DNA from: Chloroflexota bacterium
GTDB lineage: Bacteria; Chloroflexota; Dormibacteria; Dormibacterales; Dormibacteraceae
Reading direction: 5' to 3'
DNA length: 40,510 nt
Assembly (NCBI GenBank): GCA_005880175.1
Contig: VBJR01000222.1
Span: 14,383 to 54,892, forward strand
This document shows positions 1 to 40,510 of this stretch, piece by piece (the first letter of the stretch is position 1; the number at the start of each line of letters is the position of its first letter). The notes beneath the pieces were generated by a model. That model searched no databases. It was given only the letters and a program-made list of their open reading frames with translations, and was not told the origin of the DNA. The position numbers and the translations under genes were made by a program.

Positions 1-771
1 CGGCTCGATCGGCGGATCCACGTGGAGGTGGTAGCCGCCGGATTCCGACCGGCGGCAGTAGATCGGGAGGATCGGCGTCCCGCGCCGGCACGCGATGGCC
101 GCCGGCCCGGAGGGGACGACCGCCCGGCGGCCGAGGAACCGAACATCCACGCCGGGCCCGTGAGGCAGGTCGCAGAGCAGCGCGACCATGCCGTTCTCGT
201 CCAGGACGCTGTTGATCGTCCGCACCGCCGTGCGCTTGAGCGGGATGACCTCCAGGCCGTGCAGGGACCGCGTCTCGACGACCGCGTCGTTGAGCGAGCC
301 CGGGAACGTCTCGGCCACGGCGGCGACCCGGTAGCCCCAGATCCCCGCCATCGACCCGGCCATGTCCCAGGAGCCCATGTGGGGCAGCGCCAGGATCGCG
401 CCCCGGCCGCGCGCGAGCGCCGCGTCGACGTGGTCGCGCCCGGTGATCGTGATCATCGCGCGGACCTCCTCGGGCGTCAGGCTGCCGATCAGCAGGAAGT
501 CCGCCAGCATGCGTCCGTAGTTGGCGAACGCCCGGCGGGCCACCGCGCGTACCCGTGGGTGGTCCTGCGGGAGCCCGAGGGCCGCGGCGTAGTTCGCCCA
601 CGCGTTGTGCCGCCGGCCGCGATCGGTGGCCCACCAGAGCGTGCCGCCGAACGCCGCCAACGGATAGCGGACCGGCGGTGGGACGACCCGGACGAGCCGG
701 GCCCCCACCGCGTAGCTAGTCCTGAGCGGCCGCAGCGCGGTGGTCGGACGGCTCGGCGCGGCCGCGGCCAT
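1..771 (-). CDS. LpxL/HtrB-family lysophospholipid acyltransferase (PatA-like), 3' end beyond window
   Basis: Reading the minus strand from ATG 771 gives 257 residues that run off the window at base 1. The family transfers acyl groups from acyl-CoA or acyl-ACP to lipid A precursors in Gram-negatives and to phosphatidylinositol mannosides in actinobacteria, at the inner face of the membrane. The catalytic H-x4-D motif is visible as H131 to D136 in a PHMGSWD context, and a second conserved block (LLCDLPHG) lies near residue 205. An in-frame ATG at 798 would add nine residues; I prefer 771 because a GAGGAG stretch lies upstream of it, although 13 nt away. It follows the ArsR gene by about 50 nt and is probably cotranscribed. 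Substrate cannot be told from sequence. The long plus-strand reading frame over this stretch is a GC-driven shadow. Confidence 0.85.
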   Translation of the reverse strand, partial: MAAAAPSRPTTALRPLRTSYAVGARLVRVVPPPVRYPLAAFGGTLWWATDRGRRHNAWANYAAALGLPQDHPRVRAVARRAFANYGRMLADFLLIGSLTPEEVRAMITITGRDHVDAALARGRGAILALPHMGSWDMAGSMAGIWGYRVAAVAETFPGSLNDAVVETRSLHGLEVIPLKRTAVRTINSVLDENGMVALLCDLPHGPGVDVRFLGRRAVVPSGPAAIACRRGTPILPIYCRRSESGGYHLHVDPPIEP

Positions 772-819
772 AGCTGCTGCTCGTCTCCTCGAACCCATGG
801 CTCTCGCGCCGGCAGTTCC

Positions 820-1137
820 TCATACGCTGTCTCTCACCTCGATAGTCGTGCCCTGCTCGTCGAGAAGCTCCCACAGCGCCACCTGGTGGCGCCGGATGCC
901 CTCCAGGTCCAGGGAGCAGTGGACCTGGCGGCCCTCCTTGCGCGTCTGCACGGCGCCTCCCCGGCGGAGGATCGCCAGGTGCCAGCTCACGCGCGGCTGG
1001 CTCATCCGCAGCGACGCCGCCAGCGCCTTGACGCTCAGCTCCCCCTTGGCGAGCAGCTCCAGCATGTGCAGCCGGGCTGGGCTGGCCAGGGCTCGAAAGT
1101 GGAGAGGCAGCTGGCGCCGGTGGATCTGCGGATACAT
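820..1137 (-). CDS. ArsR-family winged-helix transcriptional repressor
   Basis: This 105-residue protein has the small ArsR/SmtB winged-helix fold: an N-terminal helix, a helix-turn-helix at about residues 34-58 (ending SQPRVSWHLAIL) and a wing at about 60-75 (TRKEGRQVHCSL). The ELCVC metal-binding motif of arsenic or cadmium sensors is absent and C74 is the only cysteine, so it is probably not a metal sensor; related members sense redox state, lipids or other signals. It is the first gene of a likely two-gene unit with the acyltransferase. Two operator-like palindromes sit at and just upstream of its start codon, indicating autoregulation and possible control of the divergent membrane-protein pair. 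Family assignment is firm; the ligand is unknown. Confidence 0.9.
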   Translation of the reverse strand: MYPQIHRRQLPLHFRALASPARLHMLELLAKGELSVKALAASLRMSQPRVSWHLAILRRGGAVQTRKEGRQVHCSLDLEGIRRHQVALWELLDEQGTTIEVRDSV

Positions 1138-1151
1138 AAGGGATCCTTTAT
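1136..1151. promoter_or_regulatory. Operator-like palindrome 1 (ATAAxGGATCCxTTAT)
   Basis: The sequence ATAAGGGATCCTTTAT is a dyad with one mismatched pair. It overlaps the arsR start codon (ATG at 1137). It shares its half-site with palindrome 2, whose centre is 29 bp away, close to three helical turns. Binding by the ArsR protein is inferred. Confidence 0.6.
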
Positions 1152-1163
1152 CGAAGCCTAACG

Positions 1164-1181
1164 CATAAAGGGTCCTTTATG
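1164..1181. promoter_or_regulatory. Operator-like palindrome 2 (CATAAAGG-GT-CCTTTATG)
   Basis: A perfect 8-bp inverted repeat with a 2-bp centre lies in the divergent gap between arsR and the Holin-X-like gene. It is the most AT-rich element nearby and matches palindrome 1 in its half-site (ATAAAGG). It is the likely high-affinity ArsR operator. Confidence 0.65.
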
Positions 1182-1234
1182 TATGGTTCTCACCTCCGGC
1201 CGGACGTTTTTCTTCCCACTGCGTATCCTTCTTC

Positions 1235-1630
1235 TTGACAGTGAACAGGGCAGAGCGATCCTCCGCCGAGCTGGCCCAGGACATCGTCCACGAGGCCCAG
1301 GACCTGGTCCAGCTGGAGCTGCAGCTGGCGAAGCAGGAGCTGAAAGAGCTCGCGATGCGCAACGGCATCGCGTTCGGCCTGCTCGCCTTCGGCACCGTCC
1401 TGCTGGTGCTGGCGGTGCTCGTCGTGCTGCCCATGCTGCTGCTGGTGGTCCTGTGGGACCAGCACGTTCTCGGTGCGCTGATCTGGCTCGGGGGCTACGT
1501 CGTGGTCGGGGCGGCGCTGCTGCTCGTCGGCCGCCTGCTCCTGCGCCTGGAAGCGCCCAGGCGGACGCTCTCGAGCCTCGAGGAGACCAAACGATGGGCC
1601 CTTCGTCAGATCAGATCGAGCGACAGATAA
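1235..1630 (+). CDS. Holin-X/phage-holin-superfamily-III-like membrane protein
   Basis: 131 residues: an amphipathic charged N-terminal helix (1-40, rich in E, Q and L, coiled-coil-like) is followed by two hydrophobic spans at about 44-74 and 78-104 and a short basic tail. This matches the small actinobacterial Holin-X-type proteins. Despite the name these are usually chromosomal and not phage lysis genes, and their role is unknown. Start choice is uncertain: TTG 1235 or GTG 1241, with a TATCCT box at 1224-1229 and no clear ribosome-binding site. The 3' end overlaps the next gene by 37 nt, so the two are probably made together. It diverges from arsR across the operator pair. Confidence 0.7.
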   Translation: MTVNRAERSSAELAQDIVHEAQDLVQLELQLAKQELKELAMRNGIAFGLLAFGTVLLVLAVLVVLPMLLLVVLWDQHVLGALIWLGGYVVVGAALLLVGRLLLRLEAPRRTLSSLEETKRWALRQIRSSDR

Positions 1631-2097
1631 CCGAGGTCAGGGGCTCGATGGAGTCGAAGATCGTCGAGCTGCGCGAACGGAGCGAGCGCCAGATGCAGCG
1701 CGCCAAGCGGACGGCGGTGATCGTCGCCGGCGCGGGCGCGGCGCTGGGCGTCGCCGCCCTGGGCGCGTTCGTCATCTACCGGCTGACCCGCCCGACCACG
1801 CCCGGCGAGCGCGTCGGCCGGCTGCTCCCGCGCGGCGTCACCCGTCTGCCGCGCAGCCTGCGCCACGCCCGGCTGGCCGCCGGCAAACGCCTGCGCGACG
1901 GGATGCCGCCGGTGCGCCTGTACATCGGCGACCGCCAGCTCGGCGAGGAGCGCGCGACCACGCGGTGGGAGAAGATCGCGGTGCGCGCCGCGCAGGCCGC
2001 CGGCACGGCGGCGGCGGGCGCGATCGCGTCGCGCGTGATGGCCGGTCTGACGGACGCGCTCCGGAACCGCGGCGAGACGGGCGGCCGAACTTCCTAG
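1594..2097 (+). CDS. DUF3618-like single-pass membrane protein
   Basis: 167 residues starting at ATG 1594, with GAGGAG about 8 nt upstream. The first 40 residues form a charged helix (DQIERQITEVRGSMESK) typical of the DUF3618 N-terminus, followed by a transmembrane helix at about 40-63 and a basic soluble tail rich in Arg and Gly. Holin-X-like and DUF3618-like genes commonly occur together in high-GC bacteria, and here they overlap by 37 nt. A role in envelope physiology is a guess. The Arg-rich C-terminal half has no recognised domain. Confidence 0.6.
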   Translation: MGPSSDQIERQITEVRGSMESKIVELRERSERQMQRAKRTAVIVAGAGAALGVAALGAFVIYRLTRPTTPGERVGRLLPRGVTRLPRSLRHARLAAGKRLRDGMPPVRLYIGDRQLGEERATTRWEKIAVRAAQAAGTAAAGAIASRVMAGLTDALRNRGETGGRTS

Positions 2098-2156
2098 CGC
2101 CCCTCGCGAGGGCGAGGGTGGTTCACGCGGCCGAAGAACGCTCCCGAATATCCGCC

Positions 2157-2774
2157 CTACGGGTCCAGTCGCAGGTTCGCGCCCGACAGCGGGGCCGACG
2201 CCGGCCCCGCCAGCCACGCGATCACCCGCGCCACCTCGTCCGGGCGCAGGGCCGGGTCCCGCGGGGCGCCGCTCAGCGCCAGCATCGGGGTCGCGATCGA
2301 GCCCGGGCTGACCGCGTTGACCCGGATGCCCAGCGGCCGGCCCTCGACGGCCAGCGCCTCCGTCAGCCCGGCCAGGCCCGACTTGGCGGCCACGTAGGCG
2401 GCCATCCGGGGGAACTTCTCGGTTCCCGCGACCCCCGACAGGCTGGACACGTTCACGATCGCCCCACCGGCCCCCATCCGCCGGAACGCGGCACGGCTGC
2501 ACAGGAACGGGCCCCGCAGCCCGGCCCGCAGCGTCTCGTCCCAGTCGGCGGCCGACAGCTCGGTCAGCAGCCTCGGGATCAGCACGGCCGCGTTGTTGAC
2601 CAGCGCGTCCCACCGGCCCAGCCGCGCCGCCGCCCGCTCGACCTGGGCCTCGTCGCCCACGTCGATCCCGTCGCGACGGCTCCAGGACACGACCTCCCAG
2701 CCCCGGGCCTCCAGCTCGCGGACCACGGCGCGGCCCACGCCGCCGGACCCGCCGGTCACGACCGCGACGGTCAC
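2157..2774 (-). CDS. Short-chain dehydrogenase/reductase, candidate sepiapterin-reductase-like enzyme
   Basis: 205 residues with complete classical SDR landmarks: the nucleotide-binding TGGSGGVG at 7-14, NNAA at 60-63, catalytic Ser near 110-111 and YxxxK at 127-131 (AAYVAAKSG). GTG 2774 is chosen because it overlaps the stop of the glycosyltransferase (GTGA). The family uses NAD(P)H to reduce or oxidise carbonyl or alcohol groups in the cytoplasm. As the last gene after a pyruvoyl-tetrahydropterin synthase homologue, GTP cyclohydrolase I and a GT4 glycosyltransferase, it is a natural candidate for reducing 6-pyruvoyl-tetrahydropterin. That role comes from context; the sequence alone does not separate it from other SDRs. 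Confidence 0.85.
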   Translation of the reverse strand: MTVAVVTGGSGGVGRAVVRELEARGWEVVSWSRRDGIDVGDEAQVERAAARLGRWDALVNNAAVLIPRLLTELSAADWDETLRAGLRGPFLCSRAAFRRMGAGGAIVNVSSLSGVAGTEKFPRMAAYVAAKSGLAGLTEALAVEGRPLGIRVNAVSPGSIATPMLALSGAPRDPALRPDEVARVIAWLAGPASAPLSGANLRLDP

Positions 2775-3790
2775 AGCGCCCCCAGCGCGGCTTCGTACGC
2801 GGCGGCCGAGCGCTCGATGCGCAGCCGGCGCTGCGCGCTCTCGCGCACCAGCCGGCGGTCCAGGCCGCGGGCCGCCCCGATGGCGGCCACCAGCCCGTCC
2901 TCGTCGCCCGGTTCGGCGAGCACGCCGCCCACGCCCTCCTCCACCACCTCGGGCAGCGCGCCCCGGCGGTAGCCGACCACGGGGCAGCCGGCCATCTGCG
3001 CCTCGGCGGCGACCATGCCGAACGGCTCGTCCCACTCGATCGGCGTCAGCGTCACGGCGGAGCCGGCCATGAGCCGCCACAGGTCACCCCGGTCCACGGG
3101 CTCGACCGGCATCCCGAGCTCGCGCTCCCAGTAGGCGCGGTCGTACACCGTCCCGGCGAGCAGCGGCTCCAGCCCCGCCCGGCGTGCCGCCCGGACCGCC
3201 GCCGCCGTCCCCTTCTCCGGTGAGACCCGGCCCGCGATCAACGCCCGCGGCGCCACCGGCACGTCCGGCGCCGCGAACGCCGGCACCCCGTTGGGCAGCA
3301 CCCGGATGCCGGGCAGGCCGGCCGCCGACCAGGCGGCGCGCATCGCCTGGGATACCGTTGCGCACCGCTCGCCCGCGCTCACGGCGGCCGCGACCACCGC
3401 CGGCACGATCGGGGGCAGGTGCAGCGTGTGCAGCACCGGCAGGCCGGCCGCGAGCTCGAACGCCTCGGCGTCGAACGCGTGCTGGGAGACCGCGTCACAG
3501 CCGTCCGCCCGAATCGCCGCGAAGAGCCGCGAGAAGGCGTCGCGGAGGGCCGGCAGCGGGGCCGGGGGCGGCCCCCCGCCCGGCATCACCAGCGCCGCCT
3601 CGACGCCGGCCGGGGCGGGCACGGTCACCAGGCGCAGCCCGGTCACGGACGAACCCGCCGCGCAGTACACCGTGACGTCGTGACCACGCTCGCGAAGCGC
3701 CCGCGCCAGGTCCGTCAGGAACGCCTGCGCGCCGCCCAGCTGCGCCTCGCGCAGCGGCGTGACGAGCGAGGCGACGACCGCGATGCGCAC
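2771..3790 (-). CDS. GT4-family glycosyltransferase, candidate pterin glycosyltransferase
   Basis: 339 residues of GT-B fold. The N-terminal acceptor domain begins MRIAVVASLVTP with a GGAQAF loop, PNGV lies at 166-169, the donor-domain start GRVSPEKG at 187-194, and the E-x7-E signature of retaining GT4 enzymes at E255 to E263 (EPFGMVAAE). GTG 3790 begins 6 nt after the folE stop. GT4 enzymes move sugars from nucleotide-sugar donors to small molecules, lipids or glycans. The known cyanobacterial tetrahydrobiopterin glucosyltransferase (BGluT) is also GT4, which makes the pterin-gene neighbourhood suggestive. Acceptor and sugar cannot be read from sequence; a lipid or glycan acceptor is the alternative. 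Confidence 0.85.
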   Translation of the reverse strand: MRIAVVASLVTPLREAQLGGAQAFLTDLARALRERGHDVTVYCAAGSSVTGLRLVTVPAPAGVEAALVMPGGGPPPAPLPALRDAFSRLFAAIRADGCDAVSQHAFDAEAFELAAGLPVLHTLHLPPIVPAVVAAAVSAGERCATVSQAMRAAWSAAGLPGIRVLPNGVPAFAAPDVPVAPRALIAGRVSPEKGTAAAVRAARRAGLEPLLAGTVYDRAYWERELGMPVEPVDRGDLWRLMAGSAVTLTPIEWDEPFGMVAAEAQMAGCPVVGYRRGALPEVVEEGVGGVLAEPGDEDGLVAAIGAARGLDRRLVRESAQRRLRIERSAAAYEAALGAL

Positions 3791-3796
3791 GGCGGG

Positions 3797-4329
3797 TCAG
3801 GGCCGGCGGATGAGCTGGAGGAACTCCGCGCGGGTGCGGGCGTCGTCGCGGAAGCAGCCCAGCATGCAGGAGGTGACGGTCTGGCCCGGCCGCTCCACCC
3901 CGCGCATCTCCATGCACAGGTGGCGCGCCTCGACCACGACCGCGACCCCGCCGGGGTGGGTCACCGAATCCAGCCCCTCGGCGATCTGCCGCGTCATGCG
4001 CTCCTGGAGCTGCAGCCGGTGCGCGTAGACATCGACCAGCCGCGGGATCTTGCTCAGCCCGACCACCTTGCCCTGGGGGACGTACGCGACGTGCGCCTGG
4101 CCGAAGCAGGGCAGGAGGTGGTGCTCGCGTCGTAGTCCTCCTCGAACAGCGCGTCGCCGACCGCGTCCGACGCCTCCATCCCGTAGCCGTCGGTCAGGAA
4201 CCGCAGCGAGCGCGAGACGCGCTCGGGCGTGTCCACCAGGCCCTGCCGGGCCGGGTCCTCGCCCACCTCGCGGAGCAGCCGCTCGACCAGCCGCGGCATC
4301 TCGTCGTCGAACCGGGGGGCGACGCTCAT
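3797..4329 (-). pseudogene. folE: GTP cyclohydrolase I, disrupted by internal deletion with frameshift
   Basis: From ATG 4329 (ATGA overlap with the upstream stop) the frame encodes a normal FolE start through FEEDYDA near 4126. The family then has a strand ending in CEHH, but here the sequence jumps to [17 protein letters not shown] in another frame, which continues normally to the stop at 3797. About 14 residues, including the first zinc-ligand cysteine, are missing. Total length is 533 nt; adding about 40 nt gives a standard 190-residue FolE. The later HLCMEMRG block with the second zinc cysteine is intact. FolE converts GTP to dihydroneopterin triphosphate, the entry to folate, biopterin and 7-deazapurines. 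As written no active enzyme can be made; a sequence error is possible. Confidence 0.85.
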
Positions 4330-4790
4330 CGCCACACCTCCACCGCGTTGTTCTCGGACTCGACCAGGCGCACACGGCTCAGGCGAGCCGGCGACCCCGT
4401 CTCGCGCAGGTGCTCCTCCAGCCGGGCCCAGAACGCCAACGCGACGTTCTCGGCGGTCGGCACCACGCCGTGCAGGAACGGCACGTCGTGGTTGAGGTGG
4501 CGGTGGTCGACGTGGTCGACGACCGCGTCCCGGACCACGCGGTCGAGGTCGCGCAGGTTGAGGACCATGCCGGTCTCGGGATCCGGCTGGCCGCTCACCG
4601 ACACCTCCAGCACGTAGTTGTGCCCGTGGTCGCGGGCGCAGGCGCCGAACACGGCCGCGTTCCGCTCCTCGTCCCAGTCACCACGCCGCAGGACGTGCGC
4701 CGACGCGAACGTCACTCGCCGGGTGAGCAGCAGCGCGGGAGGCGCCGCCAGGCCGGAATCCTGACGGGTGTCCGTATGAATCTTGAGCAT
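4326..4790 (-). CDS. 6-pyruvoyl-tetrahydropterin synthase / QueD family protein
   Basis: 154 residues of the T-fold PTPS/QueD family. Zinc histidines are H32 (FASAH), H55 and H57 (DHGHNY); the catalytic cysteine is C51 (C-x3-HGH); D95-H96 (VDHRHLN) and the terminal ESENN glutamate complete the site. Residues 1-22 extend beyond the usual start, but ATG 4790 has a good AGGAG four bases upstream. The family converts dihydroneopterin triphosphate to 6-pyruvoyl-tetrahydropterin (biopterin) or to 6-carboxy-tetrahydropterin (queuosine). No queC, queE or queF is nearby, while folE, an SDR and a GT4 follow without gaps, so a biopterin-type role is favoured by context. It heads a four-gene minus-strand operon and diverges from the methyltransferase. 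Confidence 0.85.
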
Positions 4791-4802
4791 TTAACTCCTA
4801 CA

Positions 4803-4808
4803 TATACT
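4803..4808 (+). promoter_or_regulatory. -10 box TATACT, leaderless-type
   Basis: TATACT lies 8 nt before ATG 4817, so transcription should start at or next to the initiation codon. No ribosome-binding site precedes that ATG. The AT-rich segment is shared with the divergent pterin operon. Confidence 0.6.
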
Positions 4809-4816
4809 GACACCCA

Positions 4817-5650
4817 ATGCGGTACGAGGACGCCGTGGCCAGCGCGCCCGCCGGCAGCGAGCGCTTCCGGCCCGCGGATCTGGCCCGCCTCGGCCGCGCG
4901 TCGATGCGGCGGCTCCTGGCCCCGGGGCCCAGCGCGCCTCCGCTCGACGACGTCGCCGCGGCGCTGGCCGGCGACCCCCCGACGCTGCTCGCGATCGCCT
5001 CGTCCCTCCAGCTCGCGCGCGGCGAGCGCCTGCTGCGCCTGAGCCGGCGGCGGTGGCCGCCCGCCGAGCGCGAGGCGGCCGCGCGACGCGTGGTGCGGGG
5101 GGCATTCTGGTACCTGGCCTACGAGCTGGAGAGCGCGCTGTGGGACCGGCTGGCCCGCGCCGAGCGGATCGCGCCGGCCCTGCTCGCCGACCTGCCGGCG
5201 GACGGGGCCCGCGTGCTCGAGGTCGCCGCGGGCGGCGGCCGGCTCACGGCGGAGCTGGCGCCGCGGGCGGCGGGCCTGGTCGCGATCGAGCCGTGCGGGC
5301 CGCTGCGCGCGCTGCTCAGCCGGCGGCTGCCGGGCGTGGCCGTGGCGGCCGGGACGGGCCTGGAGCTGCCGGTGAGGGCTGGCTGGGCGGACCTGGTCAC
5401 CTCGTGCGCGACGTTCGGCCCCCACCCGCCACTCGGCGGCGACGGCGTCGTCGCGGAGCTGGAGCGCTGCTGCCGGCCAGGCGGGACCGTCGCCGTCGTC
5501 TCGGCCGAGGAGCCGGCCTGGTGGCAGGAGCGGGGCTACGACCTGCGCACGTACCCGGAGCCGCCCGTCCAGCTCGACCCGGACGTCGAGGCGTTCTTCG
5601 GCCCGGCCCACCCGCCGAGCCAATTGCTGTACAAACGCCTGGCGACATGA
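4817..5650 (+). CDS. Class I SAM-dependent methyltransferase
   Basis: 277 residues. Residues 1-115 are a helical, Arg- and Ala-rich N-terminal region. The Rossmann methyltransferase core follows: motif I VLEVAAGGG at about 133-141, an acidic strand end (VAIEP) and motif IV-like region (WADLVTSCATFG), then PGGTVAVVSAEEPAWW typical of post-motif regions in methyltransferases acting on small molecules. It starts at ATG 4817 behind a leaderless-type -10 box and overlaps the PHP gene by ATGA. The substrate is not predictable. The neighbouring pterin operon is divergent, and no functional link is shown. Confidence 0.8.
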   Translation: MRYEDAVASAPAGSERFRPADLARLGRASMRRLLAPGPSAPPLDDVAAALAGDPPTLLAIASSLQLARGERLLRLSRRRWPPAEREAAARRVVRGAFWYLAYELESALWDRLARAERIAPALLADLPADGARVLEVAAGGGRLTAELAPRAAGLVAIEPCGPLRALLSRRLPGVAVAAGTGLELPVRAGWADLVTSCATFGPHPPLGGDGVVAELERCCRPGGTVAVVSAEEPAWWQERGYDLRTYPEPPVQLDPDVEAFFGPAHPPSQLLYKRLAT

Positions 5651-6663
5651 CCCCGGAGGACGCGGCCGCCACCCTCGCCGAGATCGCCTACCTGCTGCGG
5701 CACAAGGGCGACAGCCACCGCGCACGCGCCTTTTCGCGCGTGGCCACCAGCGTGCTGCGCGACCGGCCGGACATCGACGCGCTGCGCGCGAGGGGGCAGC
5801 TGGAGTCGATCGACGGCGTCGGCGCCACGATCGCGCGCATCCTCGCCGAGCTCGTGGACACCGGCACCAGCACGTATCTGGACAAGCTGCGCGAGGAGCT
5901 GAAGCTGCCCTCGCTCTCGGACATGCAGTTCGAGCTGTCGCCGCTCGTCGAGATGGGCTACCGCGGCGACCTGCACGCCCACACCGACTGGTCCGACGGC
6001 CACGCCAGCATCACGCAGATGGCGCAGGCGGCGAAGGCCCGCGGGTACCAGTACCTCGCGATCACGGACCACTCGCCCCTGATCACGGTCGTCAACGGCC
6101 TCGGGCCGGAGCGCCTGGCCGCCCAGCGCCGCATGATCGACGCGGCCAACCAGGAGGTGGAGGGCATCACGATCCTCCAGGGCATCGAGGTGGACATCCT
6201 GGAGGACGGCACGCTCGACCTGCCCGACGACACGCTGGCCGCGCTCGACGTGGTCATCGCGTCGCCGCACATGAAGCTGCGAATGGAGCGAGCGGCGATG
6301 ACCGAGCGCATGCTGCTCGCGGTGCGGCACCCGCACGTGGACATCGTCGGCCATCCGACCGGGCGCCGCCCCGGCTCGCGGGCGGGCGCCGAGTACGACT
6401 TCGAGGCGGTGTTCCGCGAGGCGGCCAGCCGGGGCGTGGTCATGGAGATGGACTGCGACCCGGCGCGCATGGACCTCTCGCCGGAGCTGGCCGCGCTGGC
6501 CGCCTCGTGCGGCTGCCGCCTGAGCCTCGACTCCGACGCGCACGCGCCCGACCAGCTGCTGTACGTGGACCTGGGCATCTGGATGGCGCGCCGGGCGGGG
6601 GTGGACACGGACCGGATCATCAACTGGCTCCCCCTGCCGGAGCTGCGGGAGGTGTTCGCGTAG
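5647..6663 (+). CDS. PHP-domain phosphoesterase with PolX-like HhH N-terminal domain
   Basis: 338 residues, starting at ATG 5647 in an ATGA overlap. Residues 1-85 resemble the lyase/8-kDa domain of family X DNA polymerases, with a helix-hairpin-helix (ESIDGVGATIARIL, about 53-66). Residues 105-338 are a PHP domain with its metal ligands: HAH 110-112, DH 141-142, E181 (GIEVD), H208, H236 (GHPTGR) and D297-H299 (DSDAH). Bacterial PolX has lyase, palm and PHP domains in about 570 residues; here the whole palm/fingers nucleotidyltransferase is absent, so it cannot be a polymerase. A 3'-end-processing or abasic-site repair nuclease is plausible but inferred. A histidinol-phosphatase-like activity is the alternative. 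Confidence 0.85.
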   Translation: MTPEDAAATLAEIAYLLRHKGDSHRARAFSRVATSVLRDRPDIDALRARGQLESIDGVGATIARILAELVDTGTSTYLDKLREELKLPSLSDMQFELSPLVEMGYRGDLHAHTDWSDGHASITQMAQAAKARGYQYLAITDHSPLITVVNGLGPERLAAQRRMIDAANQEVEGITILQGIEVDILEDGTLDLPDDTLAALDVVIASPHMKLRMERAAMTERMLLAVRHPHVDIVGHPTGRRPGSRAGAEYDFEAVFREAASRGVVMEMDCDPARMDLSPELAALAASCGCRLSLDSDAHAPDQLLYVDLGIWMARRAGVDTDRIINWLPLPELREVFA

Positions 6664-6665
6664 CC

Positions 6666-7577
6666 ATGGCGGAGCTCGGCGTGATGATCGAGGCCCAGGA
6701 GGGGCTGGACTGGGAGCGGTGGCGCCGCATCGTGCGGGACGCCGAGCGGCTCGGCTTCGCGGCGCTGCGCGTCAGCGACCACTGCCAGTCGGTGTTCGGC
6801 GTCGAGGGCCGGCGGTCGCTGGCGGCCTGGCCCGCGCTGGCGCTGGCGGCCGAGTGGACCGAGCGCATCCAGCTCGGGACCATGGTCAGCCCGATGACGT
6901 TCTACGAGCCGGCGGTGCTGGCCCGGCTCGCCCTGGCGGTGGACGAGCTGGCGGGCGGCCGCCTGATCCTGGGCCTGGGTGCCGGCTGGAACGTCGCCGA
7001 GCACGAGCGGTTCGGCATCCCGCTCCCGCCCACGTGGCGCGAGCGGTTCGACCGGCTGGAGGCGGGCATCGTCCGCGTCCGGGAGACGTTCGCGGGCCGG
7101 GACATCCCGCTGCTGATCGGCGGGACTGGACAGAGACGGACGCGGACGATCGCGGCCCGGGAGGCGGCGGAGTGGAACGGGGGCGCGCCGGACGGGCCGG
7201 CGTACCGGGAGCTGTCCGCGGCACTGGACGACCGCTGCCGCGAGATCGGCCGCGACCCGTCGGCGATCCGCCGCTCGCTCATGAAGAGCTGCGTCGTCGG
7301 CCGCGACCTGGACGAGCTGCGCCGGCGCGTGGTCGAGATCGCGCGAGTCGTCCCGCCGCCGCGGCTGACCGGCGAGACGGCGGACGAGCTGCTGGCCTCG
7401 GCGCGCCTGCGCTGGTTCGTGGGCACGCCAGACGAGGTCGCGGCCCAGATGCGGCCGTTCGCCGAGGCGGGCGCGGACCTGTTCCTGCTCCAGCACTTCG
7501 CGCTGGACGACGCGGACGCGCTGGAGCTGCTGGCGGGCGAGGTCGCGCCCCGGGTGGCGGGCATGGGTCAGCGCTGA
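6666..7577 (+). CDS. LLM-class (luciferase-like) F420- or flavin-dependent oxidoreductase, possible internal gap
   Basis: 303 residues beginning at ATG 6666, two bases after the PHP stop. TIM-barrel LLM features are clear: RVSDHCQSVFG near 36-45, TMVSPMTFYEPAVLARL near 72-88, the conserved GLGAGW at 103-108 and AEWNGG in the C-terminal half. Enzymes with this signature usually use F420 to oxidise or reduce small organic substrates. After TFAGR (141-145) the family nearly always continues with HYRL and a PKP-V-Q segment before the PLLIGG strand; here DIPLLIGG follows at once, so about 15-30 residues appear missing in frame near base 7100. It may be inactive or the sequence may be wrong. The substrate is unknown. 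Confidence 0.8.
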   Translation: MAELGVMIEAQEGLDWERWRRIVRDAERLGFAALRVSDHCQSVFGVEGRRSLAAWPALALAAEWTERIQLGTMVSPMTFYEPAVLARLALAVDELAGGRLILGLGAGWNVAEHERFGIPLPPTWRERFDRLEAGIVRVRETFAGRDIPLLIGGTGQRRTRTIAAREAAEWNGGAPDGPAYRELSAALDDRCREIGRDPSAIRRSLMKSCVVGRDLDELRRRVVEIARVVPPPRLTGETADELLASARLRWFVGTPDEVAAQMRPFAEAGADLFLLQHFALDDADALELLAGEVAPRVAGMGQR

Positions 7578-7610
7578 ATCTCGGACCCGACGGCGGCGGC
7601 TGACGGCTGG

Positions 7611-7616
7611 TAGCGT
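7611..7616 (+). promoter_or_regulatory. -10 box TAGCGT, leaderless-type
   Basis: TAGCGT lies 9 nt before ATG 7626 of the FAD reductase gene in the short gap after the LLM gene. No ribosome-binding site is visible before that ATG. It is a weaker match than most of the similar boxes in this window. Confidence 0.4.
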
Positions 7617-7625
7617 CTGGGCGAT

Positions 7626-8733
7626 ATGGACGCCGACCTGGCGGTCATCGGGGGCGGACCGGTCGGCTCCACCCTGGCGCTGCTGGCGGCGCGCGCCGGA
7701 CGCCGCGTGACCGTGATCGAGAAGGGGCGGCTGCCCCGTGACAAGCCGTGCGGCGAGGGCCTGCTGCCGAGCGGCGTCCGCGTCCTCGCCAGCGCCGGGA
7801 TCGACCTGGCGGCCGAGGGCTTCCCGGTGGTGGCGGGCGTCCGGTACCGCCTCGAGGGCGGGCCGACGGTGCGCGGCGACCTCCAGCCCACGCCGGGGCG
7901 CGGGGTCCGGCGGACCCGGTTCGACGCGCTGCTGGCGGAGCGGGCGGCGGCGACGCCGGGGGTGACCCTGGTCTGCGCGTGCGCGGCCTCGGCGGTGCGG
8001 GTGGAGCCGGGGGCGGTGCGCGTCGAGACCGCCGCGGGACCGCTGCGGGCGCGGGCGGTCGTGGCGGCGGACGGCCTCCGCTCGGCGACGGCCCGCTGGC
8101 TGGGCTGGGCCCGGCAGCCGGAGGGGCGCGGCCGTCACGCGCTGGTGGGCCATCTCGCCGCCGGCCCCCAGGCGCTGGGCGACGAGGTCGTGGTCACCCT
8201 GCTGGACGGGATGGAGGTGTACGCGGCGCCGGCCGGGCCGGACGAGGCGCTGGTCGCGCTGCTGGCGCCGCGCGGCTCACTGCGCCGTCCCGGCGCGACC
8301 GTGACGGAGAGCTACCTCGAGGCCGTGCGCCGGGCCCACCCGGGGCTGGCCGGCGCGCCGCTGACCGGCCGGGTCCGCGGCGCCGGGCCGTTCTGGACGC
8401 GGCCCCGGACCGTGGCGCGGGATCACGGCCGGGCTGACGCAGGTCGAGGCGCTGGCGGCGCTGCTGTCGTGCCCGCTCGACCTGGCCGACGGGCGCCAGG
8501 TGGCTGGCGCGGCGGCGCGCTACCGGGCCTGGCACGCGCGGCAGTGGCGGCGGCGCCGGCTGGTCACGTCGCTGGCGCTGGCGCTGACGGGCTCGACGGC
8601 GCTGGCGCGGCGGGCGATGGCGGGGGTCGGCCGCCGGCCGCAGGCGCTGGAGGCGCTGCTCGAGGTCAACGACGGCACGCGCGGGCTGGCCGCGGTCAGC
8701 CCGCGCGACTGGGCCGCGCTGGCGGGGTTCTGA
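7626..8733 (+). pseudogene. Geranylgeranyl-reductase-family FAD oxidoreductase, disrupted by internal deletion/frameshift
   Basis: The first frame (7626 to about 8420) has the FAD-binding GGGPVGS, the DKPCGEGLLPSGV segment typical of geranylgeranyl-reductase-like enzymes, and the VVAADGLRS motif. It should continue into the GDAAG FAD motif and a GEGI segment. Instead the reading jumps at about 8420 to ITAGLTQVEALAALL in another frame, ending at TGA 8733. Roughly 20 residues with the second FAD motif are lost and the frame changes. Reductases of this family often accompany type III polyketide synthases, modifying the ring or side chain, and the PKS starts a few bases later. As written it is non-functional; artefact or recent mutation is open. 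Confidence 0.85.
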
Positions 8734-8737
8734 GCGC

Positions 8738-9919
8738 TTGGCCGCCGGAGCCCCCACCCCCAGGACCACCCCACCCGGGGGAGACGGGAAGCGCGCCCAG
8801 CACAGGGCCGGGCCGGCCGGTGGGGGAACCCAACCTGTCAGGTCGCCGCGGCCGGTCAGCGCGTTCCTGGGCTTCGGGACCGCGCTGCCCGAGCACACGA
8901 TCGACGGCGAGGCCGGCCGGGCCGCGCTGAGCGCCTACTGGCCGCGCCTGCGCGGGGTGACGCCCGAGCCGGTCACCCGGCACCTCGTGGCGCCGATCGA
9001 CCGGGTGCTCCGGCTGCGCTCCCTCGGCGAGCGCATGGCCGCGTACGCCGAGCACGCGCCCCGCCTGGCCCGCCTGGCGAGCTGCCGCGCGCTCGCGGCG
9101 GCGGGCGTCGAGCCGGACCAGATCGACCTCGTCATCTCCGTGTCCTGCACCGGCTACCTCTGCCCCTCGCTCGACGTGCAGCTGGCTCGCGAGACCGGAC
9201 TGCGGCCGGACGTGACCCGCCTCCCGCTGACGGAGCTCGGCTGCTCGGGCGGAGCGGCCGGCGTCGCCGCCGCCCATCGCCACCTGGCCGCGTTCCCCGA
9301 CAGCCGCGTGCTGGTCGTCGCCGTCGAGGTGCCGTCGCTGACGTTCCAGCGGGACGACCGCTCCCTCGACAACCTGCGGGCCGCGCTCGTGTTCGGCGAC
9401 GGCGCCGCCGCGGCCGTCCTCGGCCCCGACGAGACCGGCGGCCGCCTCCAGGTGCACGGCGCCGCCTCCCACCTGCTGCCCGGCAGCGAGGACGCGCTCG
9501 GTTTCGACCTGCGCGACGGCGGCTTCCACGTCGTGCTCGACCGGCGCGTGCCGCAGCTGATCGAGCACGGCCTGTCCGCGGTCGTCGCCGAGTTCACCGC
9601 CCGCCAGGGCATCGACCGGCCGGCGTTCTACGCGGTCCACGCCGGAGGCCCCCGGGTGTTCGACGCGGTCGACGCCGCGCTCCGGCTGCGCCCGGATGAC
9701 CTGGCCCCGTCACGGCGCGTGTTCGGCCAGGTCGGCAACCTCTCCTCGGCCTCGATCCTGTTCAACCTGGCCGGGCTCCGCGACGCGGCCGGCGACGGCC
9801 TGGCGCTCGCGTTCGGCCCCGGCGTGACGATCGAGCTGACCCACCTGCGGGGCCCGAGACGCTCCGGTCAGAACAGCCAGGGGATCAGCCGCGCCCGACC
9901 CCGGAACGCCTCCTCGTAG
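8738..9919 (+). CDS. Type III polyketide synthase (alkylpyrone/alkylresorcinol synthase type)
   Basis: 393 residues from TTG 8738. Family similarity begins only near residue 41 (VSAFLGFGTALPEHTI), so the first 40 Pro/Gly-rich residues may not be real, but no other start codon exists in frame there. The catalytic triad is complete: C169 (TELGCSGGAAG), H301 (YAVHAGGPRVFD) and N334 (GQVGNLSSASI). Such enzymes extend fatty-acyl starters with malonyl-CoA and cyclise them to pyrones or resorcinols. The C-terminus runs about 50 nt into the convergent methyltransferase gene, past the usual end after ELTHLR. With the FAD reductase and the ICMT-like methyltransferase it forms a small polyketide cluster resembling srsABC/bpsAB arrangements. 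The product is unknown. Confidence 0.9.
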   Translation: MAAGAPTPRTTPPGGDGKRAQHRAGPAGGGTQPVRSPRPVSAFLGFGTALPEHTIDGEAGRAALSAYWPRLRGVTPEPVTRHLVAPIDRVLRLRSLGERMAAYAEHAPRLARLASCRALAAAGVEPDQIDLVISVSCTGYLCPSLDVQLARETGLRPDVTRLPLTELGCSGGAAGVAAAHRHLAAFPDSRVLVVAVEVPSLTFQRDDRSLDNLRAALVFGDGAAAAVLGPDETGGRLQVHGAASHLLPGSEDALGFDLRDGGFHVVLDRRVPQLIEHGLSAVVAEFTARQGIDRPAFYAVHAGGPRVFDAVDAALRLRPDDLAPSRRVFGQVGNLSSASILFNLAGLRDAAGDGLALAFGPGVTIELTHLRGPRRSGQNSQGISRARPRNASS

Positions 9920-10422
9920 CCCGGCACCGCCGCCAGCAGCCGTTCCTCCTCCCGGATGCGGTCGGCCAGGACGAACCCGTCGAGCAGCGAGAGCCCGAGC
10001 GCGCTCCACGTGGCGCCGCCGGCCAGAGGCAGCGCGGCGAACTCCAGCGCCACCGCCAGGTAGTTGGGGTGGCGCAGGAACCGGTACGGCCCCCGCGTGA
10101 CCGGCCGCAGGTCCGTGGGCACGACGGCGCGCACGTTCCAGCTCCCGCCCAGCGTCGCGATGCTCCACCAGCGCAGCGCGGTGGCCGCGCCCAGCACGCC
10201 GACCCACAGCCCGGGGGCCCGCGGCCGGCGCCGGCGCAGCGCGACCTCCAGCAGCGGCAGCGTGCACAGGCCCACGTGTGTGGCGACCATCAGCGGATAG
10301 GTGCGCGCCGCCGCCCGTGGGCCGCGCACGGCGCGCTCGTTGCGGCGCGAGAGCGCCAGTTCCCGGAGCCGCTGCGCGCCGACCGCCACGACGAGCCCCA
10401 GGTACCAGCCGGGCGGGATCAG
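9868..10422 (-). CDS. ICMT-like membrane methyltransferase (BpsB/YpbQ type), probable CTG start
   Basis: 184 residues with several hydrophobic spans (YLGLVVAVGAQ, PLMVATHVGLC, LWVGVLGAAT, LAVALEFAALPLAGG) and the C-terminal isoprenylcysteine carboxyl methyltransferase signature RGPYRFLRHPNYLAV followed by RIREEERLL. In Bacillus the homologue BpsB/YpbQ O-methylates alkylpyrones made by the type III PKS BpsA, fitting the convergent PKS here. No ATG, GTG or TTG lies in frame where the family N-terminus begins; CTG 10422 does, overlapping the upstream stop as CTGA, with GAGGAGGAG just before it. The alternative GTG 10389 would cut the first membrane helix. Confidence 0.85.
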   Translation of the reverse strand: MIPPGWYLGLVVAVGAQRLRELALSRRNERAVRGPRAAARTYPLMVATHVGLCTLPLLEVALRRRRPRAPGLWVGVLGAATALRWWSIATLGGSWNVRAVVPTDLRPVTRGPYRFLRHPNYLAVALEFAALPLAGGATWSALGLSLLDGFVLADRIREEERLLAAVPGYEEAFRGRARLIPWLF

Positions 10423-11393
10423 CGCTCCTCCTCGCGCACCTTCAGCACGACCTTGCCGATCGCCTTCCGGTCGCCGATGAGGCGCACCGCGTCGGCCGCC
10501 CGCTCCAGCGGCAGCTCCGCGCCGACGAGCGGGTCCACGAAGCCCTCCTCGGCCATCCGCACCAGGTCCTGGTGCGTGCCGGTGCGGATCTCGGGATGCT
10601 TTTCCAGGAACGCGCCCCAGGCGGCGCCCACGATGTCGATGTTGCGGAACAGCACCCGGTTCATGCCCAGCGTGGGGATCGAGCCGCCGGCGAAGCCGAT
10701 GACGATCAGCCGGCCCTCGGGGGCCAGCGCGCGCACGCTGTCGTCGAAGGTGTCGCCCGCCACGGGGTCGAAGATCGCGTCCACGCCGCCCGGCCGCACC
10801 TCGCGCACGCGGCCCAGCCACCCCTCGCCCGCGCGCACGACGGCCTCGGCGCCCAGCTGGCGCGCCGCCGCCTCCTTGCGCTCGTCCGAGACGACCGCGA
10901 TCACGCTCGCGCCGAGCGCCCGGGCCACCTGGATGGCCGCGCTGCCCACGCCGCCGGCGGCGCCGTGCACGAGCAGCGTCTCGCCGGCGTGGAGCCGTCC
11001 CCGCCGGACGAGCGCGAAGTGCGCGGTGTGGTAGTTCATCAGCAGCCCGGCGCCCTGGGCCATCGTCAGCCGGTCGGGCAGCGGGAACACGGTGTCCGGC
11101 GGGGCGGTCACGCGCTCGGCCCACGAGCCGAACGTGGTCACCACGACGCGCTGGCCCGGCCGCACGCCGGCCGACTCGGGGGCCTCGACGACCACGCCGG
11201 CGGCCTCCAGGCCCATCACGAACGGCACCTCCGGCCGCAGCTGGTACAGCCCCTGCGAGAGCAGCAGGTCGGGGAAGGAGACGCCGGCGGCGTACACGTC
11301 CACCACGACGCCGCCGGGCCGCCCCGCGTCGGGACGGTCGGCCACGATGATGCCGTCCGGTCCCGCCAGCCGCTCGAGGACGGCGGCCCTCAC
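10419..11393 (-). CDS. Zinc-free quinone oxidoreductase-type medium-chain reductase
   Basis: 324 residues with the GroES-like N-terminal domain (VDVYAAGVSFPDLLLSQG) and an NADPH-binding Rossmann domain with AAGGVG at 145-150 and AIQVARALGASVIA. The zinc ligands of alcohol dehydrogenases are missing, as in QOR/crotonyl-CoA-reductase-like members. The family reduces quinones, enones or enoyl thioesters with NADPH. GTG 11393 (MRAAVLERL) is preferred over ATG 11441, which adds a non-family leader and crowds the divergent promoter. It is followed by the ICMT-like gene through a CTGA overlap, so it may serve polyketide tailoring or the nearby acyl-CoA metabolism; neither is proven. Confidence 0.85.
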   Translation of the reverse strand: MRAAVLERLAGPDGIIVADRPDAGRPGGVVVDVYAAGVSFPDLLLSQGLYQLRPEVPFVMGLEAAGVVVEAPESAGVRPGQRVVVTTFGSWAERVTAPPDTVFPLPDRLTMAQGAGLLMNYHTAHFALVRRGRLHAGETLLVHGAAGGVGSAAIQVARALGASVIAVVSDERKEAAARQLGAEAVVRAGEGWLGRVREVRPGGVDAIFDPVAGDTFDDSVRALAPEGRLIVIGFAGGSIPTLGMNRVLFRNIDIVGAAWGAFLEKHPEIRTGTHQDLVRMAEEGFVDPLVGAELPLERAADAVRLIGDRKAIGKVVLKVREEER

Positions 11394-11448
11394 GAGACCG
11401 CCTCGACGGGTTCGATGCGATACGCGTTCATCGCTTCCCATGTTGAAC

Positions 11449-11454
11449 TACAGT
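11449..11454 (+). promoter_or_regulatory. -10 box TACAGT, leaderless-type
   Basis: TACAGT stands 6 nt before ATG 11461 of an acyl-CoA dehydrogenase. There is no ribosome-binding site between them. No convincing -35 element is seen. Confidence 0.6.
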
Positions 11455-11460
11455 CAGCCC

Positions 11461-12621
11461 ATGGATTTCGACCTGACTCCCGCCGAACGCACGTTCCGCG
11501 ACGAGGTGCGGTCCTGGCTGCGCGACAACCGGCCGGCCTGGGCGGACGCCGACGGGGACGACGAGGACGCGACCTCCGCGACCTGGCTGGAGCGGCGGGT
11601 CGGGTGGCAGCGCAAGATGCACGACGCCGGCTACATCGGGCTGAACTGGCCCAGGGAGTACGGCGGGCGCGGCGCGACGCTGATGCAGCAGGTCATCTTC
11701 GGCCAGGAGATGATCGAGGCGCGGGCGCCCGGCCCGATCAACGTGATCGGGCTCGGCATGGGCGGCCCGGTGATCATCGCCCACGGCACCGAGGACCAGA
11801 AGCGGCGGTACCTCAGCAAGATCCTGAGCGCGGAGGAGATCTGGTGCCAGGGCTTCAGCGAGCCCAACGCGGGCAGCGACCTGTCGGCGCTGCAGACCCG
11901 CGCGGTGGACATGGGCGACCACTACTCGGTGACCGGCCAGAAGGTGTGGACGACGCTGGCCCACGTGGCGAGCTGGTGCCTGCTGCTGACGCGCGAGCGG
12001 CAGGAGGAGAACCCGCGGCGGGGCCTGACCTACCTGATCGTGGACATGAAGAGCCCTGGCGTCGAGATCCGGCCGCTGGTCCAGATCACCGGCGAGGCCG
12101 AGTTCAACGAGGTCTTCTTCAACGAGGTGCAGGTGCCCAAGGGGCAGGTGCTGGGCCGGGCCGGCCAGGGCTGGGACGTGGCCATCACCACCCTGCTGCA
12201 CGAGCGCGGCACGCTGGGGACGACGCTTGCCAACCAGGCGGCGGTCGCGGCGCGCGACCTGGTCGACCACGCCCGCGCCAGCGGCCGGAGCGGCGAGCGG
12301 CTGCTCCGGCAGGCGGTCGCTCAGCACTACGTCGAGGCACGCACCCTGCAGCTGGTCGGCCAGCGGGCGGTGACCAGCGTCATGAAGACGGGCATCCCCG
12401 GCCCCGAGGGCTCGATCATGAAGCTGTTCTACTCGGAGCTGAACCAGCGGATGCAGGAGACCGCGATCGACCTGATGGGCCCGGCCGGCCAGGTCGAGGA
12501 TGGCAACCGCTGGCAGTACGGCTTCCTGCGCTCGCGGGCCAACACGATCGAGGCAGGGACGTCGGAGGTGCTCCGCAACATCCTGGCCGAGCGGGTGCTC
12601 GGCCTGCCGCGGAGTCGCTAG
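11461..12621 (+). CDS. Acyl-CoA dehydrogenase (FadE family), first of a separated pair
   Basis: 386 residues covering the full acyl-CoA dehydrogenase fold. The N-terminal helical domain starts MDFDLTPAERTFRDEVRSWL; the middle beta domain carries FSEPNAGSDLS and GQKVWTT; the C-terminal helical bundle ends AGTSEVLRNILAERVLGLPR. These FAD enzymes oxidise acyl-CoA to 2-enoyl-CoA and pass electrons to ETF. The MDFDL-type N-terminus and ITGEAEFNEVFF segment are typical of actinobacterial FadE subunits that pair with a second, MDFAF-type subunit; such a gene lies at 14945. It converges on the CcdC-like gene with a 4-nt overlap of stops. The substrate is unknown. Confidence 0.9.
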   Translation: MDFDLTPAERTFRDEVRSWLRDNRPAWADADGDDEDATSATWLERRVGWQRKMHDAGYIGLNWPREYGGRGATLMQQVIFGQEMIEARAPGPINVIGLGMGGPVIIAHGTEDQKRRYLSKILSAEEIWCQGFSEPNAGSDLSALQTRAVDMGDHYSVTGQKVWTTLAHVASWCLLLTRERQEENPRRGLTYLIVDMKSPGVEIRPLVQITGEAEFNEVFFNEVQVPKGQVLGRAGQGWDVAITTLLHERGTLGTTLANQAAVAARDLVDHARASGRSGERLLRQAVAQHYVEARTLQLVGQRAVTSVMKTGIPGPEGSIMKLFYSELNQRMQETAIDLMGPAGQVEDGNRWQYGFLRSRANTIEAGTSEVLRNILAERVLGLPRSR

Positions 12622-13148
12622 TCGACGGCCGCGGCGACGTGCTGACGGTGGCGCTGGTAGACGAAGTACGCCCGCGCCACCCACAGCCCCAGCGTCAGGA
12701 AGAGCAGGTCGGCCGAGAGGTCGTAGACGAGGCCGTGCTGCGTCCCGACGCTCGTCGAGCCGAACGGGCTGCCCGTCAGGACGGCGCGGAACCCGAACCG
12801 GAGCACGATCGTGCCGACCAGGATCAGGGCGAACACGGCGCCGCCCCGCATCCACAGCGCGCCCGTGGTCGGGTCGGCCCAGAACGTCATCGTGCGGACG
12901 AGCACGAAGCCCAGCACGGCGCCGGCGACCGCGAAGATCGGGACGAGGGCCAGGGCCAGCGGGTCGCTGACGAGGCCGCCCCCGGCGCCGATCAGACTGA
13001 AGCCGACCACCAGGAGGATGATCGCGCCACCGACCAGCAGCCGGTCGGGCCGCACCGGCTGCGGGCGCATTCGCCGCATCACCACGAACCCGAGCAGCAC
13101 CGCCGTGATCGCGACCGCGATGAGCTGTGACGACTCGGCTTTTGTCAT
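12618..13148 (-). CDS. CcdC/DUF1453-like multi-pass membrane protein
   Basis: 176 residues with hydrophobic spans near 9-24, 38-57, 63-84, 103-120 and 142-160. Features of the CcdC/DUF1453 family are the basic loop after the first helix (RRMRPQPVRPDRLL), a central GAVLGFVLVRTMTFW turn and a late LRFGFRA segment. CcdC is encoded with cytochrome c maturation genes in Bacillus, but no such genes are near here, and the family function is poorly known. It has its own TACAGT box 8 nt before ATG 13148. Confidence 0.65.
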   Translation of the reverse strand: MTKAESSQLIAVAITAVLLGFVVMRRMRPQPVRPDRLLVGGAIILLVVGFSLIGAGGGLVSDPLALALVPIFAVAGAVLGFVLVRTMTFWADPTTGALWMRGGAVFALILVGTIVLRFGFRAVLTGSPFGSTSVGTQHGLVYDLSADLLFLTLGLWVARAYFVYQRHRQHVAAAVD

Positions 13149-13156
13149 CCCGACAC

Positions 13157-13162
13157 ACTGTA
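13157..13162 (-). promoter_or_regulatory. -10 box TACAGT, leaderless-type
   Basis: On the minus strand TACAGT ends 8 nt before ATG 13148. The same hexamer precedes the acyl-CoA dehydrogenase at 11461. It suggests separate transcription of the CcdC-like gene from adenine deaminase upstream. Confidence 0.55.
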
Positions 13163-13167
13163 GCGAG

Positions 13168-14871
13168 TCACGACGTCCAGCCGAGCCCGACCCGGGCGCC
13201 GTCGCGGAGCCGGAAATAGCCGCCCGCCCAGATCCGCAGGAACGGGATGGCGGCGGTGGTCAGCGTCTCCAGCGTCAGGACCGGGTTCTGCCACGGCACG
13301 CCGAGTCCCGCCAGCGCCCGGCACACCGCCCCGACCTCGTCCACCACGCGCTCGCCGGGCGACGTGCTGTAGAGGCCGGCCACCGGCGCCGGCCACTCGG
13401 CCAGCACGCGGCCGCGCGCGACGACCGCCGCCCCGCCGCGCAGGTCGGCGACCCGGCGCGCGGCGACCGCCATGTCGTCCGGCCGGTCGCCGACGACGAC
13501 GATGCCGGGTGACTCCCAGGCCGACGTGATGGCGACGCCGCCGCCGCGCAGGCCGTAGCCCTCGAGCAGCCCGCGGAAGCCGCGCCCGCTGCCCAGCCGG
13601 TCCACGACCGCGCAAACCAGCGCCTCGGACCCGTCGCTCTCGACCTCGCGGGTGACGACCGGCGCCACCTGGCGCATCGCCCGCCAGCGGCCCGGTCCGG
13701 GATGGCCCAGCAGGTCGGGCGCGAGGCCGTTCAGCCGCACCGTGTCGAGCATCCACGCCGGGTACTCGGGCGGCGTGGAGGGAGCCGGCGGCCGTCCCCC
13801 GGTCAGCACCAGGCGGGGCCGGAAGCCGCCGGCGCGGGGCAGGACCGCCAGGTCCGCCACCATGCCCGGGCCGAGGCCGCCCAGCCAGCGCGCCAGGCCG
13901 AGGTGCTCGGCGGCGTTGTGGCTGGCCATGCGGACGGCGCGCGCCAGCGGCAGGCCGAGCTCGACCGCCTGCTCGACGACCCAGTTCAGCGAGTCGCCGC
14001 GCGCCGCCAGGTCCGGTTCCAGCCCGTCCGTCACGAAGCTGAGGCCGGTCGCGTCGAACGGGCCGTCCCGCCACAGGCTCGCGTAGGCCGGCAGGTCCTG
14101 CCGCGTCGCGCCGTGGCGCAGCTCGGTGTGGAGGCCGACGCGGCGCCGGGCCAGGACGTCCTCGGGGACGATGCTCTCGTGGTCGGCGCCGATGCCGTGC
14201 GCGGCGAGCGCGTTGAGCGCCGCCAGCCTGGCGCCCGCCCCGTGGCCCTCGACCAGGACGCCCCGCTCCAGCGCGGCGTCGATCAGGGCCCGGCTCCGGC
14301 GGTGGCCGCGCAGCAGGTCGCTCCAGTAGACCTCGCCCAGGCCGACGATCCGCGGGTGGTCCAGCAGCGACGCCCAGTCGTCGCGGTCGAGCTCGGCGTC
14401 GCGCACCTCGTCGCACACGATCAGGCCCGAGGCGGTGAACAGCAGGCGGCCGGCCGTGCGCTCGGCCGCGGCGAGGAGGCCGTGGACGCCCGCCAGCCCG
14501 GTCACGACCGCCAGCTCCATCGACTCGACGACCGTCGTCGTCACGCCGGCCCGGACCTGGAGGTCGGCCATGTCGGCGAGGTGGAGGCGGGTCAGGTGGG
14601 TGTGGCCCTCGACGAGCCCGGGCGCCACCAGGTCGCCGTCCAGATCGATCCGCTCGGTGCCGGCGCCCGCGCGCGCCGACACCTCGGCGTCGGGGCCCAC
14701 GAACGCGACGCGGCCGGCGGCCAGGGCGAGGCCCCAGCCCTCCTGCACCTCCTCGGTGAAGACGTTGACGAGGGCTCCGCCCGTCAGCACGACGTCGGCC
14801 TCCGCCTCGCCGCGCGCCACCTCGGCCAGGCGCTCCAGCGTGTCGGCGGCCGGGCGCAGGCGAACGGTCAT
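13168..14871 (-). CDS. ade: Adenine deaminase-like amidohydrolase
   Basis: 567 residues with adenine-deaminase architecture: an amidohydrolase barrel inside a composite beta-sandwich, then the C-terminal domain specific to this family. Metal ligands are visible as EGHTHL (H90, H92), GE180, EGHG (H210), DHES (H231) and FVTDG (D282). The first motif reads EGHTHL where typical members have a D-x-HIHIES-like form, so the specificity may differ. The reaction expected is adenine plus water to hypoxanthine plus ammonia. The second ATG (14871) is preferred over ATG 14883 because a TAATGT box lies 8 nt upstream of it. It diverges from the acyl-CoA dehydrogenase at 14945. Confidence 0.85.
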   Translation of the reverse strand: MTVRLRPAADTLERLAEVARGEAEADVVLTGGALVNVFTEEVQEGWGLALAAGRVAFVGPDAEVSARAGAGTERIDLDGDLVAPGLVEGHTHLTRLHLADMADLQVRAGVTTTVVESMELAVVTGLAGVHGLLAAAERTAGRLLFTASGLIVCDEVRDAELDRDDWASLLDHPRIVGLGEVYWSDLLRGHRRSRALIDAALERGVLVEGHGAGARLAALNALAAHGIGADHESIVPEDVLARRRVGLHTELRHGATRQDLPAYASLWRDGPFDATGLSFVTDGLEPDLAARGDSLNWVVEQAVELGLPLARAVRMASHNAAEHLGLARWLGGLGPGMVADLAVLPRAGGFRPRLVLTGGRPPAPSTPPEYPAWMLDTVRLNGLAPDLLGHPGPGRWRAMRQVAPVVTREVESDGSEALVCAVVDRLGSGRGFRGLLEGYGLRGGGVAITSAWESPGIVVVGDRPDDMAVAARRVADLRGGAAVVARGRVLAEWPAPVAGLYSTSPGERVVDEVGAVCRALAGLGVPWQNPVLTLETLTTAAIPFLRIWAGGYFRLRDGARVGLGWTS

Positions 14872-14879
14872 CGGTGGGT

Positions 14880-14885
14880 ACATTA
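14880..14885 (-). promoter_or_regulatory. -10 box TAATGT, leaderless-type, deciding the ade start
   Basis: TAATGT on the minus strand ends 8 nt before ATG 14871 and contains the earlier in-frame ATG (14883). An mRNA started from it would lack the first ATG, so initiation at 14871 is favoured. Confidence 0.5.
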
Positions 14886-14929
14886 GCGACGAGCGACTGA
14901 CTTTCGTTCAACGCCGTCCCGTCACCGTT

Positions 14930-14935
14930 TACACT
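14930..14935 (+). promoter_or_regulatory. -10 box TACACT, leaderless-type
   Basis: TACACT lies 9 nt before ATG 14945 of an acyl-CoA dehydrogenase. No ribosome-binding site follows it. Confidence 0.55.
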
Positions 14936-14944
14936 CTTTCGCCG

Positions 14945-16075
14945 ATGGACTTCGCCTTCTCTGAAGAGCAGGAGATGCTGCGCACCTCGGCGCGGGAGTT
15001 CCTGGCCAAGCAGTGTCCGTCGCCGTACGTCCGCCGCATGATGGAGGCGGAGGACGCCTGGGATCCGGCCTTCTGGGCGCGGCTGGCCGAGATGGGCTGG
15101 ACCGGCCTCGGCATCCCCGAGGAGTACGGCGGCGTCGGGACGTTCCTCGACCTGGTCGTCGTGCTCGAGGAGGCGGGGCGGGCGCTGCTGCCCGGGCCCT
15201 TCTTCAGCACCATGGGCCTCGCGGTGCCCACCCTGCTGGAGGCAGGCGGCGAGGCGCACAAGAAGGAAGTGCTCTCCGCCATCGCGGCCGGCGACGCCCG
15301 GGCGACGGTGGCGCTGACCGAGCCGTCGGGCCGCTGGGACGCCGACGGCGTGACGCTGGCGGCGAGCAGGTCCGGCGACGGCTGGCGGCTGGACGGCGTC
15401 AAGCTGTTCGTGCCCGACGCGGCCATCGCCGACCACACGATCGTGGCGGCCCGCACGCGGGGCGACGGCGAGGCGGGCGTCACGCTCTTCCTGGTCTCGG
15501 GACGTCCGAGCGGGATGACCGTGCGGGCCCTGAAGACGCTGGACATGACCCGGCGCTGGTACGAGGTGCGCTTCGAGGGCGTGGAGCTGCCCGAGAGCGC
15601 CGTCGTGGGCGCGGTCGACCAGGGCTGGGCGCCGCTGCGGCGGGCGCTCGACTGGGCGGCGGCCGGCCTCTGCGCGGAGATGGTGGGCGGCGCTCAGCAC
15701 GTGCTGGACACGTCCGTCGAGTACGCGAAGACGCGCCAGCAGTTCGGCAAGCCGATCGGCATCTACCAGGCGGTCTCCCACAAGCTGGCGGACATGCTGC
15801 TGGAGACCGAGAGCGCCCGCTCTGCCACGTACTACGCGGCCTGGGCCGTGGACGCCGACGCCCCCGACCGCACCCTGGCGGCCTCGATGGCCAAGGCGTA
15901 CACGTCGGACGCCTACCGGCGCGCCGCCGGCAACGGGATCCAGGTGCACGGCGGCATCGGCTTCACGTGGGAGCACGACATGCACCTGTACTTCAAGCGG
16001 GCGAAGGCGTCGGAGGTGACGCTGGGCGACGCCACGTACCACCGGGAGCTGGTCGCACAGGCGCTGGACCTGTAA
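14945..16075 (+). CDS. Acyl-CoA dehydrogenase (FadE family), second of a separated pair
   Basis: 376 residues, complete: N-terminal helical domain (MDFAFSEEQEMLRTSAREFL), IPEEYGG, a divergent middle domain (VALTEPSGRWDADG), AVDQGWAPLRRAL, then TRQQFGKPIGIYQAVSHKLADML and a QVHGGIGFTWEHDMHLYFKRAK C-terminus. This variant resembles FadE27/FadE29-like subunits that form mixed tetramers with a partner such as the gene at 11461. Partner genes are normally adjacent; here a CcdC-like gene and adenine deaminase on the other strand lie between. Steroid or branched acyl-CoA substrates are known for some relatives, but nothing here proves them. A GNAT gene follows after 13 nt. Confidence 0.9.
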   Translation: MDFAFSEEQEMLRTSAREFLAKQCPSPYVRRMMEAEDAWDPAFWARLAEMGWTGLGIPEEYGGVGTFLDLVVVLEEAGRALLPGPFFSTMGLAVPTLLEAGGEAHKKEVLSAIAAGDARATVALTEPSGRWDADGVTLAASRSGDGWRLDGVKLFVPDAAIADHTIVAARTRGDGEAGVTLFLVSGRPSGMTVRALKTLDMTRRWYEVRFEGVELPESAVVGAVDQGWAPLRRALDWAAAGLCAEMVGGAQHVLDTSVEYAKTRQQFGKPIGIYQAVSHKLADMLLETESARSATYYAAWAVDADAPDRTLAASMAKAYTSDAYRRAAGNGIQVHGGIGFTWEHDMHLYFKRAKASEVTLGDATYHRELVAQALDL

Positions 16076-16088
16076 AGGGCTCGGCCGC

Positions 16089-16559
16089 TTGCTGTCAGTC
16101 CGCCGGGTCGGTCCCGGCGACGTGGTGGCGTGGGCGCGGCTGCGCGCCGGCCTGATGGCGTCGGAGGAGCTGGTCTCGCCGGGGACGGACGCGGCGGCCG
16201 AGCTGGAGGCGTCCGTCGTTGCCTGGCTGCGGGCGCGCCTGGACTCGCCCTCGTTCGGCGCGTTCGTGGCGGAGGAGGACGGCCGGGTGGTCGGCTCGGG
16301 CGGCATCTCCATCTACGACGTCCCGCCCGGCCCGGGCCCGGCCACGCGCGAGGCCTACGTGATGAGCATGTTCACGGAGCCGGACGCGCGGGGCAGGGGC
16401 GTGGCCCGGACGGTGCTGGCGGCGCTGCTGGACTTCGCGCGCCAGGCCGGCGGCGTGGGCCGGGTGTGGCTGCGAGCGTCGGCGATGGGCCGCCCGGCGT
16501 ACCTGCGAGCGGGGTTCGAGCCGCGCGATTCGTACCTCCAGCTGTGGCTGGATGAGTGA
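16089..16559 (+). CDS. GNAT-family N-acetyltransferase
   Basis: 156 residues from TTG 16089. The GNAT fold is shown by the first strand (LSVRRVGPGDV), the central AFVAEEDGRVVGSGGISIYD, the acetyl-CoA-binding turn ARGRGVARTVL after YVMSMFTEPD, and the closing ASAMGRPAYLRAGFEPRDSYLQLWL, which is typical of small-molecule acetyltransferases. No upstream ATG or GTG fits the family start. It ends four bases before the stop of the c-di-AMP receptor gene on the other strand. The substrate is unknown. Confidence 0.8.
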   Translation: MLSVRRVGPGDVVAWARLRAGLMASEELVSPGTDAAAELEASVVAWLRARLDSPSFGAFVAEEDGRVVGSGGISIYDVPPGPGPATREAYVMSMFTEPDARGRGVARTVLAALLDFARQAGGVGRVWLRASAMGRPAYLRAGFEPRDSYLQLWLDE

Positions 16560-16563
16560 GGCG

Positions 16564-16893
16564 TCACAGCTTCTCGAATCGCTCTACGTCCAGGACGAAG
16601 ATCGTCGCGCCGCCCACCGGGACCTCCACCGGGAACGGCACGAACATCTCGCCCGGCTCAACGATGGGGGGCATCGGGGTCAGGTAGCGGCTCCGTTCCC
16701 GGCAGTTGGTCCGGACCAGCGTCAGCGCCTGCTCCACCCGCTCGTCCTCCACGGCGACCAGCAGCGTCGCGTCGCCCTGCTGGAGGAAGCCGCCGCTCGA
16801 CGCCAGCTTGGTGACGCTCAGCCCGGCCTCGCCGAGCGCCTGGACCGTCTGGGCGGCGTCCTCGCCCTGGACGACCGCCACGACCAGCTTCAC
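16564..16893 (-). CDS. darA: PII-like cyclic-di-AMP receptor (DarA/PstA family)
   Basis: 109 residues, exactly the usual length. It matches the PII-like c-di-AMP receptor along its whole length: MKLVVAVVQ start, SSGGFLQQGDATLL around the first ligand loop, VEDERVEQAL, and PFPVEVPVGGATIFVLDVERFEKL at the C-terminus. These trimeric proteins bind c-di-AMP between subunits; downstream partners are mostly unknown. GTG 16893 overlaps the tmk stop (GTGA), an arrangement also common in Firmicutes, where darA follows tmk. It implies that the organism makes c-di-AMP, although no cyclase is in this window. Confidence 0.92.
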   Translation of the reverse strand: MKLVVAVVQGEDAAQTVQALGEAGLSVTKLASSGGFLQQGDATLLVAVEDERVEQALTLVRTNCRERSRYLTPMPPIVEPGEMFVPFPVEVPVGGATIFVLDVERFEKL

Positions 16894-17495
16894 GGCCGCG
16901 GAGCCGGCAGGACGCCGGCCAACGAGGCCATGACCGCCTCGTGGACCTCGTCCGGCGGGCACGAGGCGTCCAGCCGCACCCACCGGTCGGGCTCCGCCTC
17001 GGCCAGGCGCCGGTAGGCGGCCACCACCGCCCGGTGGAACGTCACCGCCTCCGACTCCATCCGATCGGCGGCCCGGCCGCTGCGCCGGACGCGCTCCAGG
17101 CCCGTCTCGGCCGGCAGGTCGAGGAGGAACGTCCGGTCCGGCCGGGGGAACGACTCCGGCCACCACGTCGCCACACCGCGCGCCCCGCCCTGGTACGCCA
17201 GCGTCGTGTCGTGGTAGCGGTCGGCGATCACGATCCGGCCCGCCGCGAGCGCCGGCGCGATCACCCGGGCCACCAGCTCGGCCCGCGACGCCATGAACAG
17301 CAGCATCTCCGCCTCCGGCGCCATGTCCACGCCGGAGTGCAGCAGCAGGTCCCGGATCCGCTCCCCGACCGCGGTGCCCCCGGGCTCGCGCGTGACGACC
17401 GGTTCCCGCTCCGCCAGGGCGCGCCGGAGCAACTCCACCTGCGTGGACTTGCCGGCCCCCTCCGGACCCTCGAAGGTTATGAAGAGACCACTCAC
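16890..17495 (-). CDS. tmk: Thymidylate kinase
   Basis: 201 residues with P-loop GPEGAGKST (10-18), the TREPGGT motif (about 35-41), DRY at 92-94 and the AYQGGARG segment (100-107). It phosphorylates dTMP to dTDP with ATP in the cytoplasm. Between ARG and RPD the family usually has about eight more residues (an L-N-x-x-A-T-G loop); here it reads GVATWWPESFPRPD. This could be natural shortening or another small in-frame gap. GTG 17495 has GAGGAG 8 nt upstream. It sits between the R3H ATPase (57-nt gap) and darA (GTGA overlap). Confidence 0.9.
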   Translation of the reverse strand: MSGLFITFEGPEGAGKSTQVELLRRALAEREPVVTREPGGTAVGERIRDLLLHSGVDMAPEAEMLLFMASRAELVARVIAPALAAGRIVIADRYHDTTLAYQGGARGVATWWPESFPRPDRTFLLDLPAETGLERVRRSGRAADRMESEAVTFHRAVVAAYRRLAEAEPDRWVRLDASCPPDEVHEAVMASLAGVLPAPRP

Positions 17496-17552
17496 TGCCG
17501 CTGCTCCTCGGGGTCCGCCGGCGGCGCCGGAACGATCGTCGAGCGCTGCCCT

Positions 17553-19139
17553 TCAGTCGACGTCTGCGGCCGGCAGGATCCGCAGCCGTCGCTGCGGCTC
17601 CTTGCCCGTGCTCCTCGCCACCAGCTCGTGCTCGGTGACGAGCTGGTGCTGCAGCCGGCGGATATAGGCATTCTGGGGCGAGATCTCCTGCGACTGCAAC
17701 GTGGTCTTCACCTTGCGAATCGCGTCCAGCGCCTCGTCCAGCGCCCGCTGCACGCCCGGGTCGGGCGCCTCGCCGCCGTACAGCCGCCCCAGGGCCTCCT
17801 TGACCTGGGCCACCGAGTTGCTCCTCAGGATGTGCACAGGCACCCCGGCGCTCTCCGCCTGGCGCAGGATGTCGGGCCGCCGCCGGTAGTAGTTCTTGAG
17901 CGTCAGCACGACGTCCGCCCCGTCCAGGTTGCCCAGCACCTTCACCGGCAGCTCCAGCTCCCGGATCGACTGCTCCAGGTACGAGCGCGACACGCCATAC
18001 GGGAACACCGTCCGCGGCCGCCGGGTGGGCAGCAGCGTGACCTTGCCGTTGCCACCGTTCGCCGCGTGGTGCGCGCCGCCGCTGCCGTTGCCGTGGACGG
18101 TCATCGGCCGGGCGTCGCCCTCGACGTTCGAGATGATCCGGCCCTCGCGGGTCCGCATCCGGATCCGGGGCGTCGGCAGCGGCCCCCGAAGCGCGGCGTC
18201 CACCACCTCCGCCAGCGGCTGGTGGATCGCCACCCGCTCGCGGTCCTGGATCTCGATCAGGACGTCGAACGTCGGCGGGGACTTGCGCTCCAGCACGGTC
18301 TTCTGCGTCCCGCGCCGGCGCGCCTCCTCGTCGGACAGCGTGACCGACTGGATGCCGCCGAGCAGGTCGTTCAACGTGGGGTTGACCAGCAGGTTCTCCA
18401 GCGTCTGGCCGTGAGCGGTCGCGATCAGCTGGACGCCCCGCTCCGCGATCGTGCGGGCGGCGGCCGCCTCCAGCTCCGTGCCGATCTCGTCGATGACGAT
18501 GACCTCCGGCATGTGGTTCTCCACGGCCTCGATCATCACGGCGTGCTGGAGCAGCGGGGTGCGCACCTGCATCCGGCGCGCCCGGCCGATGCCGGGGTGC
18601 GGGATGTCGCCGTCGCCCCCGATCTCGTTCGAGGTGTCCACGATGACCACGCGCTTGCGCTGCTCGTCGGCGAGCAGGCGCGCGCTCTCCCGCAGCATCG
18701 TCGTCTTGCCGATGCCGGGACGGCCCAGGAGCAGCACGCTCTGGCCGCTCTCCACGATGTCGCGGAAGATCTCGGCCGTGCCCGTCACGGCACGGCCGAC
18801 CCGGCACGTCAGGCCGACGATGCGGCCGCGGCGGTTCCGGATCGCGGAGACGCGGTGCAGCGTGCGCTCGATGCCGGCGCGGTTGTCCTCGCCGAACTGC
18901 CCGACGCGGCTGGCCACGTATTCCAGGTCGGCCTCGGTGACCGGCTGGCTGCTGAGCAGGACCTCGCGGCCGGGGACGCGCGCCTCCGGCTCGCGGCCCA
19001 GGTCCAGGACGATCTCCAGCAGCTCGGCCGGGTCCGTCCGCTCGTGCAGCGCGTCGTACAGGTGCGACGGCAGGGCCTGCGCGAGCAGTTCGACCTCGGG
19101 GTCCCAGTTCGGGACCGGGGTGGGGAAATGGCTTTGCAT
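17553..19139 (-). CDS. AAA ATPase with R3H domain (Ycf45/SpoIIIAA-like)
   Basis: 528 residues from ATG 19139. The N-terminal 120 residues resemble the domain preceding SpoIIIAA-type ATPases; Walker A is GRPGIGKT (139-146), Walker B VIVIDEIG (214-221), followed by a TAHGQT sensor-like motif. A Gly/His-rich linker (HGNGSGGAHHAANGGNG) leads to a C-terminal region. The last 50 residues form an R3H single-stranded nucleic-acid-binding motif (NAYIRRLQHQLVTEHEL, with R-x3-H). Orthologues occur in cyanobacteria, plastids (Ycf45) and Chloroflexota; the cellular role is not settled. It starts 10 nt after the GNAT stop without an obvious ribosome-binding site. Confidence 0.85.
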   Translation of the reverse strand: MQSHFPTPVPNWDPEVELLAQALPSHLYDALHERTDPAELLEIVLDLGREPEARVPGREVLLSSQPVTEADLEYVASRVGQFGEDNRAGIERTLHRVSAIRNRRGRIVGLTCRVGRAVTGTAEIFRDIVESGQSVLLLGRPGIGKTTMLRESARLLADEQRKRVVIVDTSNEIGGDGDIPHPGIGRARRMQVRTPLLQHAVMIEAVENHMPEVIVIDEIGTELEAAAARTIAERGVQLIATAHGQTLENLLVNPTLNDLLGGIQSVTLSDEEARRRGTQKTVLERKSPPTFDVLIEIQDRERVAIHQPLAEVVDAALRGPLPTPRIRMRTREGRIISNVEGDARPMTVHGNGSGGAHHAANGGNGKVTLLPTRRPRTVFPYGVSRSYLEQSIRELELPVKVLGNLDGADVVLTLKNYYRRRPDILRQAESAGVPVHILRSNSVAQVKEALGRLYGGEAPDPGVQRALDEALDAIRKVKTTLQSQEISPQNAYIRRLQHQLVTEHELVARSTGKEPQRRLRILPAADVD

Positions 19140-19149
19140 TTGGCTTTGC

Positions 19150-20082
19150 TCAACCAAAGGAGGGCACCAGGCTCTTTTCCGGCAGGGACTCTCGCACGGC
19201 GGTCTCCCGGACCAGGAGAGCCTGGGTGAGGAGGAGACTGAAACCACGCCCCCTGAGGGCGTCGATCATGTGTGAATCATAGTGTCGGAGACTGCACCAG
19301 GCCGGCTGGGCGTCCGAGGCCACGATCGCGTGGTCCACGAGTTCGTCGGCCACCCCCCGCTCGGGGAGGGCCATGAACGCGAGCGTGTGCGGGCGCGCCT
19401 GCGACCCCTTCTGTACCCGGCACCAGCCGACTAGCTCCACACGATCGATCACCTCCTGCTGACCGGGCGCGCTGCGCAGCGCCTTCCAGTCACGGTATGC
19501 GGGCGCCTCCAGGCGGGCGACGCCCCACGGGGTCACCTTTCGGTACAGGTGGTAGAGCGCGCGGTCGTCGCGGCTCCGGCACGACCGCAGCCCCGCCGGT
19601 GGCTCCGTCGCGCGGGCCTCCGGCGACTCGCCGTACAGCACCGACTCGGTCGCGTACTGCCGGAAGCCCTGGAGGCGGAACACGTCGATGAGCGGGTCGT
19701 CCAGCGGGATGCGGACGAACAGGCGGCTCACGCCCTTCTGGCCGGCCTGGTCGCACAGGTACTCGACCAGGGCCGGGGCCACCTCGGACTCGGCCACGCC
19801 GCTCGCCATGCACAGGTTCAGCACCTGCAGCGAGGTGACCTTGGCCGGCAGGCTCATGCTCATCGGATGGCCGGTCGCCTGGACGAATCCGATCACCCGG
19901 CCGTCGTCCTCGGCGATGTAGATCAGCGTCTCCTGGGTCAGCGGGAGCAGCGAGGAGAACGTGTGGCTCACCAGCCCCCACAGCCGTGCGGGTGGCGGAA
20001 CCGCCGAGAAGCCAGCCTCGGCCTCACGGTAGATCTGCTCCACACGAACCAGATCTCGCAACGAGGCCGAGCGAAGTTTCAA
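19150..20082 (-). CDS. GNAT-fold protein of the pdx/R3H operon, function unknown
   Basis: 310 residues. The N-terminal half looks like a GNAT acetyltransferase (LRSASLRDLVRVEQIYREAE start, YIAEDDGRVIGFVQATGH central strands, QVLNLCMASGVAESEVAPALVEYLCDQAGQKGVSRLFVRI). The C-terminal half (about 175-310) appears to be a second, degenerate GNAT-like domain (SRDDRALYHLYRKVTPWGVARLEAP). TTG 20082 overlaps the pdxT stop as TTGA, and no other start fits. I do not recognise a characterised homologue. Its fixed place between pdxT and the R3H ATPase suggests a housekeeping role, which is inference only. Confidence 0.75.
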   Translation of the reverse strand: MKLRSASLRDLVRVEQIYREAEAGFSAVPPPARLWGLVSHTFSSLLPLTQETLIYIAEDDGRVIGFVQATGHPMSMSLPAKVTSLQVLNLCMASGVAESEVAPALVEYLCDQAGQKGVSRLFVRIPLDDPLIDVFRLQGFRQYATESVLYGESPEARATEPPAGLRSCRSRDDRALYHLYRKVTPWGVARLEAPAYRDWKALRSAPGQQEVIDRVELVGWCRVQKGSQARPHTLAFMALPERGVADELVDHAIVASDAQPAWCSLRHYDSHMIDALRGRGFSLLLTQALLVRETAVRESLPEKSLVPSFG

Positions 20083-20672
20083 GCGGTCCTGGCCCCCTCC
20101 ACAAGTCTCAGGAACTCTCGGTGCAGACGCAAGTCCCCGCTGAGCTCCGGATGGAACGCCAGCGCCATCACGCTGCCCTGCCGGACGGCCACCGGATGGC
20201 CGTCGTGCTCCGCCAGCACCTCGGCCCCGCCCACCTCCTCGATCACGGGCGCCCGGATGAACACGCCCGGGAACGGGCCGCCGTCGAGGCCTCTGAACTC
20301 CACGTCCGCCTCGAAGCTGTCCACCTGCCGTCCGTAGCCGTTGCGCCGGACGCCGATGTCCACCGCGCCCAGCACCACCTGGCCGTCCCGGCCGTCGGTC
20401 ACGTGGCCGGCGAGGACGATCATGCCCGCGCACGTGCCGAGCGTGGGCAGGCCGCCGCGCACCGCGTCCGCGACCGCGTCGAGCAGGCCCATGCGCTCCA
20501 TCAGCATCGTCATCGTCGTGCTCTCGCCGCCCGGGATGACCAGGCCGTCGAGGCCCACGAGGTCGGCCGGCAGCCGCACCAGGCGCGTCCGCGCGCCGCA
20601 TGCCTCCAGGGCTCGCACGTGCTCACGGAAGGCGCCCTGCATCGCGAGGACGCCGATCAGGGGTGCTACCAA
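20079..20672 (-). CDS. pdxT: Pyridoxal 5'-phosphate synthase glutaminase subunit
   Basis: 197 residues of a class I glutamine amidotransferase. The oxyanion region PGGEST is at 47-52, nucleophile C81 in GTCAGM, and the H174/E176 pair in FHPEL. It liberates ammonia from glutamine and channels it to PdxS for de novo vitamin B6 synthesis. TTG 20672 lies inside the end of pdxS, overlapping its last codons, so the subunits are translationally coupled. The gene appears intact, in contrast to its partner. Confidence 0.95.
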
Positions 20673-21508
20673 CCGCGGCTGGCGAGCAGCTCCTCCCGCG
20701 GGATCGCCTTGATCTCGAGCCCGCGCATGGGCTCGCCCAGGCCGGTGGAGACCTCGGCCAGGATCTCCGGCTTGTCGTAGTACGTGGTTGCCGCGACGAT
20801 CGCCTTGGCTCGCTTGAGGGGATCCTCCGACTTGAAGATACCGGAGCCGACGAACACCCCATCGGCGCCCAGCTGCATCATCCACGCTGCGTCCGCCGGG
20901 GTCGCGATGCCGCCGGCCACGAACGTCACCACGGGCAGCCGGCCCAGCCGCTGCACCTCGGCCAGGAGGTCCACCGGGGCGCCCAGCTGCTTGGCCTCGT
21001 GGACCAGCTCCGCGTAGGTCACGCCCTGGAGCCGGCGGATGCCGGCGGACACGGCCCGCAGGTGACGCGTGGCCTCGACGATGTTGCCGGAGCCGGCCTC
21101 GCCCTTGGTCCGGATCATGGCCGCGCCCTCGGCGATGCGCCGCAGCCCCTCGCCGAGCTCCCGGCAGCCGCACACGAACGGCACCGTGAACGGCCACTTG
21201 TCGATGTGGTACTCCTCGTCGGCCGGGGTGAGGACCTCCGACTCGTCGATGTAGTCCACGCCCAGCGCCTGAAGGATCTGGGCCTCGACGGTGTGTCCGA
21301 TGCGACACTTGGCCATCACGGGGATGGTCACCGCTTCCATGATCGACTTGATCAGCGCCGGGTCCGACATGCGGGCCACGCCGCCCTCCTTGCGGGCCTG
21401 CTCGGGCGTTACGACGTCCATGATGACGCCGCCCTTCAGCATCTCGGCGTGCCCGGACTTGACGCGGAAGGTGCCCTTGACGGCGTCGTGTCCGTTTGTC
21501 TCTGCCAT
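20666..21508 (-). CDS. pdxS: Pyridoxal 5'-phosphate synthase subunit PdxS with in-frame internal gap
   Basis: 280 residues. Conserved sites are present: D31 (VIMDVV), K67 (VMAKCRIGH, the ribose-5-phosphate lysine) and K135 (RTKGEAG, the second lysine), with the C-terminal RGW. PdxS builds PLP from ribose 5-phosphate, glyceraldehyde 3-phosphate and ammonia. However, family members read from EQA through an IAEEAGA...MALERVPADI block to GGVARM; here [12 protein letters not shown] is contiguous, so about 21 residues spanning a barrel strand and helix are missing without a frameshift. A barrel lacking this block should not fold normally. The gene heads a six-gene operon behind a TAGAAT box. Confidence 0.9.
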
Positions 21509-21517
21509 CTGTTCTGC

Positions 21518-21523
21518 ATTCTA
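21518..21523 (-). promoter_or_regulatory. -10 box TAGAAT before pdxS, leaderless-type
   Basis: TAGAAT on the minus strand ends 9 nt before ATG 21508. It is a close match to the -10 consensus. It should drive the whole pdxS-pdxT-GNAT-R3H ATPase-tmk-darA unit. Confidence 0.6.
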
Positions 21524-21561
21524 GCGATGGACCGAAGACCTTCCTTGACGGCGACGCCGGC

Positions 21562-22677
21562 GTGATCCCCGGAGTCCTCACTGGGCTGCGCGTCGTGGAG
21601 CTGTCGGCCTTCGTGGCCGCTCCGCTCGGCGGCGCCACACTGGCCGCGATGGGCGCGGACGTGATCCGCGTGGACCCGCTCGGGGGCGGCATCGACGCCC
21701 GCCGCTGGCCCCTGCACGGGAGCCGCAGCCTGTACTGGGAGAACCTCAACCGGGGCAAGCGCTCGGTCGCGCTGGACCTGCGGTCGGAGCGCGGGCTGGA
21801 GGTGGCCGCCCGGCTGGCCGCGGACGCCGGCACGGTGCTGACGAACCTCCCGGCCCGGCGGCCGCTGGAGTACGAGCGGCTGCGCGAGCAGCGCCCCGAC
21901 CTGGTGATGGTGTCTATCACCGGCCGGACCGACGGCGGCGCCGCCGTCGACTACACGGTGAATGCCGGCATGGGCTTCCCCTGGATCACCGGGCCGGAGG
22001 GGTACGACCGGCCGGTCAACCACGCGCTGCCGGCGTGGGACGTGGCCACCGGCTTCCTGGCCGTCGCCGGGGTGCTCGCGGCCGACCGGCACCGCCTGCT
22101 CACGGGCGAGGGCCGGCTGGTCCGCCTCAGCCTCGCCGAGGTGGCGCTGGTGGTGGCCGGCCACCTGGGCCTGCTGGCCGAGGCCCAGCTCGTCGAGGAG
22201 TCGCGCGGGCGGTTCGGCAACCACGTCTACGGCACGTTCGGCCGCGACTTCCGGACCCGGGACGGCCGCTACGTCATGGTGCTGGCGCTGACGCCGCGCC
22301 AGATGCGGAGCCTGGCCGAGGCGACCGGGCTCCCGTTCGAGCGGATCGAGGCCGACCTGGACGACGAGGGAGAGCGGTGGCGCCACCGCGAGGAGCTGTG
22401 CGCCCTGCTCGAGCCGTGGGTCGCGGAGCGGTCGCTGGCGGAGGTCCGGGACGCGTTCGAGCGCCACCAGGTGCTGTGGGGACCCTACCGCACGTTCAAG
22501 GAGCTGCTGGAGAGCGAGGCCGAGGCCTGGCGGCCACCCGCGACCGCGCTCGACTTCGGCGAGGCCCAGCGGCGGGCCGCGCAGCCCGCGCCCACGCTGG
22601 GCGCCGACACCGACGCCGTCCTGGCCGAGATCGGCGAGGACGCCGGCGACCTACGTGCGCGCGGGTTGATCGCCTAG
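21562..22677 (+). CDS. CaiB/BaiF-family enzyme resembling 2-methylfumaryl-CoA isomerase (Mct)
   Basis: 371 residues from GTG 21562. It fits the subgroup annotated as 2-methylfumaryl-CoA isomerase/mesaconyl-CoA C1-C4 CoA transferase better than ordinary CaiB proteins: LRVVELSAFVAAPLGG, GGGIDARRWP, VDYTVNAGMGFPWITGP (129-145), LPAWDVATG (156-164), LALTPRQM and LWGPYRTFKELLE. In Chloroflexus, Mct moves CoA within mesaconate during the 3-hydroxypropionate bicycle. Near residue 320 the family has a NP-x-F...QPG-x-G-x-Y block before LDFGE; here ESEAEAWRPPATALDFGE is short by about 17 residues, another likely in-frame gap. None of the other bicycle genes is visible, so the pathway role is open. Confidence 0.75.
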   Translation: MIPGVLTGLRVVELSAFVAAPLGGATLAAMGADVIRVDPLGGGIDARRWPLHGSRSLYWENLNRGKRSVALDLRSERGLEVAARLAADAGTVLTNLPARRPLEYERLREQRPDLVMVSITGRTDGGAAVDYTVNAGMGFPWITGPEGYDRPVNHALPAWDVATGFLAVAGVLAADRHRLLTGEGRLVRLSLAEVALVVAGHLGLLAEAQLVEESRGRFGNHVYGTFGRDFRTRDGRYVMVLALTPRQMRSLAEATGLPFERIEADLDDEGERWRHREELCALLEPWVAERSLAEVRDAFERHQVLWGPYRTFKELLESEAEAWRPPATALDFGEAQRRAAQPAPTLGADTDAVLAEIGEDAGDLRARGLIA

Positions 22678-22998
22678 GGACGGCGTCGCGGCCAGGAACG
22701 CCCGCGCCTGCGCCAGCTCGGCGCTGAGGGTGCGGACCCGCTCGGTGGCGTCGCCGCGCAGACCGCGGTCCAGCGCCAGGGCGCGCTCGTACAGCCCGAC
22801 GCCCTCGCGCACCCGGCCCAGCCGGACGTAGCACGCGGCCCGTTTCGCCATCGCCAGCACCACGCCGCCATGCCAGGGCCCGACCTCGCGCAGCCAGAGC
22901 CGCTGCGCGTCGGCGAACGCTTCCGCCGCCGCGGCCGCGTCGCCGCGCTCCAGGTACTGCAGGTCGTGACTCCAGGCGCGCGCGCCTCCACCACCTGC
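22651..22998 (-). pseudogene. TPR-like gene fragment (3' end only)
   Basis: In this frame the protein reads as tetratricopeptide-like helices (SHDLQYLERGDAAAAAEAFADA, then AMAKRAACYVRLGRVREGVGLYERALAL) and stops at 22651, overlapping the end of the CaiB gene. No start codon with family support exists before the preceding gene ends at 23012; the fragment seems to lack its N-terminus. It could be the tail of a TPR regulator whose head is the HTH fragment at 24230, or of an unrelated gene cut by deletion. No function can be assigned. Confidence 0.5.
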
Positions 22999-23011
22999 AA
23001 GGAGGTTCAGG

Positions 23012-23896
23012 TTACCGCTGCCCGTTCTCGAATGAACTCGTCAAAAAGGATGAGTAGACCTGGACGCCCCAGCGCCCCTGCAGGTGCGTCACGATCACGA
23101 GCGCGGGATCGCACGAGATCAGGGCGCCGCCGGGCGCGTAGCGAGCGATCTCCGTCTCGAGCGTGACCTTGTGGGCCGACCGCTCGCGCACCCGCACCGG
23201 CCCCAGGGCGCTGCGGCAGCCGAGGCACGCGACCGCTCGCGCGGACGCGTCACGGCGCAGCGCCGTCCCGCTGCGGCGCACGAGCAGCCGGGCGCCGTCG
23301 AGCTCGACGAACGGGAAGTGGACCAGGCGGCGCTCGGCGGCCGGGTCGTCGCCATCGCGCGCACCCACCCAGCGCCGGAGCACGTAGGACGCGGTCTCCA
23401 CGGCGTGGCTGTCGTCGGGCCCGCCGACGCCGATCGGCCGCAGCGTGACCGAGTTGAGCTGGATCCCCCAGCGCCCGTCCCGCAGCGTCACCAGGTAGAC
23501 GGCCTCCCCGTCGGCGTAGCGCTTGCCATCGGCGGCGTGCCGGCCGAACGCGACGACGCAGTGGACCTTGTCCGGCGACGCCTGCAGCACGTCGAGCCGG
23601 TCGAGGCCGCTCCGGTGCCAGCCCTCGACGGACGCCAGCGCCCGGAAGTCCGGACTGCGGAGCAGCTCCGGCTCGCTCTCGCGGATCGAGAGGCGAGCGC
23701 CGGGCAGGCTGATGTGCGGGAGGTGGAGCGCCGCCCGCAGTCCGCGCGAGTCGGCGCGGTTCCAGGCCGCGTAGCGCGAGCGCACCAGCCGCTCCGCCTC
23801 GGAGACCGCGTCCTCGTGGCCGTGCCAGGCCGTCACGACCGTCGATTCCGCCCCTTCCGACGGAACACGCCCCTCCCCCCATCGGTGCACCAGCAT
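23012..23896 (-). CDS. Tandem NTF2/SnoaL-like domain protein
   Basis: 294 residues from ATG 23896, which has GAGGG five bases upstream. Two NTF2-like units are seen. The first (about 30-140) has SEAERLVRSRYAAWNRADSRGLRAALHLPHI, SVEGWHRSGLDRLDVLQASPDKVHCVVAFGRH and YLVTLRDGRWGIQLNSV. The second (about 155-290) ends with IVTHLQGRWGVQVYSSF. Such cone-fold domains bind small hydrophobic ligands or catalyse simple isomerisations. No catalytic residues can be assigned. An in-frame ATG at 23971 is possible but lies in sequence overlapping the HTH fragment. Confidence 0.65.
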   Translation of the reverse strand: MLVHRWGEGRVPSEGAESTVVTAWHGHEDAVSEAERLVRSRYAAWNRADSRGLRAALHLPHISLPGARLSIRESEPELLRSPDFRALASVEGWHRSGLDRLDVLQASPDKVHCVVAFGRHAADGKRYADGEAVYLVTLRDGRWGIQLNSVTLRPIGVGGPDDSHAVETASYVLRRWVGARDGDDPAAERRLVHFPFVELDGARLLVRRSGTALRRDASARAVACLGCRSALGPVRVRERSAHKVTLETEIARYAPGGALISCDPALVIVTHLQGRWGVQVYSSFLTSSFENGQR

Positions 23897-23971
23897 GATG
23901 TCCCTCAGGCCGGAGGGATCCCCTCGGCCTACACGCCACAGCCACCGGCAACCACGCGGAAGTAGCTCCAT

Positions 23972-24230
23972 AGTACGTGCGCACGGGCGCCCGCGGCGGC
24001 GGTCGTCCGGCCTGCTCCTCGACCCGCGAGGGAACGCCGGCGAGGTCGTCCACCGCGACGCGCAGCTCCCTGGCCAGGGCCACGGCGTCGGACAGGCGTG
24101 GATCGACCCCGCCCCCCTCCATGTCGATGAGCCAGCGCTCGGAACGACCAATCAGGTGGGCCAGGCGCGCCTGGGTCAGGCCGCGCCGCAGCCGGTAGGT
24201 GCGGACCCGCTCTCCGATCGTCGTGCTCAT
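23972..24230 (-). pseudogene. XRE-type HTH regulator, N-terminal fragment
   Basis: From ATG 24230 (GAGGAG 9 nt upstream) about 85 residues read as a Cro/CI-type helix-turn-helix: MSTTIGERVRTYRLRRGLTQARLAHLIGR continuing SERWLIDMEGG and SDAVALARELRVAVDDLAG. Relatives of this type carry a long TPR-like C-terminus, but here family likeness ends near the start of the NTF2-like gene. The frame stays open to 23250 only as a GC-rich shadow. It is either truncated or joined across a deletion; the 3' limit given is approximate. Confidence 0.55.
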
Positions 24231-24309
24231 GGCAGGTGACTCCTCGTCACCCATCCTGGGACACGGAGGCGGACACGGCGCGGACAATGCGCGGCGCGCC
24301 GGGAGCCGT

Positions 24310-25316
24310 CTAGGGCGAGGGCGCCTCGCCGGCGAAGTGGCAGGCGGCCAGGTGGCCCTGCGGCTTCAGCTCCAGCGGCGGTTCGAGCTCGGCGCACACG
24401 TCCTGCGCGATCGGGCACCGGGTGCGGAACCGGCACCCGGAGGGCGGGTCGATCGGGCTCGGGACGTCGCCCTTGAGCACGATGCGCTCCCGCTTCCGGC
24501 CCGGCTTGGGCACGGGGATGGCCGAGAGCAGGGCGACCGTGTAGGGGTGCAGCGGCCGCCGGTACAGGTCCGCGGCCGGCGCCAGCTCCACGACCTTGCC
24601 CAGGTACATGACGGCGATCCGGTCCGAGATGTAGCCGACCACCGCCAGGTTGTGGGCGACGAAGAGGTACGTCAGGTGGAACTCGCGCTTCAGCTCGACC
24701 AGCAGGTTGAGCACCTGCGACTGGATCGATACGTCCAGGGCTGAGACCGGCTCGTCCGCGACGACCAGCTTGGGCTGGAGGACGAGGGCGCGGGCGATGC
24801 CGATGCGCTGGCGCTGGCCGCCAGAGAACTCGTGCGGGTAGCGGCCGGCCGCCTCGGGCCGCAGGCCGACCCGGTCCAGGATCTCGCGGATGCGGGTGTC
24901 GCGCTCGCGGCCCGAGCCCAGGTGGTGGGTGGCGAGTCCCTCGCCGACGATCTGGCGGACGGTCATCCGCGGGTCGAGGGAGCCGACCGGGTCCTGGAAG
25001 ATGATCTGCATGTCCCGGCGCAGGGCCTTCAGGCCGGCGCCGCCCAGGGAGAGGACGTCGCGGCCCTCGAACCGGACCTCGCCCGCCGTGGCCGGGATGA
25101 GGCGTAAGAGCGTGCGGCCGAGGGTGGACTTGCCGCAGCCGGACTCGCCGACGAGGCCGAGCGTCTCGCCGGGCATCACGGACAGGTCCACGCCGTCGAC
25201 GGCCCGGACGTGGCCGACGGTGCGCTGGAGGACGCCGCGCCGGATCGGGAAGTACGTGCGGAGGCCGCTGGCCTCCAGGATCGGCGCGCCGGGCAGCTGC
25301 TCGGCCACGGCGGCGC

Positions 25317-25320
<4 letters not shown>
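24310..25320 (-). CDS. Oligo/dipeptide ABC transporter ATPase, DppF/OppF type
   Basis: 336 residues with Walker [10 protein letters not shown] (58-66), the Q-loop [11 protein letters not shown], the ABC signature [15 protein letters not shown], Walker [13 protein letters not shown] and the switch AHNL. The C-terminal oligopeptide-transporter extension with a cysteine cluster ([15 protein letters not shown]) is present; in relatives these cysteines can bind an iron-sulfur cluster. It energises peptide or nickel import as partner of the DppD-like subunit, to which it is joined by a GTGA overlap (GTG 25320). No permease or binding-protein gene is in the window. Confidence 0.93.
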
Positions 25321-26318
<998 letters not shown>

Positions 26319-26328
26319 CTCCCAGGCG

Positions 26329-26334
26329 AGGTTA
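26329..26334 (-). promoter_or_regulatory. -10-like TAACCT before the dppDF pair
   Basis: TAACCT on the minus strand ends 10 nt before ATG 26318, with GGGAG immediately before the ATG. It is a weak match to the other boxes. The 26335-26567 stretch upstream holds no gene I can support. Confidence 0.35.
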
Positions 26335-26567
26335 ACAGGCTCGGGTGCGTGACGGAGCGCGCACGGTGGAATGCCGGCCGGTAGGCTCGGGGTAGCCGTG
26401 TCTGGAGGCCCTCTGAGTGCCCTTACAATGAGGACGCTCGAGCGGCCAGTGGCGACGCGGCGTTGTTGCCTCTGGGCGAATCGGGGCGTCAATGCCGTCG
26501 GCAGTAGCCGCCGGAAGTCGCCCGGGGTTGACCGATCGGATGACGGGACCCCCGGGCGGCGGTGTTT

Positions 26568-27183
26568 CTAGGGATCGACGTCCAGGATCTCCGGCCGCGA
26601 GTCGCCGAGGTGGTCGACGTATCGGTCGACGCCATCGGCGAACGCGCTCCCGACGGCGCCCGCGATGGCATCGGGCAGCCAGAGGAACGGGTTCAGCGGT
26701 GAGTCGAAGCAGTAGCCGAGCGACGCATCGGCATGCCCTGACCTCTGAGCGTGGTAGATGGTCCTTCGATCCTCGGCGTCCCCATGACGGCCTCGCGTCT
26801 CGATGACCAGCGTGCCCACTCGCTGGTCACGCAGAGCCCAGAGAAGGCCCTTTTAGGGCCTGGACGCGCCCACGTTGAGACCACCTCGGGTGATCGGCGC
26901 AGTAGCACGCCGCGAACGTGCGCAACGAGAGCGCGCGAATGGTGCTGACCATTCGCATCCGGATCTCCTCACGCTCGAGGCGCCAGTGGAACCGCCTCGC
27001 CCGCCCGGGAGGGACTTGGCGAAGTGCGTCGAGCGCCCCCTCGCGGTCGCCCGGAGCGACGAGTGCGGCGGCGACGACGTACAGGCGATCACGCGATCTG
27101 GCCGACTCGTCTGCATAGGCGGTCCGGTCGCCGCCTGCCGGCGTGTGCCCCGCGCCCGTTGCCTCTTCGTTCGGTGACCGCAT
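26568..27183 (-). pseudogene. DUF3800-family protein with single-base frameshift
   Basis: From ATG 27183 the frame has the DUF3800 opening (TAYADESARSRDRLYVVAAALV) and continues to VQALKG near 26855, then stops early. In the neighbouring frame the protein continues as GLLWALRDQRVGTLVIETRG and ends PFLWLPDAIAGAVGSAFADG, the expected C-terminal motif with its conserved Asp. The frames join exactly if one base is removed from the A4 run at 26851-26854 (TTTT on the plus strand). The 616-nt span equals 205 codons plus one base. DUF3800 proteins are predicted RNase H-fold nucleases, often in variable genome regions. It may be a sequencing error or a decaying gene. Confidence 0.7.
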
Positions 27184-27258
27184 GGGGAAGTCGGCCGATG
27201 ATACGGTCCGGAATCCGCCGTCACCGGCGATCTGACCGGGTCGTCGCGGGCGTGTGCG

Positions 27259-27264
27259 TAGCCT
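27259..27264 (+). promoter_or_regulatory. -10 box TAGCCT, leaderless-type
   Basis: TAGCCT lies 7 nt before GTG 27272 of the SDR gene. It supports GTG 27272 over the in-frame GTG at 27254. Confidence 0.45.
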
Positions 27265-27271
27265 TGCAGGC

Positions 27272-28018
27272 GTGAGTCGCACCGTCGTCGTTTCCGGGGG
27301 CGGCACCGGGATGGGGCTGGCCATCGCGCGTACGTTTGCCGCCGCCAGCGACCGCGTCGCCATCCTGGGCCGGCGGGCCGACGTCCTGCGCGCCGCCGCC
27401 GAGCGGCTCCGCGCCGAGACCGGTGCCACCATCGCCTGCTTCCCCGCCGACCTGGCCCGGCCCGAGGAGGTCGAGCGGGCCCGCGACGGCATCCGCCGTG
27501 AGCTCGGCGATCAGGTCGACGTCCTGGTGAACAACGCGGGCGGCGTGCGCGGGGCGGAGGGGGACGGGCTCGCCGCGGTCGCCGCCGCCTGGCAGGCCAA
27601 CTACGAGGCCAACGTCCTGACCGCCGTGCTGCTCACCGAGGCGCTACTGCCCAGACTGGCAGCGCCGGGCGGCCGGGTCGTGACGATGAGCTCGATCGCG
27701 GCCCTGCGCGGCGGCGGGGACGCGTACTCCGGCGCCAAGGCGGCCCTCCTCGGCTGGAGCTACTCCCTGGCGGCGGACCTCGGCCCCCGGGGCATCACCG
27801 TCAACGTGGTCGCGCCCGGGTACGTCGAGGACACCGAGTTCTTCGGCGACCGGATGACGGAGCAGCGCCGGGCCCGCCTCATCGGCCAGACGCTGGTCGG
27901 CCGGCCCGGGCGACCCGAGGACGTCGCCGCGGCGGTCGCCTACCTGGCGTCGCCGGAGGCGGCGCACGTGACCGGCCAGGTCCTCCAGGTCAACGGGGGC
28001 GCGCTGCTCGGCCGTTGA
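27272..28018 (+). CDS. Short-chain dehydrogenase/reductase (FabG-like)
   Basis: 248 residues, full SDR length. Nucleotide-binding SGGGTGMG is near 8-15, NNAG follows VDVLVNN, the catalytic Ser is in TMSSIAAL, and YSGAKAALLGW carries the Y-x3-K. The C-terminus GQVLQVNGGALLGR is typical of classical SDRs, and PGYVEDTEFF forms the substrate lid. It uses NAD(P)(H) to interconvert a hydroxyl and a keto group in the cytoplasm. It stands alone, between the broken DUF3800 gene on the other strand and the VapBC-type pair, so context gives no substrate hint. Confidence 0.9.
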   Translation: MSRTVVVSGGGTGMGLAIARTFAAASDRVAILGRRADVLRAAAERLRAETGATIACFPADLARPEEVERARDGIRRELGDQVDVLVNNAGGVRGAEGDGLAAVAAAWQANYEANVLTAVLLTEALLPRLAAPGGRVVTMSSIAALRGGGDAYSGAKAALLGWSYSLAADLGPRGITVNVVAPGYVEDTEFFGDRMTEQRRARLIGQTLVGRPGRPEDVAAAVAYLASPEAAHVTGQVLQVNGGALLGR

Positions 28019-28028
28019 CCCGGTTGTG

Positions 28029-28034
28029 TATGAT
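28029..28034 (+). promoter_or_regulatory. -10 box TATGAT, leaderless-type, antitoxin promoter
   Basis: TATGAT lies 6 nt before ATG 28041 and starts 11 bases after the SDR stop. The surrounding alternating TGTG sequence may be part of an operator for the antitoxin. Confidence 0.6.
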
Positions 28035-28040
28035 GTGTGC

Positions 28041-28307
28041 ATGATCACCGAGCGCGTCCAGATCCTTCTCACGCCTGAGCAACGGCGGCGGCTGGAGGAC
28101 GAAGCGCGGCGGCAGTCGCGGTCGGTGGCGAGTCTCGTGCGTGAGGCCATTGACGCACGGTTCGGAACCGTGAGCAGGCAGGATCGCCTGGCCGCGGTGG
28201 AGGCCATCGCAACGATGAGCGGCGGTCGCTACCTGACGCCTGAGCAGATCAATCGCGCGGTCGAGGAGGAGCGGGAATCCGTCCCGCTGGACGGCCCACA
28301 ACCGTGA
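28041..28307 (+). CDS. VapB-type antitoxin (ribbon-helix-helix)
   Basis: 88 residues. The N-terminus (MITERVQILLTPEQRRRLEDEARRQ) continuing to VASLVREAIDARF is a MetJ/Arc/CopG ribbon-helix-helix DNA-binding domain. The C-terminal tail (YLTPEQINRAVEEERE) is the likely toxin-binding region. It overlaps the PIN toxin by GTGA, the usual VapBC arrangement, and should repress its own promoter and neutralise the toxin. ATG 28041 follows a TATGAT box at leaderless distance, excluding the upstream in-frame start. Confidence 0.85.
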   Translation: MITERVQILLTPEQRRRLEDEARRQSRSVASLVREAIDARFGTVSRQDRLAAVEAIATMSGGRYLTPEQINRAVEEERESVPLDGPQP

Positions 28308-28729
28308 AGTTCTTCGTCGACGCCAACGTCGTCGTCTACAGCGCGGTGAACTGTCCCTATCAGCAAGCCTGCCTCGAGATCCTGCGCGCGGTCGCCGGCG
28401 GCAAAGCGGAGGGCCACACTTCGACCGCAGCCCTCGAAGAGGTGTGGCACCTCGAGCTGTCTGGTAAGGCCGGCCAGGTCACCGGCCTGACCCGGCGGGC
28501 GCACGCGATCTTCTCTCCGCTCCTCCCGGTCACGGACGAGGCGTTTCAGCTCGCACTGTCCCTTCGGGGGACCAACGTCGGCACCAACGATCGCCTGCAC
28601 GCCGGGACCTGTGCGGCGAACGGGATCGACGCGATCTGCACGGCAGACGCCGGCTTCGACACGGTTGCCGGCCTGAGACGAGTCGATCCCCTCGATCAGC
28701 AGGCGGTCGCCCGACTGCTCGGTCTCTGA
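28304..28729 (+). CDS. VapC-type PIN-domain toxin
   Basis: 141 residues of PIN fold. The acidic metal-binding residues are visible: D6 in FVDANVVVY, E in ALEEVWH (about residue 46), D in GTNDRLHAG (about 98) and D in CTADAGFD (about 116). PIN toxins of this kind cut tRNA or rRNA at specific sites and block translation when the antitoxin is degraded. GTG 28304 overlaps the antitoxin stop. The active site is complete, so the module looks functional. It may have arrived by transfer, though base composition does not clearly differ. Confidence 0.88.
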   Translation: MKFFVDANVVVYSAVNCPYQQACLEILRAVAGGKAEGHTSTAALEEVWHLELSGKAGQVTGLTRRAHAIFSPLLPVTDEAFQLALSLRGTNVGTNDRLHAGTCAANGIDAICTADAGFDTVAGLRRVDPLDQQAVARLLGL

Positions 28730-28733
28730 GAGG

Positions 28734-29855
28734 TCAGCCCAGCAGGCGGCGGCACGCCCGGGCCGCGGCGGCGCGCAGCACCTCCGGCGCCCTTGCCTCG
28801 GCGTCGGCCACCGCGGCCGCGTCGCCGTCCGGGACCAGCGCCTCGACGAACGCGACTCCCTCGGCCAGCACCGCCTCCCAGCCCGGGCCCTGGCTGCCCG
28901 CGATCAGGACCGCCGGCACGCCCGCGGCCCTCGCCCGCCGCGCCACCTCGACCGGGCCCTTGCCGTACGCCGTCTGCGCGTCCACGCGGCCCTCGCCGGT
29001 GAGCACGGCGAATGCGCCCGGCAGTGCCGCGTCCAGCCCGGATGCCTCGACCACGAGGGGGGCGCCCCGGGTCAGCCGGGCGCCCAGGAACCGCACCAGG
29101 CCGGCGCCCGCGCCGCCCGCCGCGCCCGCGCCCGGCAGGTCTGCGATGCCGTCGCCCGCCACCTCGCCGAAGCGGGCCAGGGCGGCGTCGAGCTCGGCGA
29201 TCATCTCCGGGGTGGCGCCCTTCTGGGGGCCGTACACGGCGCTGGCGCCCTCCGGGCCCGTCAGGGGGTTCGTCACGTCCACCGCGACCTGCACCTCGAC
29301 ATCGGCCCAGGCCGGGTCCACGCCCGTCGCCTCGATCCGGGCCAGCCGGGCGAGCGCGCTGCCGCCGGGGGGCAGCTCGCGGCCGGCGTCGTCGAGCAGG
29401 CGGTAGCCGAGCGCCTGGCCCAGGCCGGCCCCCGCGTCGTTGGTCGCCGACCCGCCGATCCCGGCGATGATCCGGCGAACGCCACGCCGGCGCGCCGCCT
29501 CCAGCAGCTCCCCGAAGCCGTACGTCGAGGTGACGCGGGGATCGCGGCGCTCGGGCGCCAGGAGCGGCAGCCCGCTCGCCGCGGCCAGCTCGACCACCGC
29601 CGTCCGGCCGCCGTCGATCACCCCGAAGGTGGCGTCGACCGGGTCGCCCAGCGGACCGCGGACGCGCACGGTGACCAGCTCGCCGCCCCGGGCCGCGACG
29701 AGCGCCTCGACCGTGCCCTCGCCGCCGTCCGCCACGGGCAGCTCGACCACCTCCGCGTCGGCGAGCACGTCCCGCACCCCGCACGCCATGGCCGCCGCGG
29801 CCGCCGGCGCGCCCAGCGAGCCCTTGTAGGGGTTGGGCGCGGCGACGACTCTCAA
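28734..29855 (-). CDS. glxK: Glycerate 2-kinase (GlxK/GarK family)
   Basis: 373 residues, near the family norm of about 380. The start APNPYKGSLGAPAAAAAMACG matches the usual PDSFKGS opening, VADGGEGTVEAL and GIGGSATNDAGAG are hallmark motifs, and the later blocks VTNPLTGPEGAS, GPQKGATPE and GRVDAQTAYGKGP are complete. It phosphorylates D-glycerate with ATP. TTG 29855 overlaps the upstream aminotransferase stop as TTGA and is the only start fitting the family N-terminus. A link between glycerate and branched-chain amino acids is not obvious. Confidence 0.92.
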   Translation of the reverse strand: MRVVAAPNPYKGSLGAPAAAAAMACGVRDVLADAEVVELPVADGGEGTVEALVAARGGELVTVRVRGPLGDPVDATFGVIDGGRTAVVELAAASGLPLLAPERRDPRVTSTYGFGELLEAARRRGVRRIIAGIGGSATNDAGAGLGQALGYRLLDDAGRELPPGGSALARLARIEATGVDPAWADVEVQVAVDVTNPLTGPEGASAVYGPQKGATPEMIAELDAALARFGEVAGDGIADLPGAGAAGGAGAGLVRFLGARLTRGAPLVVEASGLDAALPGAFAVLTGEGRVDAQTAYGKGPVEVARRARAAGVPAVLIAGSQGPGWEAVLAEGVAFVEALVPDGDAAAVADAEARAPEVLRAAAARACRRLLG

Positions 29856-30817
29856 TAGATCGGGAGCGACCAGTCCGCGTACTTCGGGTTGTCGCCCCGC
29901 ACGGCGCCGAAGTACAGCTGCTGGAGCTCGTGCGTGAACTCCCCGACCTTGCCGTCGCCGACGGGCCGGTGGTCCACCGCGATCACGGGCGACACCTGGG
30001 CGCCGGTCCCGCACAGGAACAGCTCGTCGCCGGTGTACAGCTCGGTCCGGTCGATGCTCCGCTCGACGACCGGCAGGTCGAGCTCGTCCCGGATGAGGCC
30101 GATGATCAGCTTGCGCGTGACCCCCTCCAGGATGTCGTCGGTGACCGGCGGCGTGGTGAACACCCCGTCCTTGAGCAGGAACACGTTCTCGGCCGAGCCC
30201 TCGGAGACGTGGCCGGACTCGGTCAGCACGATCGCCTCGTCGAAGCCGTTCTCCAGAGCCTCCGACTTGGCGAGCGCCGAGTTGATGTACGAGCCGGTCA
30301 CCTTCGCCCGGGCCGGCACGGCGCAGTCCGGGAGGCGGCGCCAGCTCGACACGCCGCAGCGGATGCCGTTGTCGATCTCCACGTAGTTGCCCATCGCGGA
30401 CGTGTAGATCAGGAAGCTGTCGGCCAGGCCGTGCAGCGACACGCCGATCTGCTCGACGGACTTGAACACCAGCGGGCGCACGTACGCGTCGGTCCGGTAC
30501 TCGTTCCTCCGCAGCAGCTCCACGGTGATGTCCATCAGCTCGGTCACGTCGTAGGGCAGCTCCATCCGCAGGATGCGGGCGGAACGGTGGAGGCGCCGGT
30601 AGTGCTCGGGTCCCTGGAGCAGGTACAGCTGCTCCCGGTCGCCGTTCCAGTACGCCCTGATGCCCTCGAAGCAGCCCGTGCCGTAGTGCAGCGCGTGCGT
30701 CATCACGCCGATGTGGACGTCGTGGTAGCGCGCGAACTCCCCCTCGAAGAAGACCCAGCTGTTGGGGTGCTCGGGGCGCTGTCTCACCCTCAGCTTGTAG
30801 TCGGTTTGGACGCTCAT
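29852..30817 (-). CDS. ilvE: Branched-chain amino acid aminotransferase
   Basis: 321 residues of fold-type IV PLP enzyme, complete. ALHYGTGCFEGIRAY is at 42-56, the PLP lysine is K172 in AKVTGSYINSALAKSEA, and the cofactor phosphate-binding loop SEGSAENVFLLKDG is followed by the distal GTGAQVSPV motif. It converts valine, leucine and isoleucine to 2-oxo acids with 2-oxoglutarate, reversibly. It is the first gene of an operon with glxK and has a TAGAAT box 9 nt before ATG 30817, with a short GCAGG in the gap. Confidence 0.95.
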   Translation of the reverse strand: MSVQTDYKLRVRQRPEHPNSWVFFEGEFARYHDVHIGVMTHALHYGTGCFEGIRAYWNGDREQLYLLQGPEHYRRLHRSARILRMELPYDVTELMDITVELLRRNEYRTDAYVRPLVFKSVEQIGVSLHGLADSFLIYTSAMGNYVEIDNGIRCGVSSWRRLPDCAVPARAKVTGSYINSALAKSEALENGFDEAIVLTESGHVSEGSAENVFLLKDGVFTTPPVTDDILEGVTRKLIIGLIRDELDLPVVERSIDRTELYTGDELFLCGTGAQVSPVIAVDHRPVGDGKVGEFTHELQQLYFGAVRGDNPKYADWSLPIY

Positions 30818-30826
30818 CCTGCCGCG

Positions 30827-30832
30827 ATTCTA
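30827..30832 (-). promoter_or_regulatory. -10 box TAGAAT before ilvE
   Basis: TAGAAT on the minus strand ends 9 nt before ATG 30817. The same hexamer at the same distance precedes pdxS. Confidence 0.6.
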
Positions 30833-30876
30833 AGGTGCGTCCTTCGGGCCGCCAGCGGCGACAGGCCCGCGTCAGC

Positions 30877-30882
30877 TATAAA
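30877..30882 (+). promoter_or_regulatory. -10-like TATAAA before the small membrane protein gene
   Basis: TATAAA (in GCTATAAATCC) lies 10 nt before ATG 30893. It diverges from the ilvE promoter about 45 bp away. Confidence 0.5.
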
Positions 30883-30892
30883 TCCTCTCTGG

Positions 30893-31273
30893 ATGGCCAC
30901 GCTGTACGACATCATCTCGGAGCTGCGGCGGGAGAACCCCACCCCGACGGCGTCCAAGACGCTCGACCTGGTCGTCGCCGAGCTGGGAGAGACCCGCGAC
31001 AACCTGCGCAGGGCGCTGGATCGCCTCGAGGCCCGGCCGGTGCCGGCGGACGGGCGGGCGGTGCTCGAGGAGCTGGCGACCCGCGCCCACGCCGAGGGCG
31101 TGGACGACGAGGAAGTCCCCCTGTCCCCGGACGAGCTGCGGGCCAGCTACGAGCCGCTGGACGGGTCGCAGATCGGCATCGCGGTGGTGATGGGCGGCAC
31201 GGGCCTGCTCGTGGCGGTACTGGCCATCGCCGCGTTCGTCGCCGGCCTGAACGGCATCTTCCACTGGTTCTGA
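30893..31273 (+). CDS. Small tail-anchored membrane protein, function unknown
   Basis: 126 residues. Residues 1-55 form charged helices (LYDIISELRRENPTPTAS, then LGETRDNLRRALDRLEARP), 56-92 are acidic, and one strongly hydrophobic segment spans about 96-122 (IGIAVVMGGTGLLVAVLAIA) before the C-terminus. This suggests a protein anchored by its tail with the N-terminal domain in the cytoplasm. I do not recognise the family. It precedes yajQ by 13 nt and is probably cotranscribed with it. Confidence 0.65.
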   Translation: MATLYDIISELRRENPTPTASKTLDLVVAELGETRDNLRRALDRLEARPVPADGRAVLEELATRAHAEGVDDEEVPLSPDELRASYEPLDGSQIGIAVVMGGTGLLVAVLAIAAFVAGLNGIFHWF

Positions 31274-31286
31274 GCCCGGTCACCTC

Positions 31287-31781
31287 ATGCCCGAGTACTC
31301 GTTCGACGTCGTCTCCCAGTACGACCCCGCCGAGCTGACCAACGCGGTCGACCAGGCCCGGCGGGAGATCGCCAACCGGTTCGACTTCAAGGGGACCGAG
31401 CCCACGATCGAGAACCGCCCCCAGACCCTGCTGATCGAGGCCTCGACCGAGGACCGCGCGCGCGCCGTGTTCCAGGTCCTGATGGAGAAGGCGGCCCGGC
31501 GCAGCCTGTCGGTGAAGCTGTTCAAGGCCGGTGAGCCGAAGACCGTCGGCAAGGGCCGCGGGCAGATCGAGGTGACGCTCAACGCCGGCATCGACGACGA
31601 CCTGGCCAAATCGCTGCAGAAGCGGGCGCGCCAGGTCTCGACCAAGGTGCAGGTGCGGATCCAGGGCGACCAGCTCCGGGTCACGTCAAAGGAGAAGGAC
31701 GCGCTGCAGGCGGTGATCAAGTCGCTCCGCGAGGACGAGTCGATCCCCGTGCCCCTGCAGTTCGTGAACTACCGGGGCTGA
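31287..31781 (+). CDS. YajQ-family nucleotide-binding protein (UPF0234)
   Basis: 164 residues. Landmarks of the family are the start YSFDVVSQYDPAELTNAVDQA, RFDFKGTEPTIE, the middle QIEVTLNAGIDDDLAKSL, QGDQLRVTSKEKDALQAVI and the C-terminal PLQFVNYRG. The fold has two ferredoxin-like halves. Members bind tRNA or nucleotides, and one from Xanthomonas binds c-di-GMP; the function in this organism is not known. It ends at a strong inverted repeat that separates it from the convergent kinase gene. Confidence 0.92.
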   Translation: MPEYSFDVVSQYDPAELTNAVDQARREIANRFDFKGTEPTIENRPQTLLIEASTEDRARAVFQVLMEKAARRSLSVKLFKAGEPKTVGKGRGQIEVTLNAGIDDDLAKSLQKRARQVSTKVQVRIQGDQLRVTSKEKDALQAVIKSLREDESIPVPLQFVNYRG

Positions 31782-31783
31782 CC

Positions 31784-31858
31784 TGAGCAGATCGCCGCAG
31801 GCCCCCCTTCCGGAACCCCCCAAAGGGGACGTTCGGGGCGCCTGCGGCGATCTGCTCA
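31784..31858. terminator. Long inverted repeat, candidate bidirectional terminator
   Basis: Perfect 19-bp arms (TGAGCAGATCGCCGCAGGC at 31784-31802 and its complement at 31840-31858) flank a 37-nt loop that can itself pair partly (CCGGAACCCCCC with GGGGACGTTCGGGG). It lies exactly between the convergent yajQ and kinase genes; the right arm contains the kinase stop codon. There is no U-run, so a factor-dependent terminator, an mRNA-stabilising hairpin or a REP-like element is equally possible. Confidence 0.6.
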
Positions 31859-33555
31859 AGCGGTCCGATCTTCGCCGCCGCCCGCCCGGTTCGCCTCCGG
31901 CCGGTTCGCCCCGTGCCGGCCCAGCCGCCGGCCCAGGTCGCCCAGGCGCAGCACCAGGTCCTCGTCCTCCCGGCGCGGGCCGGCGCAGAACAGCTCCAGC
32001 ATCCCGCGCACCTCCTGCGCGGTCGCGATCGGGATGGCGACCGCGCCGTGCAGACCCGCGCGGAGCGCCGGCACGATCCTCGGCTCGTCCGGCTCGTGCA
32101 GCACGTCCTCGACCCACACCAGCTCGCCGCTCGTCCACGCGCGGCCGGCCAGGCCGCAGCCCGGGTCCAGGCGGGTGCTCCGCGTGGCCCGGTCGAAGTC
32201 GGGGCAGGCGACCCCCTCGCCGCGCCACACCTCCGCGCACCGGAGGTGTCCCGCCCCGTCTCGCAGCCAGAGCGCGCCGACGCTCCAGCCGAGGTGGCTC
32301 CCGATCGCCTCCAGCGCCCGGCAGCCGGCCTCCTGCAGCGTCTCCGTCTCCTCGACGGCCGACGTCCCGGACGAAGCCGACGACCAGCGCCCGGGCGCCG
32401 CTCCGCACCGCCGGGGAGATCGACAGCTCGACGGGGAGCTCGCGGCCGTCGCGGTGCATGGCGGTCACCTCGACCACCCGGCCGACCACCCGCGACTCGC
32501 CCCCCTGCAGGTAGCGCTGGAAGCCGCGCTCGTGCGCCTCCTGGTACCGCGTCGGGATGAGCGTGGTCGAGAGCAGCCGGCCGACGATCTCGTCGGGCGA
32601 CCAGCCGAACGTCAGCTCGGCGGCGCGGTTCCAGCCGGCGATGAAGCTGCTCTCGTCGAGCGCGACGGCGGGCGACAGCGAGTCCTGCACCACGCGCAGC
32701 AGGTGCGCCCGCTGCCGCTCGAACTCGGCGCTCCGGTCGCGACCGGTCGAGTCCTGCACCGGGGTCACGCCGTCCGCCGGCGCCGAGGGCGGCGGCAGGG
32801 CGACGTTCATGCCCAGCGCCAGGCCGAGGTCCCGGAGCAGCTCCGCGGCCGTCTGCGGGCGCTCGTCCGGGTCGGCGGCCAGCGCCCGCTCGAGGACGGC
32901 GTCCACGTACGAGGGCAGGCCGCGGACGAGCTGGCTCGCCGGCGGCACGTACGTGTCCACGGCCAGCCGGAGCTGGTCCGCCAGCGACTCGCCGCGCGGG
33001 CGCAGCGGGCGGCCGGTGAGCATCTCGAACACGACCGCGGCCAGCGCGTAGACGTCCGAGCGGCGGTCGGCGTCGGCGCCCATCGCCTGCTCGGGCGCCA
33101 TGTACTCGGGCGACCCGACCGCGAAGCCCATATGGGTCCGAGCCAGGCCGAAGTCGGCCAGCAGCGGGCGTCCGGCGGCGTCGAACAGCACGTTGCCGGG
33201 CTTGACGTCGCGGTGGACCAGGCCGGCCTCGTGGGCGCGGTGCAGCGCCTCGGCCGTCCCGCTGACGACCGACCAGGTGCGCTCGACGCCCACCGGCCCC
33301 AGGCGCATCAGGTCGCGAAGGGAGCCGCCGGGGGCCAGCGCCGTCGCCACGTACGGGACGCCGTGATCGGTGCCGTGGGCGTGCACCTTGAGCAGGTAGG
33401 GGTGGCCGAGCGCCGAGACCAGGCCGACGTCCTTCTCGAAGCGCTCGCGGAACGACGTACGCGCGATAGACGGACGCGGAGCGTCCGGCGCCGATCCGCG
33501 CCACCAACCGGAAGTGGCCGAGCGTAGCGTCGGTCAGGTCGAAGTCCGCGCGCAC
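31856..33555 (-). pseudogene. Ser/Thr protein kinase-PAS-GAF protein, disrupted at two places
   Basis: Three frames together encode one protein. Frame 1 from GTG 33555 (GGGGGG upstream) gives the kinase start ATLGHFRLVARIGAGRSASVYRAY. Frame 2, entered near 33457, continues FRERFEKDVGLVSALGHP, then the catalytic HRDVKPGN, DFGLA and SPEYMAPEQ motifs, a linker and a PAS domain (GWNRAAELTFGWSPDEIVGR to GFVRDV). Frame 3, entered near 32362, gives a GAF domain (LGWSVGALWLRD, LAGRAWTSGELVWVEDVL, AVAIPIATAQEV). The first junction loses the strand with the ATP-binding lysine; the second loses the PAS-GAF connector. Intact relatives are signalling kinases sensing redox or small ligands. As written no active kinase is made. 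Confidence 0.8.
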
Positions 33556-33622
33556 GCCGTGCCCCCCAAAGACCCCAATGACAAGGAAGTTTGGCACGAA
33601 CCGGCGATGTGGGTCTGAACGC

Positions 33623-33628
33623 TATGGT
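33623..33628 (+). promoter_or_regulatory. -10 box TATGGT before hisA
   Basis: TATGGT lies 11 nt before ATG 33640. The distance is slightly longer than the other boxes. The in-frame GTG at 33631 would be too close to it, favouring ATG 33640. Confidence 0.4.
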
Positions 33629-33639
33629 GCGTGCGGAAC

Positions 33640-34362
33640 ATGCGCATCGTTCCCGCCCTCGACCTGCGCGACGGCCGTGTCGTCCGACTCGGCGAGCACG
33701 GCGATTTCGCGAGCGAGCGCGCCTTCGCCGACGGGCCCGACGCGGCGGTCGCGCTGGCCCGGCGCTACGTCGAGGCGGGCGCCAGCCGGCTGCACGTCGT
33801 GGACCTGGACGCGGCCCGCGGCAGCGGCGACAACCGCGAGCTGGTCTCGCGGCTGGTCACGGAGGCGCGGGCCGAGGTCCAGGTGTCCGGCGGCGTCCGC
33901 TCGGCCGGCGACGCCGACCGCTGGGTCGCCGCCGGCGCCGCGGCGGTGGCGATGGGCACCGCGGCGGTCCGCGACCCGGCCCTGCTGGCCCGCGTCGCCC
34001 GCCGGCACGAGGGCCGGGTGCTGGCGGCGCTCGACGTGCGCGCCGGCCGGCCCGCGGTCAGCGGCTGGGGCGAGGTCGCCGACCTGACCGTCGCAGAGCT
34101 CCTGGCCCGGTGGGCGGGCGCCCCGCTGGCCGGCCTGGTCGTCACGAGCGTGGACCGGGACGGAACGCTGGCCGGTCCCGACCTGGCCCTGCTGGAGCAG
34201 GTCACCGCGCTGACCGGCGTGCCGGTGACGTACTCGGGCGGCGTCGGGTCGCTCGCGGACGTCCGGGCGGTCGCGGCGGCAGGCGCGGCGGCCGTCATCA
34301 TGGGCCGCTCGCTGCTGGAGGGGCTGGTTTCGCTCGAGGACGTCCTGGCCCTCTCGTCCTGA
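33640..34362 (+). CDS. hisA: HisA-type phosphoribosyl isomerase
   Basis: 240 residues, full family length. The TIM-barrel half-repeats are clear: D8 in VPALDLRDGRVVRL, the first phosphate loop VSGGVRSAGDA, the second catalytic aspartate D132 in LAALDVRAG, TSVDRDGTLAGPD, and the closing phosphate loop TYSGGVGSLADV with IMGRSLLEG. HisA converts ProFAR to PRFAR in histidine synthesis. No other his gene is in the window. In actinobacteria a HisA homologue (PriA) also serves tryptophan synthesis; this cannot be decided here. Confidence 0.88.
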   Translation: MRIVPALDLRDGRVVRLGEHGDFASERAFADGPDAAVALARRYVEAGASRLHVVDLDAARGSGDNRELVSRLVTEARAEVQVSGGVRSAGDADRWVAAGAAAVAMGTAAVRDPALLARVARRHEGRVLAALDVRAGRPAVSGWGEVADLTVAELLARWAGAPLAGLVVTSVDRDGTLAGPDLALLEQVTALTGVPVTYSGGVGSLADVRAVAAAGAAAVIMGRSLLEGLVSLEDVLALSS

Positions 34363-34408
34363 ACCCGCTCGAGCGCACGGAACCCATTGCACGGGAGCCG
34401 CTCGGGCG

Positions 34409-34414
34409 TACTCT
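34409..34414 (+). promoter_or_regulatory. -10 box TACTCT, leaderless-type
   Basis: TACTCT lies 8 nt before GTG 34423. An AGAGGG stretch falls within the gap, so a short leader is also possible. Confidence 0.45.
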
Positions 34415-34422
34415 AGAGGGCA

Positions 34423-34869
34423 GTGCTCGAAGTGGTGGTCGGCGCGGTGGCCGGTCTGCTGGTCCTCATCGGCGTGCTGGTGATGATCGGTCCGGCGCTG
34501 CCGCGTTCCTTCGGCTTCGCTCGGGGGCGTGGGCGCGGACCGCGTCCGGCGGCCCAGCGCAGGCCCTCCCGTTCGGCCCCGGCCGAGCTCCACCCGACCA
34601 CGGTCCGCGCCCTGTCCGTGACGGCACGGCTCATGGGGATGTTGAAGGAGCACGGCATGGACCGCCACGCGGCCGCGATGCGGCTGGCGGGCCGGCGGCT
34701 GCAGGTGGACGAGGCGAACGGCATCCAGGCGATGCGGCAGGTGCTCCGTCACCTGCGCGGCGTGCGGATGGAGGACGACTCGGACCAGCGGATCTTCCAG
34801 GGCCTGGTGGGCCAGCTGCAGAAGGCGCTGGACGAGCGGGCCGAGCAGCTGGAGCTGCTGCCGAACTAG
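34423..34869 (+). CDS. Small N-terminally anchored helical protein, unknown
   Basis: 148 residues. One transmembrane helix at about 4-25 (VVVGAVAGLLVLIGVLVMIG) is followed by a basic Pro/Arg-rich linker (about 32-55) and a helical domain (60-148) with MGMLKEHGMDRHAAAMRLAG and IFQGLVGQLQKALDERAEQ. No known family recognised. It follows hisA by 60 nt with its own -10-like box. An 87-nt gap without features separates it from the MFS gene. Confidence 0.6.
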   Translation: MLEVVVGAVAGLLVLIGVLVMIGPALPRSFGFARGRGRGPRPAAQRRPSRSAPAELHPTTVRALSVTARLMGMLKEHGMDRHAAAMRLAGRRLQVDEANGIQAMRQVLRHLRGVRMEDDSDQRIFQGLVGQLQKALDERAEQLELLPN

Positions 34870-34977
34870 CCGTCGTCGGGCGACGCGGCGCCGCGCGTCA
34901 GGCCCCGCCCCGCCACCCGGGGCCCACCTGATCGTTCCGGGGGCCCGATTCGCCACTTGGTGAGAACATCAGTCACC

Positions 34978-36240
34978 GTGGCCACCGCGCCCAGGCCCGC
35001 AGCCTCGTCGCCGCGGCGGCGCGGGCTGGGGGCCCTTCGCCACCGCAACTACCGCCTGTTCCTCGGCGGCCAGCTCGTCTCGACGGTCGGCACCTGGATG
35101 CAGAGCATCGCCCAGCCCTGGCTGGTGCTCCAGCTCACCCACTCCGCCCTGCTGGTCGGCCTCGCCCTGGCCATGCAGTACCTGCCCATGCTGGTCGCCG
35201 GCCCGTTCGGCGGCCTGGTCGCCGACCGCTTCCCCAAGCGCCGCGTCCTCCAGGTCACCCAGACCGCGTGCATCCTGCCCGCCCTCGCCCTGTTCGCCGC
35301 CACCGCCGCGCACACCGCGACCTACCCCCTGGTCCTCGCCTGCGCCTTCGCGTGGGGCGTGATCCAGGTGGTGGACGTCCCGACCCGGCAGGCGTTCGCC
35401 ATCGAGATGGTCGGCCGCGACGACCTGATGAACGCCATCGCGCTCAACTCCTCGATCTGGAACTCGGCCGCGGTCATCGGCCCCTCGCTCGCCGGCCTCC
35501 TGATCGCCCTGGCCGGCGTCCCCGTCTGCTTCCTCCTCAACGCCCTCTCCTGCCTCGCCGCCATCGCCAGCCTGGCCCTGATGCGCAACCTGCCCAGGCT
35601 CCTGCCCGACCGCGAGCCGCAGCGGATGGTCCGGCGGGTGGTCGAGGGCGCCCGGTACGTGCGCGCCGACCCGGTCGTCTTCGGCCTCCTGCTGGTCACC
35701 GGCGCGTTCTCGCTCTTCGCGATGAACCGGCTGACGCTGGTCCCGCTGTTCGCCGACCAGGTCCTGCACGCCGGCGCCGCCGGGTTCGGCTTCCTGATGG
35801 GCGCGCAGGGGCTGGGCGCGATGACCGGCGGCCTCACGCTGGCGTTCCTGCGCCGCCCGGCCAGCGGCCGCCGCCAGTTCTGGATCGGGCTGGCATGGGC
35901 GGCCGTCCTGCTGGCGTTCAGCTTCAGCCCGTGGTTCCCGCTCTCGATGCTGCTCTTCTTCCTCGCGGGCACGTGCCAGATGTGGTTCCTCGCCGCCGCC
36001 AGCTCGCGCGTGCAGAAGGCCACGCCGGACCGCCTGCGGGGGCGCGTCATCGCCTTCTACGCGCAGGCCGTGATGGGCGTCGGCCCGCTCGGCGCGACGC
36101 AGGCCGGCGCGCTCGCGTCGTGGCTCGACCCGCCGCTCACGATGGCGATCGGCGCGGGCGTGTCGGCGGTCGTCCTGGTGGCCGTCCGGCTGCTCAGCCC
36201 GGCCGCGTTCACCCTCGACCCGGACGACTACCGCACCTGA
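34978..36240 (+). CDS. MFS transporter (MFS_3 / EntS-like exporter)
   Basis: About 420 residues with 12 predicted membrane helices. After a basic Pro-rich N-terminus, LGALRHRNYRLFLGGQLVSTVGTWMQSIAQPWLV and the loop GGLVADRFPKRRVL match the MFS_3 group, which includes enterobactin and macrolide exporters. The motif VDVPTRQAFAIEMVGRDDLMNAIALNS is typical of it, as is the late TPDRLRGRVIAFY. It probably exports a small molecule by proton antiport. The start is ambiguous among TTG 34957, GTG 34960 and GTG 34978; the last is closest to the usual N-terminus. The substrate is unknown. Confidence 0.88.
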   Translation: MATAPRPAASSPRRRGLGALRHRNYRLFLGGQLVSTVGTWMQSIAQPWLVLQLTHSALLVGLALAMQYLPMLVAGPFGGLVADRFPKRRVLQVTQTACILPALALFAATAAHTATYPLVLACAFAWGVIQVVDVPTRQAFAIEMVGRDDLMNAIALNSSIWNSAAVIGPSLAGLLIALAGVPVCFLLNALSCLAAIASLALMRNLPRLLPDREPQRMVRRVVEGARYVRADPVVFGLLLVTGAFSLFAMNRLTLVPLFADQVLHAGAAGFGFLMGAQGLGAMTGGLTLAFLRRPASGRRQFWIGLAWAAVLLAFSFSPWFPLSMLLFFLAGTCQMWFLAAASSRVQKATPDRLRGRVIAFYAQAVMGVGPLGATQAGALASWLDPPLTMAIGAGVSAVVLVAVRLLSPAAFTLDPDDYRT

Positions 36241-36241
36241 C

Positions 36242-36247
36242 TATCAT
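36242..36247 (+). promoter_or_regulatory. -10 box TATCAT, leaderless-type, fixing the next start
   Basis: TATCAT lies 7 nt before ATG 36255 and overlaps the earlier in-frame ATG 36246, so transcription from here leaves only ATG 36255 for initiation. It begins at the second base after the MFS stop codon. Confidence 0.5.
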
Positions 36248-36254
36248 GTCGGCG

Positions 36255-36479
36255 ATGATCCGGCGCAGGAGGCGCACCGCTGCGAACAGCCTGGACGAGC
36301 TGGCCAGCGAGACGTCGGAGCTGGTGACGAGACTCCTGCGCGAGCACCGGGTGCTGCGGGCCGAGAACGAGCTCCTGAAGCGCGAGGTCGAGCGCCTGTC
36401 CACGGGCTGGGACGAGGTCCGGCGGCTGGCCCGGCTGGCGCCCCGCCGGCGCCGGGGACGCAAGCCCGCGGCGAGGTAG
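36255..36479 (+). CDS. Small basic coiled-coil protein, unknown
   Basis: 74 residues. A basic start (MIRRRRRTAANS) leads into a leucine-zipper-like helix (ELASETSELVTRLLREHRVL continuing to AENELLKREVERL), and the tail is very basic (RRRRGRKPAAR). The composition suggests a nucleic-acid-associated coiled-coil protein, but no family is recognised. Its position behind a leaderless-type box and GC-rich codon use support a real gene. It is followed by a 73-nt gap before the PrpD gene. Confidence 0.6.
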   Translation: MIRRRRRTAANSLDELASETSELVTRLLREHRVLRAENELLKREVERLSTGWDEVRRLARLAPRRRRGRKPAAR

Positions 36480-36552
36480 CGCCCACGCCGGCCGCCGCTC
36501 GTGCGGAGAATGGGAGTGTCTGTCCCAGGGAGCCGTGCAAGGAGGGTCGATG

Positions 36553-37875
36553 ATGGGCGCGACCAGGGAGATCGCCGCGTGGGTCGCGGACGCCGAGCTG
36601 CGGGCCATGCCTGCCGAGGTCGTGGAGCGGGCGCGAGCGGGGGTCGTGGACACGATCGGCGTGATCCTGGCCGGGGTCGACGAGCCGGTGACGCGGATCG
36701 CCGCCGGGCTCGTCGCCGAGGACGGCGGCGCCCCGGTCGCGTCCCAGCTCGGGACCACGCTGCGGACGACCGCCGAGTCCGCCGCCCTGCTCAACGGCAT
36801 CAGCGGTCACGCCCTCGACTACGACGACGTCAGCGCCTCGCTGACCGGCCATCCCAGCGTCGTGGTCGTGCCCGCGGCGCTCGCGGCGGCCGAGCTGACG
36901 GGCGCGACCGGCGCCGGGTTCCTGCAGGCGTACGTGGTGGGCGTCGAGGTGATGGCCAAGCTGGGCCTGGCGATCGGGCCGGCGCACTACCGGGCCGGGT
37001 GGCACGCCACGTCCACGCTCGGCACCCTGGGCGCCGCGGCGGCCGCCGCCAGCGTGCTCCGCCTGGATTCGGAGCGCACCGCCCACGCGCTGGCCATCGC
37101 CGTCTCCGAGGCGTCGGGCAGCCGTCGCAACTTCGGGACGATGACCAAGCCGTTCCACGCCGGCCACGCCGCCCGCTGCGGCGTGTCCGCCGCCCGCCTG
37201 GCCGCCCGGGGCATGACCGGCGATCCGACCGCGATCGAGGCGCCGCTCGGCCTGTTCGCCCTGCTCTCGTACGGCGAGGGCAGGCCGGAGGCGATCGCCC
37301 CGACCCTTGGCCGGCCGTACGACCTGGCCAGCGCCGGCCTGAGCGTGAAGAAGTACCCGTGCTGCTTCGCCACCCACCGGGCGGCCGACGCGGTCCTAGA
37401 CCTGCGCGCTGAGCACGGCCTCACGGACCCCGAGCAGGTCGAGGCGGTGCGGGTGACGGTCCCGGTCGGCGGCGTGTCGCCGCTCATCCACGACCGGCCG
37501 GTCACCGGCCTGGAGGCCAAGTTCAGCATGCAGTACGTGCTGGCCGCCGCCCTCCTCGACGGCCGGGTCGGCCTCGACGCGTTCGACGACGCAGGCATCG
37601 CGGGCGGCGTGAACCCCATCGAGGAGGGCCACGTGGACGTCGAGCTCCGGCTCCGCGCCGGCGGCGCGCTCACGCGGCGGGTCAGCCACCCCCGCGGGTC
37701 GGCGGCCGACCCCCTCCGCGCGGAGGACCTGGCCGCCAAGTTCCTCGACTGCGCGGACGCCGCGCTGGAGCCCGAGGACGCCGAGGCCGCGCTGGGCCGC
37801 CTGCTGCGGATCGACCGCGAGCCGGACGTGCGCGGCCTGGTCGCCGCGCTCACGCCGGGGGTGACCGTGCGATGA
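36553..37875 (+). CDS. MmgE/PrpD-family protein with probable in-frame gap
   Basis: 440 residues. Family motifs are LNGISGHALDYDDV, the glycine-rich HATSTLGTLGAAAAA, GTMTKPFHAGHAARCG, KKYPCCFATHRAADA, and LEAKFSMQYVLAAALLDGRVGLDAF. MmgE/PrpD proteins include 2-methylcitrate dehydratase and cis-aconitate decarboxylase. After DAFDD relatives have a stretch of about 20-25 residues (a P-E-V-R-x-L-M-x-R-V type helix) before NPIEEGHV; here DAGIAGGVNPIEEGHV follows directly, indicating another in-frame loss near 37598. GGAGG lies 7 nt before ATG 36553 (ATG 36550 is the alternative). It overlaps the CaiB gene by ATGA. The substrate is probably a branched or tricarboxylic acid but is not determined. 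Confidence 0.85.
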   Translation: MGATREIAAWVADAELRAMPAEVVERARAGVVDTIGVILAGVDEPVTRIAAGLVAEDGGAPVASQLGTTLRTTAESAALLNGISGHALDYDDVSASLTGHPSVVVVPAALAAAELTGATGAGFLQAYVVGVEVMAKLGLAIGPAHYRAGWHATSTLGTLGAAAAAASVLRLDSERTAHALAIAVSEASGSRRNFGTMTKPFHAGHAARCGVSAARLAARGMTGDPTAIEAPLGLFALLSYGEGRPEAIAPTLGRPYDLASAGLSVKKYPCCFATHRAADAVLDLRAEHGLTDPEQVEAVRVTVPVGGVSPLIHDRPVTGLEAKFSMQYVLAAALLDGRVGLDAFDDAGIAGGVNPIEEGHVDVELRLRAGGALTRRVSHPRGSAADPLRAEDLAAKFLDCADAALEPEDAEAALGRLLRIDREPDVRGLVAALTPGVTVR

Positions 37876-38946
37876 CCCTGCCGCTCAATGGCATCCAGGT
37901 GCTCGACCTGACCCGCAACCTGGCCGGCCCGTACGCCTCGATGATCCTGGGCGAGCTCGGCGCCGACGTCGTCAAGGTCGAGAGCCCGGGTGGCGACGAC
38001 ACGAGGCTGTGGGGGCCGCCGTTCTGGGAGGGCGAGAGCGCCGTCTTCCTGGCCGCCAACCGCAACAAGCGCTCGATCGCCCTGGACCTGCGGACCGACG
38101 AGGCGCGCGAGGTGATGGAGCGCCTGTGCCGGCGCTCGGACGTGCTGCTGGAGAGCTTCCGGCCGGGCGCGCTGGAGCGCCTCGGCTACGGCTACGGGTG
38201 GGCGCGCTCGCTGAGCCCCGGCATCGTCTACTGCAGCGTCACCCCGTACGGCGAGGGCGGCCCGCTGCGCGACAAGCCGGGCTACGACCCGATGATGCAG
38301 GCCTATAGCGGGCTGATGAGCCTCTTGGGCGAGGACGGGCGCCCGCCGGTCCGGGTCACCGCCTCGATCATCGACATGGGGGCGGCGATGTGGTCGGTGA
38401 TCGGCATCCTCGCCGCGCTGCGCGAGCGCGACCGCACCGGCAAGGGCGGCATCGTCGACACCTCGCTCTTGGAGACCGGGCTGGCCTGGATGACGATCAT
38501 GCTGCCGAGCTATATCGCGAGCGGCGTCTTGCCCGAGCGGCACGGCTCGGGCGTGGACATGATCGTGCCGTATCAGGCCTTCGCCGCGAGCAACGGCCAC
38601 ATGATGGTCGCGGCCGGCAACGACAATCTGTTCCGCCGCCTCTGCGCCGCGCTCGACCGGCCGAGCGGGCCGGTCCACGGAGGAGCTGGCGGCCTCCCTC
38701 CAGCTCGCGGGCGTGCCCTGCAGCCCGATCCGCGACGCGGCGGGCGCGGCTGCCGAACCGCAGACGCTCGCGTCCGGCATCGTCCAGGCGGCCGACCACC
38801 CGTCCATCGACGGGTTCCGGTCGGTGGGCCTGCCGTTCCTGCTCGACGGCGAGCGGCCGGCCCTGCGCCGCCCGCCGCCAGGACTGGGCGAGCACCAGGC
38901 CGAGGTGCTCCAGGAGCTCGGGCTGACCGCCCGGCAGGAGGCGTGA
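37872..38946 (+). pseudogene. CaiB/BaiF CoA-transferase, disrupted by internal deletion/frameshift
   Basis: Frame 1 from ATG 37872 is a typical formyl-CoA-transferase-family N-terminal portion: GIQVLDLTRNLAGPYASMIL, NRNKRSIALDLR, the catalytic aspartate in SIIDMGAAMWSVIG, GYDPMMQAYSGLM and YQAFAASNGHMMVAAGND. It breaks after LCAALDRP near 38665. The remainder, in another frame, starts STEELAASLQLAGVPCSPIRDA and ends at TGA 38946. About 35-40 residues of the usual DPRF...NREAL region are missing. At the break the DNA is GACCGGCC-gagcg-GGCCGGTC, an 8-bp inverted repeat. CaiB enzymes transfer CoA between acids. It lies between MmgE/PrpD and an acyl-CoA dehydrogenase. Confidence 0.85.
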
Positions 38947-38948
38947 CC

Positions 38949-40163
38949 GTGGACACCGGCATCAACCCACCCCACGAAATCCGCACCCCGCCACCGCGAT
39001 TTCGTGGGGACCCAGGGAAGGCGGACCCCGAGCACATCCGCGCCGCGGTCCGCGACCTCTGCGACCGCTTCCCGGACGCGTACTGGCGGGAGACCGACGA
39101 GGCGCGCCGCTACCCCGAGGAGTTCGTGCGCGCCGTCACCGAGGCGGGCTGGCTCGCCGTCCTGATCCCGGAGGAGCACGGCGGGGCCGGGCTGGGCACG
39201 TACGAGGCCGGCCTGGTCCTGGAGGAGATCAACCGGTCGGGCGGCAACGCCGCCGCCTGCCACGCCCAGATGTACACGATGGGCGCGGTGCTCCGGCACG
39301 GCAGCGACGAGCAGAAGCGGCGCTACCTGCCGGCGATCGCGGCCGGCGACCTGCGCCTGCAGTCGTTCGGCGTCACGGAGCCCGACGCCGGCTCGGACAC
39401 CACGAGCATCAGCACGTTCGCGGAGCGGCACGGCGACCGCTACGTGGTGCGCGGCCGCAAGGTGTTCATCTCGCGGGTGCAGCACTCTGACCTGCTGATG
39501 CTGCTGTGCCGCACGACGCCGCTGGACCAGGTGCGGCGCCGGACCGAGGGCCTCAGCGTGCTCCTCGTCGACCTGCGCGACGCCGGCGACCGCCTCCAGG
39601 TGCGGCCGATCCGGACGATGATCAACCACGAGACGAACGAGCTGCTGTTCGACGGCCTGGAGGTGCCGGTCGAGAACCGTATCGGCGAGGAGGGCCGCGG
39701 CTTCCGCTACATCCTCAGCGGCATGAACGCCGAGCGGGTGCTGATCGCGTCCGAGTCGCTGGGCGACGGCGCGTACTTCGTGGAGCGGGCCTCGCGGTAC
39801 GCGTCGGAGCGCGTCGTGTTCGCCCGGCCGATCGGGCAGAACCAGGGCATCCAGTTCCCCATCGCCCGGGCCCACATCGCGGTGCAGGCGGCGCGCCTGA
39901 TGCGGGACCACGCCGCCCGGTTGTTCGACGGCGGGGAGGAGGCGGGGGCGGAGGCCAACATGGCGAAGTACCTCGCGTCCGAGGCGGCGTGGGAGGCGGC
40001 CAACGCGGCGATGACGACGTTCGGCGGCTACGGCCTGGCGGTCGAGTACGGGATCGAGCGCAAGTTCCGGGAAGCGCGGCTGCCGATCGTGGCCCCCGTC
40101 TCCAACAACCTGATCCTCGGCTACGTCGGGGAGCACGTCCTCGGCATGCCGCGCTCGTACTAG
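38949..40163 (+). CDS. Acyl-CoA dehydrogenase of the PrpD-CaiB operon
   Basis: 404 residues from GTG 38949, two bases after the CaiB stop. Family likeness begins near residue 25 (DPEHIRAAVRDLCDRFPDAYW). It then shows IPEEHGGAGLG, FGVTEPDAGSDTTSISTFA, GRKVFISRVQHSDLLML, VPVENRIGEEGRGFRYIL, FARPIGQNQGIQFPIA and TTFGGYGLAVEYGIERKFRE. The C-terminus APVSNNLILGYVGEHVLGMPRSY replaces the EGT-type motif of classical short-chain enzymes, as in other operon-borne members with CaiB. It oxidises an acyl-CoA with FAD. The first 24 residues coincide with a 12-bp hairpin, so the true start may have been altered. Confidence 0.88.
   Translation: MDTGINPPHEIRTPPPRFRGDPGKADPEHIRAAVRDLCDRFPDAYWRETDEARRYPEEFVRAVTEAGWLAVLIPEEHGGAGLGTYEAGLVLEEINRSGGNAAACHAQMYTMGAVLRHGSDEQKRRYLPAIAAGDLRLQSFGVTEPDAGSDTTSISTFAERHGDRYVVRGRKVFISRVQHSDLLMLLCRTTPLDQVRRRTEGLSVLLVDLRDAGDRLQVRPIRTMINHETNELLFDGLEVPVENRIGEEGRGFRYILSGMNAERVLIASESLGDGAYFVERASRYASERVVFARPIGQNQGIQFPIARAHIAVQAARLMRDHAARLFDGGEEAGAEANMAKYLASEAAWEAANAAMTTFGGYGLAVEYGIERKFREARLPIVAPVSNNLILGYVGEHVLGMPRSY
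38970..39009. repeat. 12-bp inverted repeat inside the 5' end of the acyl-CoA dehydrogenase gene
   Basis: CCCCACGAAATC (38970-38981) and its exact complement GATTTCGTGGGG (38998-39009) flank the 16-nt loop CGCACCCCGCCACCGC. The arms are less GC-rich than the surroundings. The element lies just after the start codon, in a part of the reading frame with no family counterpart, so it may be an inserted REP-like unit that stays in frame or a hairpin controlling translation. Confidence 0.6.
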
Positions 40164-40176
40164 GAAGGTCTTCCCG

Positions 40177-40510
40177 TCAGGCGTCCTCCCGCCGGGTCAT
40201 GCGGCCGCCGGCGCTGCGGTAGCGCGGCCGGCCCCGGCTCGGGCCCAGGTACGACACCAGCAGGATGCGCATGTACCCGTTGAACAGCTCCCGGGGCATC
40301 CCGGCGGGCGCGAACGTGTCCGTGGCGACGGGCACGAAGCGCCGGGGCGGGAACGCGAACGGGGCGCCCGCGAACCCGGTGAAGATCCGCTCCTGCACCT
40401 CGTCCACCGGCTCGTACGTGGCCGTCTCCTCGAGCTGGCCGTCCACGACGCGGACGTCCACGCGCATCTGGTTGGAGCGGTACGTGCCCGCGTACGGGGC
40501 GAGATCCACG
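40177..40510 (-). CDS. C-terminal part of a probable serine hydrolase (beta-lactamase/CubicO type), 5' end beyond window
   Basis: About 110 residues are visible, ending at TGA 40177. The stretch DLAPYAGTYRSNQMRVDVRV followed by DGQLEETATYEP resembles the C-terminal beta-barrel domain appended to class C beta-lactamase-like (CubicO) hydrolases, in which D-L-x-x-Y-x-G-T-Y opens the domain. The catalytic serine domain would lie outside the window. The leading GTG at the edge is probably an internal valine codon. It faces the acyl-CoA dehydrogenase with a 13-nt gap. Confidence 0.6.
   Translation of the reverse strand, partial: VDLAPYAGTYRSNQMRVDVRVVDGQLEETATYEPVDEVQERIFTGFAGAPFAFPPRRFVPVATDTFAPAGMPRELFNGYMRILLVSYLGPSRGRPRYRSAGGRMTRREDA

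Follow-up and report, generated by a model that had tools for sequence, protein, structure and literature searches.

A 40,510-nucleotide stretch of a Dormibacteria-like contig (hereafter the window) raises the question of whether short blocks missing from several conserved genes are mutations carried by a bacterium or errors introduced while its sequence was being determined. The window has a GC content of 73.9% and no N bases, and coding structure is intact over most of the contig. A preliminary description had proposed small internal deletions in at least nine genes. Comparison with relatives reveals clean losses at seven of the nine places named, affecting at least six genes, one of them a kinase that is hit twice; of the remaining two, the Mct-like CaiB gene was over-called and an LLM-type gene is doubtful. 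The seven losses occupy a narrow size band (40–86 nt; mean 61, SD 14, n = 7), and their joins are all direct and lie within one contig. Five shift the reading frame (those in folE, the FAD reductase and CaiB, and both in the kinase), as had been proposed, and relatives or homologs keep the missing blocks. The losses in PdxS and PrpD are in frame, also as proposed. Judged from sequence comparison, the seven losses are very probably artefacts of sequencing or assembly rather than mutations fixed in the organism.

Missing blocks and their intact counterparts

Intact, near-identical copies exist, as proteins, for three of the six genes, namely PdxS, PrpD and the kinase. PdxS (20669–21508, minus strand) lacks 63 nt, or 21 residues, at 21390..21391, a difference agreed upon by all eight genomes in the deletion scan described below. 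One homolog (P0002) is intact and identical to the window protein at 277 of 280 residues outside the gap, and the lost block is present in an aligned solved PdxS structure. None of 119 other listed homologs shows the gap, although at least one of them (P0102) starts inside the block and is uninformative. A record from another assembly, P0062, matches the window protein at 260 of 263 shared residues and retains the block missing from the window; it carries a different in-frame gap of 17 residues. PdxS is also damaged elsewhere: the gene of relative G061 has a separate clean loss of 91 nt, and those of G012 and G002 contain N-filled gaps of the wrong size.

PrpD (36535–37872, plus strand) lacks 60 nt at 37590..37594. 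Its homolog P0122 is identical at 432 of 441 residues outside the 20-residue gap, which again occurs in none of 119 other listed homologs. The Ser/Thr kinase-PAS-GAF gene (about 31886–33555, minus strand) is frameshifted twice, by a 53-nt loss between PAS and GAF (32358..32361) and by a 65-nt loss removing the block of the catalytic lysine (33454..33458), both sizes having been counted by hand against homolog P0241. P0241 is 94–97% identical over three matched stretches, and the frame of the window differs across each join. Forty of 120 listed homologs were used to count the kinase blocks, with the window's own record and distant kinases dropped. The block near 33456 is retained in 37 of the 38 homologs that reach it, the sole exception (P0281) keeping 15 of 21 positions, and the block near 32359 is retained in all 39; P0241 is included in both counts.

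For the other three genes, relatives are intact at the corresponding sites (5/5 for folE, 8/8 for the FAD reductase, 2/2 for CaiB). In folE, which encodes GTP cyclohydrolase I (about 3800–4329, minus strand), a clean 40-nt loss at 4127..4128 shifts the frame; tblastn matches of syntenic relatives split at this position, with 14 extra residues in all five, and the PF01227 match is confined to positions 72–179 in the downstream frame. The FAD-dependent reductase (about 7626–8733, plus strand) lacks about 59 nt at 8416..8421, counted by hand; in the protein alignment, the missing block carries a GDAAG-type FAD motif, and it is present in every relative searched. The CaiB family gene (37872–38946, plus strand) is frameshifted by an 86-nt loss at 38666..38668, the size being agreed upon by the homologs in G001 and G007. 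Positions 1–261 of PF02515 lie in one frame and positions 290–366 in another, and the upstream frame continues to 40163.

The flanks of the lesions had been described as perfect family sequence, which is nearly right. Beside four joins for which near-identical homologs are available, 4 of 32 residues differ, compared with about 3% elsewhere (P about 0.012). The differences were read by eye from the PdxS and kinase alignments, and because the background difference rate is slightly over-counted, this P value is conservative.

Natural length differences and the deletion scan

The Mct-like CaiB gene (21496–22674, plus strand) had been counted among the lesions for a gap at about 22527. This lesion is ruled out, since the gap (22520..22530) has identical boundaries in G018, whose protein is 73% identical; it is a natural length difference, and the extra stretch is carried by relatives L212 and L218. 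The LLM-type gene (about 6663–7559, plus strand) is shorter than its relatives by 21 nt, or seven residues, in frame at 7104..7107, a difference on which six of six genomes agree. It falls below the 40–120 nt claimed for the lesions and lies in a poorly conserved, variable stretch, so it may be of natural origin or may be a lesion. An SDR gene (2160–2768), suspected as a further lesion from its short Pfam match, was rejected because G001 (80% identical) and G018 (78%) share its length.

The load of deletions in the window was compared with that of relatives in a leave-one-out scan, in which agreement of two or more genomes, and of at least three quarters of those covering a site, was required for it to be counted. 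The scan covered 18.6 kb of the window; PrpD, the kinase and the FAD reductase lie outside it. These 18.6 kb contain three deletions that are consistent in size and 36 nt or longer, whereas 16 stretches from relatives contained none in 327 kb, so such a load is not a general trait of high-GC assemblies; at least six of the stretches (L001–L006) are named as metagenome genomes. No frameshift of one or two bases passed the rule in the covered part of the window. Smaller size-consistent deletions in the controls (30 nt in G001, 18 nt in each of G032 and G015) and a single-base frameshift in G033 (10/10) were treated as background. Control clusters of mixed or positive size were left uncounted; they include G010 22678 (−112, −103, −4 and −1), G010 7105, G031 6694, G022 12806, G004 106 and G013 20626, and the first and third of these lie at boundaries of adjacent open frames. 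Two insertions (18071 and 31288) and a mixed-size site (35008) in the window were likewise set aside. The control stretches were mostly picked for contigs holding PdxS or an R3H gene, and G012 and G061, with their damaged PdxS, are therefore absent from them.

Short homology and hairpins at the joins

Whether break points share short repeats was computed for the PdxS join and the P0062 gap only. At the PdxS join, 5 nt of microhomology is found with 11 of 26 relatives (chance of 5 nt or more, 0.014) and none with 10 of the 26; at the P0062 gap, 3 nt is found (chance of 3 nt or more, 8.8%).

Polymerase skipping at GC-rich hairpins had been suggested as a cause. It is one of the routes counted within the artefact explanation, and the folding results make it unlikely, as they lend it no overall support. 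Around eight joins, the LLM site included, the mean folding percentile was 0.41–0.49 across four folding-window sizes, which is the level of chance. Nor were the orthologous lost blocks in relatives consistently more stable than their surroundings, a test that is weak because the relatives' DNA has diverged: median stability percentiles were 0.18 for PdxS (26 of 30 loci matched), 0.83 for folE, 0.61 for the FAD reductase, 0.06 (one of two loci) and 0.62 for the kinase, 0.94 for PrpD, and 0.27 and 0.40 for CaiB. The four PdxS loci and the one locus of the first kinase block missing from these values were dropped for pattern mismatch. Individual sites are compatible with skipping. At the CaiB join, the only one whose flanks stand out, an 8-bp inverted repeat without mismatches encloses a 5-nt loop, and the fold there ranks among the best 2–7% of positions at three of the four folding-window sizes and at 13% at the fourth; the fold at the FAD reductase join is mildly stable (12–24%). 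The PdxS block is stable in its closest relative, G007, with no local background equally so, and the first kinase block in G018 has a stability percentile of 0.06.

Origin and meaning of the losses

The preliminary description held that simultaneous recent loss in unrelated genes is improbable and that an artefact would explain the pattern. This judgment is supported by the near-identical intact homologs, the different gap of P0062, the contrast in the scan, and a search for the same deletions in relatives, in which none of the seven was found shared. The raised density of differences beside the four joins, the narrow size band and the microhomology at the PdxS join point the same way. Near-identical intact copies together with unshared losses point most probably to sequencing or assembly errors. 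During amplification, template jumping from one short homology to another could cost a molecule about 40–90 nt, or contig ends could be mis-joined across small coverage holes; where this 74% GC genome is thinly covered, the shortened molecules or mis-joins would then enter the consensus. Both the thin coverage and the artefact status of the losses are what we infer from these comparisons, and short-homology jumping or mis-joining over coverage holes would fit them better than hairpin skipping. The window resembles known polymerase template jumping in that its losses are clean and direct and span tens of bases, one of them at 5 nt of homology, and in that intact copies of its genes exist elsewhere; it differs in showing no hairpin enrichment and in being known from assembled sequence alone. 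Faulty contig joining, also proposed earlier, is plausible, since gap and mis-join errors of metagenomes are seen in the PdxS genes of relatives, with wrong-sized N gaps in two and the clean 91-nt loss in one. The window differs from such errors in its lack of N, its many joins per contig and its narrow range of sizes, and joining by k-mer overlap would need a longer shared sequence than the PdxS join has. No description of such deletions in metagenome contigs was found in open-licence titles and abstracts among the matches listed. Chimeras formed by MDA of a single-cell genome, another route within the artefact explanation, are highly doubtful here: rearrangements in MDA use short complementarity (PMC1855051), but that study gives 406 of 475 chimeras (85%) as inverted, with only 11 direct joins under 10 kb, and the seven joins of the window are all direct.

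Real recent deletions, arising from a repair or replication defect or from very recent gene decay, would have to strike at least six genes within 40 kb, and we consider them improbable. The losses are clean, the PdxS join coincides with a short homology of the kind used in replication slippage, and most of the contig is intact in coding structure, all of which such deletions could produce. However, near-identical homologs are intact, listed homologs do not share the gaps, and P0062, a near-identical PdxS, has its gap elsewhere; at the density of the window, a whole genome would be expected to carry hundreds of broken genes. The narrow size band of the losses is also unlike neutral decay, which small indels dominate. 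The window resembles pseudogene decay in that several genes are broken together, yet no small frameshift passes the scan rule, and sharing of lesions by sister strains, as decay predicts, was not seen among the homologs compared. It is very unlikely that this Dormibacteria-like lineage suffers very frequent real deletions of 40–90 bp and tolerates them even in genes for vitamin B6 and folate. If it did, a repair defect combined with cofactor uptake from neighbours might be involved, for example, and the same tendency would account for the gaps of P0062 and G061 as well. Natural lineage-specific length differences, true of the Mct-like CaiB gene and possible for the LLM-type gene, are extremely improbable as an account of the lesions: they do not suit five frameshifting losses, the PdxS and PrpD gaps occur in no other listed homolog, and no relatives sharing the seven losses were found.

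If the losses are artefacts, as is favored here, the deletions probably mean nothing as biology. In contigs of uncultured bacteria with high GC content, joins of this kind can give a false appearance of auxotrophy, of pseudogenes or of unusual protein variants. The in-frame cases (PdxS, PrpD and P0062) pass in databases as ordinary proteins. They can be detected simply, as a gap confined to one record when compared with otherwise near-identical homologs.

Conserved blocks missing from the window

The window (40,510 bases, 73.9% GC) contains zero N. The best matches of its R3H/AAA gene are metagenome bins named Chloroflexi, Dormibacterota or Bacillota (84% identity at the relatives' locus L001, 76-78% at L002-L005), and several best-matching relatives have gene order in common with it. 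Database records place the window's PdxS, PrpD and kinase on a contig 54,892 bases long. Compared with 12 of the 14 genomes that cover position 18071, the R3H/AAA protein is longer there by a variable number of residues (median 13), a difference that is probably natural.

A preliminary description had listed nine small losses in the window. Proteins of syntenic relatives were mapped onto the window by tblastn. Of the nine places, seven losses stood, their blocks being present in relatives or homologs. In folE (4127), 14 residues found in each of five relatives are absent, with a frame change, corresponding to a 40-nt loss. PdxS (21390) has lost 63 nt in frame: in a whole-genome search, 51 of 61 relatives (our own count) had a match running from around residue 38 through to the end, usually accompanied by another over the first 43-49 residues, with the missing stretch lying between the two, and DNA alignment with three relatives gave a clean block. 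CaiB (38667) shows an 86-nt frameshifting loss relative to two relatives, and its Pfam match is interrupted at that position. After this frameshift, the upstream frame stays open across the next acyl-CoA dehydrogenase gene, yielding a spurious 763-residue fusion ORF (37872-40163). PrpD (37592) lacks 20 residues of the database protein P0122. The kinase lacks 65 nt (33456) and 53 nt (32359) relative to the database protein P0241, both frameshifts (sizes hand-counted). This gene (31886-33555) encodes a Ser/Thr kinase that carries PAS and GAF domains; homologs at two relatives' loci (L190, L191) have an additional C-terminal part, absent from the window gene and P0241. The FAD reductase (8420) lacks about 59 nt (hand-counted), including a GDAAG-type motif, a block present in 8/8 relatives searched. 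The region 7626-9919 encodes the FAD enzyme, which we take to be geranylgeranyl-reductase-like, and then a type III polyketide synthase; the two may form a small lipid or pigment cluster.

The remaining two fared differently. LLM is just 21 nt shorter than 6/6 genomes, in a variable stretch. The Mct-like CaiB gap was rejected as a lesion, since one relative, G018, has it with identical boundaries, which the preliminary description itself had taken as the sign of a real difference.

Comparison with relatives and near-identical proteins

In a leave-one-out scan by one procedure, a change was counted when two or more genomes agreed on it, making up three quarters or more of the genomes with coverage there. 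Deletions that were consistent in size and 36 nt or longer numbered three in 18.6 kb of the window (-40, -63, -86) and none in sixteen relatives' stretches (327 kb covered), a count that excludes mixed-size clusters in controls as well as PrpD, the kinase and FAD reductase, which had too few syntenic relatives. Smaller consistent deletions (-18 to -30) numbered three in controls and one in the window (LLM, -21). Because the window was chosen for these lesions, this contrast describes its oddness and is not an unbiased test.

Intact, near-identical proteins exist for PdxS (P0002, 277/280 shared residues), PrpD (P0122, 432/441) and the kinase (P0241, 357/373, 149/158 and 33/34 positions in three matches, the first including some out-of-frame residues). 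Among the best 120 of many more homologs, 0 of 119 others shared the window's PdxS gap, although at least one (P0102) begins inside the block, and 0 of 119 shared its PrpD gap. P0062, identical to the window PdxS at 260/263 shared residues, keeps the window's block and lacks 17 different residues in frame; P0082 has its own unshared in-frame gap of 10 residues. In relatives' genomes, PdxS shows a clean loss of 91 nt in G061 (L231, G061:C106), a gap of 19 N where about 80 nt are expected in G012 (L230, G012:C137), and one of 236 N where 78 nt are expected in G002 (L002). Separate records thus lose separate parts of one conserved enzyme. Gaps of 7 residues near the start in four further PdxS records, and of 14 residues in the PrpD record P0237, may be natural.

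Origin and consequence of the losses

Taken together, the near-identical intact proteins, the gaps unshared among listed homologs and the different parts of PdxS lost in different records make it very probable that the losses are artefacts; that they are real deletions is improbable. The losses could have arisen in amplification, through template jumping between short homologies, or from poorly joined ends where coverage was thin. At the PdxS join, 11 of 26 relatives give a microhomology of 5 nt (chance of at least 5 nt, 1.4%), five give 3-4 nt and ten give none. For the P0062 loss, projected onto the intact DNA of the window, the microhomology is 3 nt; by chance, 3 nt or more is seen in 8.8%. 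The losses fall in a band of 40-86 nt with a mean of 61, and near-identical homologs differ from the window more often beside the four examinable joins than elsewhere (4/32, P ~0.012). These features fit both template jumping and poor joining, without separating them.

Skipping at GC-rich hairpins, proposed earlier, was not borne out overall: folding around eight joins, LLM included, was at chance (mean percentile 0.41-0.49), and orthologous blocks of relatives showed no consistent stability. CaiB alone stood out in folding; at 38655-38675 there is an 8-bp perfect inverted repeat, GACCGGCC/GGCCGGTC, whose 5-nt loop adjoins the CaiB join. MDA chimeras are a less likely source of the joins because, in the single study drawn on (PMC1855051), inverted chimeras made up 406 of 475, whereas direct ones spanning less than 10 kb numbered only 11.

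The PdxS block lost from the window is present in the aligned solved PdxS, and an enzyme without it should be disabled.
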